64,000 bases of DNA from [Empedobacter] haloabium (GTDB lineage Bacteria; Pseudomonadota; Gammaproteobacteria; Burkholderiales; Burkholderiaceae_D). The translations under genes were made by a program, and so were the position numbers. The stretch is from assembly GCA_008011715.2 (NCBI GenBank), contig CP136508.1:4030001-4094000 (forward strand), written 5' to 3'. Below the pieces are notes generated by a model. The model saw only the letters and a program-made list of their open reading frames with translations. It ran no database searches and was not told the DNA's origin. Below, in pieces: positions 1-64,000 of this stretch (position 1 is the stretch's first letter; every line of letters starts with the position of its first letter).

Positions 1-119
1 GGTGATGCCGCAGTCTAGCGCAAAATGGACAGATAGACACGGTGCGCGGCCGCACCGCTGCGCAGCGGCCCCGGGCGCTGTTAAAATGGCAGTTTTCCTT
101 ATCTTCTTCCGCGCCGACC

Positions 120-2246
120 ATGACTCGCAAGCTGTTCGTCACCACCGCCCTGCCCTATGCCAACGCCGCGTTCCACATCGGCCACATGATGGAATACATC
201 CAGGCCGACATCTGGGTCCGCTACCAGCGCATGCAGCAGGACCGCGAGGTGCACTTCGTCGGCGCCGACGACACCCACGGCACCCCGATCATGATCGCCG
301 CCGAGAAGGAAGGCATTACGCCGCAGGAATTCGTCGCCAAGATCGCCGCCGGCCGCGCGCAATACCTGGACGGTTTTCATATCGCCTTTGACAACTGGTA
401 TTCGACCGATTCGCCGGAGAACGTCGAGCTGTCGCAGGGCATCTACCGCCGCCTGCGCGACGTCGGCCTGATCCAGACGAAAACCGTCGACCGCTTCTTC
501 GACCCCGTCAAGGGCATGTTCCTGGCCGACCGCAACATCAAGGGCGAGTGCCCGAAATGCGGCGCCAAGGACCAGTACGGCGACAATTGCGAGGTCTGCG
601 GCGCGGCCTACCAGCCGACCGACCTGGTCAACCCGTACTCCGTATTCACCAGCGCGACGCCGATCCTGAAGCCGTCCGAGCAGTATTTCTTCAAGCTGTC
701 CGACCCGCGCTGCTTCGAGTTCCTGCGCGACTGGCTCAACACGCCGGGCCGCCTGCAGCCGGAAATGGTCAACAAGGTCTCGGAATGGCTGGGCGAGTCC
801 GGCGAAAAGCTGGCCGACTGGGACATCTCGCGCGACGCGCCCTACTTCGGCATCCCGATCCCGGACGCGCCGGGCAAGTTCTTCTACGTCTGGCTGGACG
901 CGCCGGTCGGCTACCTGGCCTCGCTGAAGAACTACTTCGGCAAGAAGGGCATCGACTTCGAGGCGTTCCTGAACGACCCGGCCGCCGAGCAGATCCACTT
1001 CATCGGCAAGGACATCGTCTCGTTCCACCTGCTGTTCTGGCCGGCGATGCTGAAGTTCGCCGACCACCCGGTGATCGACAAGCTGAAGGTCAACGTGCAC
1101 GGCCACCTGACCGTCAACAATGAAAAAATGTCCAAGTCGCGCGGCACCGGCATCTCGCCGCTGCGCTACCTGAACCTGGGCATGAATCCGGAGTGGCTGC
1201 GCTACTACATCGCCTTCAAGCTGAACTCCAAGGTGGAAGACCTGGACTTCACGGGCGAGGACTTCGTCGCCCGCGTCAACTCGGACCTGATCGGCAAGTA
1301 CGTCAACATCGCCAGCCGCTGCGCCGGCTTCATCGCCAAGAAGTTCGACGGCAAGCTGGCGGACGGCCTGTCGGAAACCTCGCTGGGCTGGATCCGCCGC
1401 GCGCTGACGAACGCCGAAGGCGCCGAGCGCCAGGTGACGATCGCGGACAGCTACGAGCAGCGCGAATTCGGCCGCGCGCTGCGCGAGATCATGGAAATCG
1501 CCGACGTGACGAACCAGTACGTCGACGAGAACAAGCCATGGGTGCTGGCCAAGGATGAAACGAAACTGGCCGAGCTGCATGAAGTCTGCACGACCGCCCT
1601 GATCCTGTTCCGCCAGCTGACGATCCTGCTGTCGCCCGTGCTGCCGGGTGTGGCCGCCAATGTGCGCACGTTCCTGAACGACGAGCGCCACAGCTGGGCC
1701 GACACGACCCTGGCCGCCGCCAGCACGTCGATGCTGGGCCGCACCATCGGCGCCTACAGCCACCTGATGACGCGGGTGGACGCGAAAATGATCGACGACC
1801 TGTTCGACGCGCCGAAGCCGGCAGCCGCCCCGGCACCTGCCGTGGCCGCTCCGACCGCGGCTGCCGCGGCGCCCGCGGCACCGGAAGGCATCGAGCCGCT
1901 GGCACCTGAAATCAAGATCGACGACTTCGCCAAGGTCGACCTGCGCATCGCCCGGATCGTCAACTGCGAGCACGTGGAAGGCTCGGACAAGCTGCTGCGC
2001 CTGACTCTGGACGTGGGCGAAGGCCGCCACCGCAATGTTTTCTCGGGCATCAAGTCGATGTATCAGCCGGAAGACCTGGTCGGTAAATTGACGGTGATGG
2101 TGGCGAATCTGGCGCCCCGTAAAATGAAATTCGGGATTTCCGAAGGCATGGTATTGGCCGCCTCCAGCGCGGACGAGAAAGCCAATCCGGGTATTTATAT
2201 CCTGAACCCATGGCCGGGCGCGCAACCGGGCATGCGTATCCGCTGA
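120..2246 (+). CDS. metG: methionyl-tRNA synthetase
   Basis: Charges tRNA-Met with methionine in the cytoplasm. The 708-residue product has the class I signature HIGH at residues 19-22, four zinc-knuckle cysteines (about 144, 147, 157, 160) and KMSKS at about 336-340. An Ala/Pro-rich linker (about 570-595) leads to a C-terminal tRNA-binding domain of the Trbp111 type, the long dimeric form of the enzyme. The start was placed at position 120 because [20 protein letters not shown] is the usual family N-terminus; an upstream in-frame start at 42 would add an unconserved 26-residue tail. A TTAAAAT stretch at 81-87 could be a -10 box. I see no gene in bases 1-119. Confidence 0.97.
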
Positions 2247-2262
2247 GGATCCCGGAATACCG

Positions 2263-2748
2263 ATGGGCAGTCCGATCGCAGTCCGCCCCGCGGACGATGA
2301 GGATGCGACCTTGATTGCCGGCCTCACGCGCAAGGCGTGGGCCGGCAAAGTCAGTGTCACCTCTTCCGGCCATCGTGAAACCGCCGTCCTGGTCGCAGAG
2401 CACCTGCGCCAGGGCGGCGGTTTTGTTTTATTGGATGGCGCCACGCCAATTGGCTCGGTACGCTGGCTGCCGCACGATACCGAACCCGGCGTGTGGGAGA
2501 TATTAAGGATGGGCGTGCTGCCGGCATACCGGGGCCAAAACCTGTCCCAGCATTTGCTGGAGGCCGTGATTCACCACGGACTGGAATCGGGAATCGACGA
2601 GTTGAGGCTGGCGGTACGGCCGGACCAGCCGAAGCTGATCGACTTTTATTCCGCCTATGAATTCGAACTGGCGCCCGAGCTGGAATATTCGCATGCCAAT
2701 CCGCTGGAGCCGGCGCCGCTGGTCATGCGCCGTGTGCTGCGCGACTAA
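2263..2748 (+). CDS. GNAT-family N-acetyltransferase
   Basis: A 161-residue single-domain acetyltransferase of the GNAT fold, which transfers acetyl from acetyl-CoA to an amine. The acceptor cannot be told from sequence. The centre holds the acetyl-CoA loop region (WEILRMGVLPAYRGQNLSQH, motif A, R-G-Q in place of the usual Q/R-x-x-G-x-A/G), followed by a helix and a FYSAYEFE segment typical of the C-terminal half. It begins 16 bases after metG and may be co-transcribed with it. A palindromic repeat pair starts 12 bases past its stop. Confidence 0.85.
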   Translation: MGSPIAVRPADDEDATLIAGLTRKAWAGKVSVTSSGHRETAVLVAEHLRQGGGFVLLDGATPIGSVRWLPHDTEPGVWEILRMGVLPAYRGQNLSQHLLEAVIHHGLESGIDELRLAVRPDQPKLIDFYSAYEFELAPELEYSHANPLEPAPLVMRRVLRD

Positions 2749-2760
2749 AGTTGCAGAATA

Positions 2761-2884
2761 GCTTGGGGTCTGTCCCCGCAGGGGACTGACCCCGGTTTTA
2801 TTTGTTGGCCCGTGCATATCGCCAACTGAAGGGTGAAGGCAGTGATAAAAACCGGGGTCAGTCCCAAAGGGACAGACCCCAAGC
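2761..2884. repeat. paired palindromic repeat (GGGGTC/GACCCC family), locus A
   Basis: Two inverted copies of a ~40-base unit (2761-2801 and 2845-2884) flank a 43-base spacer. Each unit is itself a hairpin, GGGGTCTGTCCC with GGGACTGACCCC, and ends in CGGTTTTAT on its outgoing side. The same unit recurs near 27.0, 42.9, 50.1 and 63.1-63.3 kb. It lies between the GNAT gene and a convergent small lipoprotein gene, so it could act as a two-way terminator; that role is inferred. Confidence 0.85.
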
Positions 2885-2944
2885 CCCGACGCGCCATGCC
2901 AACGCCCGGCTTAACCAAGCCAACCTCTGGCACAACTGCGAGAG

Positions 2945-3049
2945 TCAGCGCCCTGTGATCACCACCGGCTTCGGCGGCTTCGGCGGCGCCTTGTCGCAGC
3001 CGGCCAGCAGCAACGCGGCGGATGCGACGATCAGCATCAATATACGCAT
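2945..3049 (-). CDS. small proline-rich lipoprotein (34 aa)
   Basis: A short gene missed by length-based calling. It encodes 34 residues: a hydrophobic signal segment, a clear lipobox LLAGC with the lipidated cysteine at residue 18, and a 16-residue mature tail DKAPPKPPKPVVITGR. A GGAG ribosome-binding site lies 8 bases before the ATG. Signal peptidase II processing would leave a very short Pro/Lys-rich peptide anchored in a membrane. It is not LptM, whose mature part has the CGQKGPL pattern. It lies 65 bases downstream of the EamA exporter gene on the same strand. Function unknown. Confidence 0.6.
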   Translation of the reverse strand: MRILMLIVASAALLLAGCDKAPPKPPKPVVITGR

Positions 3050-3114
3050 GAGCTATTCTCCCGACTGAATGACAATTCACGGTAGCAGAACCACGCCACC
3101 ATCGGCGCACGCCT

Positions 3115-4020
3115 TCAGGCCGGCCGGCGCGACGACACGATGATTCCGCCGACGATCAGCAGGAACGCCAGCCCATGATAAAGATGCGGTAATTCGCCGA
3201 GAAACGCCGACGATAAAACGGCGGCAAACAGCGGCGTCAGGTTGCTGAAGAAAGCTGCGATGGCGGGGCCGGCGCGGCGTACCCCCTCACCCCAGCACCG
3301 GAATGCCACCACGGCCGGGCCGATGGCAACATAGGCCAGCACGGCAAATAAGGTCGGCGTCCAATGGACGGTCGCCTCCGATAATGCCCATTCGCCAGCG
3401 GCAAATAAACCGGACCAGACCACGCCAAATGCGACCTGGGCCAGCAGGAAACCCGCCCAATCGGCGCGCAGGCTGGCGGGTTCATGGGTACGCGTCAACA
3501 ACCAGCTATACAGTGACCAGGCGATCGTCGCCAGGATCATGAATAAATCGCCGGCCACCAGGCGCAATGCCAGCAGTTGCTGCACATCGCCGCGCGCCAA
3601 TACCAGCAATACCCCGGCTATCGATAATACGGCACCGGTGATTTGGCGGCGGCTGACGCGCACACCGAAAAACAGCCGGCCCGTGAGCATCATCCAGACC
3701 GGCATCCCGGCCGCCACCAAGGTCACGTTGATCGGCGTGCTGCTTTGCAGGGCCAGATATTGCAGCGCGTTATACAAACCGACGCCCAGCAATCCCAAGA
3801 CGGCATAGCGGCGCCAGTGCGGCCATAATCCGCTGTCGCGCCGGAATACTGGACCGGCCAGCGGCAGCAGAATCAGCAGTGCCAGCGCCCAGCGCAACAG
3901 GTTCAGCAGAATGGGCGGTACCAGATCGTGCACGAGGCGACCGGCGATGGCGTTGCCGGCCCACAGCAGCGGGGGCAAGGTCAACAGGAAGACGGTATGG
4001 GGCGTCAGTCGGGTATTCAT
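3115..4020 (-). CDS. EamA/DMT-family transporter
   Basis: A 301-residue inner-membrane protein with ten predicted hydrophobic segments arranged as two EamA repeats, the architecture of drug/metabolite exporters such as RhtA and YdcZ-like proteins. The substrate is unknown; many relatives export amino acids or small metabolites. The start at 4020 gives MNTRLTPHTVFLLTLPPLLW, with the first membrane helix beginning at once, as is normal. An alternative ATG 63 bases upstream would add a polar extension. It is divergent from the DUF3460 gene, leaving 122 bases for both promoters. Confidence 0.88.
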   Translation of the reverse strand: MNTRLTPHTVFLLTLPPLLWAGNAIAGRLVHDLVPPILLNLLRWALALLILLPLAGPVFRRDSGLWPHWRRYAVLGLLGVGLYNALQYLALQSSTPINVTLVAAGMPVWMMLTGRLFFGVRVSRRQITGAVLSIAGVLLVLARGDVQQLLALRLVAGDLFMILATIAWSLYSWLLTRTHEPASLRADWAGFLLAQVAFGVVWSGLFAAGEWALSEATVHWTPTLFAVLAYVAIGPAVVAFRCWGEGVRRAGPAIAAFFSNLTPLFAAVLSSAFLGELPHLYHGLAFLLIVGGIIVSSRRPA

Positions 4021-4142
4021 TGCTGTAGAGAATAACCGATTCGACAACTCGTCGCTGCGCTGCGACAGAATTCCCTGCGGCATGCCGCAGCGCGGTAGAA
4101 TACGCGTTGGCTTTCACCAATGTCCTTTTTTCCAATCGAGCT

Positions 4143-4355
4143 ATGAAATTCCTGTTCAAGCAACACCGCGGTTACGAATCCGACCACACCCAGTTCATCA
4201 AGAGCCTGAAGGAACAGAATCCGGCCATCGAGCAAGGCCAGCGCGAAGGTCGCGCCCTGCTGTGGGACAAGGCCCCGCTGTCGCTGGACGAGCGCGCCCG
4301 CCAGCGCGAATCCGCCATCAAGCAGCAAGCCTACGTCTACCAGAACAAGCTGTAA
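4143..4355 (+). CDS. DUF3460 family protein
   Basis: A 70-residue soluble, highly charged protein. The pattern near the middle, EGRALLWDKAPLSLDE, followed by QQAYVYQ at the end, is the hallmark of DUF3460, a small family largely confined to Burkholderiales. Function is unknown. The start at 4143 (MKFLFKQHRGYESD) fits the family; an in-frame start 36 bases upstream would add residues not seen in relatives. It lies 28 bases before scpA, and this neighbourhood is common in the order. Confidence 0.85.
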   Translation: MKFLFKQHRGYESDHTQFIKSLKEQNPAIEQGQREGRALLWDKAPLSLDERARQRESAIKQQAYVYQNKL

Positions 4356-4383
4356 GCTGACGCGCTGACAGAGGACGGCACGC

Positions 4384-5295
4384 ATGCTGCCCCACGACGC
4401 GGCGGACGACCCGGCGGACCAGGCGCAAGCCGCTGCCGGCATCGCCGTCGCGCCAGGCGACGTTCCGCCTCCCCCCGTTTCCGACGAGCCGGCTGGCGCC
4501 GCGGCCCAGGCCGACGGTGCCGCTTTTGCACGCCTGTACGGCGAGCCGCTGCTGCACCTGCCGACCGACCTGTACATTCCGCCCGACGCGCTGGAAATCT
4601 TCCTGGAAGCGTTCGAGGGCCCGCTCGACCTGCTGCTGTACCTGATCCGCCGGCAGAACTTCAACATCCTCGACATTCCGATGGCGCAGGTCACCCTGCA
4701 GTACCTGAAGTATGTCGACCAGATCCGGCTGTCCAATCTGGAGCTGGCGGCCGAGTACCTGCTGATGGCGGCGATGCTGATCGAGATCAAGTCGCGCATG
4801 CTGCTGCCGCAGCGCCAGCACGATATCGAAGTGGAACTGGACGATCCCCGTGCGGAACTGGTGCGCCGCCTGCTCGAATACGAGCAGATCAAGCTGGCCG
4901 CCGTCGACCTGAACGCCCTGCCCCAGCTGGACCGCGATTTCGTCCGCACCCAGATCTTCATCGAGCAAAGCCTCGTGCCGGTGTGGCCCGACGTCAGCGC
5001 GGAAGACCTGCAGGCGGCGTGGCGCGACCTGCTCAAGCGTGCCAAGCTCAAGCAGCATCACAAGATCACCCGGGAAGAGTTGTCGGTGCGCGAGCACATG
5101 ACGATGATCCTGCGCCGGCTGCAGTCGCAGCGCTTCGTCGAGTTCGCCGACCTGTTCGACGTGGCCGGTGGCGTGCCCGTGCTGGTGGTGAACTTCGTCG
5201 CCATGCTGGAGCTGGCCAAGGAAACCCTGATTGAAATTACCCAGGCCGAACCGTTCGCGCCCATTTACGTGCGCCTCGCCTATTCGCCTGCCTGA
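4384..5295 (+). CDS. scpA: segregation and condensation protein A
   Basis: The kleisin subunit of the Smc-ScpAB condensin, which compacts and segregates the chromosome. The 303-residue product has an Ala/Pro-rich N-terminal extension of about 55 residues, then the ScpA core starting at about residue 63 with the conserved FEGPLDLLLYLIRRQNFNI segment. Conserved LAAEYLLMAAMLIEIKSRMLLP follows in two parts, and the C-terminal winged helix runs to the end. A GAGG ribosome-binding site precedes the ATG. scpB is not in the window. panC follows after 24 bases. Confidence 0.95.
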   Translation: MLPHDAADDPADQAQAAAGIAVAPGDVPPPPVSDEPAGAAAQADGAAFARLYGEPLLHLPTDLYIPPDALEIFLEAFEGPLDLLLYLIRRQNFNILDIPMAQVTLQYLKYVDQIRLSNLELAAEYLLMAAMLIEIKSRMLLPQRQHDIEVELDDPRAELVRRLLEYEQIKLAAVDLNALPQLDRDFVRTQIFIEQSLVPVWPDVSAEDLQAAWRDLLKRAKLKQHHKITREELSVREHMTMILRRLQSQRFVEFADLFDVAGGVPVLVVNFVAMLELAKETLIEITQAEPFAPIYVRLAYSPA

Positions 5296-6159
<864 letters not shown>

Positions 6160-6173
6160 TCGCTACAGCCGGG

Positions 6174-6300
6174 CTCGTGTCCCACCCCGGGGTCAGTCAC
6201 CGAAGTGGGACACGAGCTGATCTGTATGGGGGAAGGACTGTCCTCTGACAGTCGAGGTCGTGTCCCGTTTTGGTGACTGACCCCGCGGTGGGACACGGGC
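6174..6300. repeat. paired palindromic repeat (GTGTCCCAC family), locus B
   Basis: Two hairpin units lie between panC and the convergent HDOD gene. The first (6174-6216) has perfect 12-base arms CTCGTGTCCCAC and GTGGGACACGAG around a core containing GGGGTCAGTCACC. The second (about 6258-6300) has CGTGTCCC and GGGACACG around GGTGACTGACCCC, so the cores are inverted relative to each other. It shares the GTCAGTC/GACTGAC core with the other loci but has different outer arms, and looks like a subfamily. Confidence 0.75.
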
Positions 6301-6317
6301 TGGGCCGTAGGCGGGGG

Positions 6318-7526
6318 TCAGGCCGTGACGTTCTGCGTCCACGCCAGCGCGGACAGGTGGGCCTTGTTGACGTCCGCCGGGCTGATCTTCAGCGTGGCGG
6401 CCAGCGACGACACCAAGGTCGAGTTCAGCTCGCACGCTTCCGCCAGCGCCAGGTAGGGGCCGTAGCGCCCGCCCCGCTCCAGCAGCGCCTTGACCACTTC
6501 GTCCGACAGCTGGATCGTTTCCAGCACATCCTTCATCGGCAGGCCCAGCAGACGGTCCAGCAGCGAGAACATGCCCGCGACGAAGACGTTTTCCGCCTCG
6601 GCGCGGCCCAGGGTTTCCAGGCTCAGCAGCTCGGCCAAGCGGCCGCGCACGACGGCCGTTTCCAGCAGCACGGGCGAGTAGCCGGTCGTGCTGGCCGTGG
6701 CCAGCAGCAGGGTGAGCCAGCGGTACAGGGGCTGGTAGCCCAGCAAGGTAATGGCCTGCTTCAGCGACTGGATCTCGCGCCCCGTGCCGAAGCCGGCCGA
6801 ATTGATGTAGCGCAGCAGCTTGTAGGAGAGCGCGGCGTCCCGCTTCAACACGCTTTCCAGCTTCGCCACGTCCGCATTCGCGTTGACCATCTGCATCAGT
6901 TGCAGGATGACGGTCTGCGCCGGATTGAGGCCCTTGGCTTCCGAGCCGGGGCGCGGGGTCAGGTGCAGCTTGCCGACGAAGGCGTCGATGCCCAGCGCGG
7001 CGCAGGCGTCGAAATCGGCCCACGTCGTCACCGGGCGGCCCACCATCCGCACCGAGGACTGCTTCAGCGCGGCATAGGTGCGCGCCTGCGTGGCCACGTC
7101 CGTGCCGGAGAAGCGCACCTCGACATACGAGCAGATCGTCGGCAGGCGGTTGCCGGCGCGGGCGATGTCGCAGTTGCGCAGCAGGATGCCGACGTCGCCC
7201 GCGCGCAGCGCGCGCACGGCCGCCAGCGTGTCGGGATTGGTCAGCTCGCGCGTGGCAATGGACAGCACGGTGTGCTGCGGCGGCAGGTCGTACAGCGCGT
7301 CCGTCGACAGCATCGCCGGCACGGCTTCGAGAAACAGGGTCTTGTCGCGCAGCAGCCAGCCGCGCTCGGGATCGTTGACCTGGCTGGCGACGAAGCCGAC
7401 CAGGTCTTCCAGGTCCGCCTGCGTCACGGCCAGGTCCGGATTGTGCTGCCACGTGAGTTCGTAGCCGACCACCCGTTGTTGCGGGTCCAGCAACGGCTCG
7501 CGCACGAGGAAATGGGTCTGGTGCAT
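6318..7526 (-). CDS. EAL/HDOD domain protein
   Basis: A 402-residue signalling protein. Residues 1-190 resemble a degenerate EAL-type domain (FLVREPLLDPQQRVVGYELTW at the start, cut here to the first strand) lacking the catalytic ExLxR set. Residues 200-390 form an HDOD domain (KLESVLKRDAALSYKLLRYI, then LLGYQPLYRWLTLLL). YuxH/CdgJ-type relatives affect motility and do not hydrolyse cyclic di-GMP. The start at 7526 (MHQTHFLVREPLLD) matches relatives better than one 36 bases upstream. It lies 45 bases after cheZ on the same strand, at the end of the chemotaxis block. Confidence 0.85.
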   Translation of the reverse strand: MHQTHFLVREPLLDPQQRVVGYELTWQHNPDLAVTQADLEDLVGFVASQVNDPERGWLLRDKTLFLEAVPAMLSTDALYDLPPQHTVLSIATRELTNPDTLAAVRALRAGDVGILLRNCDIARAGNRLPTICSYVEVRFSGTDVATQARTYAALKQSSVRMVGRPVTTWADFDACAALGIDAFVGKLHLTPRPGSEAKGLNPAQTVILQLMQMVNANADVAKLESVLKRDAALSYKLLRYINSAGFGTGREIQSLKQAITLLGYQPLYRWLTLLLATASTTGYSPVLLETAVVRGRLAELLSLETLGRAEAENVFVAGMFSLLDRLLGLPMKDVLETIQLSDEVVKALLERGGRYGPYLALAEACELNSTLVSSLAATLKISPADVNKAHLSALAWTQNVTA

Positions 7527-7571
7527 TGCGGGGTCGGTTGCGGGGGCGGCCCGGCGGGCCACCCGCCTTGG

Positions 7572-8225
7572 TCAGAAGCCCAGGCTGTCCAGCAGGTCGT
7601 CGACCTGCTCCTGGTCGGCCACGATGCCTTCGGCCGTCTTGTCGATCTGCGGACCGTTCAAGAGGCCCGTGTCGAGTTCCTTCTTTAGCTGTTCCGGCGC
7701 GAAATCGATCAGCGTCTGCACCAGCTGTTTTTCCAAGTTCTGGGCGATCGACGTGACACGCTTGATCACCTGGCCCGTCAGGTCCTGGAAATCCTGCGCC
7801 ATCATGATGTCCATCAGGTGGCCCTTGGTGGCGGTGGTCGCTTCCGATGCGGAGCCCAGCGCGGCAATGGTGCGCTGCGCCAGTGCGCGCCAGTCGCCTT
7901 CGCCGCCCCCGCCGTCCAGCAAGGCCTGCCAGGATGCGGAGAGTTCCTTTGCATCCCTGGCGATGCCGTCCTGCAGCGGGCCGGCCTCGTCCGTGGCGTT
8001 CAGCACCTTCTGCGCCGCGTTTTCGCTCAGGCGTGCCACGTAGTCGAGGCGGTCGCGGGCATCGGGGATATCCTCCGCTGCCTTCTCGATCAGCTTGTCC
8101 AGTCCCAGGCCACGCAGGTTTTCATGCAGCGCACGGGTCATGTGACCGATGCGCGACAGGAATTCCTCGTTCGGATCCGTCATGGCGGCCGTACTGGTGA
8201 CCGCTGCCGCTGCTTGCTCGCCCAT
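7572..8225 (-). CDS. cheZ: CheY-P phosphatase CheZ
   Basis: Removes phosphate from CheY-P, ending the motor-switching signal. The 217-residue protein is mostly helical. The active helix carries MMAQDFQDLTGQVIKR, with the catalytic Asp and Gln four residues apart as in enteric CheZ, and the C-terminus VDDLLDSLGF is the conserved CheY-binding helix. The start at 8225 is preferred because GGAG lies 9 bases upstream; an ATG at 8249 would overlap cheY by 20 bases. It follows cheY with a 4-base gap, so the two are translationally close. Confidence 0.93.
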   Translation of the reverse strand: MGEQAAAAVTSTAAMTDPNEEFLSRIGHMTRALHENLRGLGLDKLIEKAAEDIPDARDRLDYVARLSENAAQKVLNATDEAGPLQDGIARDAKELSASWQALLDGGGGEGDWRALAQRTIAALGSASEATTATKGHLMDIMMAQDFQDLTGQVIKRVTSIAQNLEKQLVQTLIDFAPEQLKKELDTGLLNGPQIDKTAEGIVADQEQVDDLLDSLGF

Positions 8226-8229
8226 GAAA

Positions 8230-8619
8230 TCAGGCTCCGAGCTTTTCAAAGATCTTGTTCAGTTTTTCGTCCAGCGTCGCGGCCGTGAAAGGCTTGACGA
8301 CGTAGCCGTTGGCGCCGGCCTGGGCCGCCGCGATGATGTTTTCCTTTTTCGCCTCGGCGGTCACCATCAGCACCGGCAGCTTGGCCAGCGCGGGATCGGC
8401 ACGGATGTTCTGCAGCATGGTCAGGCCGTCCATGTTCGGCATGTTCCAGTCGGACACGACGAAGTCGAATTGTTCGGCACGCAGCTTGGCCAGCGCCATC
8501 ACGCCGTCTTCCGCTTCGTCCACGTTGGCATAACCCAGTTCTTTCAACAGATTCCGGACGATGCGGCGCATCGTCGAGAAGTCGTCAACAACTAAAAATT
8601 TCATCTTTGGATCAGCCAT
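8230..8619 (-). CDS. cheY: chemotaxis response regulator CheY
   Basis: Carries the phosphoryl signal from CheA to the flagellar motor switch. The 129-residue single receiver domain has the acidic pair DD near residue 12, the phosphorylated Asp in [13 protein letters not shown] (about residue 57), Thr in VLMVTAEA and Lys in [11 protein letters not shown] (about 109). It closely resembles enteric CheY. GGAG lies 6 bases before the ATG. The 213 bases between it and cheB hold no gene and probably carry a promoter for cheYZ. Confidence 0.95.
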
Positions 8620-8832
8620 GAATTACTCCGTTGATTCTTTATAACGCGGTTATTAAATTTAGCTCTGAACTACCAGCAAGTTGTAGGATAGCATTATCGT
8701 TACCCGTAGGGAACAGAACACCCTGTCACTGCCGGTAAAAAACCAGAATACCGTATCAAACGCGCACTGTAATTGTCTCGATCACGCGACGCTCTTCGTT
8801 CGAGCGCCGCGCTCCCCGCCGCGGCAAACCCG

Positions 8833-9903
8833 TTACACGCGCAGCGAGCGCATGCCGTGCTGTGCCAGGTAGCCGAGCACCATGCCCGGCAGCGCCTGCA
8901 GTGCGCCCACTTCGTGCGTGGCGCCGACGGCGATGGCCTCGCGCGGCATGCCGAACACGACGCAGCTGGCTTCATCCTGTGCAAAATTATACGCCCCGGC
9001 CGTCTTCATCTCCAGCATACCAGCAGCGCCGTCCTTGCCCATGCCCGTCAGGATCACCCCGACAGCATTCTTGCCGGCATGCTGGGCCGCCGAGCGAAAC
9101 AGCACGTCCACCGACGGCCGGTGCCGATTGACGGGTTCACCCTGGTCCAGCCTGGTCATATAGTTCGCGCCCGAGCGGGTCAGCAGCAGGTGCGAATGGC
9201 CGGGCGCGATGTACGCATGACCCGGCAGCACCCGTTCGTTGCCCGCCGCTTCCTGCACCGAGATGCGGCACAGCGAGTCGAGGCGTTTCGCGAACGAGCG
9301 CGTGAAGCCTTCCGGCATGTGCTGCGTGATCAGGATGCCTGGGCAGTCGGACGGCATCTGCATCAGGAACTCGCGGATCGCTTCGGTACCACCCGTGGAC
9401 GCGCCCACGATAATCAGTTTTTCGGACGACATCAGCGGATTGCGTAATTGTGGCAGGGGTACGCCGCCTTCGGCGCCCGCTTGCGGCAGCGTGCGGGCAC
9501 GGATGCGCGCCTTCGACGCGGCGCGGATCTTGTCCGCGATCAGGTCGGTGTACTCGCGCATGCCGGTCTGGATCGAGATCTTCGGCTTGGTCACGAAGTC
9601 GACCGCGCCCAGCTCCAGCGCGCGCATCGTGATCTCGGAGCCGCGCTCGGTCAGCGACGACACCATCACGACGGGCATCGGCCGCAGGCGCATCAGTTTT
9701 TCCAGGAAATCCAGGCCGTCCATTTTCGGCATCTCGACGTCCAGGGTCAGCACGTCGGGATTGGTCTGCTTGATCAGCTCGCGCGCGACCAGCGGGTCGG
9801 GCGCCGTGCCGACCACCTTCATGTCGGCCTGGCTGTTGATAATTTCGGTCATGACGCTGCGAATCAGCGCGGAGTCGTCGACCACCAGTACTTTGATTGT
9901 CAT
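8833..9903 (-). CDS. cheB: protein-glutamate methylesterase/glutaminase CheB
   Basis: Demethylates and deamidates receptor glutamates, giving adaptation when phosphorylated by CheA. The 356-residue protein has a receiver domain at 1-120 (phospho-Asp in [13 protein letters not shown]) and an esterase domain from about 160. The catalytic triad is visible as Ser in [11 protein letters not shown], His in TQHMPEGFT and Asp in [10 protein letters not shown]. It lies 11 bases after cheD in the order cheR, cheD, cheB. Confidence 0.96.
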
Positions 9904-9914
9904 CAGTGCCAGTC

Positions 9915-10514
9915 TCAGAACAGCTCGATTTCGCCAGCCACCGGCTGGACTTTCAGGCGGCTCGCATACTCGATCTCGCGTTTGGCCAGCGTATCGTTAT
10001 GCGATTGCATCAGTTTCTTGACGAGCACCTTGCCCGTGCGCGGGAAGAAATACACCTTGCGCGGGTAGATGTCGTTCAGGTCTTCCGCGACGACGCGGAT
10101 GCGTTCGTTGCGCAGGAAGGTCTGGACGAACGCGGCATTGCGTTCGCCCACGTTCATGGCCGTGAAGCCCTTCAGCACGGCGCCGCCGCCGAAGACCTTG
10201 GCCTCCAGGTTGTCGCGCCGGGCGCCGGACTTCAGCAGGCTGTTGATCAGGATCTCCATTGCGAAGGTGCCGTAGCGGGCCGACGCGGAAACGGGGCTGT
10301 TGCTGTCGGCGCCGCCGTCCGGCAGCATGAAGTGGTTCATGCCGCCCAGGCCCGACACGCGGTCGCGGATGCAGGCGGAGACGCACGAGCCGAGCACCGT
10401 CACGATCAGCATGTCCTTGCTGGTGTAGTAGTACTCGCCCGGCAGGATCTTGGCCGCCTGGGTATCGAACGTGCGGTCGTAATAGACGTTGGTGGCGAGG
10501 TGTTCGTTTTCCAT
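9915..10514 (-). CDS. cheD: chemoreceptor glutamine deamidase CheD
   Basis: Deamidates receptor glutamines to glutamates, helping receptor maturation and adaptation. The 199-residue product has the catalytic Cys in [13 protein letters not shown] (about residue 48), the His in [12 protein letters not shown] (about 65) and the downstream Thr/Ser region. The C-terminus is GEIELF. It lies 9 bases after cheR and 11 before cheB, so the three adaptation genes form one unit. Confidence 0.95.
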
Positions 10515-10523
10515 GGTGTCTTC

Positions 10524-11387
10524 TTATGCTCGTTGCGGCATGGCCCGGACGGCGCTCGCGCCCGTATCCAGTTCATACACCGTTTTCCCGCGCAGTTTCA
10601 GCGCATCCGACACGTACAGGAAGTTTTCGGAATGGCCCGCGAACAGCAGGGCGTCCGGTTTCATCAGGGGCACGAAGCGCGACAGGATCTTGCGCTGGGT
10701 GGCCTTGTCGAAGTAGATCATCACGTTGCGGCAGAAGATCACGTCGAACGGGCCGCGGATGTCCCATTTCTCGTCCAGCAGGTTGAGCTGGCGGTAGGTG
10801 ATCAGCTGGCGCAGCTCGGGGCGGGCCCGTACCAGGCCGGCCTTGTCGCCCTTCCCCTTCAGGAAGAACTTGCGCTGTTGCTCGGGCGTGAGCTTGTCGA
10901 TGCGTTCGATCGGATAGACGCCGTTGGCGGCCGTGGCCAGCACATTGGTGTCGATGTCGGTGGCGATGATGTGCACCGGCGGGGTCAAGGTGCCGAACGC
11001 CTCGCACACGGTGATCGCGATCGAATAGGGTTCCTCGCCGGTGGAGCTGGCGGAACACCAGATATTGAGCTGCTCGCCGCGGTGCTTCTTCACGTGTTCG
11101 GCCAGCAGGGGGAAGTGGTGCGATTCGCGGAAGAACGACGTCAGGTTGGTCGTCAGCGCGTTGGTGAACGCTTCCCACTCGTTGCCCAGGCGGCCCGCTT
11201 CGAGGTCGTCCAGGTATTTCACGAAGGATGAGATGCCGGTGGCGCGCAGGCGCCGCGCGAGCCGGCTGTACACCATCTCCTGTTTGCTGTCGGCCAGCGC
11301 GATGCCGGCCCGTTTGTAGATCATGCCGCGTACGCGCTCGAAGTCGCGGGCATTGAAATCAAACTCCTTGACGGTGTCCTTGGACAT
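10524..11387 (-). CDS. cheR: chemotaxis protein methyltransferase CheR
   Basis: Methylates receptor glutamates from S-adenosylmethionine. The 287-residue protein has an all-helical N-terminal domain (1-85) that contacts receptor helices and a Rossmann-type domain with the SAM motif WCSASSTGEEPYSIAI (about 125-140). FCRNVMIYFDKATQ marks the conserved later strand. It probably binds the C-terminal peptide of the receptor encoded 70 bases upstream, which ends in DWEEF. Confidence 0.95.
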   Translation of the reverse strand: MSKDTVKEFDFNARDFERVRGMIYKRAGIALADSKQEMVYSRLARRLRATGISSFVKYLDDLEAGRLGNEWEAFTNALTTNLTSFFRESHHFPLLAEHVKKHRGEQLNIWCSASSTGEEPYSIAITVCEAFGTLTPPVHIIATDIDTNVLATAANGVYPIERIDKLTPEQQRKFFLKGKGDKAGLVRARPELRQLITYRQLNLLDEKWDIRGPFDVIFCRNVMIYFDKATQRKILSRFVPLMKPDALLFAGHSENFLYVSDALKLRGKTVYELDTGASAVRAMPQRA

Positions 11388-11457
11388 TATCCTTATCCTT
11401 GCGTTACCGGGAGTTCAGAATACGCGGCCGCCTCCCGGAAGCGGCCGCGCCGTTACA

Positions 11458-13185
11458 TCAGAACTCTTCCCAGTCGTCGCCGGCAGGAGCAGTCGCCTTC
11501 TTGGCCGGCGCCGGGGCGGCGGAAGCCGCGGCCTTCGGTGCCTGCGGGCGGACCGCTACCGCGCGAGCGGCTGGCTTGGCAGCCGGCTTGGCCAGCTGCG
11601 CCTTCGGCGCCACCGCGGCGCGCGCGACCGGTGCGTGTTCCGTGCCCAGCTTGAAGATGCTGACCGCTTCGGCCAGGCGCTGCGCCTGCTCCTGCATGCT
11701 CTCGGCGGCGGCGGCGGCTTCTTCCACCAGGGCGGCGTTACGCTGGGTCATTTCGTCCATCGTCGTGATGGCCTGGTTGACTTCCTCGATGCCGTTGCTC
11801 TGTTCCTGCGTGGCGGCGGTGATCTCGCCCATGATGTCGGCGACCTGCTTGATCGACGTGACGATCAGGCCCATGGTCTGGCCGGCTTCGTCCACCAGCT
11901 TGCCGCCGGCGTCGACCTTGGTCACGGAGTCGTCGATCAGCGCCTTGATTTCCTTGGCGGCGCTGGCCGAACGCTGGGCCAGGTTACGCACTTCGGAAGC
12001 CACCACCGCGAAGCCGCGGCCCTGTTCGCCGGCGCGGGCCGCTTCGACCGCCGCGTTCAGCGCCAGGATGTTGGTCTGGAACGCGATACCGTCGATGACG
12101 CCGATGATGTCGACGATCTTGCCCGACGATTCCTTGATCGAACCCATCGTGTCGACCACTTGCGACACCACGGTACCGCCTTTTTCCGCCACCGACGATG
12201 CCGTCACGGCCAGCTGGTTGGCCTGGCGCGCGTTGTCGGCATTCTGCTTGACGGTGGACGTCAGTTCTTCCATCGAGCTGGCGGTTTCCTCCAGCGAGCT
12301 GGCCTGCGCTTCGGTACGGGCCGACAGGTCGGCGTTGCCGGAAGCGATTTCCTGCGAAGCCTGGGTGATCGTCTCGGTACCGCTGCGGACCTGGCCGACG
12401 GTGCGCACCAGGCTGTCGTTCATGTCCTTCAAGGCCTGCAGCAGTTCGCTGGTCTCGTCCTTGCCTTCCACGCGCACTTGCGAGGTCAGCTCGCCGGCGG
12501 CGACACGCTGCGCCACTTCCACGGCGCCGGCCAGCGGCACGGTGATCGAACGGGTGGTGAACAGGGCGCAGACGACGCCCACGGCGACGCCGATGGCGCC
12601 CAGCACCAGGGTCAGCACCATGACGCGGTTGTCGGCCTGCAGCGAACGTTCCTGGAACGCCTGCGTGGCCTTGTGCTGCAGGTCCACCAGATGATTCAGC
12701 GCGGTCAGCGTGCGGGTGTTCAGCGGGTCGATGCGGCCGGCGATGATCTTGGTCGCGCCTTCGGCGTTGAAGGCCAGCACCTGCGCCATCGCGTCCTTGA
12801 ACGCGGCGTCCACGTCCTTGTCCAGCGCGGCCAGTTCGCCCAGCACCTTCTTCTCGTCGGCATCCAGGCCGAGCGCTTCCAGCTTGCCGCGGGCGGCTTC
12901 GTAACGCTGGCGCTGCGCCTTGACCTTCTCTTCTTCCTTCTGCATCAGTTCCACGTCGGACTGCAGTCCGATGTTGCGCATCGCGATGCCCGATTCCAGC
13001 ATGGCGCTTTTCATGGCGCCGGCCTGCAGGCTCTTGGCGCTGGTCAGTTCCAGGCCTTCCATCAACTGCGCCTTGTTGCGCATGTTGAGACTGTTGGACG
13101 ACAGTACCAGCGCCACCAGGATCAGCAGGATGATGCCGAACCCGAAGCCTAGTCTTGTACCGATTTTGTAATTGCGAACACTCAT
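11458..13185 (-). CDS. methyl-accepting chemotaxis protein
   Basis: A transmembrane chemoreceptor of 575 residues. It has a first membrane helix (about 10-30), a periplasmic four-helix-bundle-like sensor (about 31-188), a second membrane helix (about 189-210) and a HAMP domain. The signalling tip contains [20 protein letters not shown] in the cytoplasmic hairpin. An Ala/Pro/Lys-rich linker of about 50 residues ends in DWEEF, a tethering pentapeptide like NWETF of Tar/Tsr, which recruits CheR and CheB. The ligand is unknown. It sits between cheW and cheR, as in Tar/Tsr-type operons. Confidence 0.94.
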
Positions 13186-13371
13186 TTGAGTCCCCTACCC
13201 TGTGATTGATGAAGCTACGGCTCGCCTTCTGCGAGGCGCATGCCCCTGTTAATACAAAAAAATTTGGTCTGCTGCACCGCGTTTTTTGGGCGGTAATCCC
13301 TGCAATGAGGCGCGTGCCCCCGGACTTGCCCGATCGGACAATTCCGGGACAGTCCCGGAGTCGTCCTCCGG

Positions 13372-13851
13372 TCAGGCCGCCATCTGTTCGATCAGGCCCA
13401 TCTCCGGCGACGACATCAGCTTGTTGATGTCGACCAGGATCAGCATGCGTTCGTCGATCGTGCCCAGGCCGATCATGTATTCGGACGAGAACGCGGTGCC
13501 CATTTCCGGCGCCGGCTTGATCTGGTCCGGTTCCAGCGTGGTCACGTCGGACACGCTGTCCACCACCATGCCGACCACGCGGCCGTTGATGTTCAGGATG
13601 ATGACGACGGTGAACTGGTCGTACACCGGCTCGCCCAGGCGGAACTTGATGCGCATGTCGACCACCGGGATGATGATGCCGCGCAGGTTGATCACGCCCT
13701 TGATGAATTCCGGCGCGTTGGCGATGCGGGTCACCGCTTCGTAGCCGCGGATCTCCTGCACTTTCAGGATGTCGATGCCGTATTCTTCCGAACCCAGTTT
13801 GAAGGCCAGGAACTCGTGGCCTGCGATGTCGGCATTGTTTGCGTCTGCCAT
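13372..13851 (-). CDS. cheW: chemotaxis coupling protein CheW
   Basis: Bridges receptors and CheA in the signalling array. The 159-residue single CheW domain has HEFLAFKLGSEEYGIDILKV at the N-terminus and RGIIIPVVDMRIKF and DSVSDVTTL in the usual places. It lies 13 bases after cheA. The 186-base gap to the receptor gene holds no gene. It does contain an 8-base perfect palindrome TCCGGGAC/GTCCCGGA at 13343-13359 that might influence read-through. Confidence 0.95.
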   Translation of the reverse strand: MADANNADIAGHEFLAFKLGSEEYGIDILKVQEIRGYEAVTRIANAPEFIKGVINLRGIIIPVVDMRIKFRLGEPVYDQFTVVIILNINGRVVGMVVDSVSDVTTLEPDQIKPAPEMGTAFSSEYMIGLGTIDERMLILVDINKLMSSPEMGLIEQMAA

Positions 13852-13864
13852 GGTCTTTCCTTGT

Positions 13865-16095
13865 TTAGCTAAGCGTATTGGTAATGGGGTCGTCGGCCAG
13901 CTGGCGCGAGGACCGGATCAGCGCCGCGACGTCCAGGATCAGGGACACGCCGCCATCGCCCAGGATGGTGGCGCCGCTGATGCCTGCAACTTTTCTGTAA
14001 TTCGATTCCAGGTTCTTCACGACCACCTGCTGCTGCCCCACCAGTTCGTCGACGAACAGGCAGGCCTTGCGCCCCTCGGTTTCCAGGATCACCAGGATGC
14101 CCTCGGACGGGTCGGTGTAGCGCGGCACGATGTCGAACATCTGGTACAGCGGGATCAGGGGCAGGTATTCGCCGCGTACCTTGACCACGCGGCCCTTGCC
14201 GGTGATTTCCTTGACGTCTTCCGGCGCCGGCTGCATCGATTCGATGACGAAGCCCAGCGGCAGGATGTAGACCTCCTCGCCAACCCGGATCGACATGCCG
14301 TCCAGGATCGCCAGGGTCAGCGGCAGCGAGATCGACATCGTCGTGCCGAAGCCCTTGGCCGAGCGGATGTCCACCGAGCCGCCCAGCGCCGTGATGTTGC
14401 GCTTGACCACGTCCATGCCGACGCCGCGGCCCGACACGTCCGTGACCTGCTCGGCCGTCGAGAAGCCCGGCGCGAAGATCAGCTGCCACACGTCGGCATC
14501 GGGCATGTTGTCCGATACCGGCAGGCCGTTCTGCTTGGCCTTGGCCAGGATCTTCTCGCGGTTCAGGCCCGCGCCATCGTCCGACACCTCGATGATGATG
14601 TTGCCGCCCTGGTGCGTGGCCGACAGGAACAGCCGGCCCGCATCGGTCTTGCCCGCCGCGCGGCGCGCTTCCGGCATCTCGATACCATGGTCGATGCTGT
14701 TGCGCACCAGGTGCGTCAGCGGATCGACGATGCGCTCGATCAGGCCCTTGTCCAGTTCCGTCGCGGCGCCGTTGGTGATGAAGTCGACCTTCTTGCCCAG
14801 CTTCGTGGCCAGGTCGCGCACCATGCGCGGGAAGCGCGAGAACACGAAGTCCATCGGCATCATGCGGATCGACATCACCGCTTCCTGTAGGTCGCGGGTG
14901 TTGCGGGTGAGCTGGCTGACCGAGGCCAGCAGGCGCTGGTGCACCATCGGGTCCAGCGTGTCGACGCGCTGCTCGATCATCGCCTGCGTGATCACCAGCT
15001 CGCCCACCAGGTTGATCAGCTGGTCGACCTTTTCGATCGACACGCGGATCGACGACGACTCGGCGCCGTGCGCCGGCGCTGCCGCGACCTTTTCATCCTT
15101 GCGGGCCGGCTTTTTTCTTCCTCGGCCTTCTCGGCCGGCGGCGCATCCTTGATGCCCGCGGCGGCGCGGATCTGCTCGACCGGCTGGAAGAAACCGTAGC
15201 CGCGCGCATCGTCCGCGCCGGATTGCGCCTGCGCGCGGATCTCGTCGAGCGGCTGGAAGAAGCCATAGCCCTGCCCTTCGGCGGTGGTGCCGGAGGTGCT
15301 GGCGGTCTTGCCCACTTCCGATTTCGGCAGCGGGTCGAAGAAGCCGTAGCCCAGGTCGTCCTCGACCTTGCTGCGTTCGGCCTGCTCCAGCGCCGCCTGC
15401 TCCGGCGTCAGCACGGGCAGTTCGGTCACCGTCATCTCTTCCGTGTTCAGCACGAACGAGCAGATGGCGATGATGTCGTCCAGGCTTTCGTGCGTGGTGA
15501 CGACCATCGCGTTGCGCTCGTTGTCGAGCGGCGTGACGGTGACGTGCGCCAACAGGCCCAGTTCGGCGGCCAGCGCCGTGACCTCGCGGTGCGCCATCTT
15601 CGGCAGTTCGAGACGATAGCGGCGCCCGCCGCTGTGATCGACCGTCTCCTCTTCCACCGCCGCCGTCTGGAACGCCGGCGCCACGTGGGCGATCGCCGCC
15701 AGCGGCACGTCCTGCGCCAGGTGCTGCAGCATCATGCGCACGTCGCCCACGGCATCCTGGTCCACGGCCGTGCCGAGGCGGTGGCCGTCCAGCTGCATCT
15801 TGAGCGCGTCCTTGGCCGCCAGGAAGGCGTCCACGTGCTCGCCGGTGAGCGCCATCTCGCCCTTGCGGATGCGGTCCAGCAGCGTCTCGAGGATGTGCGT
15901 CACCTCCGTCATGTCGGACAGGCCGAACGTTCCCGCGCCCCCCTTGACGGAGTGCGCGGTGCGGAAGATCGCGTTCAGATCCTCCTCCGTGGGCGCGCTG
16001 ACATCGACGGCGAGCAGCAGCCTTTCCATTTCAGCCAGCAGCTCCTCGGCCTCGTCGAAGAAGACCTGGAAGAACTGGCTTATGTCGATGGTCAT
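13865..16095 (-). pseudogene. cheA: chemotaxis histidine kinase CheA, split by a one-base frameshift
   Basis: CheA autophosphorylates and passes phosphate to CheY and CheB. The 5' part (16095 to about 15111) encodes the HPt domain (His48 in TAHSVKGGAG), the CheY/CheB-binding region and a linker with repeated YGFF(Q/D)P units. The 3' part (to 13865) encodes the dimerisation domain (RVSIEKVDQLINLVGEL), the ATPase (LVRNSIDHG, DDGAGLN) and the CheW-like domain. The frames meet at a run of six A on the coding strand (15111-15116). One more A restores a continuous protein of about 743 residues through EEKKPARKDEK into SSSIRVSIEK. Without it the first frame stops at 15016. All conserved motifs are intact, so a homopolymer sequencing error is likelier than true decay. 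Confidence 0.9.
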
Positions 16096-16132
16096 GGCAA
16101 GACTCCGTCAAATAAGCTCGGGGAGCACATGA

Positions 16133-16498
16133 TCAGCCGATCACCTTCTTGACGACTTCGATCAGGCGTTGCGGGTCGAACGGCTTGACCAGCCAGCCGT
16201 TGGCGCCGGCGGCGCGGCCCTTGGCCTTCATCTCGTCGGACGACTCGGTGGTCAGCATCAGGATCGGCGTCTTGGCGTAAGCCGGCAGTTCGCGCAGGTG
16301 CGCGATCAGCTGCAGGCCGTCCATCTTCGGCATGTTCTGGTCGGTCAGCACCAGGTCCACAGTCTGCAGCTTGGCCTTTTCCAGGCCATCCTGGCCGTCG
16401 ACCGCTTCCACGACCTGGTAGCCGGCGGCCTTCAGGCTGAACGCCACCATCTGGCGCAGGGAGCTGGAATCGTCAACTGCAAGAATCGTTTTAGCCAT
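16133..16498 (-). CDS. CheY-type response regulator upstream of cheA
   Basis: A 121-residue stand-alone receiver domain. It has DD at about 9-10, phospho-Asp in LVLTDQNMPKMDG (about 53), Thr in LMLTTESS and Lys in WLVKPFDP (about 103). It differs from the CheY at 8230-8619 and belongs to the short CheY-like regulators often found immediately before cheA in beta-proteobacteria. It could compete with CheY for CheA phosphate or act as a phosphate sink. It lies 37 bases before cheA and 70 bases after the CheZ-like gene. Confidence 0.9.
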   Translation of the reverse strand: MAKTILAVDDSSSLRQMVAFSLKAAGYQVVEAVDGQDGLEKAKLQTVDLVLTDQNMPKMDGLQLIAHLRELPAYAKTPILMLTTESSDEMKAKGRAAGANGWLVKPFDPQRLIEVVKKVIG

Positions 16499-16568
16499 TT
16501 TTTTTATCTCACTTAAAAGAGTTCGGGCACTCGTGGCCCACTGTGTTTGGTTGATTACGTGGCGGAGC

Positions 16569-17138
16569 TCAGAACCTGTCTCTTATACACAGCTCGATAT
16601 CGCCGCTTTCCAGGTGCTTCTGGCTGACCGCCTTGCGCAGCACGCTGCGCAGCTCCAGGCTCTGGATCGCCAGCGCCATGCTGACCTTGCCGAGCAGGTC
16701 GACGATCGCGTCGTTGTCGCTTTCCGGGTCCATCTCGGCGCCATAGGTGCCGAGCGTGGCAAGGAATTCGCGCAGGCCCGTCACGCGCTTCAGGGTACGG
16801 TCGATCAGCTGGCTCGTCATGTCCTGGAACTGCATGCTGGTAATGGCCGCGTTGACGTAGGTGCTGACCTGTTCGTTCATCGCTTCCAGCTTGGCCTTGT
16901 CCTCGGCCGACGGCGTGCCGCCGTCCAGCAGCAGGCGGATCGTGGTCTGCTGCGCGTTCACGGCGTCGTGGATCGCCATGAAGTTGCGCGACAGCTTTTC
17001 GATCGCTTCCTCCAGCAGCAGGTTGGTCTGCAGCAGGTCGGTCTCCACCTCGCTCAGGTGCTTCTTGCCGTGATCCGACACGCCCGACAGCATGCGCTTG
17101 ACGTGGGAGCCGAGGATTTTTTTTCTGTTCATAACCAT
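16569..17138 (-). CDS. CheZ-like chemotaxis protein, C-terminus altered by adapter-like insert
   Basis: A helical 189-residue protein between motB and the CheY-type regulator gene. It contains TSMQFQDMTSQLIDRTLKRV, the same pattern as the active helix of CheZ (QDFQDLTGQVIKR), with Asp and Gln four residues apart. It may therefore be a second response-regulator phosphatase, though it lacks a C-terminal SLGF helix. The last residues ELCIRDRF come from a 15-base insertion matching the Tn5 mosaic end; without it the protein would end in DIELF. The start may be 17138 or the ATG at 17132. Confidence 0.75.
   Translation of the reverse strand: MVMNRKKILGSHVKRMLSGVSDHGKKHLSEVETDLLQTNLLLEEAIEKLSRNFMAIHDAVNAQQTTIRLLLDGGTPSAEDKAKLEAMNEQVSTYVNAAITSMQFQDMTSQLIDRTLKRVTGLREFLATLGTYGAEMDPESDNDAIVDLLGKVSMALAIQSLELRSVLRKAVSQKHLESGDIELCIRDRF
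16576..16591. other. Tn5/Nextera mosaic-end sequence inside the CheZ-like gene
   Basis: Sixteen bases, CTGTCTCTTATACACA, are identical to the synthetic hyperactive Tn5 mosaic end used as a library adapter. On the coding strand they give LCIRDR, a known contaminant peptide. Removing 15 bases leaves the frame intact and restores a natural-looking end. No transposase or second end is nearby. It is most simply an untrimmed adapter remnant carried into the assembly. Confidence 0.85.
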
Positions 17139-17153
17139 CTCGTCTTGGGTGCT

Positions 17154-18089
17154 TTATTTCGCCGCGGCGCCGGCCGCCTGGGCGGCCGCTGCGCGCGTCG
17201 CTTCCGTATCCGTGCCGACTTCCAGCCTGCCGGCGTCGCGCATCAGGTTCTCTTCCGTCTTCTTGTTCATCACGATGATGCTGATGCGCCGGTTGATCGG
17301 ATTGAACGGATCCTTGCGGTCCAGGTGCGCGGCCGAGGCCAGCCCCACCACCCGGATGATCTTGCTGTCCTGCATGCCGCCCTGCACCAGCGCGCGGCGC
17401 GAGGCGTTGGCGCGGTCGGCGGACAGTTCCCAGTTACTGTAGCCCGTCTCGCTGAAATATGGCGTCGAATCCGTGTGGCCGGTAAGACCGATGCGGTTCG
17501 GCACGTCGTTTAGCACCGGCGCGATCTCTTCCAGGATATCGCGCGTGTATTGCTGCAGCTCGGCTTTACCGGCCGGGAACATCGGCCGGTTCTGCTCGTC
17601 CACGATCTGGATGCGCAGGCCTTCGCTGGTGAAGTCCAGCAGCAGCTGGTCCTTGAATTTCTGCAGCGCGGCCGAGCTCTCGATCTTGCTCTGGATGCGT
17701 TCCTTCAACGTCTGCAGGCGCTGCGTCTCTTCCTTTTCCAGCGCGGCCTTCATGGCCGACAGGTTGAACGACTTCTTGGCCGTGTCCGTGCCGCCCGCGT
17801 TGACCTGGCCGTCCTGCCGGGACAGGTCCTTGCCGCCGCCCTTGATGATGGACGAGCTGTCGCCGCTGCCGGAACCGCCCTGCATCGCTACCTTCAGCGG
17901 CGTCTTGAAGAATTCGGAAATACCGTTCAGGTCGCCCTTGCTGGTCGAGCCCAGCAGCCACATCAGCAGGAAGAACGCCATCATCGCCGTCACGAAGTCG
18001 GCATAGGCGATCTTCCACGCGCCGCCATGGTGGCCGCCCGCGTACTTCTTGATGCGCTTGACGATAATCGGCTTGGCGCCGTCATCCAT
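17154..18089 (-). CDS. motB: flagellar motor stator protein MotB
   Basis: The peptidoglycan-anchored stator subunit of the proton-driven motor. The 311-residue protein has a single N-terminal membrane helix (about 28-48) with the proton-carrying Asp in WKIAYADFVTAMMAFFLLMW (Asp at about 31), a plug/linker region and a C-terminal OmpA-like domain (about 150-285). The motif LTGHTDSTPY and the NWELSADRA region bind peptidoglycan. It lies 18 bases after motA. Confidence 0.95.
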   Translation of the reverse strand: MDDGAKPIIVKRIKKYAGGHHGGAWKIAYADFVTAMMAFFLLMWLLGSTSKGDLNGISEFFKTPLKVAMQGGSGSGDSSSIIKGGGKDLSRQDGQVNAGGTDTAKKSFNLSAMKAALEKEETQRLQTLKERIQSKIESSAALQKFKDQLLLDFTSEGLRIQIVDEQNRPMFPAGKAELQQYTRDILEEIAPVLNDVPNRIGLTGHTDSTPYFSETGYSNWELSADRANASRRALVQGGMQDSKIIRVVGLASAAHLDRKDPFNPINRRISIIVMNKKTEENLMRDAGRLEVGTDTEATRAAAAQAAGAAAK

Positions 18090-18107
18090 GATGCCGCCCC
18101 TTTGCCA

Positions 18108-18968
18108 TTACTTCGACTTGGCCTTCTTGATGTGGTCTTCCAGCTCGGCGAACGTCGGGCGCTCGGTCGAGTACAGCACCTTGCGGCCGAATTCCACGGC
18201 CAGGGCCGGCGCGTAGCCGTTCAGGCTGGCCAACAGCGTCACCTTTACGCATTGGAACATCTTGCTCGATTCTTCCAGCTTCTGTTCCAGCAGGCTCGAC
18301 AGAGGGCCGACGAAACCATAGGCCAGCAGGATGCCCAGGAACGTACCGACCAGCGCGTGCGCGATCAGCATGCCCAGCTCGGAGGGCGGCAGCCCCACCG
18401 ATTCCATCGTGTGCACCACGCCCATCACCGCGGCGACGATACCGAACGCAGGCAGGCCGTCGCCCAGCTTGGCGATCACATGGGCCGGCACGGCGCCTTC
18501 ATGGTGGTGGGTTTCCAGTTCGTTGTCCATCAGGTTCTCGATCTGGAACGCGTCCATATTGCCCGACACCATCAGGCGCAGGTAGTCGGTCATGAATTCG
18601 ACGATGTGATGGTCTTCCAGCACGGTCGGATACTTCGAGAACAGCGGGCTCTCCGCCGGCGATTCGATATCGCCCTCGATCGACATCAGGCCTTCCTTGC
18701 GAACCTTGGAGAGGATGTCGAACAGCAGCGACAGCAGCTCCATGTACAGTTCCTTGGTGTAGCGCGAGCCTTTCAGCAGCGTCGGCAAGGCGGCCAGGGT
18801 CGCCTTGATGGCCTTGCCGTTATTGCCAACGAAGAACGCGCCCAGCGCGCCGCCGCCGATCATCAGCAGTTCCAGCGGCTGGAACAGCGCGGCCAGGTGC
18901 CCGCCGGCCAGCGCGAAGCCGCCGAAAACGCAGAGCGTCGTGACAACGTAACCGATAATGACTAACAC
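18108..18968 (-). CDS. motA: flagellar motor stator protein MotA
   Basis: The channel-forming stator subunit. The 286-residue protein has four membrane segments. The last two flank PSELGMLIAHALVGTFLGIL and the conserved Pro residues, and the cytoplasmic loop carries the charged residues that contact FliG. The start codon is GTG (MLVIIGYVVTTLCVFGGFAL aligns with enteric MotA), preceded by AAGGG at good spacing; the ATG four bases upstream is out of frame. The 92-base gap to the methyltransferase gene may carry a promoter. Confidence 0.95.
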   Translation of the reverse strand: MLVIIGYVVTTLCVFGGFALAGGHLAALFQPLELLMIGGGALGAFFVGNNGKAIKATLAALPTLLKGSRYTKELYMELLSLLFDILSKVRKEGLMSIEGDIESPAESPLFSKYPTVLEDHHIVEFMTDYLRLMVSGNMDAFQIENLMDNELETHHHEGAVPAHVIAKLGDGLPAFGIVAAVMGVVHTMESVGLPPSELGMLIAHALVGTFLGILLAYGFVGPLSSLLEQKLEESSKMFQCVKVTLLASLNGYAPALAVEFGRKVLYSTERPTFAELEDHIKKAKSK

Positions 18969-19060
18969 GCATCACCCTTCAACAAAAAATGCCGTACCGA
19001 AATAAATTCCACAAGGAACTACAATAGCGTGAGATCGCCTGCCGGGCAAGTGAAACAGGC

Positions 19061-19846
19061 CTAAAAACGCCATACATACAGAGGAGGCGCGCCCTCTGTG
19101 GTGAATATGGTCTTGTCGGGAATATAAGGCGGTATGGCGAACTCATAACTTACTAACAGACTGCCAACTTTCATTTCACGGCGAGCCTTTGTATATAAGG
19201 CATTCATTACCGCTGGTGACAGGTAGGCGAATACCACGTCATAGTCGCCGAAGTGGAGCTTTTCATAATCGCCCCGGATAAAGCACGCGCGCGATCCGGT
19301 GAATCGGGCGCGCAGGAACGAATATAACCAGGGCAGCGGCGCCAGTTCGATGCCGGTGCACGCGATATCGGGCCGCAGCCGGGCCAGGTGCAAGGTCATG
19401 CCGCCCAGGCCGCTGCCGACGTCGATGACGCGCAGCCCCGGCTGCCGCGGCAGCTGCGCCGCCACGGCTTCCCATACGGGCTGGCTGGACGGGAAATACG
19501 GCACCTGGGTACGGAAGGTGGACCAGTACCAGCCCAGCAGCACGATGAAGACGAGCAGGTAGACGAGCGGCGGCAGGCCCAGCGCGCTGGTCACCATCAG
19601 CGCCAGCGGGAACAGCAACTGGATCAGGCGCCACCAGGGCGCCAGGCCCAGCTTCCACGTCAGCGCGCAGGCCAGCCCGCCCTGCAGCAGCACGGCCTGG
19701 AACAAGGTCAGGCCATGCCCCAGCGCCTCGGCCAGCAACGCCAGCAGCGCGCACGGCAGCAACGCCGCGACCTGGATGAGCAGCGCACGCACGGCCGGCG
19801 GGCGCAACGCGGCATGCATAAAAGACAAAAGCCGGGGCGGCGTCAT
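19061..19846 (-). CDS. membrane-anchored class I SAM-dependent methyltransferase
   Basis: A 261-residue protein with about three N-terminal hydrophobic segments (residues 20-110), then a Rossmann methyltransferase domain. The SAM-binding glycine loop is VIDVGSGLGGMTLHLA (about 140-155), followed by an acidic ribose-binding residue in CTGIELAPLPWLYS. The substrate cannot be inferred. It sits between flhC (40 bases away) and motA on the same strand. It could modify a membrane or envelope component, or be a passenger gene. The weak ribosome-binding site leaves the exact start open. Confidence 0.75.
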   Translation of the reverse strand: MTPPRLLSFMHAALRPPAVRALLIQVAALLPCALLALLAEALGHGLTLFQAVLLQGGLACALTWKLGLAPWWRLIQLLFPLALMVTSALGLPPLVYLLVFIVLLGWYWSTFRTQVPYFPSSQPVWEAVAAQLPRQPGLRVIDVGSGLGGMTLHLARLRPDIACTGIELAPLPWLYSFLRARFTGSRACFIRGDYEKLHFGDYDVVFAYLSPAVMNALYTKARREMKVGSLLVSYEFAIPPYIPDKTIFTTEGAPPLYVWRF

Positions 19847-19886
19847 CGGCCGGCCCGGCTTGCGTGATGGTATCGGGGTGCCAAGT

Positions 19887-20429
19887 TCAGGCGGCGGCTT
19901 CGTCTTTGGCCTTGCGGGTCTTGCCGGCGCGCGAAGGCATGTGGCACAGGCCGCACTGGTAATCGCCGTTCAGGTCCATGCCGTTGACGATGAACTTGCC
20001 CTGGCATTTGCTGCAGGACTTCAGTTCCAGCATATTGCTGGAGAAAAAGCGCACGAGGGTCCAGGCGCGCGTCAGCGACAGCAGCGGCTCTTCGCCCGGC
20101 GCGGGCGGCATTTGTTCCAGGTACAGCTTGTAGGCCTTCATGACGGCCTGGATGCCGGAAGCGCCCGCGTGCTCGACGAGGAAGTTGTGGATATTGATGA
20201 ACAGCGAACTATGGATGTTCGGCTGCCACGTCAGGAACCAGTCGGTGGAAAACGGCAGCATGCCCTTCGGCGGCGACACACCCTTCAGCTCCTTGTACAG
20301 CTTCAGCAGGCGCTCGCGCGACAGCGACACTTCCGATTCCAGCAGTTGCAGGCGGGCACCCAGGTTGATCAGCTCGATGGCCAGCTGGATTTCCTGCGCT
20401 TCGCTCACGACACTTTTCTTGCTCATCAT
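19887..20429 (-). CDS. flhC: flagellar master regulator subunit FlhC
   Basis: With FlhD it forms the activator that switches on flagellar class II genes. The 180-residue protein has the FlhC zinc cluster: CSKC at about 136-139 and CGLC at about 157-160. Typical segments such as [18 protein letters not shown] and [12 protein letters not shown] are present. Two adjacent in-frame ATGs (20429 and 20426) are possible; GGGAG is better spaced for 20426. It lies 39 bases after flhD. Confidence 0.95.
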
Positions 20430-20468
20430 CGGCTCCCGGAGTCCAGAACGTGCGAATTACTATACCGC

Positions 20469-20786
20469 TTAAGCGATTTCCTCGACGCCCTGTCCGGCCA
20501 TCAGGATCGCGGCGTGCGATTGCGCCAGCGAGCGCTCTTTCGTGTGGTTCGTCAGCATGCCCAGGATGGCGCTGTCGTCGAAGCGGAAGCGGGCCAGCAT
20601 CATGTTGCCGCCTGCCAGCTTCAGGATCTGGGCGTTGCTCATGCCTTCGATCAGGTCGGCGATATCGGCCGAGATACCCAGACGGAAGATGGCGGTGACC
20701 TTGTCGGCGCGGATCATCTGTTGAGCCAGCATCAGGTAGCTCAGGTTGGCATCGCGGATTTCAGCCATCATGTCGTTTGCGGTCAT
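20469..20786 (-). CDS. flhD: flagellar master regulator subunit FlhD
   Basis: The partner of FlhC in the flagellar master activator. The 105-residue helical protein shows the FlhD pattern: IRDANLSYLMLAQQMIRADK near the N-terminus and a C-terminal DNA-contact region (HTKERSLAQSHAAIL). GGAG lies 7 bases before the ATG. The long upstream region (20787-21391) holds hairpins and candidate promoters described separately. Confidence 0.95.
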   Translation of the reverse strand: MTANDMMAEIRDANLSYLMLAQQMIRADKVTAIFRLGISADIADLIEGMSNAQILKLAGGNMMLARFRFDDSAILGMLTNHTKERSLAQSHAAILMAGQGVEEIA

Positions 20787-20910
20787 GTGAATCTCCTCGG
20801 GTTAGTCTGTTTGAACGCGTTTGCGTTTCCGTTGAGACACATAGTGCCGCACGGCATGATGGCCGAGAAGAGGATGACTTCTGTATTTCGGGTAGGGGAA
20901 CGGCAGGACG

Positions 20911-20974
20911 GCCCTGTCGGCGTTTGTCTGACAAACGCAGGGCGATCATAGGGCCGCGCCAGTGTTGGCGCGGC
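20911..20974 (-). promoter_or_regulatory. two strong stem-loops in the flhDC leader
   Basis: The first stem-loop (20911-20943) has perfect 9-base arms GCGTTTGTC/GACAAACGC around one base (20920-20938), plus outer arms GCCCT/AGGGC. The second (20953-20974) pairs GCCGCGCCA with TGGCGCGGC around GTGT. Neither is followed by a clear T-run, so they do not look like ordinary terminators. They lie 125-190 bases before flhD, between it and the candidate sigma-28 promoters. Bases 20787-21070 contain no gene I can support. Confidence 0.5.
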
Positions 20975-21075
20975 TTTGCGGGCGGTGTATCCCGACGGAA
21001 AATAGTGCCCGTCGGAACGATAAATTCTCGCGAATCCGTTGTTTCAGTGCGGCAAATTCGCCACATCTGAACAGG

Positions 21076-21102
21076 GTAACGACACGGCTGAGCAGAACTT
21101 TA
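21076..21102 (-). promoter_or_regulatory. candidate sigma-28 promoter, copy 1
   Basis: On the minus strand it reads TAAAGTTC, 11 bases, GTCGTTAC, close to the FliA consensus TAAAGTTT-N11-GCCGATAA. An A/T-rich tract (complement of 21113-21124) lies just upstream. Transcription would start near 21069 and run toward flhD. It is one of two tandem copies with the same geometry. Confidence 0.45.
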
Positions 21103-21185
21103 GGGTTCTCAGCAAAAAATTTTAAGTTTTTTTCGCTGCGGTCTAAGCCCCGAACAGAAGACCCTTTCCCGCCCATCTGGAACTG

Positions 21186-21212
21186 GTAACGGCAGGGTCG
21201 CGGCGAACTTTA
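21186..21212 (-). promoter_or_regulatory. candidate sigma-28 promoter, copy 2
   Basis: On the minus strand it reads TAAAGTTC, exactly 11 bases, GCCGTTAC, a closer match to the FliA consensus than copy 1. It has the same upstream A/T-rich tract and lies 110 bases farther from flhD. The two copies share about 80 bases of imperfect similarity (about 21064-21141 and 21174-21260). Conservation is concentrated in the CCCTAAAGTTC and CGTTACC boxes. Confidence 0.45.
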
Positions 21213-21357
21213 GGGTTTTTCGCAAAAATTTTTGAAAAAACTTCAAATTCTTCCGCAACCCAGCATCCATGCGGGTTTGCGGGGCACCGACAGCGGCGGC
21301 AGCCAGCGCTGGCATTGCCTGAGTAGCATCTTTCCCATGCTACACTCGCGCTTTCAT

Positions 21358-21369
21358 TTGAAGCTTCAA
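21358..21369 (+). promoter_or_regulatory. palindromic operator candidate upstream of kynU
   Basis: A perfect 12-base palindrome TTGAAGCTTCAA lies 22 bases before the kynU start, partly repeated by AAGCTT just downstream. Kynurenine operons are often controlled by Lrp/AsnC-type KynR. No such regulator is adjacent here, so the link is inferred from position only. Confidence 0.3.
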
Positions 21370-21391
21370 GCTTTTTTACAGGGGTGATGCC

Positions 21392-22636
21392 ATGACGACA
21401 ACCCGCAACGACTGCCTGGCGCGCGACGCGCAGGACCCGCTGGCGCCGCTGCGCGCCCGCTTCGACCTGCCGCCAGGTGTAATTTATCTCGATGGCAACT
21501 CGCTGGGCGCCCGTCCCAAGGCGGCGCTGGCGCGCGCCAGCGCAGTCATTGCCCAGGAATGGGGCAATGACCTGATCAAGAGCTGGAACACGGCCGGCTG
21601 GTTCGACCTGCCGAAACGGCTGGGCGACCGGCTGGCACCGCTGATCGGCGCCGAGGCCGGCGAAGTGGTTGTGACCGATACCACGTCCGTCAACTTGTTC
21701 AAGGCCCTGGCCGCCGCGCTGCACCTGCAGCGCCCGCATGCCGGGCGCAAGGTCATCGTCACCGAGCGCAACAACTTCCCTACCGATATCTATATGGCCG
21801 AAGGCCTGGCAGGCTGGCTGGACCGCGGCTACGAAGTGCGGCTGGTGGACGACCCGGACGCGATCGACGCGGCCGTGGACGACGACACCGCCGTGCTGAT
21901 GCTGACGCACGTGAATTACCGCACCGGCCGCCAGCACGACATGGGCGCTATTTCCGCCATGGCGCGCGCACGTGGCGCGCTGACGGTCTGGGACCTGGCC
22001 CACTCGGCCGGTGCGGTGCCGGTCGCGCTGCACCGCGACGGCGCCGACTTCGCCGTCGGCTGCACCTACAAGTACCTGAACGGCGGCCCGGGCGCGCCCG
22101 CCTTCATCTGGGTGCCGCGGCGCCACCAGCACCACTTCGTGCAGCCCCTGTCCGGCTGGTGGGGCCATGCGGCGCCGTTCGCGATGGCCAGCGCCTTCGC
22201 CCCGACCGAAGGCATCGGCCGCGCGCTGTGCGGCACCCAGCCGATCGTCTCGCTGGCACTGGTCGAGTGCGGGCTGGACGTGTTTGCCGAGACCGACATG
22301 GCGGCGCTGCGCGCCAAGTCGCTGGCGCTGACGGACCTGTTCATCGAGCTGGTCGAGTCGCGCTGCGGCAGGCATCCGCTCGGGCTGGTGACGCCGCGCG
22401 AGCACGCGCGCCGCGGCAGCCAGGTCAGCTTCACCCATCCGCACGGCTACGCTGTGATGCAGGCGCTGATCGAGCGCGGCGTGATCGGCGACTACCGCGA
22501 GCCGGAAATCATGCGTTTCGGCTTCACGCCCTTGTACACGAGCTTTACCGACGTGTGGGACGCGGTGACGATCCTGCAGCAGATCCTGGACGACCAGGCG
22601 TACGATGTGACAGCGGCCCGTGGCGCCGTGACCTGA
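21392..22636 (+). CDS. kynU: kynureninase
   Basis: A PLP enzyme that cleaves kynurenine to anthranilate and alanine in tryptophan breakdown. The 414-residue length is typical. Family segments include [16 protein letters not shown] near residue 32, the PLP-binding Asp in [13 protein letters not shown] and the Schiff-base lysine in [17 protein letters not shown] (about 232). It is followed after 9 bases by kynA. kynB (formamidase) is not in the window. Confidence 0.95.
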
Positions 22637-22645
22637 AAGCCGACG

Positions 22646-23485
22646 ATGACCGAAACGACCAAACCCGCCGAATGGCACGGCGCCCAGCTGGATTTTTCCA
22701 AATCCATGAGCTACGGCGACTACCTGGGCCTGGAGCAGATCCTGAATGCCCAGCATCCGCTGTCGCCGAACCACAACGAGATGCTGTTCATCGTCCAGCA
22801 CCAGACCAGCGAGCTGTGGATGAAGCTGATGCTGCACGAGATGCATGCCGTGCAGGCGCACCTGCGAAGCGACGACCTGCCGCCCGCCTTCAAGATGCTG
22901 GCGCGGGTGGCCCGCATCATGGACCAGCTGGTGCACGCGTGGGACGTGCTGGCGACGCTGACGCCGCCGGAGTACACGGCCATCCGGCCCTACCTGGGCG
23001 CCTCCTCCGGCTTCCAGTCGCACCAGTACCGCGAGATCGAATTTGTGCTCGGCAACAAGAATGCCAACTTGCTGAAGGTGCACGAGACGCGGCCGGAAGC
23101 GCATGGAATCCTGCAGCGCGCGCTGCACGAACCATCCGTCTACGACGAGGCGATCCGCGTGCTGGCCCGGCACGGCCTGCCGGTCTCGCAGGCACGGCTG
23201 GACGTCGACCCGACCCTGCCGACGGTGGCCGACGACTCCGTCAAGCAAGCCTGGCTGGCGGTCTATCGCGAACCCGAGCGCTACTGGGCGCTGTACGAGC
23301 TGGCCGAAAAGCTGGTGGACCTGGAGACGGCGTTCCGCTTCTGGCGCTTCCGCCACGTCACGACCGTCGAGCGCGTGATCGGCTTCAAGACGGGCACCGG
23401 CGGCACGGCCGGCGTCAGCTACCTGAAGAAGATGCTGGACGTGGTGCTGTTCCCGGAGCTGTTCGCGTTACGGACGGCCTTGTAG
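22646..23485 (+). CDS. kynA: tryptophan 2,3-dioxygenase
   Basis: A heme enzyme that opens the tryptophan ring to N-formylkynurenine, the first step of the pathway. The 279-residue protein has the family segments [33 protein letters not shown] and [14 protein letters not shown], the heme-ligand His in [20 protein letters not shown] and the substrate-binding Arg in the YR segment. It forms an operon with kynU; the order is second enzyme first. Confidence 0.96.
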
Positions 23486-23539
23486 GCACCGGGGTCACTT
23501 TATATATAATCACGGCACCCTTTCCGACAGGATGCCGAC

Positions 23540-24226
23540 ATGAATTTCACCCACAAGACCAGGACGCTGGTCCTGCTGCCCGCGCTGGCCGCCGCCCTGC
23601 TGTGCGGCAGCGCCGAGGCGCGCAGCCGCAAGGCCCAGGGCTCGGAGCCCGGCAAGTTCGACTATTACGCGCTGGCCCTGAGCTGGTCGCCGCAGTACTG
23701 CGCCGGCAACGGCGGGCGCGACCAGCAGCAATGCGCCACCGGCCGCCAGCTGGGCTTCGTGCTGCACGGCCTGTGGCCGCAATTCGAAAAAGGCTACCCG
23801 CAGAACTGCTCGGACGAGCCGCTGCCCGAAGCGGCCCGGGCGAAATACGAAAAGATCTACCCGTCGCCCAAGCTGATCGGCCATGAGTGGTCGAAGCACG
23901 GCACCTGCTCCGGCCTGCCGGCGGAAGACTACCTCGCCCTGTCGGCCCGGCTGAAGGACAGCCTGGCGATCCCGGCGCCCTACCGCAAGCCGGCCCAGCC
24001 GGTGCGCGTGACGGCCGCCGCGTTCAAGGAAGAGTTCCGCAAGGCCAATCCGGCGCTGGCCGACGAATCGGTGCTGCCGTTCTGCACCGGCGCCGGCCGC
24101 TTCCTGCGCGAGATCCGCGCCTGCTACGACAAGGACGGCCACTCCCGCACCTGCGCGCCGGACGAATCGAAACGCGCCGCGAAAAGCTGCGGCCAGGGCT
24201 CGTTCCTGGTGCAAAGCGTGCGCTGA
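23540..24226 (+). CDS. secreted ribonuclease T2 family protein
   Basis: A non-specific endoribonuclease of the RNase I/T2 family, probably periplasmic. The 228-residue precursor starts with a signal peptide (cleavage likely after residues SAEA, about 27). Both catalytic signatures are present: FVLHGLWPQ (CAS I, His at about 75) and HEWSKHGTC (CAS II, about 115-123). Several cysteines would form disulfides. It lies 54 bases after kynA and may be independently transcribed. It is one of the few genes here with a clear nutrient-scavenging role. Confidence 0.93.
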   Translation: MNFTHKTRTLVLLPALAAALLCGSAEARSRKAQGSEPGKFDYYALALSWSPQYCAGNGGRDQQQCATGRQLGFVLHGLWPQFEKGYPQNCSDEPLPEAARAKYEKIYPSPKLIGHEWSKHGTCSGLPAEDYLALSARLKDSLAIPAPYRKPAQPVRVTAAAFKEEFRKANPALADESVLPFCTGAGRFLREIRACYDKDGHSRTCAPDESKRAAKSCGQGSFLVQSVR

Positions 24227-24276
24227 ACGCCACCCCCGGCCGCCACTCGGCCGCGTTTGCCGGTAGAATTCTGTCC

Positions 24277-26535
24277 ATGACAAGTTCGACACCACAGGTC
24301 AACCCGACGTTCGACCTCTCCAGCTGCGAACAGGAACCGATCCGCACGCCAGGCAGCATCCAGCCGCACGGCTTCGTGCTGGCGCTGGACGCGACTGGTC
24401 GCGTCGTGCAGGCCAGCGACAACCTGGTGCAGCATCTGGGCAAGCCGCCCGCGGCGGTACTGGGCGGCACGCTGGCCGATGCCATCGGCGCACCCGCCGC
24501 GGCCGCCCTGCAGCCGGAGCTGCAGGACGAGCGCGTGCGCGAGCGCCCCAGCTTTGCCGCCACGATCCGTCTCAGCGAGAAGGACCACTGCTGCTTCGAC
24601 GTGCTGGCGCACCGCTACGATACCCTGCTGATGCTGGAGTTCGAGGCGATGACGCGGGCCGGTGCGGCCGACTTCCGCCACCTGTACCCGCTGGTGGGTG
24701 ACTTCCTGCAGCAACTGAACGACAGCGATACGATCGAGCAAATGAGCCGCACGGCCGCCGACGAGATCCGCACCGTCACCGGCTTCGGCCGGGTGCTGGT
24801 GTACAAGTTCGACGAGGAAGGCCATGGCCACGTGCTGGCCGAGAGCAACGACGGCTCGCTGCCGTCCTACCTGGGCCAGCGTTTCCCGGCCAGCGACATT
24901 CCGAAGCAGGCGCGCGAGCTGTACGCCGCCAACCGCATCCGCCTGATCAGCGACGCCAACTACACGCCGGCGCGGCTGGTCCCGCCGGTCAATCCGCTGA
25001 CGGGGGCACCCAACGACCTCTCGTTCGCCGCGCTGCGCAGCGTCTCGCCGATCCACCTGCAATACATGCGCAATATGGGCACGCTGGCGTCGATGTCCGT
25101 CTCGCTGATGGTCAAGGGCCGGCTGTGGGGCCTGATCTCGTGCCACAACGCGGCGGCCTGCCACATCCCGTTCGACAAGCGCACCGCCTGCGAACAGCTG
25201 GGCCAGATCCTGGCGCTGCGCATCACCAGCCGCGAGGATGCCGACGAGCTGCAGTTCCGCCTGGAGGTGCGGCGCGTGATGGTGTCGGTGCTGGCCGGGC
25301 TGACCCAGGGCGCCGACTTCATCGAGAACATGGGCAGCGTGTTTCCCGAGCTGCTGCAGTTCGCCCGCGCCGGCGGTGCCGCCGTCGCGGTCGACGATCG
25401 CATCCTGCGCTATGGCGATACGCCCGATGAAAGCCAGGTGCGCGCGCTGATCGGCTGGCTGGACCAGCACACCCATGGCGACCTGTACCACACCGACCGC
25501 CTGGTCGAGCACTACCTGCCCGCCGGCGCCTTCCTGCACTGCGCCAGCGGCCTGCTGGCGATGCCGATCTCGCGCATCCACAAGCATTACCTGTTGTGGT
25601 TCCGGCCCGAGTTCGTGCACACGGTGGACTGGGCCGGCAACCCGCACGCCAAGGAAGCGCCGCCGGACGCGCCACGGCAGCTGTCGCCGCGCACCAGCTT
25701 CGCCACCTGGCGCGAGACGATCCACGGCCGCAGCGCCCCATGGCACCCGGGCGAGATCGAGATGGCGCTGGAGTTCCGCACGGCCCTGCTGGGCATTGCC
25801 CTGGAGCGCGCCGAGCAGATGGCGGAACTGGCCGAGGAGCTGGGCCGCGCCAACAAGGAACTGGAGGCGTTCTCGTACTCGGTGTCGCACGACCTGCGCG
25901 CGCCGCTGCGCCACATCGTCGGCTTCTCCGACCTGCTGCTGGAAGCGGCCGGCAACGACACGCTCGACAAGCGCCAGCGCTTCCTGAAGAACATCAAGGA
26001 ATCGGCCCGGCTGGCCGGCAAGCTGGTGGACGACCTGCTCAGCTTCTCGCAGATGGGCCGGGCCTCGCTGCGGCCCGTGCGCGTCAATATGAACGAGCTG
26101 GTGCGGTCCTGCGTCGACAAGCTGACGCTCGACACGCAGGGCCGCCACGTGCAATGGCACGTGGGCGACCTGCCGGAGATTGTCGCTGACCCGACTTTCA
26201 TCCAGCTAGCGTTGTATAATCTGCTGTCGAACGCCGTAAAATTCACCAGCCAGCGCGACCCTGCCATCATCCGCGTCGACGGCCGGCGCGATGGCACCGA
26301 AACCGTGTTCGATGTCAGCGACAACGGCGTCGGTTTCAACATGGACTATGTGCACAAGCTGTTCGGCGTGTTCCAGCGCCTGCACCGGATGGAGGATTTC
26401 CAGGGCACGGGCATCGGTCTGGCCAACGTGCGCCGCATCGTCGAACGCCATGGCGGCCGCGTGTCGGCCACCTCCAGTGGCGGCCACGGCGCGACATTCA
26501 CCTTTACGATTCCGAATACCTTACCGTCCGCATAG
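24277..26535 (+). CDS. bphP: bacteriophytochrome histidine kinase
   Basis: A red/far-red light sensor kinase of 752 residues. The order is a PAS domain with the N-terminal biliverdin-attachment Cys at residue 17 (SSCEQEPIRTPGSIQPHG), a GAF domain with the FPASDIPKQAR signature, a PHY domain with the tongue region, and then HisKA with phospho-His at about 538 (SVSHDLRAPLRH). The ATPase follows with LYNLLSNAVKFTS, DNGVGFN and GTGIGLANV. The start at 24277 places the Cys at the usual distance. The response regulator gene begins 1 base after the stop. No heme oxygenase gene for biliverdin is nearby. Confidence 0.93.
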   Translation: MTSSTPQVNPTFDLSSCEQEPIRTPGSIQPHGFVLALDATGRVVQASDNLVQHLGKPPAAVLGGTLADAIGAPAAAALQPELQDERVRERPSFAATIRLSEKDHCCFDVLAHRYDTLLMLEFEAMTRAGAADFRHLYPLVGDFLQQLNDSDTIEQMSRTAADEIRTVTGFGRVLVYKFDEEGHGHVLAESNDGSLPSYLGQRFPASDIPKQARELYAANRIRLISDANYTPARLVPPVNPLTGAPNDLSFAALRSVSPIHLQYMRNMGTLASMSVSLMVKGRLWGLISCHNAAACHIPFDKRTACEQLGQILALRITSREDADELQFRLEVRRVMVSVLAGLTQGADFIENMGSVFPELLQFARAGGAAVAVDDRILRYGDTPDESQVRALIGWLDQHTHGDLYHTDRLVEHYLPAGAFLHCASGLLAMPISRIHKHYLLWFRPEFVHTVDWAGNPHAKEAPPDAPRQLSPRTSFATWRETIHGRSAPWHPGEIEMALEFRTALLGIALERAEQMAELAEELGRANKELEAFSYSVSHDLRAPLRHIVGFSDLLLEAAGNDTLDKRQRFLKNIKESARLAGKLVDDLLSFSQMGRASLRPVRVNMNELVRSCVDKLTLDTQGRHVQWHVGDLPEIVADPTFIQLALYNLLSNAVKFTSQRDPAIIRVDGRRDGTETVFDVSDNGVGFNMDYVHKLFGVFQRLHRMEDFQGTGIGLANVRRIVERHGGRVSATSSGGHGATFTFTIPNTLPSA

Positions 26536-26536
26536 C

Positions 26537-26995
26537 ATGTTGAAGCCTATCCTCCTCGTCGAAGACAATCCTCACGACCTCGAACTGACCCTGATCGCGC
26601 TGGAGAAAAGCCAGCTTGCCAACGAGGTGATTGTCGTGCGCGACGGCGCCGAAGCGCTCGACTACCTGTACAGCCGCGGCGAGTACGCTACCCGGCAGAA
26701 GGGTAATCCAGCCGTCGTGCTGCTGGACCTGAAGCTGCCCAAGGTGGACGGCCTGGAAGTGCTGCGCGAAATCCGCGGCGCCGACGGGCTGCGCAGCCTG
26801 CCGGTCGTGATGCTGACGTCCTCGCGCGAGGAGCAGGACCTGATCCGCAGTTACGAGCTGAACGTCAACGCCTACGTCGTCAAGCCGGTCGACTTCAAGG
26901 AATTCGTGCGCGCCATTTCCGACCTGGGCATCTTCTGGGCCGTGCTGAACGAGCCGCCACCAGGGTCGCAGCGTTACGTACGCCCGCAGAATTAA
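26537..26995 (+). CDS. phytochrome-partner response regulator (Rcp1 type)
   Basis: A 152-residue stand-alone receiver domain of the Rcp1-like class, with ED near residue 10, phospho-Asp in VVLLDLKLPKVDGLEV, Thr/Ser in VVMLTSSREE and Lys in NAYVVKPVDF. A longer C-terminal tail GSQRYVRPQN follows. It starts 1 base after the bacteriophytochrome stop and is almost certainly its phosphoacceptor. It has no DNA-binding domain, so output must go through a further protein. Confidence 0.92.
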   Translation: MLKPILLVEDNPHDLELTLIALEKSQLANEVIVVRDGAEALDYLYSRGEYATRQKGNPAVVLLDLKLPKVDGLEVLREIRGADGLRSLPVVMLTSSREEQDLIRSYELNVNAYVVKPVDFKEFVRAISDLGIFWAVLNEPPPGSQRYVRPQN

Positions 26996-26999
26996 CGGC

Positions 27000-27145
27000 G
27001 CTTGGGGACTGTCCCTTTGGGACTGTCCCCGGTTTTATTCCGCGGCCTGGGCGGACCACGGTCATAAGCTTGCTCGGATAGTCAGCCGCGGATAAAAACC
27101 AGGGTCAGTCCCCTGCGGGGCGGTCCGGCGACCCGGCAGACCCTA
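27000..27145. repeat. paired palindromic repeat, locus C
   Basis: The first unit (27000-27038) reads GGGGACTGTCCC, a short loop, GGGACTGTCCCC, then GGTTTTAT. The second, inverted unit starts at 27092 (ATAAAAACC, AGGGTCAGTCCCC) but its far arm is disrupted by a GC-rich stretch before CAGACCCT (27137-27144). It lies between the response regulator and the GH39 gene. The region 26996-27241 holds no gene. Confidence 0.75.
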
Positions 27146-27241
27146 CCCCTGAAATATTGTTGGCTTGTCGGTGATTTTCGCAATTGCCGCCCCCTCCCCC
27201 ATGCGCGACGATAGCGGCTCGCCACCTCATGGGGAACCGTC

Positions 27242-28786
27242 ATGCCCAGCCGCACCCTGCTCGCCGCCTGCCTGCTGCTGGCGGCGAGCGCCCAAGCCGC
27301 GCCGCGCCAGATCGCCATCGATGCCGCGGCACCGACCACGCCGCGCGATCGCTACACCGACCTGTCGGTCGGCGCCGACTACCCCGGCACCCTGATCCGC
27401 GCCGACAGCCTGGCCCAGCTGAAACTCGCGCGCGACGAGCTGGGCTTTCGCTACCTGCGCTTCCACGCCATCTTCCACGACGTGCTGGGCACCTACCGCG
27501 AGGTGGACGGCCAACCCGTGTACGACTGGACGAAGATCGACTACCTGTACGACCGCATGCTGGCCATCGGCATCAAGCCCTTCGTCGAACTGGGCTTCAC
27601 GCCGCTGGCGATGAAAAGCTCCGATGCGGCGATCTTCTACTGGAAGGGCAATACGTCGCATCCGGTGCCGGCCAAGTGGGCCGCCCTGGTGGACGCGTTC
27701 GTGCGCCACCTGCGCGAGCGCTATGGCGAAAGGGAAGTGCGCACCTGGTTCTTCGAGGTGTGGAACGAACCGAACCTGGATGGCTTCTGGGAGAAGGCCG
27801 ACCAGCAGGCCTACTTCGACCTGTACACGCTGACGGCGCGCACCATCAAGGCGATCGACCCGGCGCTGCGCGTGGGCGGCCCGTCCACGGCCGGTGCCGC
27901 GTGGGTGCCGGAGTTCCTGCGCCATGCGGACGCCAGCAAGGCGGCGGTCGATTTCGTCACCACGCATACCTACGGCGTGGACGGCGGCTTCCTGGACGAA
28001 CAAGGCAAGGAGGACACCAGGCTGTCGCCCTCCCCGGACGCCATCGTCGGCGACGTGCGCAAGGTGCGCGCCGAGATCGAGGCTTCCAGCCGTCCCGGCC
28101 TGCCGCTGTATTTCACGGAGTGGAGCACTAGCTACACGCCGCGCGACCCGGTGCACGACTCCTACGTCAGCGCGTCCTACATCCTGGCCAAGCTGAAGGC
28201 CAGCGCGGGCCTGGTGCAAGGCATGAGCTACTGGACCTACAGCGACCTGTTCGAGGAGCCCGGGCCACCGACGGCGCCGTTCGAGGGCGGCTTCGGCCTG
28301 ATGAACCCGCAGGGCATCCGCAAGCCGGCCTGGTTTGCCTACAAATACCTGAACCAGCTGGGCGACGCGCAACTGCCTGCGACGGACGCGCAAAGCATCG
28401 TCACCCGCACCGGCGACGGCGTGCGCGTGCTGGCCTGGGACTTCCAGCAGCCGGTGCAGGTCAAGAGCAACCGCCCGACCTACACGGCGGTGCTGCCGGC
28501 GCGGGCCAGCGCGCCGCTCAGCCTCGAGCTGTCCGGCCTGAAGCCGGGCCGGTATACGGTCGCCGTCCACCGCACCGGCTTCAAGGCCAACGATGGCCAT
28601 ACGGCCTGGATCGAGATGGGTGGCCCGAAGACGCTGAACGGCGCCCAGTTGAAGCAGCTGCAGGCGGCGACGACGGATGCGCCAAAGCGCTCGGCGCTGC
28701 GCGTGCCCGCGTCCGGCAAGGCCATGGTGGCCGTGCCGATGCGGGCCAACGACGTGGTGCTGGTGAAAGTGGAGGCAGTGCGCTGA
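27242..28786 (+). CDS. secreted glycoside hydrolase family 39 protein (beta-xylosidase-like)
   Basis: A 514-residue glycosidase with a signal peptide (cleavage after AQA, about residue 20). The TIM-barrel shows the clan A signatures: acid/base Glu in FFEVWNEPNLDGFW (about 176) and nucleophile Glu in LYFTEWSTSY (about 286). This matches GH39 retaining enzymes such as beta-xylosidase and alpha-iduronidase relatives. A C-terminal beta-rich domain follows from about 400. It is convergent with a heparinase-like lyase, which suggests joint use of a uronate- or xylose-containing polysaccharide. Confidence 0.9.
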   Translation: MPSRTLLAACLLLAASAQAAPRQIAIDAAAPTTPRDRYTDLSVGADYPGTLIRADSLAQLKLARDELGFRYLRFHAIFHDVLGTYREVDGQPVYDWTKIDYLYDRMLAIGIKPFVELGFTPLAMKSSDAAIFYWKGNTSHPVPAKWAALVDAFVRHLRERYGEREVRTWFFEVWNEPNLDGFWEKADQQAYFDLYTLTARTIKAIDPALRVGGPSTAGAAWVPEFLRHADASKAAVDFVTTHTYGVDGGFLDEQGKEDTRLSPSPDAIVGDVRKVRAEIEASSRPGLPLYFTEWSTSYTPRDPVHDSYVSASYILAKLKASAGLVQGMSYWTYSDLFEEPGPPTAPFEGGFGLMNPQGIRKPAWFAYKYLNQLGDAQLPATDAQSIVTRTGDGVRVLAWDFQQPVQVKSNRPTYTAVLPARASAPLSLELSGLKPGRYTVAVHRTGFKANDGHTAWIEMGGPKTLNGAQLKQLQAATTDAPKRSALRVPASGKAMVAVPMRANDVVLVKVEAVR

Positions 28787-28818
28787 AAAAAAGCCGCCGC
28801 GTGTTCACGAGCGGCGGC
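28786..28818 (-). terminator. intrinsic terminator of the heparinase-like gene
   Basis: On the minus strand an 8-base GCCGCCGC/GCGGCGGC stem with a 10-base loop is followed by seven T. It starts 11 bases after the lyase stop. Its T-run touches the stop codon of the convergent GH39 gene. Confidence 0.85.
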
Positions 28819-28828
28819 TCGGGCAGGC

Positions 28829-31528
28829 TTACTCGGAGATCTGCACGTTGCGCTGGTCGAACACCAGCCAGGACTTGCCGCGCTGGACCAGCAGCTTGGT
28901 GTTGGTCAGGTACGTTACGTAGACTGGCACGTTGGTCGCGCAGTCCTCCGTCAGCACGGTCAGCGTGGCGATCTGATTGTGGCGGTCCGTCGTCTTGTAC
29001 GCCGTGTGGAACTGCTGGTTCGGGTTGAAGTAGCCCGGATACAGCGTGGCCATGTCTTCCGGTTGCGTGTACGCGCCATTGAAGCCGTGGAAGTAGCTGC
29101 ACACCTTGGCATCCGCCGCGACCACCTTCAGGCGACGCGGCTGGGCCGGATCGACCTCCGGCTTGGCGACCGTCTGGTAGTTGAACTGCCAGCGGCGCTT
29201 GATGTCGCTGCTGGCGAAGTCATAGATCAGCGCGACGCGATCGGCCCGGTTGTAAGCCACCGTGCGCACCGCATTCTTCAGGAGTGGCTTGAACGTGTGC
29301 GAACCCGGCGTGATTTCGCCCTGGTAGGCGCCAGTGGCGTCCCCGGTCGCGATGGACCAGTTGCTGGTCTCGGGTGCGTAAAAATTCACCAGCCTGGCGT
29401 TGGCCACCATGGAGAAGGCCGGGTTGCCTGCCACCGTCGGATCGGGTACCCGCTCGGCCTGGCCGATACCGCTGTCCGTGTAGCCTTCGCCGGCGTCGAA
29501 CGTCAGCGCGTTCTTGAAGCGGGTGGCGCGGCGCAGCTGCTGCTCCGTGAGGTCGTCGAAGTTCTTGTACACGCCGCCGGAAACGAAGATGTCGCGGCCC
29601 TTCGACACGAACACGAAGCTGTTGTTGTCGGCGTGGCTGTGGTTGAGCGAACCCAGGCGGCTGGAGCGGAAATACAGGCTGGAGCGGAGCGGATCGGACG
29701 TATTCGTGTGCATCGCGACCTGGCCCGCATCCTCGAACAGGTAGCTGGACGGCAGTTGCGGATTCTCGGCCGGGGCCACGCGGGCTTTGCTGGCCGTCAT
29801 CAGGTAATGGTAGATCCGCAGCGGCAGCGTGCGGGTGGCATCGATGCCGGCACGGTAGTACCACTCGTCCACCGGATTCTGCGACACGTGCGCGAACAGA
29901 CCATACGACTGCCAGGCGTAGGAGTAGTAATAGCCGCCCTGCTCCGAGCCGTCACCGAACGGCGCGCGGGTGCCACCGAAAGGATTGCTTTCGCTGATCC
30001 GCGAGCGGATACGCGGTGTTGTCGCGTAGAAGTTGTCACCGAACTTGTCCAGCGCCTGGATGTGGCTGATGTCGACGCCTGCCGTCAGCTGGTAGTCGGC
30101 CAGCAGTTGCGCGTAGCTGTTCAGCGCCATCCAGGTGTAGCCGGTGCTGTTGCCGAAGGCGCTGTCGCTGCCGCCGCGCCACGTGCCGATGGTGGTGATC
30201 ACCGTGTTCCAGGTCTTTGCCAGCAACTGGCCCTCCGTTCCCGCCGGCTCGTAGCGCTCGGCGCTGCCGACCGCCCCCGTTGTGTGCATCATCACTTCCA
30301 CAGCGTAAAGTGCGGCGGTCAGCAGGTGCGAGTCGTAGGGAAGGCGGTACAGGCTGTCGAGCTTCGCCATCAGCGGGTCCATCCGCGCCTTGATGCACTT
30401 GATGATCACGTCGCGTTGCGCAGGGGTCATCCGCGTATACAGCATGTCCAGTCCCAGCGACAGGCTGCGCAGCACGTCGCGGTTCCACTGGTCCTGCTTC
30501 CATTCGGTGGTGGGCCCTTCCTTGTCGGTGCGCCAGGCTGCCACCTTCAGCAGGCTGTTGATCGCTTCCTGTTGATAGCCGGCGTTGTTCGCGATAAGGC
30601 CGGCCGTGGCCAGCGTCTCGATGCGCAGCAAGACGTTATGGATGGCGTTGTTGTCGGCCGGCTCGGGGATGTCGACCGGCGTCGCGAAGCCGGCCGCCTT
30701 CGCCATATAGGCCGCATAGGAATCCTTCTGGTCGCTGACCTTCAGGGCGGCATCGATCGCGCTCCACGTCATGATCTTGCCGCTGGCATCGCGCGGCAGG
30801 ATGCGCGGCCAGGGCTTGGCGAGGACGTTCGCACGCACCTGCGCGCCGCTCGCCACGTTGGGCAGCTCGGCGCCATTGAAGTCGAACGTACGGTCCTGGC
30901 TCGTGCGCACGACGCCGGTGCTCGTTCGCTCCTGCACCTTCCATGTATAGCGCCCCGGCTCCACCAGCGGCTTGGGCAGCACCAGGCGTGGCTCCCTGGT
31001 GGTGACGCTGTACTCGTAGCCCCCAGGGCCCGTCAGCGTGAAGGTCATTTCGGCGAGCTGCGAGGTGAGCGCCAGCTGGGCCCAGGTGAACAGCGGCGTT
31101 GCCGTGCGCACCGTCGTGCAGTCGCGCGGCTCGATGCGCAGGTATTTGTGGGCGGCCATGTAGTCGGTATCGGCCTGTGGCACGCAGCCGGGGGCGTAGG
31201 CTTCCGGGATGTAACCCTTGTCCAGCACGGTGCCGCGGCTCAGCGCGATGGTACGCACGTCGGTCGTCTTGGCGTCGGCGTTCGTGGCTTCGAGGCGATA
31301 GTCGAGCTTTGCGCCGCTGGTGGCGAGCGGCGTGACGGTAATGCTGTTGCCGGTAACGACCTGGCCGTTCAGGCGCACGATCGTTGCGTCGGACACTGTC
31401 CAGCTCAGCTTGACGGGCTGGCCGTCGACGACCTTCAGGTTATCGGCATCGAAGCTGACGATGGTGGGAGTAGCGTGGGCGGCGCTCATGGCGAGCGACA
31501 GCAGCATGGCAATACGGGTCTTTTGCAT
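28829..31528 (-). CDS. secreted heparinase II/III-like polysaccharide lyase
   Basis: An 899-residue exported protein. The signal peptide ends near AHA (residue 19). An Ig/fibronectin-like region (about 20-95) and a FN3-like segment (about 160-215) precede an alpha/alpha toroid domain (about 230-620). The C-terminal beta-sandwich contains the heparinase II/III signature SLNHSHADNNSFVFVSKGRD (His and Asn near 640-650). Such enzymes cleave uronic-acid polysaccharides by beta-elimination. The exact substrate (heparin-like, alginate or other) cannot be set from sequence. Confidence 0.82.
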   Translation of the reverse strand: MQKTRIAMLLSLAMSAAHATPTIVSFDADNLKVVDGQPVKLSWTVSDATIVRLNGQVVTGNSITVTPLATSGAKLDYRLEATNADAKTTDVRTIALSRGTVLDKGYIPEAYAPGCVPQADTDYMAAHKYLRIEPRDCTTVRTATPLFTWAQLALTSQLAEMTFTLTGPGGYEYSVTTREPRLVLPKPLVEPGRYTWKVQERTSTGVVRTSQDRTFDFNGAELPNVASGAQVRANVLAKPWPRILPRDASGKIMTWSAIDAALKVSDQKDSYAAYMAKAAGFATPVDIPEPADNNAIHNVLLRIETLATAGLIANNAGYQQEAINSLLKVAAWRTDKEGPTTEWKQDQWNRDVLRSLSLGLDMLYTRMTPAQRDVIIKCIKARMDPLMAKLDSLYRLPYDSHLLTAALYAVEVMMHTTGAVGSAERYEPAGTEGQLLAKTWNTVITTIGTWRGGSDSAFGNSTGYTWMALNSYAQLLADYQLTAGVDISHIQALDKFGDNFYATTPRIRSRISESNPFGGTRAPFGDGSEQGGYYYSYAWQSYGLFAHVSQNPVDEWYYRAGIDATRTLPLRIYHYLMTASKARVAPAENPQLPSSYLFEDAGQVAMHTNTSDPLRSSLYFRSSRLGSLNHSHADNNSFVFVSKGRDIFVSGGVYKNFDDLTEQQLRRATRFKNALTFDAGEGYTDSGIGQAERVPDPTVAGNPAFSMVANARLVNFYAPETSNWSIATGDATGAYQGEITPGSHTFKPLLKNAVRTVAYNRADRVALIYDFASSDIKRRWQFNYQTVAKPEVDPAQPRRLKVVAADAKVCSYFHGFNGAYTQPEDMATLYPGYFNPNQQFHTAYKTTDRHNQIATLTVLTEDCATNVPVYVTYLTNTKLLVQRGKSWLVFDQRNVQISE

Positions 31529-31688
31529 GGGATGGCCTCAAGATACGTACGGGGACCGTCGCTCTCTGGCGCATCGTGCGCCCCAGCCGTCGCGACGGCA
31601 TGACGGGCGGCACACGGATTTTATCGTGCAAATAATGCAACAAATCTATCGAATCCTCACACCCCTCCGAAGGTAGGGTATGGCGCTG

Positions 31689-33281
31689 TCAGGCCGCCTT
31701 GCGCCGCCGCAGCAGGTGCCGGATGCGCGCGCTCAGCACGTCGGCGTTGTAGGGCTTCTGCAGCAAGCTGACGGAAGGATCGAGCTTGCCCTCGTGCGCC
31801 AGCACGCCCTCGGCGTAGCCGGAAGTGAACAGGATCTGCACGTCCGGCTGGCGCCGGCGCAGCAGGTCGGCCAGCTCCAGGCTGCTCATCTTGCCGGGCA
31901 TGATCACGTCCGTGAACAGCAGGTCGACATGGGCGCCGCCTTCGATCATGCGGGCGGCGTGGTCGGCGTCCGGTGCCTGCAGCACCTGGTAGCCGAGCGC
32001 GGACAGCAGGCCGACGGTGGCATCGCGCACCGCTTCCTCGTCTTCCACCACCAGGATCGTCTCGACGCCGCCGAACAGCGCCGTCACCGCCGCGTCGTCG
32101 TCATGCGCCGGCGCCTGGCTGCTGCGGCGCAGGAAGATGCGCACGCTGGTGCCCTCGCCCGGGCTGCTCTTCAAGAGGATCTCGCCGCCCGACTGCTTGA
32201 CGAAACCGTACGCCATCGACAGGCCCAGGCCCGTACCCTGGCCGGTCGGCTTGGTCGTGAAGAACGGCTCGAACGCGCGTTGCAGCACTTCCGGCGGCAT
32301 GCCTTTGCCGGTATCGGCCACTTCGATCATCACGTAGTCGACGTCGCCCACCTCGGCCAGCTGGGGCGAGCCCTGCGGCACGTTGCGGGCGCGCAGGGTC
32401 AGCGTGCCGCCGTTCGGCATGGCGTCGCGCGCGTTGATGGCCAGGTTGAGGATGACGTTGTGCAGCTGGCTCGGATCGACGGCCGTGCTCCACAGCCGCG
32501 GGCCGATATCGGTGACGATTTCCGCCTGCGGCCCCAGCACGCGGCGCAGCATGTCCTCCATTTCCGTGAGCGCGACGGAGGGATCGATGACGACCGCCTG
32601 CAGCGGCTGGCGGCGGGCGAACGCCAGCAGGTGGGCGGCCAGCCGTGCGCCGCGCTCGACGCCGGCCAGCGCCGTGTCGATGCGGGCACGGGCATTGTCG
32701 TTGACGCCGCCGATCAGCTTCAGCAGCTGCAGGTTGCCGCCGATGATCTGCAGCACGTTGTTGAAGTCGTGCGCCACGCCGCCGGTCAGCTGGCCGATCG
32801 CTTCCATTTTCTGCGCCTGGTGCAGCGCCGCCTGGCTGACGCGCAATTCCTCCTGGCTGCGCGCCAACGACGCGAACGCCTCGTCGCGCTGGCGCCGCGC
32901 CACGCAGGCACCGCTGTGGTAACGCACCCGCGCCACCAGCTCGCGCGGGTCGGGCCACTTGACCAGGTAGTCGTTGGCGCCGGCCGCAAAGGCCTGCACC
33001 TTGATCTCGGCGTCCTGCTCGGAGGACAGCAACACGATGGGCAGGTTCTCGGTACGGGGATCGGCACGCAGGCTGCGGATCACGGCAAAGCCGTCCGTGC
33101 CCGGCATGCGCAGGTCGACCAGCACAACTGTCGCCGCGACCTCCAGCGCCAGGGCGACCGCCTTGTCGGCGCAGTGGTCATAGCAAAGTGTGATGTCGGC
33201 GTGCGACTCCAGGCTGTGCAGCAGGTAGTCCCGCGCCAGCGCTTCGTCGTCAATCAGGAGGACGGAACAGGTGTGTTGCAT
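31689..33281 (-). CDS. hybrid sensor kinase, REC-HisKA-HATPase-REC
   Basis: A 530-residue soluble signalling protein without membrane segments. An N-terminal receiver (1-125, phospho-Asp in VVLVDLRMPGTDG) is joined by a short coiled coil to a histidine kinase (QLTGGVAHDFNNVLQIIGGN, phospho-His about 170). The ATPase has NLAINARDAMP, DTGKGMP and GTGLGLSMAYG. A C-terminal receiver follows (LLFTDVIMPGK, Lys in LLQKPYN). The AHDFNN type is common in phosphorelays. There is no sensor domain, so input must come through the first receiver. The start at 33281 gives MQHTCSVLLIDDE. No partner regulator is adjacent. Confidence 0.9.
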   Translation of the reverse strand: MQHTCSVLLIDDEALARDYLLHSLESHADITLCYDHCADKAVALALEVAATVVLVDLRMPGTDGFAVIRSLRADPRTENLPIVLLSSEQDAEIKVQAFAAGANDYLVKWPDPRELVARVRYHSGACVARRQRDEAFASLARSQEELRVSQAALHQAQKMEAIGQLTGGVAHDFNNVLQIIGGNLQLLKLIGGVNDNARARIDTALAGVERGARLAAHLLAFARRQPLQAVVIDPSVALTEMEDMLRRVLGPQAEIVTDIGPRLWSTAVDPSQLHNVILNLAINARDAMPNGGTLTLRARNVPQGSPQLAEVGDVDYVMIEVADTGKGMPPEVLQRAFEPFFTTKPTGQGTGLGLSMAYGFVKQSGGEILLKSSPGEGTSVRIFLRRSSQAPAHDDDAAVTALFGGVETILVVEDEEAVRDATVGLLSALGYQVLQAPDADHAARMIEGGAHVDLLFTDVIMPGKMSSLELADLLRRRQPDVQILFTSGYAEGVLAHEGKLDPSVSLLQKPYNADVLSARIRHLLRRRKAA

Positions 33282-33504
33282 GGCGCTTGGGTGGTTCTGT
33301 AGGCGTGGACACGAGACTATGAACAAAGAGCAAGATTGCATTCTATCTCATACGTTTCCAGGCCGGGGCGCACGTGTTCAACCGTGCGCGGGTCGGGCGC
33401 GCAGGTGTTGCAACGAGTCCGCTGGCGGGCCGCACTGTCGGGCGGTCTTACAGTTCCTTGCGGAAAACTCAGCAAGTACTTGATTTTCCTGCTGGCGCCA
33501 GCAC

Positions 33505-33520
33505 TGGCGCGCCGCTTGCT
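33505..33520 (+). promoter_or_regulatory. sigma-54 (-24/-12) promoter of the PEP-CTERM gene
   Basis: TGGCGCGCCGCTTGCT fits the RpoN consensus TGGCAC(G)-N4-TTGC(A/T). GG at 33506-33507 and GC at 33518-33519 are separated by exactly ten bases. Transcription would start near 33531, leaving a short leader with AAGGAG before the ATG at 33555. PEP-CTERM genes in other bacteria are known to use RpoN with PrsR-type activators. Bases 33282-33504 hold nothing else I recognise. Confidence 0.6.
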
Positions 33521-33554
33521 TGCACCAGGATCTCTACCTTGCAAGGAGACTCCC

Positions 33555-34160
33555 ATGCTGACTACCTTACCGAAAGCACTGACGGCGCTGGCCCTGGTGT
33601 CGACCGCCCTGACCGCCGGCGCAACCGTCCAGATCGCCCCGGCCCATGTCTACACGGCGCAACTGTCGGGCGCCAGCGAGGACCCGCCGAATGCGTCGAC
33701 CGCCACCGGCAGCGCCAGGGTCGGCTTCGACATCGGCACCCATACGCTGACGATCGACGTGACGTTCTCCGGCCTCCTTGGCGACAGCACGAACGCCCAC
33801 CTCCACTGCTGTACCGCGCTGCCCGGCGCAGGCACCGCCGGCCCCGCTACCAGCACACCGACCCTCAGCGGTTTCCCGTCGGGCGTCAGGAGTGGCACGT
33901 ACCACCACGTGTTCGACACCTCCCTGGCCAGCACGTGGAACAACGGCTTCATCAACTCGCACGGCGGCATCGCCGGGGCGGAGCAGGCACTGCTGGCCGC
34001 CTTGGACAACGGCCAGGCCTACTTCAACATCCACAGTTCGTTCGCCCCGGGCGGCGAGATCCGCGGCTTCCTGCAGCCGGTGCCCGAGCCGGGCGAGCTG
34101 GCCATGCTGGCCGTGGGGCTGCCATTCGTGCTGGTGCTGGCGCGGCGGCGGCGCGGCTGA
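33555..34160 (+). CDS. CHRD domain protein with PEP-CTERM sorting signal
   Basis: A 201-residue exported protein. It has a signal peptide (cleavage about residue 22), a CHRD domain from about 30 to 165 with TAQLSGASEDPPNASTATGS and GGEIRGFLQPV at its ends, then the PEP-CTERM tail. The tail is VPEPGELAMLAVGLP, a hydrophobic segment and the basic run RRRRG. Exosortase would cleave and anchor or release it, often together with exopolysaccharide. No exosortase gene is in the window. An AAGGAG ribosome-binding site fixes the start. Confidence 0.9.
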   Translation: MLTTLPKALTALALVSTALTAGATVQIAPAHVYTAQLSGASEDPPNASTATGSARVGFDIGTHTLTIDVTFSGLLGDSTNAHLHCCTALPGAGTAGPATSTPTLSGFPSGVRSGTYHHVFDTSLASTWNNGFINSHGGIAGAEQALLAALDNGQAYFNIHSSFAPGGEIRGFLQPVPEPGELAMLAVGLPFVLVLARRRRG

Positions 34161-34223
34161 GGGCACGCCGTCTCGTCGTGGCGGCACATCCGGAGCGGCC
34201 ACGCCCGGGCCTTGCCGCCACCG

Positions 34224-34787
34224 TCAGCGCCGCCACGCCTCCACCTCGTCCACTCGCGCGTCACAGTGCTCGTCCCAGCGGCGCTGCTCCGTGACGGCGA
34301 CATCCATGCGCAGCACCCGCGCCATGTGCGCGGCCATTGCCTGCTTGCGTTCGGGGGTATTGTCGATCAGCGGGCGCAGGCGCCACAGCGCGTCGCCATA
34401 GGGCGCCAGTTCGGGCGCGATCGCACCCATGCAATCACCTGCGTGCACGAGCATGGCCTGGGCTGCCGCGGACTCGTCCGCGTCGCCGGCCAGGATGCCG
34501 TGCTGGGTGGCGATGACGGCATTGGCCACGGCGCGCAGCACTTTCTCGCTGTCGCCGAAATGCCGGGCGATGTGGCGTTCGAGGTCGTCGCGCACGCCGT
34601 TGGCGTTGCTGTCGATGCCGGCCAGGGTGGCGCGGCCGGCATCGCCCGGGTCGGGCGGCAGTTCGATGGCCGGCGCCGCGGCGCGCAGGCGCGCGGCCTG
34701 GGCCGGCACGAGGCCGTGCCAGCTGGCGGCAAGCAAACCCAGCGCCAGGCAGCCGGCGGCCAGCTGGCGGATGCGGACGGTAGTCAT
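34224..34787 (-). CDS. hypothetical exported protein with Asp/Asn-rich loop
   Basis: A 187-residue protein not assigned to a known family. It begins with a signal peptide or N-terminal anchor (residues 1-31, cleavage near AQA). Just after comes GIDSNANGVRDDLERHI, an acidic loop of the D-x-N-x-N-G type seen in calcium-binding thrombospondin-3 and dockerin-like repeats, leading into a helix. The rest is helical with two cysteines (about 118 and 175). The start at 34787 follows GGGGAG closely. It is convergent with the CHRD gene. Confidence 0.7.
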   Translation of the reverse strand: MTTVRIRQLAAGCLALGLLAASWHGLVPAQAARLRAAAPAIELPPDPGDAGRATLAGIDSNANGVRDDLERHIARHFGDSEKVLRAVANAVIATQHGILAGDADESAAAQAMLVHAGDCMGAIAPELAPYGDALWRLRPLIDNTPERKQAMAAHMARVLRMDVAVTEQRRWDEHCDARVDEVEAWRR

Positions 34788-34873
34788 GGCGCTCCCCTGT
34801 GACGTAGGAAGGCCAGCATACCGCCCGGAAATAACGGCAAGATTACTACAGATCAATGCGCCGCCGAGCTCCG

Positions 34874-34914
34874 ACCAAAACACAACGGCCCGGCCGCTTG
34901 CGCGACCGGGCCGT
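34874..34914 (-). terminator. intrinsic terminator of htpG
   Basis: A 9-base perfect stem ACGGCCCGG/CCGGGCCGT (34885-34914, 12-base loop) is followed on the minus strand by TTGTGTTTTGG. It lies 30 bases past the htpG stop. Confidence 0.75.
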
Positions 34915-34944
34915 CATCAGGCTGCGGAAGAGCTCAATGCAGGA

Positions 34945-36852
34945 TTACTTCAGCAGCATCTCGTTGACGCGCTTGACGAACGCCGCCGGGTCGGTCAGGG
35001 TGCCGCCTTCGGCCAGCAGGGCCTGGTCGAACAGGATGTGCGTCCAGTCGGCGAACTTGCCGTCTTCCGCGTTCTCGTATTTCAGGCGGGTGACCAGCGG
35101 GTGGTTCGGGTTGATCTCCAGGATGGGCTTCGATTCCGGTGCGTTCTGGCCGGCCGCCTTCAGCATGCGCAGCAGGTTGCCGGACAGTTCGTGCTCGTCC
35201 GCCACCAGGCAGGCCGGCGAGTCGGTCAGGCGGAACGTGACGCGCACGTCCTTGGCCTTCTCGCCCAGCGTTTCCTTCATCTTCGCCACGAGATCCTTGT
35301 ACTGGTTCTCGGTTTCCTCGTGCTCCTTCTTCTCGGCCTCGTCTTCCAGCTTGCCCAGGTCCAGGCCGCCCTTGGCGACGGAGACCAGTTCCTTGCCGTC
35401 GAATTCGGTCAGGAACGACAGCATCCACTCGTCCACGCGGTCCGTCAGCAGCAGCACCTCGACGCCCTTCTTGCGGAAGATCTCCAGGTGCGGGCTGTTC
35501 TTGGCGGCCGTGTAGCTGTCGGCGGTCACGTAGTAGATCTTCTCCTGGCCTTCCTTCATGCGGCCCACGTAGTCGGCCAGCGCTACCGTCTGGTCGGCCG
35601 AGTCGGCGTTGGTCGAGGCGAAGCGCAGCAGCTTGGCCAGGCGGTCCTTGTTCGCCATGTCCTCGCCGATGCCTTCCTTCAGCACCTGGCCGAACTCGGT
35701 CCAGAACGTGGCGTACTTGTCCTTCTTGTCCTGCTCCTCGGCGTTGGCCAGTTCCTCCAGCATGCCGATGACGCGCTTGGTCGAGCCTTCGCGGATGGCC
35801 TTGACGTCACGCGACTCCTGCAGGATCTCGCGCGACACGTTCAGCGGCAGGTCGGCCGAGTCGATCACGCCCTTCACGAAGCGCAGGTAGGTCGGCATCA
35901 GCTGCTCGGCGTCGTCCATGATGAAGACGCGCTTGACGTACAGCTTCAGGCCGCCGCGCTTGTTGCGGTCCCACAGGTCGAACGGCGCCTTGGCCGGGAC
36001 GTACAGCAGCTGCGTGTATTCGCTGCGGCCCTCGACGCGGTTGTGCGTGTAGGTCAGCGGCGCGGCGAAGTCGTGCGAGACGTGCTTGTAGAACTCCTCG
36101 TACTGTTCCGGCGTGATCTCGCTCTTCGCGCGCGCCCACAATGCGCTGGCCTGGTTGATGGTTTCCAGTTCCTCCTTGGTCACCATCTCCTTCTTCTCTT
36201 CGTCCCACTCCTCTTTCGCCATCTGGATCGGCAGCGAGATGTGGTCGGAATACTTGCGGATGATCGATTTCAGCTTCCAGGCCGACAACAGTTCGTCCTC
36301 GCCTTCGCGCAGGTGCAGGATGATGCTGGTGCCGCGGTCGGTCTTCTGGATGGCCTCGACGCTGTAGTCGCCCTCGCCGGTCGATTCCCAGCGCACGGCG
36401 TCCGCCGGCTGCAGGCCGGCCCGGCGCGTCTCGACGGTGATCTTGTCGGCCACGATGAAGCCGGAGTAGAAGCCCACACCGAACTGGCCGATCAGCGCGG
36501 CGTCCTTCTGCTGGTCGCCGGACAGCTTGCCGAAGAATTCCTTGGTGCCGGACTTGGCGATGGTGCCGAGGTGCGAGATGACCTCGTCGCGGCTCATGCC
36601 GATGCCGTTGTCCGAAATGGTGATGGTGCGGGCGGCCTTGTCGAAGCTGACCTTGATCTTCAGCTCGTGGTCGTTGCCGTACAGGGCGTCGTTGTTGATC
36701 GCCTCGAAGCGCAGCTTGTCGGCGGCGTCGGATGCGTTGGAGATCAGCTCGCGGAGAAAAATTTCCTTGTTCGAGTACAGCGAGTGGATCATCAGCTGCA
36801 GGAGTTGCTTCACTTCCGCCTGGAAGCCCAAAGTTTCTTTGTTATCGGCCAT
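34945..36852 (-). CDS. htpG: molecular chaperone HtpG (Hsp90)
   Basis: An ATP-driven dimeric chaperone that remodels client proteins with DnaK. The 635-residue length is standard. The GHKL ATPase has [28 protein letters not shown] and [13 protein letters not shown]. The middle domain includes a long [20 protein letters not shown] stretch with the catalytic Arg, and a C-terminal dimerisation domain follows. It has a heat-shock-type promoter and its own terminator, so it is a single-gene unit. Confidence 0.97.
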
Positions 36853-36898
36853 TTCTACCTCAAGTATATTGTTGAGCAGGGTTTCAGGGATTGCCGGA

Positions 36899-36926
36899 AT
36901 ATCGGGTTGTCATTCTATCTTTCAAG
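36899..36926 (-). promoter_or_regulatory. sigma-32 heat-shock promoter of htpG
   Basis: On the minus strand CTTGAA is followed after 14 bases by CCCGATAT, close to the RpoH consensus CTTGAAA-N(11-15)-CCCCATNT. The -10 element ends about 47 bases before the htpG start. Confidence 0.7.
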
Positions 36927-36959
36927 AGTGGTTCGGCAAAATTTCGTAGACCCGAGGGG

Positions 36960-38405
36960 TCAGCCCAGCTCCCGCTCGAGGAAGCGCCACACCGCCGCGT
37001 CCTGCATGGCCGCGATGTTCAGGCGCATGAAGCGCGACGGCAGCTGGCTGGGCGAGAACAGGCTGCCCGGCGCCAGCAGCAGGCCCGCCGCCATCGCGCG
37101 CTCGGCCAGCACATTGGTGTCGCGCCCCGCATCGGCCCAGACGAACATGCCGGCCGGCGGCGCCAGGTCGATCGCCAGGCCCAGGCGCTCGAGCTGGCGC
37201 ACCGTGCGGGCGCGCAGCCCGTCCAGCCGCGCACGCATGCGCTCGGCGTGCTTGCGGTAGCTGCCCTCGCACAGGATGCGGTGCACCACCCGCTCGCCGA
37301 TATCGGACGTGGTCAGCGTCTGCAGCATCTTGCGGTCGGCCAGCCGCCGCGCCACCTCCGGCGCCGCGGCGATGAAGCCCACGCGCAGATTGGCCGCCAT
37401 CGTCTTCGAGAAGCCGGACAGGTAGATCACGTGCTTGAGCTGGTCCAACGCCGCCAGCCGCGTGGCCGGTTGCACGGCGGGGCCCGGGTGCAGGTCGCAG
37501 TAGATGTCGTCCTCGACCAGCGTGATGCCGTGCCGCTCGGCGATGCGCAGCACCTGGAACGCCTTGGCGGCGGACAGCGACGTCGACGTCGGGTTGTGCA
37601 GTACTGAATTGATCACGTACAGCCTGGGCTGGTGCAGCGCCGCCAGCTCCTCCAGGCGCGCCAGGTCGGGCCCGTCCGCCAGGCGCGGCACGCCGACCAC
37701 GCGCGCGCCCAACGCCGCGAACGAGGCGAACATCAGGAACCAGGCCGGATCGTCGACCAGGATGGTGTCGCCGGGGCGGGTGAACTCGCGCGCCACCATG
37801 TCCAGCGCCTGCGTCACGCCGGCCGTCGTCACGATCTGCTCCGGCGCGGCGGCGATCTCCACTTCCGCCAGCTTGAGCTGCAACTGCTGGCGCAGCGGCA
37901 GGAAACCCTGCGGCACGCCGTAGTTCAGCAGGATGTCATCCTGGCGCCGCGTAACGTGGCGCAGCGCGCCCGCGACGGCGGCCGCGTCCAGCCACTCGGC
38001 CGGCAGCACGCCCGTGCCGGGCATCTGCTGGTGCGGCAGCTGGCGGAACATATTGCGCACCAGCCAGGCCACGTCCAGGCCCTGCTCGGCCGGCTCGACG
38101 GCAGCCGGCGCCGCGGCGGGCACCGTGCCGGGGCGGGTGCGAACGAAGAAGCCGGCGCCGCGGCGCGATTCCAGGTAGCCGCGCGCGACCAGCTTGTCGT
38201 AGGCGGCGACGACGGTAAAGGCGGATACGCCATGCGCCGCCGCGAATGCGCGGATCGACGGCATGCGCCCACCGGGCCGCAGCAGCCGCTCCTCGATGCG
38301 GGCGGCAACGGTGCGCACGATCTGGTCCGTCAGCGATTCGCCGGCGTCCCGGTCCAGCAGGCTGGCAGGGAGCGCAGGGACGGTGGGGAGCCGTGTATTG
38401 GTCAT
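36960..38405 (-). CDS. MocR-type GntR regulator with aminotransferase domain
   Basis: A 481-residue transcription factor. It has an N-terminal GntR winged helix (about 20-90, with SIRAFAAAHGVSAFTVVAAY as recognition region) and a class I aminotransferase-like domain. PLP would bind the Lys in YLSGFSKTMAANLRVGF (about 325). It is divergent from an EamA exporter gene, a common regulator-target pairing, and probably senses an amino acid or PLP. Direct repeats in the shared promoter are described separately. Confidence 0.9.
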   Translation of the reverse strand: MTNTRLPTVPALPASLLDRDAGESLTDQIVRTVAARIEERLLRPGGRMPSIRAFAAAHGVSAFTVVAAYDKLVARGYLESRRGAGFFVRTRPGTVPAAAPAAVEPAEQGLDVAWLVRNMFRQLPHQQMPGTGVLPAEWLDAAAVAGALRHVTRRQDDILLNYGVPQGFLPLRQQLQLKLAEVEIAAAPEQIVTTAGVTQALDMVAREFTRPGDTILVDDPAWFLMFASFAALGARVVGVPRLADGPDLARLEELAALHQPRLYVINSVLHNPTSTSLSAAKAFQVLRIAERHGITLVEDDIYCDLHPGPAVQPATRLAALDQLKHVIYLSGFSKTMAANLRVGFIAAAPEVARRLADRKMLQTLTTSDIGERVVHRILCEGSYRKHAERMRARLDGLRARTVRQLERLGLAIDLAPPAGMFVWADAGRDTNVLAERAMAAGLLLAPGSLFSPSQLPSRFMRLNIAAMQDAAVWRFLERELG

Positions 38406-38440
38406 GCGTCCATTACAGTTATTGATGTGAGCAGGGCAAG

Positions 38441-38460
38441 TGTATAGGCACTGTACTGGC
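38441..38460. promoter_or_regulatory. direct-repeat operator candidate between MocR and exporter genes
   Basis: TGTATAGGC (38441-38449) and TGTACTGGC (38452-38460) repeat head to tail with an 11-base period, one DNA turn. MocR proteins commonly bind direct repeats. The site sits midway in the 99-base divergent region. Confidence 0.35.
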
Positions 38461-38504
38461 CAGAAGTTCTACGATACTCCTGTCCACACTCCAGCGCCAG
38501 TCCC

Positions 38505-39422
38505 ATGCAAACCTTGTCCACCACATCGTCCCGCGTCAGCCCGGAAACCGCCGGCATGCTGCTCGGCCTGCTGGGCGTCGCCATCTTCAGCCTGACCTTG
38601 CCGTTCACGCGGCTGGCCGTGGCCGATCTCGACCCCACTTTCGCCGCGATGGCACGTGCGGTCGTGGCCGCGCTGCTTGCCGCAGGCTGGCTGCGCTGGC
38701 AGCGCGCCCCGCTGCCGCCACGGGCCGCGCTGCCGGGCCTGGCCGCCGTGGCGGCCGGCTGCGTGATCGGCTTTCCCCTGCTGACGTCCATGGCGATGCG
38801 TACCCTGCCCGCCGCGCACGGCGCCGTGCTGGTCGGCATCCTGCCGCTGGCGACCGCCCTGTTTGCCGCGCTGCGCGGCCATGAGCGACCGTCGCCGGCG
38901 TTCTGGGCCAGCGCGCTGCTGGGTTCCAGCCTGGTGGTCGGCTTCGCGCTGCGCCAGAGCGGCGGCAGCCTGCACGCGGCCGACCTGGCGCTGTTCGCCG
39001 CCGTGCTGGCCGCCGCTTTCGGTTACGCCGAGGGCGGCCGCCTGGCGCAGACGCTGGGCGGCCAGCAGGTGATCAGCTGGGCCCTGCTGCTGGCGCTGCC
39101 CGTCGCGCTGCCGCTGACCTTGTGGCAGGCATGGGACGCCGGCGCGGCACTGGCCGCCGCGCGGCTGCCGGCCTGGCTGGGCTTCGGCTACACCTGCGTA
39201 TTTTCGATGTTCCTCGGCTTCTTCTTCTGGTATCGCGGCATGGCGCTGGGCGGCGTGGCGCGGGTCGGCCAGGTGCAGCTGGTGCAGCCGTTCCTGACCC
39301 TGCTGGGCGCCGCGCTGGTGCTGGGCGAACCGCTGCGGGCGGCGCATGTGGCGTTCGCCCTGGCGGTGATCGCGGTGGTAGCGGTCGGACGCCGTACCGC
39401 CGTGCGCCGGCGGCTGTCGTAG
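38505..39422 (+). CDS. EamA/DMT-family transporter
   Basis: A 305-residue inner-membrane protein with ten hydrophobic segments in two EamA repeats (GLLGVAIFSLTLPFTRLAV in the first, GYTCVFSMFLGFFFWYRGMA in the second). It is a probable exporter of an amino acid or related metabolite. Its gene is divergent from a MocR-type regulator that likely controls it. It is only distantly similar to the exporter at 3115-4020. Confidence 0.9.
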   Translation: MQTLSTTSSRVSPETAGMLLGLLGVAIFSLTLPFTRLAVADLDPTFAAMARAVVAALLAAGWLRWQRAPLPPRAALPGLAAVAAGCVIGFPLLTSMAMRTLPAAHGAVLVGILPLATALFAALRGHERPSPAFWASALLGSSLVVGFALRQSGGSLHAADLALFAAVLAAAFGYAEGGRLAQTLGGQQVISWALLLALPVALPLTLWQAWDAGAALAAARLPAWLGFGYTCVFSMFLGFFFWYRGMALGGVARVGQVQLVQPFLTLLGAALVLGEPLRAAHVAFALAVIAVVAVGRRTAVRRRLS

Positions 39423-39568
39423 GCCCCTGTCGTAAGCCCGTTCACTGCCATTTTTTGCTGGCGCAACGCCGAAATCCCGCAGTTAATTCGGTGGCAAGAT
39501 GTGGGCACCGCTGCCGCCAGGTCGTACAATATCGGTCTTTGAAACAGCAACTTACCTTGAGATCAGTC

Positions 39569-40030
39569 ATGTCCGTCTACGAAAAACTGAAGTCGCTCGA
39601 TATCACGCTGGCGCCGCCCGCCGCCCCCGTCGCCGCTTACGTGATGTGGGTCCGCACCGGCAACCTGGTGTTCATCTCCGGCCACATCGCCAAGAAGCCG
39701 GACGGCAGCATCTGGGCCGGCCAGCTGGGCAAGGACATCGAAACGACCGAGGGTCAGCAGGCCGCGCGCGCCATCGCGATCGACCTGATGGGCACCCTGC
39801 AGGAAGCGTGCGGCGGCGACCTGAACAACGTCAAACGCATCGTCAAGGTCATGAGCCTGGTCAATTCCACGCCCGACTACACCGACCAGCACCTGGTCAC
39901 GAACGGCTGCTCGGAGCTGCTGGGCGAAGTGTTCGGCGAAGCCGGCAAGCATGCCCGCTCCGCCTTCGGCGTGGCCCAGATCCCACGCGGCGCCTGCGTC
40001 GAGATCGAACTGATCGCGGAAGTTGTTTAA
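39569..40030 (+). CDS. RidA family protein
   Basis: A 153-residue YjgF/RidA-fold protein that would form trimers. Canonical RidA hydrolyses reactive enamine/imine intermediates released by PLP enzymes. This longer form matches the RidA subgroup with FISGHIAKKPDGSIWAGQLG near the N-terminus and GACVEIELIAEV at the end, where the Arg of canonical RidA is replaced by the context RGACVEIE with Arg present. It lies 166 bases before a PLP aminotransferase gene, a fitting neighbour. TACAAT upstream (about 39526) may be a -10 box. Confidence 0.9.
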   Translation: MSVYEKLKSLDITLAPPAAPVAAYVMWVRTGNLVFISGHIAKKPDGSIWAGQLGKDIETTEGQQAARAIAIDLMGTLQEACGGDLNNVKRIVKVMSLVNSTPDYTDQHLVTNGCSELLGEVFGEAGKHARSAFGVAQIPRGACVEIELIAEVV

Positions 40031-40196
40031 CCTGGTCGTTCAACCTGTTAGCGGTCGGTGCCTGACCCGGCGCCGCCCGACCCGAGGCCGCCGCGCCATG
40101 CGCCGCATCCGCCATGCCACGGCGGCCTCCCGATAGTCGCCACAAGCGCGCTCGTTCCAGCCGGGCCAGCCCCGCAAATTTCTCTGAGAGAGACGT

Positions 40197-41390
40197 ATGA
40201 AAATCGAAAACCCCAACCCGATCCAGTGGCGCTTTTCCGAGCGTGCCGCCCAGCTGCAAAGCTCCTTCATCCGCGAGATCCTGAAGATCACGCAGCAGCC
40301 CGAGATCATCTCGTTCGCGGGTGGCCTGCCGTCGCCGGCGACCTTCCCGGTCGACGTGATGAAGGCCGCCTACGACAAGGTGCTGTCCACCACCGGCAAG
40401 ACCGCGCTGCAGTACGGCCCGACCGACGGCTACATGCCGCTGCGCCAGTGGATCGCCGACTCGCTGTCGGTGAACGGCGCCAGGATCGTGCCGGAGCAGG
40501 TGCTGATGGTATCGGGCTCGCAGCAGGCGCTGGACCTCTTGGGCAAGGTACTGATCGACGAAGGCAGCCGCGTGCTGGTCGAGACGCCGAGCTACCTGGG
40601 CGCGCTGCAGGCGTTTTCCGTCTACCGTCCTGAATTCAAGTCGGTGCAGACCGACGAGCACGGCCTGGTGCCCTCGTCGCTGGCGCCGGTCGCCGAAGGC
40701 GCGCGCCTGCTGTACGCGCTGCCGAACTTCCAGAACCCGACCGGCCGCACCCTGTCGGTCGAACGCCGCCTGGAACTGGTCGAGACCTGCGCCCGCCTGG
40801 GCCTGCCGCTGATCGAGGACGATCCCTACGGCGCGCTGTCGTACAAGGGCGAGCCGCTGCCGAAGATGGTGGCGATGAACCCGGAAGGCGTGATCTACAT
40901 GGGCTCCTTCTCGAAAGTGCTGACGCCGGGCATCCGCCTGGGCTACGTGGTCGCGCCGCTGCCGCTGGTGCGCCGCCTGGAGCTGGCCAAGCAGGCCGCC
41001 GACCTGCACACCGCGCAGCTGACGCAGATGGTGGTGCACGAAGTGGTCAAGGACGGCTTCCTGGACCAGCACATCCCGACCATCCGCGACCTGTACGGCA
41101 ACCAGTGCCAGGTGATGCTGGACGCGATGGCCGAGCACTTCCCCGCCAGCGCCACCTGGACCAAGCCGGAAGGCGGCATGTTCATCTGGGTCACGCTGCC
41201 CAAGCACATCAACGCGATGGAGCTGCTGGACGAGGCGATCAAGGAAAAGGTCGCGTTCGTGCCGGGCGCGCCGTTCTACGCCAACGAGCCGGAAACCAAC
41301 ACGCTGCGCTTGTCCTTCGTGACGGTGCCGCCGGAGCGCATCCGCCAGGGCATCGCGATCCTGGGCAAGCTGATCGCCGCGCGCCTGTAA
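40197..41390 (+). CDS. PLP-dependent aminotransferase (class I/II, 2-aminoadipate-type)
   Basis: A 397-residue fold-type I aminotransferase without a DNA-binding domain. Segments include ISFAGGLPSPATFPVD near residue 38, YGPTDGYMPLRQWI, ALPNFQNPTGRTLS and the PLP lysine in MGSFSKVLTPGIRLGYV (about 240). This set is typical of the LysN/2-aminoadipate and aromatic aminotransferase group; substrate range is uncertain. The ATG follows GAGAGA. A terminator follows 21 bases after the stop. Confidence 0.9.
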   Translation: MKIENPNPIQWRFSERAAQLQSSFIREILKITQQPEIISFAGGLPSPATFPVDVMKAAYDKVLSTTGKTALQYGPTDGYMPLRQWIADSLSVNGARIVPEQVLMVSGSQQALDLLGKVLIDEGSRVLVETPSYLGALQAFSVYRPEFKSVQTDEHGLVPSSLAPVAEGARLLYALPNFQNPTGRTLSVERRLELVETCARLGLPLIEDDPYGALSYKGEPLPKMVAMNPEGVIYMGSFSKVLTPGIRLGYVVAPLPLVRRLELAKQAADLHTAQLTQMVVHEVVKDGFLDQHIPTIRDLYGNQCQVMLDAMAEHFPASATWTKPEGGMFIWVTLPKHINAMELLDEAIKEKVAFVPGAPFYANEPETNTLRLSFVTVPPERIRQGIAILGKLIAARL

Positions 41391-41411
41391 TTTCGCGCTT
41401 CGCTTCGCTCG

Positions 41412-41446
41412 AACCCTCCCGGCCTGGCGGCCCGGAGGGTTTTTTC
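41412..41446 (+). terminator. intrinsic terminator of the aminotransferase gene
   Basis: The arms AACCCTCC and GGAGGGTT enclose a GC-rich loop and are followed by six T, 21 bases past the stop. Confidence 0.85.
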
Positions 41447-41606
41447 ATTTTGGCGACGATGAAACCGATGTTACTTTGAAGTCAACGACATATACTCAAC
41501 AGTCACATGAACCGTCTTATTTGCGCGAATCGGCCATGGTTTTCTCCAATTATTTGTTGCTTGAAGGTATTATCTGGACAGATAGATTACCTTGGATGAA
41601 AGCCCG

Positions 41607-42968
41607 ATGACGCCAGGCAGCACCGGTCTCTCCGCGCGCCGCGATGCCGCGGTCCTGATTGTCGACGACGCCCCGGACAGCCTGTCCGCGCTGCGCACGC
41701 AGATGGTCGAGCAGGGTTACCAGACCTTTGTCGCCAGCTCGGGCGAGCGGGCGCTGGAGCTGGCGCGGCGCGTGCATCCCGACCTGATCCTGCTCGACAT
41801 CGTCATGCCCGGCATGGACGGCTTCGAGACCTGCCGCCAGCTGAAAGCGCATCCGGTGACCCAGCGCATTCCCGTCATCTTCATGAGCGCGCGCACGGCG
41901 ACGGACGACGTGGTGGCCGGCTTCGACCTGGGCGCGGTGGACTATATCGGCAAGCCGCTGCGCATGCCGGAAGTGTGCGCGCGGGTGCGCACGCAGCTGT
42001 CGATCCGCGCCAGCGCCGAGACCCAGCACGAACAGGCCGAGCGCCTGCGCACGATCGTCAACAACATGGCCGAAGGCCTGTTGATCATCGAGGCGAACGG
42101 CCGCATCCAGTTCACCAACCCGGCCTGCGACCAGTACCTGGGCTATGGGCCGGAGGAGCTGGCCGGCCGCTATATCTCCGACCTGCTCAATCCCCTGGTG
42201 GCGCACGAGTACCTGGAGTATTTCTCGCGCTACGCGGCCAATCCGGAGACGGCGCACAGCCACGGCACGCGCGAAGTCATCATCCGCCACAAGCTGGGCA
42301 AATCGGTCTGCATGGACCTGACCCTGACGCCGATGTTCCTGCGCCAGCCGCTGTTCATTGGGCTCTTGCACGACATCACGCACCACAAGCTTTCCGAGGA
42401 TGCGCTGCAGCGCGCCGCCATGGTGGACCCGCTGACGAAGATCGCCAACCGCCGCCACTTCGACAGCTTCCTGGAAAAGGAGTGGCAGCGCGCCACCCGC
42501 ACCGGCGCGCCGCTGTCGCTGGTGGTATTGGACGTCGACCACTTCAAGCTGTACAACGATACGCTGGGCCACGCCGCCGGCGACGTCTGCCTGCAACAGG
42601 TGGCGCAGGCCATCGCCGCGCATGCACTGCGCGGCACCGACCTGGCGGCACGCTACGGCGGCGAGGAATTCGTGCTGCTGTTCGCGGAGACCGACGCCAA
42701 CGCGGCCGCCGCGCTGGCCGAATCCGTGCGCGCGCACATCGAGACGTTGCAGCTGCCGCACCCGCGCTCGCCGACCTCGCCCTGGATCACGGTCAGCATC
42801 GGCGTGGCGACGATGACGCCGCGGCAGAACGACCGCATCGAGTCGCTGTTCGTGGCGGCGGACCGGGCGATGTATGCGGCCAAGGAGGAAGGGCGCAACC
42901 GGGTGCGGATAAACGCTGGGCTGCCCAGCGGCGCATCAGGCTTGGGGTCTGTCCCTGCAAGGGACTGA
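41607..42968 (+). CDS. diguanylate cyclase, REC-PAS-GGDEF
   Basis: Makes cyclic di-GMP under control of a receiver. The 453-residue protein has a receiver (about 15-130, phospho-Asp in LILLDIVMPGMDGFE), a PAS domain (about 150-260) and a GGDEF domain (about 270-440) with the active-site RYGGEEFVLLF. The product-inhibition site RGTD lies five residues before GGEEF. The start at 41607 is the first ATG; a TTG at 41592 would add five residues. The last residues GLGSVPARD and the stop codon lie inside a palindromic repeat, so the natural C-terminus may have been shorter. Confidence 0.9.
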   Translation: MTPGSTGLSARRDAAVLIVDDAPDSLSALRTQMVEQGYQTFVASSGERALELARRVHPDLILLDIVMPGMDGFETCRQLKAHPVTQRIPVIFMSARTATDDVVAGFDLGAVDYIGKPLRMPEVCARVRTQLSIRASAETQHEQAERLRTIVNNMAEGLLIIEANGRIQFTNPACDQYLGYGPEELAGRYISDLLNPLVAHEYLEYFSRYAANPETAHSHGTREVIIRHKLGKSVCMDLTLTPMFLRQPLFIGLLHDITHHKLSEDALQRAAMVDPLTKIANRRHFDSFLEKEWQRATRTGAPLSLVVLDVDHFKLYNDTLGHAAGDVCLQQVAQAIAAHALRGTDLAARYGGEEFVLLFAETDANAAAALAESVRAHIETLQLPHPRSPTSPWITVSIGVATMTPRQNDRIESLFVAADRAMYAAKEEGRNRVRINAGLPSGASGLGSVPARD

Positions 42969-43040
42969 CCCCGGTTTTCATCGTAACGCATGCGCCGCCG
43001 ATAGAAACCAGGGTCAGTCCCGAAGGGACAGACCCTAAAC
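42941..43040. repeat. paired palindromic repeat, locus D (overlaps gene end)
   Basis: The first unit (42941-42982) has GGGGTCTGTCCC and GGGACTGACCCC then CGGTTTTCAT. The inverted second unit (43003-43040) has AGGGTCAGTCCC and GGGACAGACCCT. The first unit encodes the last nine residues and stop of the diguanylate cyclase. A fragment CAGGGTCAGTTC lies at about 43070. Confidence 0.85.
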
Positions 43041-43084
43041 CTGATGAGGCAAGGGCTGCTCAAGCAAACTTCAGGGTCAGTTCA

Positions 43085-44656
43085 CTAGCGCCGCGGATAG
43101 TCGGTGATCTCGGCGATCTGCTCGTACAACGGCCGCAGCTGCCGGTACATCTTCAAATACACGCGCCGGTACAGCTGGTCATAGACGCGCGCATTGGCCG
43201 CGATCGGCTGGAACTCGCGGCCCGGGCGCGTCATCGCCGCGATCGCCGTGGCGAAGTCCGGCTGCAAGCCGATCCCCACCGCCGCCGCGATGGCCGCGCC
43301 CAGGCCTGAGGTCTCGTACACGTGCGCGCGCGCGGCCGGCAAGCCGAAGATGTCGGCGGTCAGCTGCATCGCCGCGTCGCTCTGCGAGCCGCCGCCGGCC
43401 ACGCGCAGCTGCGTGATCGGCGTGCCGCTGCGCCGCTCGATCCGTTCCCTGCCCTCGCGCAGCGCATACGCCAGCCCTTCCAGGATCGCCCGGTACATGT
43501 GCGCGCGCGTGTGCACGTCGCCGAAGCCGATCATCGCGCCCTTCGCTTCCGGTCCCGGGATGCGCACGCCCGGGCTCCAGTAGGGCTGCAGCATCAGCCC
43601 CATCGAGCCGGGCGGCACGGCGTTGACCAGGTCGTCGAACAGCACTTCCGGCGCTGTGCCGCTTTCCGTCGCCAGCGCCTGCTCGCGGTCGCCGAACTGC
43701 TCCTTGAACCAGTTGACCATCCAGAAACCGCGGAAGATCTGCACCTCGGTGCTGTAAGCGCCCGGGATCGCGGCCGGGTATGGCGGAATGAACGGCGTCA
43801 CCTCGACGTACTTCGTCCCCGTCGTGTTGATGGTGGCCGTGGTGCCGTAGCTGAGGCAGCCGATGTGCGGCGCCAGACAGCCGGCGCCGATCACTTCGCA
43901 GGCCTTGTCCGCCGCCGCCGCGATCACCGGCAACCCGGCCGGAATGCCGGTCAGTTGCGCCGCAGCGCCGGTGATCACGCCGATCGGCGTGCCCGGCGCC
44001 ACCAGCTCCGGCAGCATGTCCGGCCGCAGCGCCAGCGCCTGCCACTTCCAGTCGCGCGCGCCGGCCCAGCGGTGGCGCTTGTAGTCGAACGGCACGTAGG
44101 CCACCTGCGAACCAGTCGAATCGGCATATTTTCCCGTCAGGCAGAAGTTCAGGTAGCCGGACAGCAGCAGGAACTTGTGGGTCTTCTGCCAAACGTCCGG
44201 CTGGTGCGCGGCGATCCAGTTGATCTCCGCCTCGCGCTGGAAGTAGGTCAGCGTGTTGTCCACGCGCGCCAGCCGGAACGCGGTGCGCCACAGCGCGCCC
44301 ACGCGCGGCACGCTGTCGGTGCGCCGCTGGTCCAGCCACGTGATGGCCGGCCGCAGCGGGCGGCCGTCGGCATCGACGTTGACGACGGTGCCGCGCTGGG
44401 TGGTCACGGCCACGGCCGCGATCTGGCTGCGCAGCGCCGGCTGCTCGGCCCACAGCCGCTGGCAGGCCGCGCACACGGCCTGCCAGTAGCCCTCGGCCTT
44501 GTGCTCGGCCCAGCCGGGGTGGTCGGAATAATAGGCCTGCAGGTGCACCTGGGCCTTGGCGACCAGGTTGCCGCGCAGGTCGAACACCAGCGCGCGCACG
44601 CTCTGGGTGCCGTTGTCGATCGACAGCAGAAGGGGAGACGAATGCGGTTCAAGCAT
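43085..44656 (-). CDS. FGGY-family carbohydrate kinase
   Basis: A 523-residue sugar or polyol kinase of the FGGY fold. The N-terminal phosphate motif is LLLSIDNGTQSVRALVFD (about 12-29), and the C-terminal FGGY-like signature region contains LRVAGGGSQSDAAMQLTADI. It is too divergent to call xylulokinase or glycerol kinase. Its start codon overlaps the stop of the GlpD-like gene by eight bases (ATGCTTGA), so translation is coupled. It is the third gene of an operon with an alkyl-DHAP-synthase-like flavoprotein, suggesting a glycerol-derived substrate. Confidence 0.88.
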   Translation of the reverse strand: MLEPHSSPLLLSIDNGTQSVRALVFDLRGNLVAKAQVHLQAYYSDHPGWAEHKAEGYWQAVCAACQRLWAEQPALRSQIAAVAVTTQRGTVVNVDADGRPLRPAITWLDQRRTDSVPRVGALWRTAFRLARVDNTLTYFQREAEINWIAAHQPDVWQKTHKFLLLSGYLNFCLTGKYADSTGSQVAYVPFDYKRHRWAGARDWKWQALALRPDMLPELVAPGTPIGVITGAAAQLTGIPAGLPVIAAAADKACEVIGAGCLAPHIGCLSYGTTATINTTGTKYVEVTPFIPPYPAAIPGAYSTEVQIFRGFWMVNWFKEQFGDREQALATESGTAPEVLFDDLVNAVPPGSMGLMLQPYWSPGVRIPGPEAKGAMIGFGDVHTRAHMYRAILEGLAYALREGRERIERRSGTPITQLRVAGGGSQSDAAMQLTADIFGLPAARAHVYETSGLGAAIAAAVGIGLQPDFATAIAAMTRPGREFQPIAANARVYDQLYRRVYLKMYRQLRPLYEQIAEITDYPRR

Positions 44657-46256
44657 AGGCGGCGGCATCCGTGGCGGCGGCCGGCAGGCCGTAGTGGCGT
44701 TCGCACAAGGCCAGGTAGGCGGCAACCTCCGCGTTCCAGCGGGCGTCCTTCCAGCCCAGCTCCGGCTGGCAGATGGCGCGTACGCGCTCGAGCAGGTGGC
44801 GCCCGCCGCCGCGCGTCAGGATGCCGATGCGGGTGCGCCGCAAGAGCAGGTCGTCCAGGCGCTGCACGGCCTCGTGGCGCGCGGCCCAGCGCAGCTCGGC
44901 CCAAGGGGTCTGCGTGCCCGGCACCAGCGTCAACTCGCCCTCCCGCGCCGCCTCGATCAGTGCCGCCGCGTCGCGGCCATGGCGCCCCGCCAGCCGGTGC
45001 GCCTGGCCGGGCGGCAGCCGGCGGTCGTAGGGCCGCGGCACTTCAGCCAGGATCGGCACCGGCTCCAGGCTGTCCTGCCAGCCGGGCAGCAGCGGCTGCA
45101 CGGCGCGCAGCGCGTCCAGCGCGATCACGCGGAACGTCGTCAGCTTGCCGCCGGTGACCGTCAGCAGGCCGTCCTCCAGCCACAGCGCGTGGTCGCGTGC
45201 CTCCTTCGACGGGTCGGCCTGTCCCGAGTCGATGACGGGGCGCACGCCGGCGAACGTGGCGATGACGTCGTCCACGCCCAGCTCCAGCGCGGGGAACTGG
45301 CAGCGCAATGCGGCCAGCAGGTAGCCCAGCTCCTGCGGCGTGATGGCGGCCTCGCGCGCCAGGTCGTCGCCATGGTCGATGTCGGTGGTACCGACCAGGG
45401 TGGCGCCCTCCCACGGGAACGCGAACACCGGGCGGCCATCCTGCGGGTGCATCAGGCTGACCGCCTGCGCCAGCGGCAGGCGCCAGGCCGGCAGCACCAG
45501 GTGGCTGCCGCGCAGGGGACGCAGGCGCATGCCGCCGGCCGCCGCGCGCAGGCCGTCGGCCCACGCACCGGTGGCGCTGATCGTCACCCGCGCCGCCACC
45601 CGGTGCGTGGTGCCGTCCAGCGCATCGCGCAGCTGAGCGCCGGTGACGTGGCCGCCGGCGCGCAGCAAGCGCTCCACGCCCAGGTAGTTGACGGCCACGC
45701 CGCCATACGAGCGGGCTTCCTGCAGCACGCGCAGTACCAGGCGCGCGTCGTCGGTCTTGGCATCGGTATAGCACATGCCACCCTGCAGCCCGGCCGTGTC
45801 CGCATTCGGCACCAGCGCCAGGAATTCGTCGCGGCCGACGTAGTGGCGGGCGCGCTGGCCCGCCATGCGGTCGTAGATCGCAAGTCCCAGCAGGAACGCG
45901 TGGCGGCCCGGCTTGCGTCCCGCGTAATCGCCGAAGGCGAAGCTTTGCGGCTCCACCAGCCCGGCCGCGTCGCGCAGCAGGGCTTCGCGCTCGCGCACCG
46001 ATTCGCGCGTCAGGGCGAAGCGGCCTTCCTTCAGGTAACGCAGGCCGCCATGCACCAGCTTCGAGGAACGACTCGACGTGCCCCAGGCGAAGTCGCGCTG
46101 CTCGACCAGCAAGGCCTTCAGGCCGCGCCGCGCCGCCTCCAGCAGGATGCCGGCGCCGCTGATGCCGCCGCCCACGACCAGCACGTCCCATGGCCGCGCC
46201 AGCAGCTGGGCCAGGCCGGCGCGGCCGCCCGGCTGCCAGTGGCTGGCGGCCGTCAT
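44649..46256 (-). CDS. glycerol-3-phosphate dehydrogenase/oxidase-like flavoprotein
   Basis: A 535-residue FAD enzyme of the GlpD/GlpO family. The Rossmann FAD motif is VLVVGGGISGAGILLEAARR (about 24-43). The family segments TSSRSSKLVHGGLRYL and HLVLPAW follow, then GTTDIDHGDD and a C-terminal helical domain. It would oxidise a glycerol-3-phosphate-like compound and pass electrons to quinone or oxygen. The start at 46256 overlaps the preceding stop as ATGA. A much longer open frame upstream on this strand is an artefact overlapping the flavoprotein gene. Confidence 0.9.
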   Translation of the reverse strand: MTAASHWQPGGRAGLAQLLARPWDVLVVGGGISGAGILLEAARRGLKALLVEQRDFAWGTSSRSSKLVHGGLRYLKEGRFALTRESVREREALLRDAAGLVEPQSFAFGDYAGRKPGRHAFLLGLAIYDRMAGQRARHYVGRDEFLALVPNADTAGLQGGMCYTDAKTDDARLVLRVLQEARSYGGVAVNYLGVERLLRAGGHVTGAQLRDALDGTTHRVAARVTISATGAWADGLRAAAGGMRLRPLRGSHLVLPAWRLPLAQAVSLMHPQDGRPVFAFPWEGATLVGTTDIDHGDDLAREAAITPQELGYLLAALRCQFPALELGVDDVIATFAGVRPVIDSGQADPSKEARDHALWLEDGLLTVTGGKLTTFRVIALDALRAVQPLLPGWQDSLEPVPILAEVPRPYDRRLPPGQAHRLAGRHGRDAAALIEAAREGELTLVPGTQTPWAELRWAARHEAVQRLDDLLLRRTRIGILTRGGGRHLLERVRAICQPELGWKDARWNAEVAAYLALCERHYGLPAAATDAAAYA

Positions 46257-47869
46257 GCCGGCTCCGTCACGAGCTTGCCGGGATTGAGCATGCCATCCGG
46301 GTCGAAATGGCGCAGCATGGCGCGAATCGCGGCCAGTCCCTCGGCACCCTTCTCGGCCGCCAGGTAGGGCGCATGGTCGGTGCCGACGCCGTGCTGGTGG
46401 CTGATGGTGCCGCCATTGGCGACGATCGCGGCGCTGACGGCGCCCTTCAATGCGCGCCAGCGCGCCATGTCGGTGTCGAAGTCGCCCGCCAGCCGGTAGA
46501 CGAAGGTGCTGTACACGCTGGCTCCCTGGGCGTACAGGTGCGACAGGTGCGTGTAGGCGTGCACCGCCTCGCCGCAGCCGGCCAGCGCCTGCGCGGCCGC
46601 CGCTTCGACGGCCTGCATCGTCGCCGTCACGCGCGGCCAGTCCACCGCCGTTTCCACCGTATCGATGGCGTAGCCGTGCTGCCAGGCCGCGTTGCGCAGG
46701 TAGACGTTGCGAAAGCGCCCCTGGCGCCACTTGTCGCCCAGCATGCGGCCGACGTGGCGGCCACGCTGCCCGCGGCAGGTCGCCAGCGCCGCCGCCAACG
46801 CCGAACGAGCCTGCGCGCGGGTGCCGCTGACGCCGATCAGCAGCATGCACTTGCCATCGCCGCAGCCTCGCACGCGCAGCCAGCGTTCCAGCAAGCCGAC
46901 CAGGCGGCGGTGCCCGGCCAGCGCCAGCATCGTCACGGTCTCGGTGGGATTGGACAGGCGCAGCAGCGACAGGCCGGCGCGGGCCTGCGCCAGCGCACGG
47001 GCGGCCGCGATGCCCTCCTCCCAGCCCGGAAAAAACACCGCGTGGAAGGCTTCGTATTGCGGCGCCGGCGAGACCCGCACGGTCGCTTCGGTCACGATGC
47101 CGAGCCGGCCCTCGGAACCCAGCACGATCTCGCGCAGGTCGGTGCCGGCGGCCGATGCCGGGAAGGCCGGGATCTGCAGCGTGCCGCGCGGGGTTTCGAC
47201 GGTGCCGCCGGCGAACAGCTGCTCGATGCGGCCGTAGCGCAGCGACTGCTGGCCGGAGGAGCGCGTGGCGATCCAGCCGCCCAGCGTGGAATACTCGAAC
47301 GACTGCGGATAATGACCCAGCACGCAGCCGTGCGCGCGCAGCTGCGCTTCCAGGTCGGGGCCGAACACGCCGGCGCCGAAGGTGGCCAGTTGCGCCTCGC
47401 GGTCCAGGTGGACAAGATGCGCCAGGCGCGCCAGCGAAACCGTCAGCACGGGGCGTGCGGCCGGCTGCGCCGTCACGTGGCCGGCCACGCTGGTGCCGCC
47501 GCCGTAGGCGATGACGGTGACGCGCTGGGCCCGCGCCCAGTCCAGCAGGGCACGCACGTCCGCCCCGCTCTCCGGGAAGGCGACGCCGTCCGGCGCCGTG
47601 CCGATGCAGCCGTAGCGCAGGCGCAGCCAGTCGGGCAGGCTCTGGCCCAGCGCGTGGCGCACCCGCGTGGGCGCGTCCGTGTGCAGCGCGACACCGGCGG
47701 GCGGTTGCAGGCCAGCCAGGCGCGATGGCGCGAGGCTCGCGCAGGCGGCGTCGAAGGGCGCGTCCGCGAAGGGCGTTCCCGCCCCGATCCGGTCCGCCAG
47801 GAAGGCCAGCGCCCCCTCGTGCAGCGGATATGCGACGCTTTCGTCGCCCCAGCCATTCCACCTGCGCAT
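46253..47869 (-). CDS. FAD-binding oxidase of the alkyl-DHAP synthase type
   Basis: A 538-residue vanillyl-alcohol-oxidase-fold flavoprotein. The N-terminus MRRWNGWGDES matches alkyldihydroxyacetonephosphate synthases. The FAD-binding region has IAYGGGTSVAGHV and STLGGWIATRSSGQQSLRYG. The C-terminal part carries GTISHQHGVGTDHAPYL with the catalytic His cluster, and FDPDGMLNPGKL ends the domain. In eukaryotes this family replaces an acyl group on DHAP by an alcohol, making ether lipids; bacterial members have mostly unknown roles. It is first in an operon with GlpD-like and FGGY genes and divergent from an AraC-type regulator. Confidence 0.87.
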   Translation of the reverse strand: MRRWNGWGDESVAYPLHEGALAFLADRIGAGTPFADAPFDAACASLAPSRLAGLQPPAGVALHTDAPTRVRHALGQSLPDWLRLRYGCIGTAPDGVAFPESGADVRALLDWARAQRVTVIAYGGGTSVAGHVTAQPAARPVLTVSLARLAHLVHLDREAQLATFGAGVFGPDLEAQLRAHGCVLGHYPQSFEYSTLGGWIATRSSGQQSLRYGRIEQLFAGGTVETPRGTLQIPAFPASAAGTDLREIVLGSEGRLGIVTEATVRVSPAPQYEAFHAVFFPGWEEGIAAARALAQARAGLSLLRLSNPTETVTMLALAGHRRLVGLLERWLRVRGCGDGKCMLLIGVSGTRAQARSALAAALATCRGQRGRHVGRMLGDKWRQGRFRNVYLRNAAWQHGYAIDTVETAVDWPRVTATMQAVEAAAAQALAGCGEAVHAYTHLSHLYAQGASVYSTFVYRLAGDFDTDMARWRALKGAVSAAIVANGGTISHQHGVGTDHAPYLAAEKGAEGLAAIRAMLRHFDPDGMLNPGKLVTEPA

Positions 47870-47936
47870 TTCGTCGTCTCCCTGTCACGTACGGGCGCTA
47901 TACTCGGCAACGCCCCTGTTATTGTCGATCTGTCGG

Positions 47937-47966
47937 CGATCGCCAGTCCGATCGCCCAGGATCGCA
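47937..47966. promoter_or_regulatory. repeated GATCGC boxes in the AraC/flavoprotein divergent region
   Basis: CGATCGCCAG (47937-47946) recurs as CGATCGCCCAG (47949-47959) with a 12-base period, followed by another GATCGC at 47960. Tandem direct repeats in a divergent promoter are typical of AraC-type operators. The 133-base gap contains no gene. Confidence 0.35.
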
Positions 47967-48002
47967 GATTACGTCCACCGTCCTTGCCGGTCTTGCGCTT
48001 TC

Positions 48003-49097
48003 ATGACAACTGCATTGCTCGATCATGCCATCGTTTCCCCGGTCCGTCCGGCCGGTGCCGGCCGGGTGGCCGGTTCCTACCTGCAGCCGCTGCTGGAGGC
48101 GGCCGCCGCGCGTGGCGTCGGCGCCACGGACCTGGCCCTTGCCGCCGGCCTGGCGGCGGACGCCCTCGATCCACTGCCCGCCCAGCTGTCCGCCAGCGAA
48201 TACGTGCGCCTGCTCGACGTGGGCGCGATGCTGGCGGCCGACCCGCACTTCGGCCTGCACGTGGGCGAGCGGGTCAAGGTGGGCACGTTTTCCGCCTACG
48301 GCCTGATCCTGCTCAGTTGCCGCGATTTCGGCCAGGCGTTCGAGCAGACCATCCGCTACGAGGCGCTGGCGCACGACCTGGGCCGCTCCAGCCTGACGGT
48401 GCAGGGCAAGCTGGCCGCCTACAGCTGGCACAGCCGCTTCCCCAGCCGCCATCGCCACCTGGCCGACAGCGTGTTTGCCGGCGTGCGCGTGTTCGGCAAC
48501 TGGCTCGCGGGCGCCAGCCTGCCGGCGCCGCAGCTGTCGCTGACCCACGATGGCGGCGACCCGGCCGGCCACGACGAATACCGCCGCGTGTTCGGCAGCC
48601 TGCCCCGCTTCGGCGCGCCGGCCAACGTGGCCCACTTCGATGCGGCGCTGCTGGCCTGCCCGGTGCCGAACGCGGATGTGACCTTGTACCCGGTCCTGCA
48701 ACGGCACGTGGAGCAGCTCCTGCGCCAGCGCGGCGAGGAGCCGGACGTGGTGGCGCGCGTCTACGACACCATCGTCGCCGGCCTGCCGCACGGCCAGGCG
48801 CGCCTGGCCAGCGTGGCGTGCCAGCTGCAGCTGACGCCGCGCACCCTGCAACGCAAGCTGGCCGAAGCCGGCACCAGCTACCAGCGCCTGCTGGACGAAG
48901 CCCGCTTCGCCCTGGCGCGCGACTACCTCGCCCGCCCCGGCCTGTCGCTGCTGGACATCACCTTCCTGCTCGGCTACCAGGAGCAGAGCGCGTTCAACCA
49001 CGCGTTCCGCGAATGGGCCGGCGTCAACCCGGGCGCCTGGCGCGAACGCTGCGGCGCGGACACTTCGGCGACGCCGCTCAGATCCAGTCGCCCGTGA
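48003..49097 (+). CDS. AraC-family transcriptional regulator
   Basis: A 364-residue regulator with an arabinose-binding-type N-terminal domain (about 25-210) and a C-terminal double helix-turn-helix (about 255-350). The DNA-binding part contains LTPRTLQRKLAEAGTSYQRL and ITFLLGYQEQSAFNHAFREW. This arrangement is that of OruR/ArgR-like regulators. It is divergent from the flavoprotein-GlpD-FGGY operon and probably activates it. Its last 20 bases overlap the convergent exported-protein gene. Confidence 0.9.
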   Translation: MTTALLDHAIVSPVRPAGAGRVAGSYLQPLLEAAAARGVGATDLALAAGLAADALDPLPAQLSASEYVRLLDVGAMLAADPHFGLHVGERVKVGTFSAYGLILLSCRDFGQAFEQTIRYEALAHDLGRSSLTVQGKLAAYSWHSRFPSRHRHLADSVFAGVRVFGNWLAGASLPAPQLSLTHDGGDPAGHDEYRRVFGSLPRFGAPANVAHFDAALLACPVPNADVTLYPVLQRHVEQLLRQRGEEPDVVARVYDTIVAGLPHGQARLASVACQLQLTPRTLQRKLAEAGTSYQRLLDEARFALARDYLARPGLSLLDITFLLGYQEQSAFNHAFREWAGVNPGAWRERCGADTSATPLRSSRP

Positions 49098-49497
49098 CGC
49101 GCACCAGCGGCCCGACGCAGGCGCGCCGGTCCGGCGCCTGGCACATCAGGAACTGGTTGCCGGACGGGTGGAACAGGATGAAGGTATTGATGGTATGGCC
49201 TGGCTTGGTGACCTGGCCCGTGCAATCGGGCTTGCCGTTGTCCTTGACGATGCGGTTGACGGTGCGATAGAAGCCGTTGGCGTCCGGCCGGGCGGCGATC
49301 TCGAAGGTGGTCTCGGCCACCTCGGCGGCACTGGTGACCAGCGCCGTGCCGTCGGTGCGGATGCGATAGGTTTCGGTGCAGGCCGTCTCGGGCACCTCCA
49401 GGCGCCAGATGCCGATGATGGGATGGTCGGCCGCCAGCGGGGCGGCCTGGGCGCCGGCGGCGGCCAGCGCGAGCAAGAACGGTATCGATGATTTCAT
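49078..49497 (-). CDS. hypothetical exported protein (139 aa)
   Basis: A signal peptide (about 1-18, cleavage after AQA) is followed by a beta-rich domain starting HPIIGIWRLEVPETACTETY. Cysteines near 43, 95, 118 and 126 could form two disulfides. The GIWRL opening and repeated short strands suggest a small lipocalin-like barrel, but I do not recognise a family. Its start overlaps the stop of the SRPBCC gene as ATGA, so the two are co-translated. Its 3' end overlaps the AraC-type gene. Confidence 0.75.
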   Translation of the reverse strand: MKSSIPFLLALAAAGAQAAPLAADHPIIGIWRLEVPETACTETYRIRTDGTALVTSAAEVAETTFEIAARPDANGFYRTVNRIVKDNGKPDCTGQVTKPGHTINTFILFHPSGNQFLMCQAPDRRACVGPLVRVTGDWI

Positions 49498-50027
49498 GGC
49501 TTTCCTTCCGCCGCGGCCTTCAGCTGGCGCAGCCCCTGCTCGAAATCCGCGCCGATCATCTCGTCCATGCTGACGAACAGTCCGACCAGCTTCGTGATGA
49601 ACGGCGCGGGGCCGGACATGGTCCAGACCACATGCGTGCTTGTGCCCTGCGGCGACAGCTCGAACACGGTGCGGTTGCGCGCGGCGAACGGCTTGACGAA
49701 GTCGAGCTGGATGACGATGCGCTCTGGCGACTGGTCCTCGACGATCTCCATGCGGCCCTCGCCCACGTCGTCGTTGCCGGCCCAGGCATACACGGCGCCC
49801 TGCCCGCGCGGCGGGCCGGAGAACGTGCGGCGCATCGCGGGGTCCAGGCGCTCCCACGGCGACCAGACGGTCCACTGATGGAAGTCGTTCAGGTAGCCGG
49901 CCACGCGCGCGGGCGGCGCGGCGATGTCGATCTCGCGGCGCACCTCAAACGAGTCCGGGCGCATCAGGGCCAGGGCGACGATCGTGGTGGCGATGACTAC
50001 CAGGCCGAGCAGGATTTTTTTCAGCAT
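49494..50027 (-). CDS. SRPBCC (START-like) family protein
   Basis: A 177-residue protein. An N-terminal hydrophobic helix (about 4-22) precedes a START/polyketide-cyclase-like domain beginning FEVRREIDIAAPPARVAGYL. It has WSPWERLDP and WTMSGPAPFITKLVGLF in the usual positions. The fold binds hydrophobic ligands in a central cavity; the ligand is unknown. It forms a two-gene unit with the exported protein (four-base overlap). Confidence 0.85.
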   Translation of the reverse strand: MLKKILLGLVVIATTIVALALMRPDSFEVRREIDIAAPPARVAGYLNDFHQWTVWSPWERLDPAMRRTFSGPPRGQGAVYAWAGNDDVGEGRMEIVEDQSPERIVIQLDFVKPFAARNRTVFELSPQGTSTHVVWTMSGPAPFITKLVGLFVSMDEMIGADFEQGLRQLKAAAEGKP

Positions 50028-50049
50028 GTGAGCTCCCCTAGGTTTCCAG

Positions 50050-50138
50050 GCTTGGGGTCTGTCCCTTCGGGACTGACCCCGGTTTTCATCCGCTGCGGAG
50101 GAAAACCGGGGACAGTCCCAGAGGGACAGTCCCCAAGC
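50050..50138. repeat. paired palindromic repeat, locus E
   Basis: The first unit (50050-50089) has GGGGTCTGTCCC and GGGACTGACCCC with CGGTTTTCAT. The inverted second unit (50101-50138) has GGGGACAGTCCC and GGGACAGTCCCC. It lies upstream of the SRPBCC gene and 99 bases from the P450 stop. Confidence 0.85.
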
Positions 50139-50177
50139 ATTGAAAGTCAGCGTGACACCGGCAAACTTCCACCCCTG

Positions 50178-50228
50178 GGGACAGGCACCGATCTGCGGGT
50201 CGCCGACCCGCAGATCGGTGCCTGTCCC
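50178..50228. repeat. 51-base near-perfect palindrome
   Basis: Two perfectly complementary 25-base arms are separated by a single base (50203). The outer part is GGGACAGGCACC and the inner part GATCTGCGGGTCG. It ends nine bases before the P450 stop codon, on the downstream side. No T-run follows. It would form an extremely stable cruciform or RNA hairpin. Confidence 0.9.
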
Positions 50229-50236
50229 TGGTGGTT

Positions 50237-51712
50237 CTAGCGCCGCGGTTGCAACAGCACCGGCAACACGCTCGGCGTCATCGTAAACGTGAACCGCTCC
50301 TCCACCGGCGGCGCGTCCGGGTCCAGTACCGGCGTGAACTGGCGCGCCAGCATCGACACGGCGATCTTCATTTCCGCCATCGCCAGGTAGCGCCCCGGGC
50401 AGAAGCGCGCGCCGCCGCCGAACGGGAACATCTTGCGGCCAGGATCGTCCACACCGCTCTCCCCGCTCGCCAGCCAGCGCTCCGGGCGGAACAGCTCCGG
50501 CTGCACCAGCGAATTGTCGCGCTCGAAGCTGTGGCGCAGCAGGGTGAAGACCGGCGTGCCGGCCGGGATCAGCGTGTCGTCGATGACGATGTCGGCCACC
50601 GGCTCCAGGATCATGAACGGCGCCACCGGTTTCAGGCGCATGCCCTCGCGCAGGGCGGCGTCCAGGTACGGCAGGCTGTCCAGCAGGCGGTAGTCCTGCA
50701 GCACCTTGTCCGCGCCCAGCACCGCGTCCGCCTCGCGCGCCACGGCCGCGCTGCAGTCCGGGTGGCGCACCAGGAAGTCCAGCAGCCAGCCGATCGTGTT
50801 CGACGTGGTGTCCTCGCCGGCGAACACCATCGTGATCGCATTGCCGATCACCGCTTCGTCCGTGAAGCCGGAGCCGGGTTCGTCGCGTGCCACCACCAGC
50901 GCTTCCAGCATGTTCGACGGCCTGGCGCGCAGTGCCGGATCGGCGGCGATCCTGGCACGGGCGTTGGCGATGAAGCCGGCCACGGCGTCGCTGATGCGCT
51001 GCGCGGCGGCGTCCGATTCGCGGTCCACGGCCAGGCGGAACAGGCGCCAGTACGGCACCGGCGTCGTCACACGGCGCGCGATGCGCTCGAACACCGTCTC
51101 GATATCGCGCTGCAGCGGATTGTGCTCGTTCTGCAAGGTGTCGATGTCGTGGCCCATCGCCAGGCCGATCGTCACGTCCAGGGTCCAGGCCTTCAGGTCG
51201 CGCAGTACGTCGATCCTGCGGCCCGCCTCGGTCGCGGCCACCCAGCGCAGCCGCAGCCGCTCGGTCAGCATCACCAGCGTGGGGAAGAAGTTGTGCACCA
51301 CTTCCGGCGTCAGCGCGCGCATGACCAGCTTGCGCTGCTGGCGCCAGTTCTCGCCCTCGGCGCTGAACACGCCCGGCGTGATGGTCTCCTCCATCATGTC
51401 GGAGGCGCGCGACTCGCGGCGGATCAGGTCCGGCCGCTCGCGCATCAAGGCCGTCAGCGCCGGCCGGCTGGAGGTCACCACCATCGTGCGGTTCAGCACC
51501 TTGAAGCGGTACATGGGGCCCAGTTCACGCGCCCAGTTTTCCAAAGTGCGATGGAAGCGCAGGCCGTCCAGCTGGCGCATATTGCCGATGACCGGTTCGC
51601 CCTTCGGCTTGGGCAGGTCGCCCAGCCGGCGCGTGGCCGGCGGCCCTTCCGCGGCGGGCCGTACGGCCGGGTGCATGGGCAGAGGCAGGGGCAGGTGGGC
51701 GCGGTCCATCAT
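50237..51712 (-). CDS. cytochrome P450
   Basis: A 491-residue soluble heme monooxygenase. The I-helix oxygen motif is AGEDTTSNTIGW (about 292-303), the ExxR motif EGMR is at about 350, and the heme-binding loop FPFGGGARFCPGRYLA carries the thiolate Cys at about 427. The length and lack of a membrane anchor fit bacterial class I or fatty-acid-type P450s. The substrate is unknown, and no ferredoxin or reductase gene is near. Its start (51712) overlaps the stop of the M16 peptidase as ATGA. Confidence 0.93.
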   Translation of the reverse strand: MMDRAHLPLPLPMHPAVRPAAEGPPATRRLGDLPKPKGEPVIGNMRQLDGLRFHRTLENWARELGPMYRFKVLNRTMVVTSSRPALTALMRERPDLIRRESRASDMMEETITPGVFSAEGENWRQQRKLVMRALTPEVVHNFFPTLVMLTERLRLRWVAATEAGRRIDVLRDLKAWTLDVTIGLAMGHDIDTLQNEHNPLQRDIETVFERIARRVTTPVPYWRLFRLAVDRESDAAAQRISDAVAGFIANARARIAADPALRARPSNMLEALVVARDEPGSGFTDEAVIGNAITMVFAGEDTTSNTIGWLLDFLVRHPDCSAAVAREADAVLGADKVLQDYRLLDSLPYLDAALREGMRLKPVAPFMILEPVADIVIDDTLIPAGTPVFTLLRHSFERDNSLVQPELFRPERWLASGESGVDDPGRKMFPFGGGARFCPGRYLAMAEMKIAVSMLARQFTPVLDPDAPPVEERFTFTMTPSVLPVLLQPRR

Positions 51713-54534
51713 TTGGTCTCCGGGTTCATCACGACCTGGACGTAATTGCCGAAGTCGAAGTAGCGCCGCGCGGCGGCCTGCACGTCGGCGGCGCCGAGGG
51801 CCGCGACGCGTTTGTCGTAGTCGATCGCGGCCCAGGCCGGATCGGTGCCGTACAGCGTGGCGGCCTGCAACTGGCCCATCCACCAGCCGTTCTCGCTGAG
51901 CGCGCGGCGGTGGTTGTTCAGCCAGTTCTGGCGCACCTTGGCCAGGTCGGCGGCAGCCGGACCTTCCTGCTGCAGCTTGCGGATCTCGGCAAAGGCGGCG
52001 TCGATCACCTTGTCCACGTTCTCCGGGCCGCACGGCAGGTTCAGCGAGATGCTGTAGTTCGCATACGGCAGCCTGGTGATCGCGCCGGCGGCGCCGCCGC
52101 CGTAGATGAGGCCCAGCTTCTCGCGCAGCACTTCCGTCAGTTTCAGGTTGAGCACCTCGATGGCGGCGGCCAGGCGCATCTGCTCCGGCTGCGAATAGGT
52201 GGCGTCACCGGTGAAGACGACGGAGATCGCGCTCTTGGCTTCCTTGCCGCGGCGGACCTCACGCTTGATGACGCCGCGCGCCGGCCGGATGCCCAGGTCA
52301 CGGTAGGCCAGCGGGATGTCCGGCGTCGGCAGGCTGGCCACGTAGGTGGCCAGCAGCGGCTTCAATTTCGCCGGGTCGAAGCTGCCGACGAAGTAGAAGG
52401 TCCAGCCCTTGCCGCTGCCGAAGCGCTCGCGGAAGATGCGCAGCGCGCGGTCCAGGTCGACCTTGTCGAAGTCCTGCGGCCGCGCCAGGCCCGCCACGCG
52501 CGGGTTGTCGCCATACAGCGCTTCCCGGATCGTGTTGGCGAACTGCGCTTCGGGGCGCGCCTGCTGGCTTTGCGCCAGGTCGCGCTGGCGGCCGATGAAG
52601 GACTTGAACAGCGTCTCGTCGCGGCGCGGATTGAGCAGGCGCGCATGCATCATCTGCAGCATCGTCTCGACGTCGCTGTTGACGGTGCCGCCGGCCACGT
52701 TCTCGGTCAGCTCGCCCAGCGCGACCGAGACGGCCACGCTGCGCCCCGCCAGGATCTTCTGCATGTCCAGCGGCGAGTAATCCAGCACGCCCATCTGCGC
52801 CGCCAGCGCGGCGGCGTAGCGGGCGTTCTGGATATCGTCGTCGCCGTACAGGAACTGGCCGCCGTGGCGCACGGCGCTCATCAGCACCTGGTCGTTGCGG
52901 AAGTCGGTGGGCTTGAGCACCACCTTGATGCCGTTCGACAGCGTCAGCTCGGTCGTGCCCAGCACCTTGTCCTGCGTTTCGGCGACGATGCTGCCGGCCA
53001 GCGGCGGCTTGTCCAGCAGGCTGGCGGCGTAGGTCTTCTCCTCGCGCGCGGTGACGGCGGTCTTGCGCGCCGCCTCCACCGCGGCCAGCAGCTCGGCCGG
53101 CTTGGGCTGTGGCGTGGCCTTCTCGCTGCCCATCAGGACGACCAGCTTCTTGTCGTCCGGTCCCGGCAGCGCGGCGCGCGCGGCGGCGTTGGCCTCGTCC
53201 AGCGTGATACCCGGCACGAAGCGGTGCGCGTACGCATATTCGTTCTCGATGCCCGGCAGCGCTTCCCCTTCGAGGAAGTTGCGCAGGTACTCGGCCACGA
53301 ACACGGCCGAATCGGATTTTTCGCGCTCGTTGTACATGCGTTCGTAGTTGCTCAGCATGCCCTTCTTGGCACGCTCCAGCTCCGCCGCCGTGAAGCCATA
53401 TTGACGCGCCCGTTCGCTTTCCTGCACCAGCGCGTTGATGGCGGGGACCGGGCCGCCCTTGCCCAGCAGCGCCGAGGCGCTGAACGAGCGGTGGCCGCGC
53501 ACCACCTTGCCGCGACCGCTGCCGCCCTGGATGAACGGCGGGTCGGCCTGCTGCGTCAGCTCCATCATGCGCTGGCTCAGCATCATGCCGTACAGCTTCT
53601 CGACCAGGTCGGCGCGGTAGCCGGCCAGCGTCGTGGCCTCGGCGTGCTGCTCGATGGGGTAGCGGATGTACAGCACGTCGCCGGGCGCTTCCTTGTCCGT
53701 GACGACGACCGCCTCGTCCTGCGTGCGCTCGGGGATGACCGGATACACGCGCGGGCGCGCCAGCTCCGGATTTTTCAGCTTGCCGAAATGGGCCTTGATC
53801 AGCTTTTCCGCTTCGAGCGGATCGATGTCGCCGACCGCGATGACGGCCATCAGGTCGGGCCGGTACCAGTCGCGGTAGAAGCGCTTGATGGCGTCCGGCT
53901 TGAAGGTGCGCAGCACCTCGGCCTTGCCGATCGGCAGCCGGTCGGCGTAGCGCGAACCGTTGAAGAGCTTCGGATACAGCACCTTGTTCATGCGGTCGCT
54001 GGCGCCCTTGCCGAGGCGGAGCTCCTCCAGCACGATGCCACGCTCGCTGTCAATGTCCGCGTCGTTGAACTTCAGGCCGTGCGCCCAGTCTTCCAGCACC
54101 AGGAAGCCGCGCTCCACCACTTCCTTCCTGTCGGTGGGGATCGGCAGGATGTAGACCGTCTCGTCGAAGCTCGTGTAGGCGTTCAGGTCGCGGCCGAACT
54201 TGACGCCGTTCGACTGCAGGTAGTCGATCAGTTCGTGGCGCTTGAAATGCGTGCTGCCGTTGAAGGCCATGTGCTCGGTGAAGTGGGCCAGGCCAAGCTG
54301 GTCCTCGTCCTCCAGGATCGAGCCGGCCTTGACGACCAGGCGCAGCTCCAGCTTCTTGGCAGGCTTGGCGTTCTTCTGGATGTAGTAAGTCAGGCCGTTG
54401 GGCAGCTTGCCCACCTTGACCAGCGGCGACAGCGGCAGCGGATCGCTCAAAGCGGGCGCCTCGGCGCCGCGCGCCAGCAGCGCGCAGCTGAACAGGGCGA
54501 CGACGGCCGTCAGGCGCAGGGAAAGGGATTTCAT
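51709..54534 (-). CDS. exported M16-family zinc peptidase (two M16 repeats)
   Basis: A 941-residue secreted peptidase of the pitrilysin/PqqL type. A signal peptide (about 1-27) is followed by an active N-terminal M16 repeat with the inverted zinc motif in HFTEHMAFNG (HxxEH, about 77-81) and the distal Glu in ERGIVLEELR. A second, inactive-looking repeat runs from about 510. Relatives degrade peptides in the periplasm. The start was set at 54534 (MKSLSLRLTAVVALFSCALL), which begins the signal peptide; other in-frame ATGs lie just upstream. It overlaps the P450 start by four bases. Confidence 0.92.
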   Translation of the reverse strand: MKSLSLRLTAVVALFSCALLARGAEAPALSDPLPLSPLVKVGKLPNGLTYYIQKNAKPAKKLELRLVVKAGSILEDEDQLGLAHFTEHMAFNGSTHFKRHELIDYLQSNGVKFGRDLNAYTSFDETVYILPIPTDRKEVVERGFLVLEDWAHGLKFNDADIDSERGIVLEELRLGKGASDRMNKVLYPKLFNGSRYADRLPIGKAEVLRTFKPDAIKRFYRDWYRPDLMAVIAVGDIDPLEAEKLIKAHFGKLKNPELARPRVYPVIPERTQDEAVVVTDKEAPGDVLYIRYPIEQHAEATTLAGYRADLVEKLYGMMLSQRMMELTQQADPPFIQGGSGRGKVVRGHRSFSASALLGKGGPVPAINALVQESERARQYGFTAAELERAKKGMLSNYERMYNEREKSDSAVFVAEYLRNFLEGEALPGIENEYAYAHRFVPGITLDEANAAARAALPGPDDKKLVVLMGSEKATPQPKPAELLAAVEAARKTAVTAREEKTYAASLLDKPPLAGSIVAETQDKVLGTTELTLSNGIKVVLKPTDFRNDQVLMSAVRHGGQFLYGDDDIQNARYAAALAAQMGVLDYSPLDMQKILAGRSVAVSVALGELTENVAGGTVNSDVETMLQMMHARLLNPRRDETLFKSFIGRQRDLAQSQQARPEAQFANTIREALYGDNPRVAGLARPQDFDKVDLDRALRIFRERFGSGKGWTFYFVGSFDPAKLKPLLATYVASLPTPDIPLAYRDLGIRPARGVIKREVRRGKEAKSAISVVFTGDATYSQPEQMRLAAAIEVLNLKLTEVLREKLGLIYGGGAAGAITRLPYANYSISLNLPCGPENVDKVIDAAFAEIRKLQQEGPAAADLAKVRQNWLNNHRRALSENGWWMGQLQAATLYGTDPAWAAIDYDKRVAALGAADVQAAARRYFDFGNYVQVVMNPETK

Positions 54535-54628
54535 GTATCGCATCATAGATTGGGACAAGGCATGACGATACACCAGAAATTATCGTTTTTGTTACAATTG
54601 CCCGGTCCGCCGGCCGGCGGACGTCAAT

Positions 54629-54772
54629 ACGTCTTCGGGGCGGGGTGCGATTCCCCACCGGCGGTAGGGTCCGAGAGGACCGAGCCCGCGAGCGAGGATG
54701 GGGCAAGCGCCCTGTCCGAGCAGACATGGTCCGATGCCATGGCCGACGGTATAGTCCGGATGAAAGAAGATG
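54629..54772 (+). ncRNA. FMN riboswitch (RFN element)
   Basis: The conserved blocks occur in order: CGGGGCGGGGTGCGATTCCC, ACCGGCGGTA, AGCCCGCGAGCG, then GTCCGATGCC, GACGGTATAGTCCGGATG and AAAGAAGA. This is the RFN aptamer, which binds FMN and represses riboflavin genes. It lies 102 bases before ribB. The 339-base gap between the M16 gene and ribB is mostly this element. Confidence 0.95.
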
Positions 54773-54873
54773 TGCGCTGTACGTGCTCCCTGGAGCGGCT
54801 TGGCCGCGCCGGGCGCGCGCCCATACGCTTGCCCTGAAGCGTTTTTCGCCACTTATGCGAGGAGCGTTTCACA

Positions 54874-55536
54874 ATGTCAGTCAACGAAGTTCTGGAAGTA
54901 CCGACCCCCACCCTGCACAGCACCGACCTGCCGGGGCGCATCGCCGCCGCGCTGGACGCCATGCGCCAGGGTATTCCCGTCATCCTGCTGGACGATTTCG
55001 ACCGCGAGAACGAGGCCGACCTGATCGTCGCCGTCGACCGCCTCAGCGTCGAGACCATGGCGCTCCTGATCCGCGAATGCAGCGGCATCGTCTGCCTGTG
55101 CCTGACGGCCGAGCGCGTGCGCGAGCTGGAGTTGCCGCCGATGGCGCCGGAGAATGGCAGCCGCTATGGCACACCGTTCACCGTTTCGATCGAGGCGCGC
55201 GAGGGCGTCACCACCGGCGTCTCGGCGCAGGACCGCGTGACCACCGTGCTGGCCGCCACCCGGCCCGGCGCGCAGCCCGAGGACATCGTGCGTCCCGGGC
55301 ACGTGTTCCCGCTGCGCGCCACCCCGGGCGGCGTGCTGGCGCGCGCCGGCCACACGGAAGGCTCGGTCGACCTGGCCATCATGGCGGGCCTGCAGCCGGC
55401 CGCCGTGCTGTGCGAGCTGATGAACCCGGACGGCACCATGATGCGCGGCGCCGACATCGAGCGCTTCGCCGCCCTGCACGGCATGCCGATCCTGACGATC
55501 GCCGAGATGATCGCCTGGCGCCGCCAGCACGGCTGA
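54874..55536 (+). CDS. ribB: 3,4-dihydroxy-2-butanone-4-phosphate synthase
   Basis: Converts ribulose 5-phosphate to dihydroxybutanone phosphate, a riboflavin precursor. The 220-residue protein is RibB only, with no RibA domain. Metal- and substrate-binding signatures are [14 protein letters not shown] (about 38-51), [20 protein letters not shown] and [17 protein letters not shown] (about 150-166). It stands alone under the FMN riboswitch, so it is probably the FMN-tuned copy, with another RibB or RibBA elsewhere. The convergent MFS gene ends at the adjacent base. Confidence 0.95.
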
Positions 55537-56898
55537 TCAATCGGCCAGCGCCGGCGCGGCCGGCGCACGGGCCGCCGCGCGCTGCACGTGCAGGAACACC
55601 AGCAGCCACGCCAGCGCGAAGCCGGCCGCCGTGATGCCGAACACCAGCGCCAGGCGCGCCGGCCACGCATCGGCCAGGTGCAGGACGGTGCCCGCCACGG
55701 CCACGCCCACCAGCGCACCCACCTGGCGGTTGGCATTGAGCGCCGCCGCCGCGCTGTTGGCATAGGCCCTGCCGCCGGCCTGCATCACGGTGGCCGTCAT
55801 GGCCGGGATGGCCAGGCCCAGCGACAGCGTCACCAGCGTGCCGCCGGCCACCACCAGGTTCGGCGTGGCCGCGCCGGCCACTCCAGTCAACAGCAGGGCC
55901 GCGCCGGCGGCGCCACCCAGGCCGAGCAGCAGCGGCCAGCGCACGCCGCGCCGCGCGATCACCCTGCCCGCCAGCAGGTTCGTTACCCCCGTCACCGCCA
56001 TCATCGGCAGCAATCGCACGCCCGTTTCCAGCGCGCCGATGCCGTGGCCCTGCTGCAGGAACAGGCTGATGACGAACAGCTGGGCAAAGAAACCGAAATT
56101 GACGAGGAAGCCCATCGCCACGGCGGCGCCGAAGCCGGCGTTGCCGTACAGCGCGCGCGGCAGCATCGATGTAGTGCCGACGCGCTCACGGCGTACGGCC
56201 CAGCCGCCCAGCACCAGCAGCGCCATCCCGGCGGCCAGCACGGCCGGTGCCGTCCAGCCTTGCGCGGGTCCCTCGATCAACACGTACGCCAGCGCGGCCA
56301 GCGCGACGGCGGCGATGGCATGGCTGGACAGGGCCAGCGGACGATCCGGATGCGCCGCGCCCGGCGGCACGACCGCGAACGTCAGCGCCAGGCCGGCCAG
56401 GCCGAGCGGCACGTTGAGCCAGAAGATGCTGCGCCAGCCGAAGGCATGCACCAGCAGGCCGCCGGCCAGCGGGCCGACAGTGGCGGCGGCGCTGACCAGC
56501 GCCGACCAGATGCCGAACATGCGGGCGCGCGCGCCCTCGTCGGCCGTCGATTGGGCCAAGAGGCTCAGTGAACTGGGCATGAACAGCGCCGCACCGGCGC
56601 CTTGCAGCAGGCGCGCGGCCACCAGCAGCGTGCCGCTGGGTGCCAGCGCGCACAGCACCGAGCCAGCCACGAACACCAGCAAGCCGGCCTGGTAGGCGCG
56701 GCGCGGGCCGACGCGGTCGGCCAGCGCGCCGCCGGCCAGCAGCAGCGCGGCAAACGTGAGGGTGTAGCCGTCCACCACCCACACCAGTCCGGCCAGCGGC
56801 ACGTGCAGGTCCGTTGCGATATCGGACAGCGCCGTGTTCACGGCCGTCACGTCGATCCAGGCCATCACGAAGCCCAGCGCCAGGGTCAAGAGCAGCAT
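55537..56898 (-). CDS. MFS transporter, DHA2/EmrB-QacA type
   Basis: A 453-residue inner-membrane exporter with about 14 hydrophobic segments. DHA2 signatures include [18 protein letters not shown] in helix 1, [17 protein letters not shown] (motif A) and the [17 protein letters not shown] segment. It probably exports toxic or drug-like compounds by proton exchange. GGAGG lies 5 bases before the ATG, fixing the start at 56898. It is divergent from a LysR-type regulator that likely controls it. Confidence 0.9.
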
Positions 56899-56952
56899 CG
56901 TTCCCTCCTCCTTCAAAGCCGCCAGCTTAGGAGTCTTGCAACACGGCGTAAA

Positions 56953-56989
56953 TATGCATACCATCAGCGCTCCGATGCAAAAATGCATC
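56953..56989. promoter_or_regulatory. ATGCAT-type operator candidates between MFS and LysR genes
   Basis: TATGCATA (56953-56960) and GATGCAAAAATGCATC (56974-56989, perfect 6-base arms) are two related palindromes in the 103-base divergent gap. LysR-type regulators bind such inverted repeats near divergent promoters. Confidence 0.4.
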
Positions 56990-57001
56990 AGCGGAGAGAG
57001 C

Positions 57002-57865
57002 ATGGATTGGGACAATGCGCGCGTCTTCCTGGCCATCCACCGCGCCGGCACCCTGCGCGGCGCGGCGGCCCAGCTGAACGTCGACCAGGCCACGGTGGGC
57101 CGGCGCCTGGCCGCGCTGGAGGCGTCGCTGGGCGCCACGCTGTTCCTGCGTACGCCGTCCGGCTATGTACCGACGCCGGCCGGCGAGGCGGCGGCGCGCC
57201 CGGCGGCACTGATGGAGGAAGCGGCACTACAGCTGCAGCGCGAGATGCAGGGCAGCGACCACCGCCTGGCGGGCACGGTGCGCGTCGCCACGACGGACAC
57301 GCTGGCCGTGCACTTCGTCATGGCCGCGCTGGCGCGCCTGCACGAGGTGCATCCGGACATCGCCATCGAACTGGACGTCGACACGTCGATCGCCAGCCTG
57401 ACGCGGCGCGAGGCCGACCTGGCGGTACGCACCTTGCGCCCGACCGAACCGGACCTGATCTCACGCCACCTGACACGCCGCGCCGGCGCCCTGTTCGCCA
57501 GCCGCGCCTACGTCGAGCGGCGCGGCGTGCCCGATATCGACGCCGGCCTGGCCGGCCACGACCTGGTGATCTTCCACCCCTCCGTGGCGCCGCGCCAGTC
57601 GCGCGAGCTGGGCGGCGCCAGCGTGGCCGGGGCGCGCATCGTCATGCAGGTCAACACGGGGATGATGCTGCAGCAGGCCGTGCGCGCGGGACTGGGCATC
57701 GCCGAGCTGCCGATCCATATGGCCGGCGGCGATCCGGGGCTGGTGCGGATCTGGCCGGAGCGCCAGCATTGGTATGACCTGTACCTGGTCATGCATGGGG
57801 ATCTGGGGCGTAGTGCAAGGGTGCGGGCGGTGGCGGAGGCGATCGTGGCAGGGGTGCCCGATTAG
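57002..57865 (+). CDS. LysR-family transcriptional regulator
   Basis: A 287-residue regulator. The N-terminal helix-turn-helix (about 1-60, RGAAAQLNVDQATVGRRLAA) is followed by a periplasmic-binding-type effector domain (about 88-285). The start at 57002 (MDWDNARVFLAIHRAG) follows GGAGAG; an ATG about 27 bases upstream lies inside the operator palindrome. It is divergent from the DHA2 exporter and probably induces it on binding an exported compound. Confidence 0.9.
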   Translation: MDWDNARVFLAIHRAGTLRGAAAQLNVDQATVGRRLAALEASLGATLFLRTPSGYVPTPAGEAAARPAALMEEAALQLQREMQGSDHRLAGTVRVATTDTLAVHFVMAALARLHEVHPDIAIELDVDTSIASLTRREADLAVRTLRPTEPDLISRHLTRRAGALFASRAYVERRGVPDIDAGLAGHDLVIFHPSVAPRQSRELGGASVAGARIVMQVNTGMMLQQAVRAGLGIAELPIHMAGGDPGLVRIWPERQHWYDLYLVMHGDLGRSARVRAVAEAIVAGVPD

Positions 57866-57885
57866 GGCCGGGCGGTCCCGCCCAC

Positions 57886-59280
57886 TCACACCACGGCGGC
57901 GCTGGACGACTCGGGCCGCCGCGCCAGCAGATGCGACAGGCGTTGCAGCCCTGCCTGCAAGTGCCCGCGTTGCTTGATGCTGCCCAGCGAGATCCGGATG
58001 GCGTTCGCCGCTGCACCGTCCGTGGCGAATGCCTGCGCCGGCGTGACGGCGATGCCCTCGCTGTCGGCTGCCAGCGCGAACTGCGCCGCGGTCCAATAAG
58101 CCGGCAGCTCCAGCCATACGTGCAGGCCGTCGCCAGCGCCGCTATAGCGGCCCGCCAGGATATCGCGCGCCAGCCGGTGGCGCAGGCGCGCCTCGCTGCG
58201 CACGCCTGCCAGCAATCCATCGGCCGAACCGTCCAGGATCCACTGGGTGGCCAGCGCGGCCGTCAACGGGGCCGCCATGAGGGCGAACGATCGCAGGGCG
58301 GCCATGAAACGCTCGCGCTCGCGCGGGTCGCGGATCAGCACGAAGGCGACCCGCAAACCCGGTGTCAGGCATTTCGACAGGGTCGAGATGTAGTAGACCT
58401 GTTGCGGCGCAAACGTGGCGACAGGCGGGGGCGCGGCATCGGCCAGCAGCCAGTAGGGATCGTCCTCGACGATGCGCACATGGCAGCGCTGCGCGATGGC
58501 GGCGAGCTCCCGGCGCCGCGTTTCCGGCATCGTGACGGCGGTCGGATTCTGCAATGTCGGATTGAGGTAGACCAGGCCAGGCTCGCGCTGTCGGCACGCC
58601 TGCTCGAGCAGTTCGGGCACCATCCCGTGCCGGTCCGCCGCCACCGCGACGAGGTGGCGGCCGAATTGATCCGCCGTGGCGCGCAAGCCAGGATAAGTCA
58701 TCGGCTCAGCCAGGATCGTATCGCCAGGCTTCGTCAGCGCGAGCACCGACGCGGCGAGCGCCGCCTGCGCGCCCGGGCAGACGACAAGTTGCGCCGGGTC
58801 CAACGGGCCGAACATCGGTGCCAGCCACTGGACGCCAGCCCTGCGCTCGGCGTGCCCGCCCCCGCCCAAGTGGTAAGTCATCAGCAAGTCGTTGTCCGTC
58901 CTCATCAAAACTTGCGACAGCCCCTGTTTCAGCAGATCGTCGAAGTCCACGCCATGCGGCGGTGGCGGCGTGTTCATGCCCAGGTCGAGCACCGGGGCCA
59001 GTTCCACTTTCGGCGCCGCGACATAGGTGCCGCGCGCGCCGCGCCCCTCCAGCAGGTGGCGACGGCGCGCTTCGTCATAGGCGCGGGTGATCGTCGTCAG
59101 GTCGACGTCCAGCTGAGCCGCCAATTGGCGCTGCGGCGGCAGGCGGTCGCCCGGTTTCAGCGCGCCGTCCGCCACCGCGGCCTGCAGGGCATCGGCGATC
59201 TGCAGGAACCGTGGCCCACCGTGCGCCGTCAGGCGCGGCAGCCAGGGCGGCTGATCTTGTATGGCTTCTAACTGGGACAT
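57886..59280 (-). CDS. MocR-type GntR regulator with aminotransferase domain
   Basis: A 464-residue regulator: GntR winged helix (about 25-90, PPQRQLAAQLDVDLTTITRA) and aminotransferase-like domain with the PLP lysine in YYISTLSKCLTPGLRVAF (about 305). A proline run (PPPPHG) marks the linker. It differs from the MocR at 36960-38405. It is divergent from a small membrane protein gene that may be its target. Confidence 0.9.
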   Translation of the reverse strand: MSQLEAIQDQPPWLPRLTAHGGPRFLQIADALQAAVADGALKPGDRLPPQRQLAAQLDVDLTTITRAYDEARRRHLLEGRGARGTYVAAPKVELAPVLDLGMNTPPPPHGVDFDDLLKQGLSQVLMRTDNDLLMTYHLGGGGHAERRAGVQWLAPMFGPLDPAQLVVCPGAQAALAASVLALTKPGDTILAEPMTYPGLRATADQFGRHLVAVAADRHGMVPELLEQACRQREPGLVYLNPTLQNPTAVTMPETRRRELAAIAQRCHVRIVEDDPYWLLADAAPPPVATFAPQQVYYISTLSKCLTPGLRVAFVLIRDPRERERFMAALRSFALMAAPLTAALATQWILDGSADGLLAGVRSEARLRHRLARDILAGRYSGAGDGLHVWLELPAYWTAAQFALAADSEGIAVTPAQAFATDGAAANAIRISLGSIKQRGHLQAGLQRLSHLLARRPESSSAAVV

Positions 59281-59314
59281 TTTGTCCTAATGTATGGAAA
59301 TTGCTTCCAGTTAG
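59268..59314. promoter_or_regulatory. inverted-repeat operator candidate upstream of second MocR gene
   Basis: CTAACTGG (59268-59275, inside the MocR start) and CCAGTTAG (59307-59314) form an inverted repeat. Between them lie CTAATGTATGG and GGAAATTGCTTCC. The position fits autoregulation together with control of the small membrane gene. Confidence 0.35.
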
Positions 59315-59357
59315 TATGCCTCAGTCGTGCTGCATCAGCCGGAAACAGGCAAAAATC

Positions 59358-59600
59358 ATGGATTGGATTCCGATAGTCTTCGTTACGTTCAAGGTCCTCG
59401 TGCTGGGGATCGGCATGTTCTTCGCCATCAAGTGGCATTACGATCAAGGGCAGAAGGACAAGGACAAGCAGAAGCAAGCGCGCGCCGTGCTGCGCGCGGC
59501 CGGCAAGGTGGCCGTGCTGTTCCTGTTGGCGCTCCTGGGCCTGGGCCTGCTCGCCTGGTTCCTCGTCAAGAAGACCGGTCTGGACATGAGCATGCCGTGA
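59358..59600 (+). CDS. small two-helix membrane protein (80 aa)
   Basis: Two hydrophobic segments (about 5-25 and 47-70) flank a strongly charged loop QGQKDKDKQKQARAVLR. No family is recognised with confidence; such proteins occur in many proteobacteria as unnamed membrane proteins. The start at 59358 (MDWIPIVFVTFKVL) is preceded by an A-rich stretch with a weak ribosome-binding site. It is divergent from a MocR-type regulator, 77 bases away. Confidence 0.7.
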   Translation: MDWIPIVFVTFKVLVLGIGMFFAIKWHYDQGQKDKDKQKQARAVLRAAGKVAVLFLLALLGLGLLAWFLVKKTGLDMSMP

Positions 59601-59620
59601 CGGCAGAGGATCGCCGCCGA

Positions 59621-60511
59621 TCAGGCCGCCCGTAGCGCCAGCGGCACCGCCCGCGCCCACCGGTTCGACGACAGCGAGAACGTCAACGCCCGCACCTGGT
59701 GATACCAGCCGGCCGGCACATACAGCATGTCGCCCGGCTGCACGATGCATTCGACGCATGCGGCCTGGCGCGCCAGCGGGTAGCGCTCGTAGTCGGGCGC
59801 TTCCGGATCGAACGGGGAGCCGAACAGGATGGCGTTGGCCTCCCTTGGATACAGGAACTCGTCGTGATGGGGCGGCGCCAGCGTGATGCGCTTCGTGCCC
59901 CACACCTGCGCGAAGACATTGTCGTCGTAGTCGCAGTGCAGCGGCGTCACCGTGCCGGCTGGGCCGAGCCAGAAACGCGGTGGGCCCATCTTGTCGAAAT
60001 ACGCAGGCCAGTGGCACAGGCGGTTCAACTCGCGCAGCTCCAGGTTGCCCAGGTACGGCGGCAGCCCGGGCGTGCCTGCCGCGACCAGGTCCAGGTAGGC
60101 CAGCAGCGACATGTCCGCCATTTCCCGGTCCGGCGCGAAAGCCGTGCCCACGTAGTCACCCACCCGCGCGCGCACAGCCAGGTGGCTGTAGTGCTGGCGC
60201 AGCGCCTGCACGTCCAGCGCGGCCAGCGGCCAGTGGCGCGCACCGCCTTCCATCAGGAACGGCAGGCCCTCCTTCGCGCGAGCGCGGAAGGACTTGGCAT
60301 CGAGCGGAGCGCAACGCGCAATGGCGGTAAATGGCGGCAAGGCGCGCGCCGCGGCCTTGATGGCATCGCGCATCGCGGCGATCGACCCCACACCGCGCAC
60401 GGCGGCGTCACGAAGTTCGCGCGCGGCCCGGTGGGCGGCGGCGTCCAGCGCCGCGGCTTCCGACTGCTGGCGCGTGGGCGGCAGGCGGGTAGAGTGGTTC
60501 AGTTCTGGCAT
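59621..60511 (-). CDS. JmjC-like cupin domain protein
   Basis: A 296-residue protein of the cupin-8/JmjC group of Fe(II) and 2-oxoglutarate oxygenases, many of which hydroxylate proteins. The metal ligands are HxD in VTPLHCDYDDN (about 178-180) and a distal His in GWYHQVRAL (about 276). The N-terminal 75 residues are helical, and a FLMEGGARHWPL strand precedes the barrel. The start at 60511 avoids a glycine-rich 12-residue extension. It is divergent from the MCE operon. The substrate is unknown. Confidence 0.87.
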   Translation of the reverse strand: MPELNHSTRLPPTRQQSEAAALDAAAHRAARELRDAAVRGVGSIAAMRDAIKAAARALPPFTAIARCAPLDAKSFRARAKEGLPFLMEGGARHWPLAALDVQALRQHYSHLAVRARVGDYVGTAFAPDREMADMSLLAYLDLVAAGTPGLPPYLGNLELRELNRLCHWPAYFDKMGPPRFWLGPAGTVTPLHCDYDDNVFAQVWGTKRITLAPPHHDEFLYPREANAILFGSPFDPEAPDYERYPLARQAACVECIVQPGDMLYVPAGWYHQVRALTFSLSSNRWARAVPLALRAA

Positions 60512-60575
60512 GGCGGCATTGTAGCCGCCGCCCTCCCGGATCGCCACCGCGCGGCCCGGATGTTAAGATCGCAAC

Positions 60576-61409
60576 ATGATCACTCATGCATCACTCTATC
60601 CCCTGCTACGGCGCATGCAACGGGCCACCGTGGTGTGGCTGACGAGTTGGTGGCGCCTGCTGCAGTTCGCCGTGCTGATCCTGTCGCAGGGGTTTACGCC
60701 GGCCAGCTACCGCAAGGACAATCGCAACCGCCTGGCCTGCCAGCTGGTGCTGGCCACCGCGCCGAATCTCTTGTGGTTCTCGATCCTGGCGGCGCTGATC
60801 AGCCTTGTCATCATCCGCATCGTCGTCGTCACCGCCTTCAGCTACGGCCTGTCGCGCTATGCGCTGGAGATGGTCGTGCGCGTGCTGGTGCTGGAACTGA
60901 TCCCGCTGACGGTGGCCCTGTTCGTGGCGCTGCGGACCACCTTGCCGGCCGGCGTGGAGTTCGCCCAGAAGCGCCTGGCGGCCGCCGCGTCCGCACCCGC
61001 CGGTTCGACGGGTGGCCGCACCGCCCCCGCCGAGGCGCTGCGCACGGAGTTCTTCCCGCGCGCGGCCGCCGGCATGTTCGCCGTCTGGATGCTGGGCGCC
61101 GTCAGCTGCGTGCTGACGCTGGTGCTGACCTACCTCGTGATCTACGGCTTCACGCCCTACGGCCTGCCCGGCTATACGCGCGTGGTGGGCCAGATCTTCA
61201 ATCCTTCCGTCGCGCTGATCCTGGTGCTGAAGATCGCCTTCTTCAGCTTTGCCGTCGGCCTGATTCCGCTCGCATCGTCGTACTACGATGCCGCCGCCAA
61301 CCCGTTCGTGCTGCGCTTTCGCGCCACGCACGGCCTGGCCGACATGGTACGCATGTTTTCCGTGATCCTGCTGATCGAGGTCGCATCGCTGATGGGTAAC
61401 TACTACTGA
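60576..61409 (+). CDS. MlaE-type ABC transporter permease
   Basis: A 277-residue inner-membrane permease with about five hydrophobic segments and the MlaE-family C-terminal region VALILVLKIAFFSFAVGLIP. It would form the membrane core of a lipid transporter with the MCE protein encoded two bases downstream. A central Ala/Gly/Thr-rich loop (about 135-155) is unusual compared with MlaE. No ATPase gene (MlaF type) is adjacent: upstream is a divergent cupin gene. Confidence 0.87.
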   Translation: MITHASLYPLLRRMQRATVVWLTSWWRLLQFAVLILSQGFTPASYRKDNRNRLACQLVLATAPNLLWFSILAALISLVIIRIVVVTAFSYGLSRYALEMVVRVLVLELIPLTVALFVALRTTLPAGVEFAQKRLAAAASAPAGSTGGRTAPAEALRTEFFPRAAAGMFAVWMLGAVSCVLTLVLTYLVIYGFTPYGLPGYTRVVGQIFNPSVALILVLKIAFFSFAVGLIPLASSYYDAAANPFVLRFRATHGLADMVRMFSVILLIEVASLMGNYY

Positions 61410-61411
61410 CT

Positions 61412-62380
61412 ATGAACGAACCGATCCCTCCACAGTCCCCCGCCCCGGCCGAACCCGCGCCGGTGCGCAACGCCGAGTTCAAGGCCGCGCTGCTGCTGGT
61501 CCTGATGGTGGCCCTGCTGGCCGGCGCCGCCATCTACCTGCTGTATGCCCGCGGCGCGTTCGAACCGACCCAGCGCCTGGTACTGACCGCCGACGATTCC
61601 GAAGGTGTCACCGTCGGCATGGACGTGACGTTTGCCGGCTTCCCTATCGGCCGCGTGCAGCGCATCGAACTCTCTCCCGAGGGCAAGGCGCGCGTGCTGG
61701 TGGACGTGCCGAAGAAGGACGCCCACTGGCTGCGCACCAGCAGCATCTTCACCCTGGAAAAAGGCATCGTCGGCGGCGCCAAGCTGCGCGCCTTCACCGG
61801 CATTCCCACCGATCCGCCATTGCCGCCGGGCGCCGAGCGCGGCCTGCTGGTGGGCGACGCGGCGGCCGAGATTCCCAAGCTGCTGGCGGCCGCGCGCGAC
61901 GTGCTGGCCAACGTGACGGCGCTGACGGCGGAGGACTCGGCGCTGGGCAGCAGCCTGAAGAATGTACAGGGCGTGACGGAAAAACTGAACGGCCCGGGCG
62001 GCGCGATGGGCCTGATCGCCGGCGAGGACAAGAAGGCGCGCGAGCTGCTGGCCAATGCGAACTCGCTGATCGTGCGCGCCGACCGCCTGGTAGGCAATGC
62101 CGACAGCAAGGTGTTCGGCAAGGACGGCGTCGCCACCGACGCGCAGGCCGCCATCGTCCAGCTGAACGGCCTGCTGGCGGATGCCCGCAACAGCCTGAAG
62201 AAAATGGATGCGGTGCTGGTGGAAGCCCAGGCCGTCGGCAAGAATGCCCGCGTGGCCACGGAAGACCTGGGTGCGCTGCGCGCCGATATCGACAGCAACC
62301 TGCGCCGCATCGAGCAGCTGGTCAACGAGATCAACCGCAAGTGGCCATTCAAGCGCGAGACGGAGATCAAGCTGCCATGA
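61412..62380 (+). CDS. MCE (MlaD-type) lipid-transport protein
   Basis: A 322-residue protein anchored by one N-terminal helix (about 26-48) with a periplasmic MCE domain (about 50-130, containing VTVGMDVTFAGFPIGRVQRI). A long helical tail (about 140-320) could form a ring or tunnel. Together with the MlaE-type permease it should move phospholipids or other hydrophobic molecules between membranes. Its stop overlaps the next gene start (ATGA). Confidence 0.9.
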   Translation: MNEPIPPQSPAPAEPAPVRNAEFKAALLLVLMVALLAGAAIYLLYARGAFEPTQRLVLTADDSEGVTVGMDVTFAGFPIGRVQRIELSPEGKARVLVDVPKKDAHWLRTSSIFTLEKGIVGGAKLRAFTGIPTDPPLPPGAERGLLVGDAAAEIPKLLAAARDVLANVTALTAEDSALGSSLKNVQGVTEKLNGPGGAMGLIAGEDKKARELLANANSLIVRADRLVGNADSKVFGKDGVATDAQAAIVQLNGLLADARNSLKKMDAVLVEAQAVGKNARVATEDLGALRADIDSNLRRIEQLVNEINRKWPFKRETEIKLP

Positions 62381-63030
62381 AGACCACCATCATTGTCGGC
62401 GCCCTGCTCGCGCTGGCCGGCTGCGGCAGCGCCCCGCCCGTGCCGGACTGGAAGATGAACGCGCAAAGCTCGCTGCAGCGCGCTACCGATGCATACCTGG
62501 AAGGCAAGGACGCCATCGAAAAAAACGAGTTTGCGCGCGCGCGCAGCGAGATCGGCGCCACCGGCAAGGTCGATCTCGTGATTCGCGCGGAGCTGATCCG
62601 CTGCGCGCTGCGCACGGCGGCGCTCACGTTCGAGCCTTGCGCCGGGTTCGAAGCACTGCGCACGGATGCGACACCGGCCGATATTGCCTATGCCGCCTAC
62701 CTGGCGGGACAGGCGCGCCCTGGCGACGCGGCGCTGCTGCCGGAGCCGCAACGTGCGGTGCTGGCCGCGGGCTCGGACCAGGCCGCGGCCGCGGCGGCGC
62801 AGGCGATCGGCGACCCGTTGTCGCGGCTCGTCGCGGCCGGAGCGCTGTTCAAGGCGAATCGGGCCACGCCGGAACTGCTGGCAATGGCGGTGGAGACGGC
62901 GTCGAACCAGGGCTGGCGCCGCTCGCTGCTGGCGTGGCTGAACGTGCAGGCGCTGCGGGCCGAGCAGGCCGGCGCGGCGGACGAGGCGGCGCGGGTGCGG
63001 CGGCGGATGGCTTTGGTGGAGGGGAAGTAG
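62377..63030 (+). CDS. lipoprotein of the MCE operon
   Basis: A 217-residue lipoprotein. The signal peptide ends in the lipobox LALAGC (Cys at 16), followed by a helical repeat-like domain rich in Ala. No family is recognised with confidence. It overlaps the MCE gene by four bases and is therefore translated with it. It may be the outer-membrane or periplasmic partner of the transporter, by analogy with PqiC- or MlaA-type partners, though it resembles neither clearly. Confidence 0.8.
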   Translation: MKTTIIVGALLALAGCGSAPPVPDWKMNAQSSLQRATDAYLEGKDAIEKNEFARARSEIGATGKVDLVIRAELIRCALRTAALTFEPCAGFEALRTDATPADIAYAAYLAGQARPGDAALLPEPQRAVLAAGSDQAAAAAAQAIGDPLSRLVAAGALFKANRATPELLAMAVETASNQGWRRSLLAWLNVQALRAEQAGAADEAARVRRRMALVEGK

Positions 63031-63046
63031 AAGCAGCTGCCCCCAA

Positions 63047-63294
63047 AGGGGACTGACCCTGATGCGGCTAAGTTAAGGAAAATTATCAGCCAGCCGCCGA
63101 GGTCTTTGCACCCAAACGCGGAGAGCTGGGGTCAGACCCGGCGGGTCTGACCCCGGTTTTGGGCCTGGGGTTGAGGGATACGCCTGCGGCCCAGTGAGTC
63201 TTACATCCTTAACTTGGCGGCATCAGGGACTGACCCCGAGGTTCAGTGCAATACGAGCGAACTTCAGGGTCAGTCCCCGGTGGGGACAGACCCT
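63047..63294. repeat. composite palindromic repeat, locus F (overlaps helicase gene end)
   Basis: Several related elements share this stretch. An inverted pair carries CCTTAACTT(A/G)GC(C/G)GCATCAGGG: reverse at 63053-63090, forward at 63208-63230. A 27-base palindrome GGGGTCAGACCC/GGGTCTGACCCC sits at 63128-63154. A unit at 63266-63294 encodes the last residues and stop of the helicase. The 239 bases between genes are almost wholly repeat. Confidence 0.8.
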
Positions 63295-64000
63295 TTGGCG
63301 GCTTCGCGCAACTTGTCCTTCTTGCTTTTGCGCTTGCCCTTGATGCCGCCGTTGACCGTGTCGGTCGCGGCGCTGACCGGTGCGGGCGCCGTTTCGACTG
63401 GCTCGAAACCGGCCAGCGTTTCACGCGGCACGCGCACGCCCTGGCGTTTCTCGATCAGGCGGAAATGCTGCTCCGTCTCCGCGCTGACGAAGCTGACGGC
63501 CGTGCCGCTGGCGCCGGCGCGGCCGGTGCGGCCGATGCGGTGCGTGTAGTCGGCCGGCGAGCGCGGCAAATCGAAATTGACCACCACCGGCAACTGGGCG
63601 ATGTCGATACCGCGCGCGGCGACGTCGGTGGCGACCAGCACGTGCAGCCGCCCGGCGCGGAAGTCCGCCAGCACTTCGGTACGGGCGCCCTGGCTGAAGT
63701 CGCCGTGGAAGGCCTCGGCGGCGATGCCGTTGCGGCGCAGCTTGTCCGCCACGTGTTCGGACGCGTATTTCGTCGCGACGAACACCAGCACCTGGCGCCA
63801 GCCATGCTGCTTGATCAGGGTCTTCAGCAACTGCAGGCGGCGCAGCGGGTCGACCGCAAAGGCGCGCTGTGCGATGTCCGGCGTGGCGCCCGCATCGGCC
63901 TGCACGTCCACCCGCACCGGGTCACGCAGCAGGCCCGTTGCCAGCGCCTGCACGGCGGGCGGGAAGGTCGCGGAGAAGAACAGGTTCTGGCGCTTTGCCG
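63270..64000 (-). CDS. DEAD-box RNA helicase (C-terminal part; runs past the window edge)
   Basis: The gene is cut by the right edge at 64000, so only the C-terminal ~240 residues are seen. They start with motif III ([10 protein letters not shown]). The helicase C domain then carries [18 protein letters not shown] (Ia/IV region), [20 protein letters not shown] (motif V) and [10 protein letters not shown] (motif VI). A basic tail ([15 protein letters not shown]) follows. The family is RhlE/DbpA-like; RNA substrates are unknown. The final residues KGSVPTGD and the stop lie in a palindromic repeat. Confidence 0.93.

Follow-up and report, generated by a model that had tools for sequence, protein, structure and literature searches.

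The palindromic repeats of the window (the whole 64,000-nucleotide stretch analysed) belong to several families of very small mobile DNA hairpins, of the known REP/REPIN type, in a Pseudoduganella relative. A first-pass annotation had treated the palindromes at seven intergenic loci as one family. They lie where it had placed them, and the main family, called A (GGGGTCTGTCCC-loop-GGGACTGACCCC), occupies five of these loci, at 2765-2880, 27004-27144, 42944-43036, 50054-50134 and 63266-63294. The other sequences are of different kinds: 6174-6300 is family B (GTGTCCCAC...GTGGGACAC), which has only GGGGTCAGTC in common with A; 50178-50228 is a third family, D, a perfect palindrome with a 24-bp stem; and 63047-63294 is a composite, in which a MITE-like element with a family C hairpin is inserted in an A arm and is followed by an A2 half (63266-63294). 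The tail that most units were said to carry, CGGTTTTAT or CGGTTTTCAT, is a feature of the four loci starting at 2761, 27000, 42941 and 50050, and the partner unit at 27101-27144 is degenerate. The features are the following.

2765-2793, plus strand: A1 unit (tail GGTTTTAT), left half of REPIN 1, at the convergent junction of GNAT and EamA-transporter genes
2854-2880, minus strand: A1 unit, right half of REPIN 1 (linker, 2794-2853)
6173-6217, unstranded: family B palindrome GCTCGTGTCCCAC...GTGGGACACGAGC, convergent junction of panC and an HDOD gene
6258-6299, unstranded: second family B palindrome, folding jointly with the first B unit as ssDNA
27004-27030, plus strand: A1-type unit, GGGGACTGTCCC variant
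27101-27144, minus strand: degenerate partner unit of the pair at 27000 (by eye)
41592-42968, plus strand: response regulator-PAS-GGDEF gene, final residues GLGSVPARD* REP-encoded
42944-42972, plus strand: left-hand A1 unit of the REPIN between the convergent GGDEF and FGGY-kinase genes
43010-43036, minus strand: A1 unit, right half of the REPIN at the GGDEF/FGGY-kinase junction
50054-50080, plus strand: left-hand A1 unit of a REPIN that lies downstream of a P450 gene
50108-50134, minus strand: A1 unit (GGGGACAGTCCC variant), right half of the REPIN near the P450 gene
50178-50228, unstranded: family D palindrome (GGGACAGGCACCGATCTGCGGGTC...)
63049-63059, plus strand: left copy of the 11-mer GGGACTGACCC (A-arm), flanking the MITE-like element
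63060-63225, plus strand: MITE-like element, TIR TRATGC[CG]GCTAAGTTAAGG / CCTTAACTTRGCGGCATYA
63128-63154, plus strand: family C hairpin GGGGTCAGACCC-GGC-GGGTCTGACCCC, within the MITE-like element
63226-63236, plus strand: right copy of the 11-mer (A-arm)
63266-63294, minus strand: A2 unit, encoding the C-terminus GSVPTGD* of a helicase-like gene (63270-63953)

The intergenic location holds in general and fails at two genes: the GGDEF gene and the helicase-like gene have their stop codons (42968 and 63270, respectively) inside REP units, so that the C-termini of both proteins are REP-encoded. An Rfam scan of the window returned only an FMN riboswitch above thresholds, elsewhere in the window; at a relaxed threshold, 62950-63400 matched only eukaryotic miRNA models, far under their gathering scores (best E 2e-5).

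Genome-wide, the units are numerous and frequently paired. The 12-mer GGGGTCWGTCCC has 261+261 matches in the 6.48-Mb genome, against 0+1 for the reversed control, and an exact-arm pattern retrieved 51 A2 pairs and 26 A1 pairs. In 60 sampled 20-kb stretches, 81 units were detected at up to four mismatches (68 A and 13 family C by sequence), compared with none in one base-shuffled 200-kb sample; the palindromes are thus far beyond chance (522 matches against 1 for the 12-mer). A pairs measure about 80-140 bp, and A is also present as single units. One or two units were found at 45 of the 50 sampled loci; tandem arrays comprise one of three A2 pairs (L078) among the 60 own stretches and, in the sister genome G028, one built of A1 pairs. 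Inverted A pairs with a diverse spacer fold into one long ssDNA hairpin, the arrangement that defines REPINs. For the five loci whose ssDNA folding was computed, z-scores ranged from -8.5 to -12.4. The central T·T mismatch is kept in 60 of the 68 A units, and two types of tail, GGTTTT and GAAGTT, stand on one common arm sequence. GTAG was found at none of 76 A units (8 bases examined on each side), so the classical definition of a GTAG-REP does not apply; GGGGWSAS is present on one strand in 64 of these 76 units. The A2 linkers (48 of 51 examined) are conserved in the outer six bases and variable in the centre. They gave no fold signal (mean z -0.06), and a hidden conserved sequence or fold was rejected, the similarity of the centres being on average barely above that of shuffled sequences.

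Placement was assessed with a gene-calling model that reproduces strand and stop of those Pfam-bearing genes that were compared; two others, with longest ORFs as training set, were discarded for antisense frames contradicted by Pfam. Of 90 A/C units, none was located deeper than 60 bases within a called gene. REP-type palindromes occupy 49 of 125 convergent junctions, 24 of 483 codirectional ones and 1 of 124 divergent ones. Such placement would suit mobile two-way terminators, also proposed in the first-pass annotation: a pair would stop transcripts from both flanking genes, and the host would keep one per convergent junction while tolerating sequence exchange. The persistence of occupied junctions in the sister species (see below) and the GGTTTT following the hairpin in all 27 A1 units agree with this idea. 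However, a T-run (TTTT or at least five T within nine bases beyond the hairpin, on either side) adjoins 27/27 A1, 4/43 A2, 4/14 C, 1/11 D and 0/5 B units, so that a hairpin with a U-run on both strands is not the general pattern, and A1, A2, B, C and D are alike in preferring convergent junctions. Since all families favour these junctions with or without a T-run, a two-way terminator is unsupported as their general function. Ordinary terminators at convergent junctions are not significantly rarer beside a REP (10/49 against 13/38, p = 0.22), conservation of the T·T mismatch has no obvious rationale in a terminator stem, and 76 of the 125 convergent junctions have no REP-type palindrome. We therefore regard terminator function as an unlikely account of the system.

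The window had been reported to lack a RAYT gene, and the five Y1_Tnp matches in the genome are indeed all outside it. The five RAYT-type proteins match NCBIfam REP_Tyr_transpos (E <= 1.1e-15), two of them over its cut-off. By eye, the HUH motif (HVH or HYH) is intact in four of the five genes, including RAYT-A, and L035 has QLQ where HUH is expected; the RY motif is present in all five. A profile built from the five proteins and the G028 RAYT-A matches E. coli TnpA_REP (4er8, E 1.8e-5); RAYT-A alone retrieved no match among solved structures. Family A lies beside L033 (L037 in the sister genome), B on both sides of L032 and C beside L031. The end of the RAYT-A gene falls inside an A1 pair. 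Flanking of a RAYT by units on both sides is seen for B at L032; for RAYT-A, the DNA examined has A units only 3', none being found in 1.4 kb on the 5' side. Repeats adjoining L032 and L034 contain GGGGTCAG. An HTH_23 match was obtained only in L034, below cut-off, and RAYT-A has no C-terminal HTH match. RAYT-A is single-copy in its own genome (next match, 47%) and vertically inherited: it is syntenic in G028, with 80.9% identity over 3660 bp and A units at the 3' end there too. The REP type at this syntenic gene is A1 in the own genome and A2 plus A1 in G028.

Among 36 genomes of the same genus, the most 12-mer copies (437, 68 and 58) belong to the three with the closest RAYT-A, and RAYT score and copy number show no rank correlation across the 36 (rho 0.23, p 0.19). 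A cut of the RAYT score at 205 bits, chosen post hoc, gave p 0.006. The genome with the next best RAYT score in the genus, G013, has no copy of the 12-mer; G049 and G046, from other families, have a RAYT about as close as that of G003 and G020 (54%) and one copy each.

The MITE-like element measures 166 bp and uses A arms as its target, with the 11-mer on both sides, while itself carrying REP hairpins. In the genome, 20 copies each span 140 or more of the 177 query positions, and 18 of these copies reach 88% identity or higher; the orthologous site in G028 lacks the element. No recognisable transposase was found within TIR pairs (sites with at most one mismatch) that could mark an autonomous partner; the sole wide TIR pair encloses a gene which we take, from its sequence, to encode a GGDEF protein. 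If the repeats were ordinary MITEs, a DDE transposase would spread them and the target would be duplicated. This would fit 63060-63225 with its TIRs, flanking 11-mers and 20 copies, but is very improbable as a general explanation: no target duplication is visible by eye at A pairs, A pairs adjoin a RAYT, and the TIR sites enclose no such transposase.

G028 is collinear and about 88% identical, and 554 kb of own DNA with 356 junctions were compared. Out of 271 mapped convergent or codirectional junctions, 25 are occupied in both genomes and 14 in one only; double occupancy is far above that expected under independence, at both convergent (12 vs 6.1) and codirectional (13 vs 1.4) junctions. At the ten junctions with A pairs in both genomes, the linker is clearly kept at one and the type differs at eight. 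REP sites thus persist while their occupants turn over, as if old copies were overwritten. A REPIN was also present at non-orthologous places in the two species: those at own 382700 and G028 3776557 are 92% identical over about 120 bp with unrelated flanks, and the G028 site orthologous to own 382700 holds another REPIN. Movement of A pairs would follow from these positions; for none of the A pairs did the comparison yield an exact empty site whose target is intact.

Several histories could produce this pattern. Insertion might happen anywhere and survive only at the few non-disruptive places between two stop codons, with independent insertions in the two species and no docking at REPs. The absence of units deep in genes, the near-empty divergent junctions and the insertion borders about 17 bases apart at 3564151 (by eye) all agree with such tolerance. 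Against it, the single G028 hairpin at own 4103868, with its uncommon GGGACTGTCCCC arm, equals the left half of the own A2 pair, the old GGTTTTCACC tail being displaced; at own 4113488 the two genomes share the same uncommon right arm while tail, linker and partner differ; and, by eye, the left borders are identical in position at 4080028 and almost so at 3973107. Tolerance alone is a serious candidate that we hold at somewhat short of an even chance. Ectopic gene conversion, in which repeats immobile today have their interiors swapped by homologous recombination between near-identical arms, would explain why interiors change and sites stay, and loops differ in 6/6 arms at three REPINs that keep their linker. 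Conversion would nevertheless leave donor and recipient with the same linker, and few linker pairs within genomes are similar: at a threshold of 0.75 or more, 12 among 74 own pairs, of which 10 belong to a single cluster of five copies, against 1 among 50 in G028, with two tandem own copies and two G028 near-copies set aside beforehand. The one A1 pair that has clearly moved took along some outer flank. We consider conversion improbable, even more so than terminator function.

With copy number, pairing, extragenic 3'-end placement, RAYT adjacency and non-orthologous presence in the sister species all observed, family A very probably consists of non-autonomous mobile REP/REPIN palindromes served in trans by RAYT-A. 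The REP/BIME-like, RAYT-linked character suggested at the outset is upheld by the hundreds of copies, the inverted pairs, the five RAYT-type genes, three of which adjoin A, B or C, and the REPIN present at non-orthologous places in the two species. This is a REPIN-RAYT-type system in which GGGGWSAS-type ends replace GTAG. Single units and inverted pairs would both be substrates of the single-copy, vertically inherited Y1/HUH protein, pairs forming one long hairpin as ssDNA; the RAYT probably recognises the A hairpin via the unpaired T·T, and would cut at its foot and carry out the joining. Families B and C adjoin other RAYT genes of the same genome. A colonised junction would tend to remain colonised even as one occupant gives way to another. 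For one site the simplest reading is that an older, single hairpin received a new module of tail, linker and inverted unit at its 3' foot, so that existing REPs may serve as landing sites. It is possible, though we hold it only tentatively and behind tolerance, that REP hairpins are permanent docking sites: whichever hairpin is resident, the RAYT would attach such a module to its 3' foot, and REPINs would be built and overwritten where they stand. What is inherited would then be the set of colonised gene ends, while a single species divergence is enough to replace occupants, linkers and even the type of REP.

The system resembles the REPINs and RAYTs of Pseudomonas fluorescens SBW25, as described in Bertels and Rainey 2011 (PMC3116915), in its inverted extragenic doublets, less conserved spacer, long ssDNA hairpin and groups near specific RAYTs; it differs in lacking a GTAG-type tag, in the T·T within the arms, in the two tails on one arm and in the MITE-like element targeting arms. 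TIRtrons/TIRYTs, in the account of Di Nocera et al. 2013 (PMC3733652), are RAYT-like genes flanked by GGGGWSAS repeats in species without GTAG REPs, to which the A units and the L032 and L034 repeats correspond. However, TIRYT repeats are given there as moderately abundant, compared with hundreds of GGGGWSAS units here, many paired, and most described TIRYTs have a transposase with a C-terminal helix-turn-helix domain (PMC6006769), unlike RAYT-A. E. coli TnpA_REP (PMC8266576; structure 4er8), for which an unpaired bulge is reported as needed for REP recognition and GTAG as essential, is likewise a Y1/HUH protein with profile similarity, and the conserved T·T suggests similar unpaired recognition; GTAG is absent here and the stem sequence is unrelated. 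The different REP variants at the syntenic RAYT-A recall the orthoswitch outlined by Nunvar et al. 2013 (PMC3686654), in which REP classes change at syntenic RAYTs, whereas here the switch also occurs at individual dispersed insertion sites. IS elements inserting into REPs (Tobes and Pareja 2006, PMC1525189) likewise make REPs the target of another transposon; the 166-bp element differs from those reported there in having no recognised partner IS and in carrying REP hairpins.

These results add the Oxalobacteraceae to the groups with REPIN-RAYT systems that lack GTAG tags, here with many copies and with five RAYT-like genes on one chromosome. The preference for convergent gene ends requires no terminator tail, a point relevant to the old claim that transcript termination is what places REPs there. 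Comparison with the sister genome serves as a test of REPIN persistence, setting copying to new places against overwriting at inherited sites. If true, docking would be orthoswitching resolved to single insertion sites.

The first-pass annotation had assigned palindromes at seven intergenic loci to one family. All are palindromic, but the following belong to other families:

6173-6299, two units of family B
50178-50228, a D palindrome
63060-63225, a MITE-like element carrying a C hairpin (copies also in loci L206-L217, L249 and L250)

The core 12-mer of family A, GGGGTCWGTCCC, has 261 matches per strand in the one-contig 6.48-Mb genome, of which the window covers 4030001-4094000; its reversed control has 0 and 1. 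Sampling 60 stretches of 20 kb at even spacing retrieved 81 units (68 A and 13 C) with up to four mismatches, and one 200-kb base-shuffled sample gave none. Two main tail types occur, A1 (…GACCCC-GGTTTTWAT) and A2 (…GACCCC-GAAGTTTG). A mid-stem T·T mismatch is retained in 60 of 68 A units, and ssDNA folding of five window loci gave z-scores of -8.5 to -12.4. The GGGGWSAS motif, found in 64 of 76 A units, is a likeness to the repeats of TIRYT genes (PMC3733652).

Sampled loci held one unit (27/50), two (18/50) or more (5/50). Paired A units are face to face with inward tails, and exact-arm patterns, which count only pairs whose linker length is limited, retrieved 51 A2 and 26 A1 pairs genome-wide. 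Among 48 of the 51 A2 pairs, linkers measured 34-41 bases in 41; their ends were conserved and their centres variable. Diverse spacers inside REPINs (inverted REP pairs with a linker between) were described earlier (PMC3116915, PMC8049555). At L078 1667-1983, three A2 pairs form a tandem array with near-identical linkers and a period of ~117 bp.

Family D (L072, L073, L079, L085, L089 and others) comprises perfect or near-perfect palindromes with 25-bp stems, GGTGTCAGGCACC..., whose inner stem differs among copies, yet the arms remain complementary. The MITE-like element has the terminal repeats TRATGCCGCTAAGTTAAGG/CCTTAACTTRGCGGCATYA. A BLAST search of the genome with its 177-base query gave 77 matches, many of them confined to the C hairpin or the opposite strand; at least 20 copies, including that in the window, cover at least 140 query positions, a lower bound from 40 of 185 candidates scored, with identities of at least 88% in 18 and 76-80% in two. 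By eye, an A-unit arm flanks the element on each side in 10 of 12 aligned copies. Insertions are mostly in A arms, with ~11 bases repeated on either side. Two further copies with the same terminal repeats contain, by eye, an A1 pair instead of the C hairpin, and one such copy is inserted in a D-like repeat. In G028, the collinear sister genome, the site orthologous to window 63030-63270 holds an A2 pair without the MITE. No partner IS was recognised for the element. About 1.7 kb at own 4152010-4153795 (L295/L296), missing from G028 and with ends TGTATTGGACCTG adjoining a MITE terminal repeat, looks like an IS inserted in the MITE.

Five genes of the genome match Y1_Tnp, although L035, scanned as a protein, falls just under the cut-off; NCBIfam REP_Tyr_transpos matches all five, two above and three below its curated cut-off. 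In the alignment, read by eye, the tyrosine region is retained in all five and the HUH motif (HVH or HYH) in RAYT-A (L033), L031, L032 and L034; L035 (1150-1887) has QLQ there and may be inactive. RAYT-A alone matched no solved structure, whereas a profile of the five proteins plus the G028 RAYT-A matched E. coli TnpA_REP (4er8, E 1.8e-5). The RAYT-A gene ends within an A1 pair, which encodes its last residues. B palindromes flank L032 on both sides, L031 has two C hairpins on its 3' side, L034 has a GGGGTCAGGTCTG repeat on both sides and L035 is adjoined by AAAACCAGGGACGGACCCCGGTTTT; the assignment of families to RAYTs, made by adjacency, is putative. L033 998-1016 (G000:C1 ~2099956) holds what we take to be the 19-base Tn5/Nextera mosaic end plus one base, interrupting a presumably FliD-like ORF. 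The G028 orthologue lacks it, no further copies were found in the own stretches checked, and it is likely an adapter remaining in the assembly.

Among 60 relatives searched, the A 12-mer was abundant in G028 (437), G003 (68) and G020 (58), with at most 19 copies elsewhere. These three also have the closest RAYT-A relatives in the genus (63, 53 and 54% identity). Against a link between RAYT-A and copy number, two genomes from other families, G049 and G046, each carry a RAYT at 54% but one copy, and G013 has a RAYT at 49% and zero copies. Over 36 same-genus genomes, RAYT score and copy number showed no significant rank correlation (rho 0.23, p 0.19); dividing the genomes at 205 bits, a value set after seeing the data, gave p 0.006.

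With gene calls verified against Pfam, REP-type palindromes, all families together, occupied 49 of the 125 junctions between convergent genes, 24 of the 483 codirectional ones and one of the 124 divergent ones; no A or C unit (0/90) lay deep in a gene. GTAG and CGTC REPs are likewise reported at gene 3' ends (PMC3733652). The convergent share is similar in all families (A1 14/22, A2 20/37, C 8/13, D 8/11, B 4/5), and T-runs are regular just in A1 (27/27, against A2 4/43, C 4/14, D 1/11, B 0/5 and 0/6 A units without a clear tail type). The proposal that the repeats are mobile two-way terminators therefore suits A1 only. Of 63 other hairpins, ordinary terminators among them, 28 were convergent and 27 had a T-run; among convergent junctions, 10 of the 49 that had a REP also had an ordinary terminator, compared with 13 of the 38 that had no REP (p 0.22). 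Six of 90 sampled A/C units, two in the window (42968, 63270), contain the stop codon of a called gene; three A-derived C-termini read LGSVPNGD*, GLGSVPARD* and GSVPTGD*, and that of RAYT-A is likewise A-derived (GLGSVPAGD*). An FMN riboswitch (Rfam RF00050, 106 bits) lies at window 54627-54775 on the + strand.

G028 is 87-91% identical over aligned window parts. We mapped 317 of 356 own junctions to it (unmapped: 22 codirectional, 14 convergent, 3 divergent), scoring as occupied any with a REP-type family palindrome or a palindrome of stem score at least 16. Convergent junctions were occupied in both genomes at 12, own only at 2, G028 only at 1 and neither at 15; codirectional ones at 13, 4, 7 and 217; all 46 divergent ones in neither. 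Co-occupation exceeded independence (convergent 12 vs 6.1 expected, p 2e-5; codirectional 13 vs 1.4, p 2e-13). Ten junctions, nine by script and 3699847 by eye, hold A pairs in both genomes, and the linker is clearly retained only at 3699847. Tail types differ at eight of the ten, which alone is within chance of a random draw (p 0.09 on nine junctions); the strong signal is linker loss rather than tail mismatch. The own genome has, next to its A1 pair at 4013823, a truncated A2 unit that may be a remnant, its linker resembling by eye that of G028.

Elsewhere linkers were paired by similarity, a biased choice; among these matches, orthologous sites 2433379, 1539463 and 1781037 kept their linker, and one type switch was seen (5705605 / 5347096). 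One REPIN is common to non-orthologous sites (own 382700 / G028 3776581, 92% over 120 bp), and the G028 orthologue of own 382700 bears another A1 pair; 5645230 / 638856 is a weaker such match (86% over 98 bp). All six hairpin loops differ at 3699847, 2433379 and 1539463 (1781037, with atypical hairpins, was left out of loop scoring) beside retained linkers, so hairpin tips seem to change quicker than linkers.

How new modules arrive may be glimpsed at 4103868, where G028 has a single hairpin with uncommon arms, then GGTTTTCACC, and the own genome has the same hairpin, then a GAAGTT-linker-inverted unit, then CGGTTTTCACC. The simplest reading is a tail-linker-unit module inserted at the hairpin foot, and at 4113488 an uncommon right arm is common to both species beside different modules. 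Resident hairpins would then serve as landing sites, a module of tail, linker and unit joining at their foot. We regard this docking as rather unlikely in general, because the hints come from two sites, while others fit independent insertion, among them 3564151, with borders ~17 bases apart.

The system resembles REPIN-RAYT systems, the tested features being present except GTAG and, for A, flanking on both sides, A units lying only 3' of RAYT-A in the DNA covered (1.4 kb on the 5' side). Among the matches listed in the open-licence literature, we found no paper on REPs in this genus and none on REPIN exchange followed site by site; the closest published idea there is the orthoswitch (PMC3686654).

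One junction was also compared in named relatives. At window 42968-43085, GGDEF and FGGY genes adjoin; the best named matches of the FGGY kinase include Pseudoduganella buxea (84%), P. umbonata (82%) and P. flava (80%), all Oxalobacteraceae, which makes a relative of Pseudoduganella or Massilia the most likely host. In 40 of 74 loci examined (80 fetched) the two genes are at most 700 bp apart. None of these 40 junctions has an A unit and one (L195) has a C hairpin, and a perfect palindrome (stem 12-43 bp) occurs at seven, in five of them with GGGGTCAG near the ends; L142, L156, L162, L168, L169 and L175 have perfect 24-43 bp stems, five of the six with GGGGTCAG. Some of these six look as if the two sequences beside the L034 RAYT gene had been joined. 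The P450 junction, which is codirectional, has no perfect stem of at least 12 in any of 31 relatives. From the counts at these two junctions, therefore, one convergent junction is colonised by unrelated palindromes in different species.
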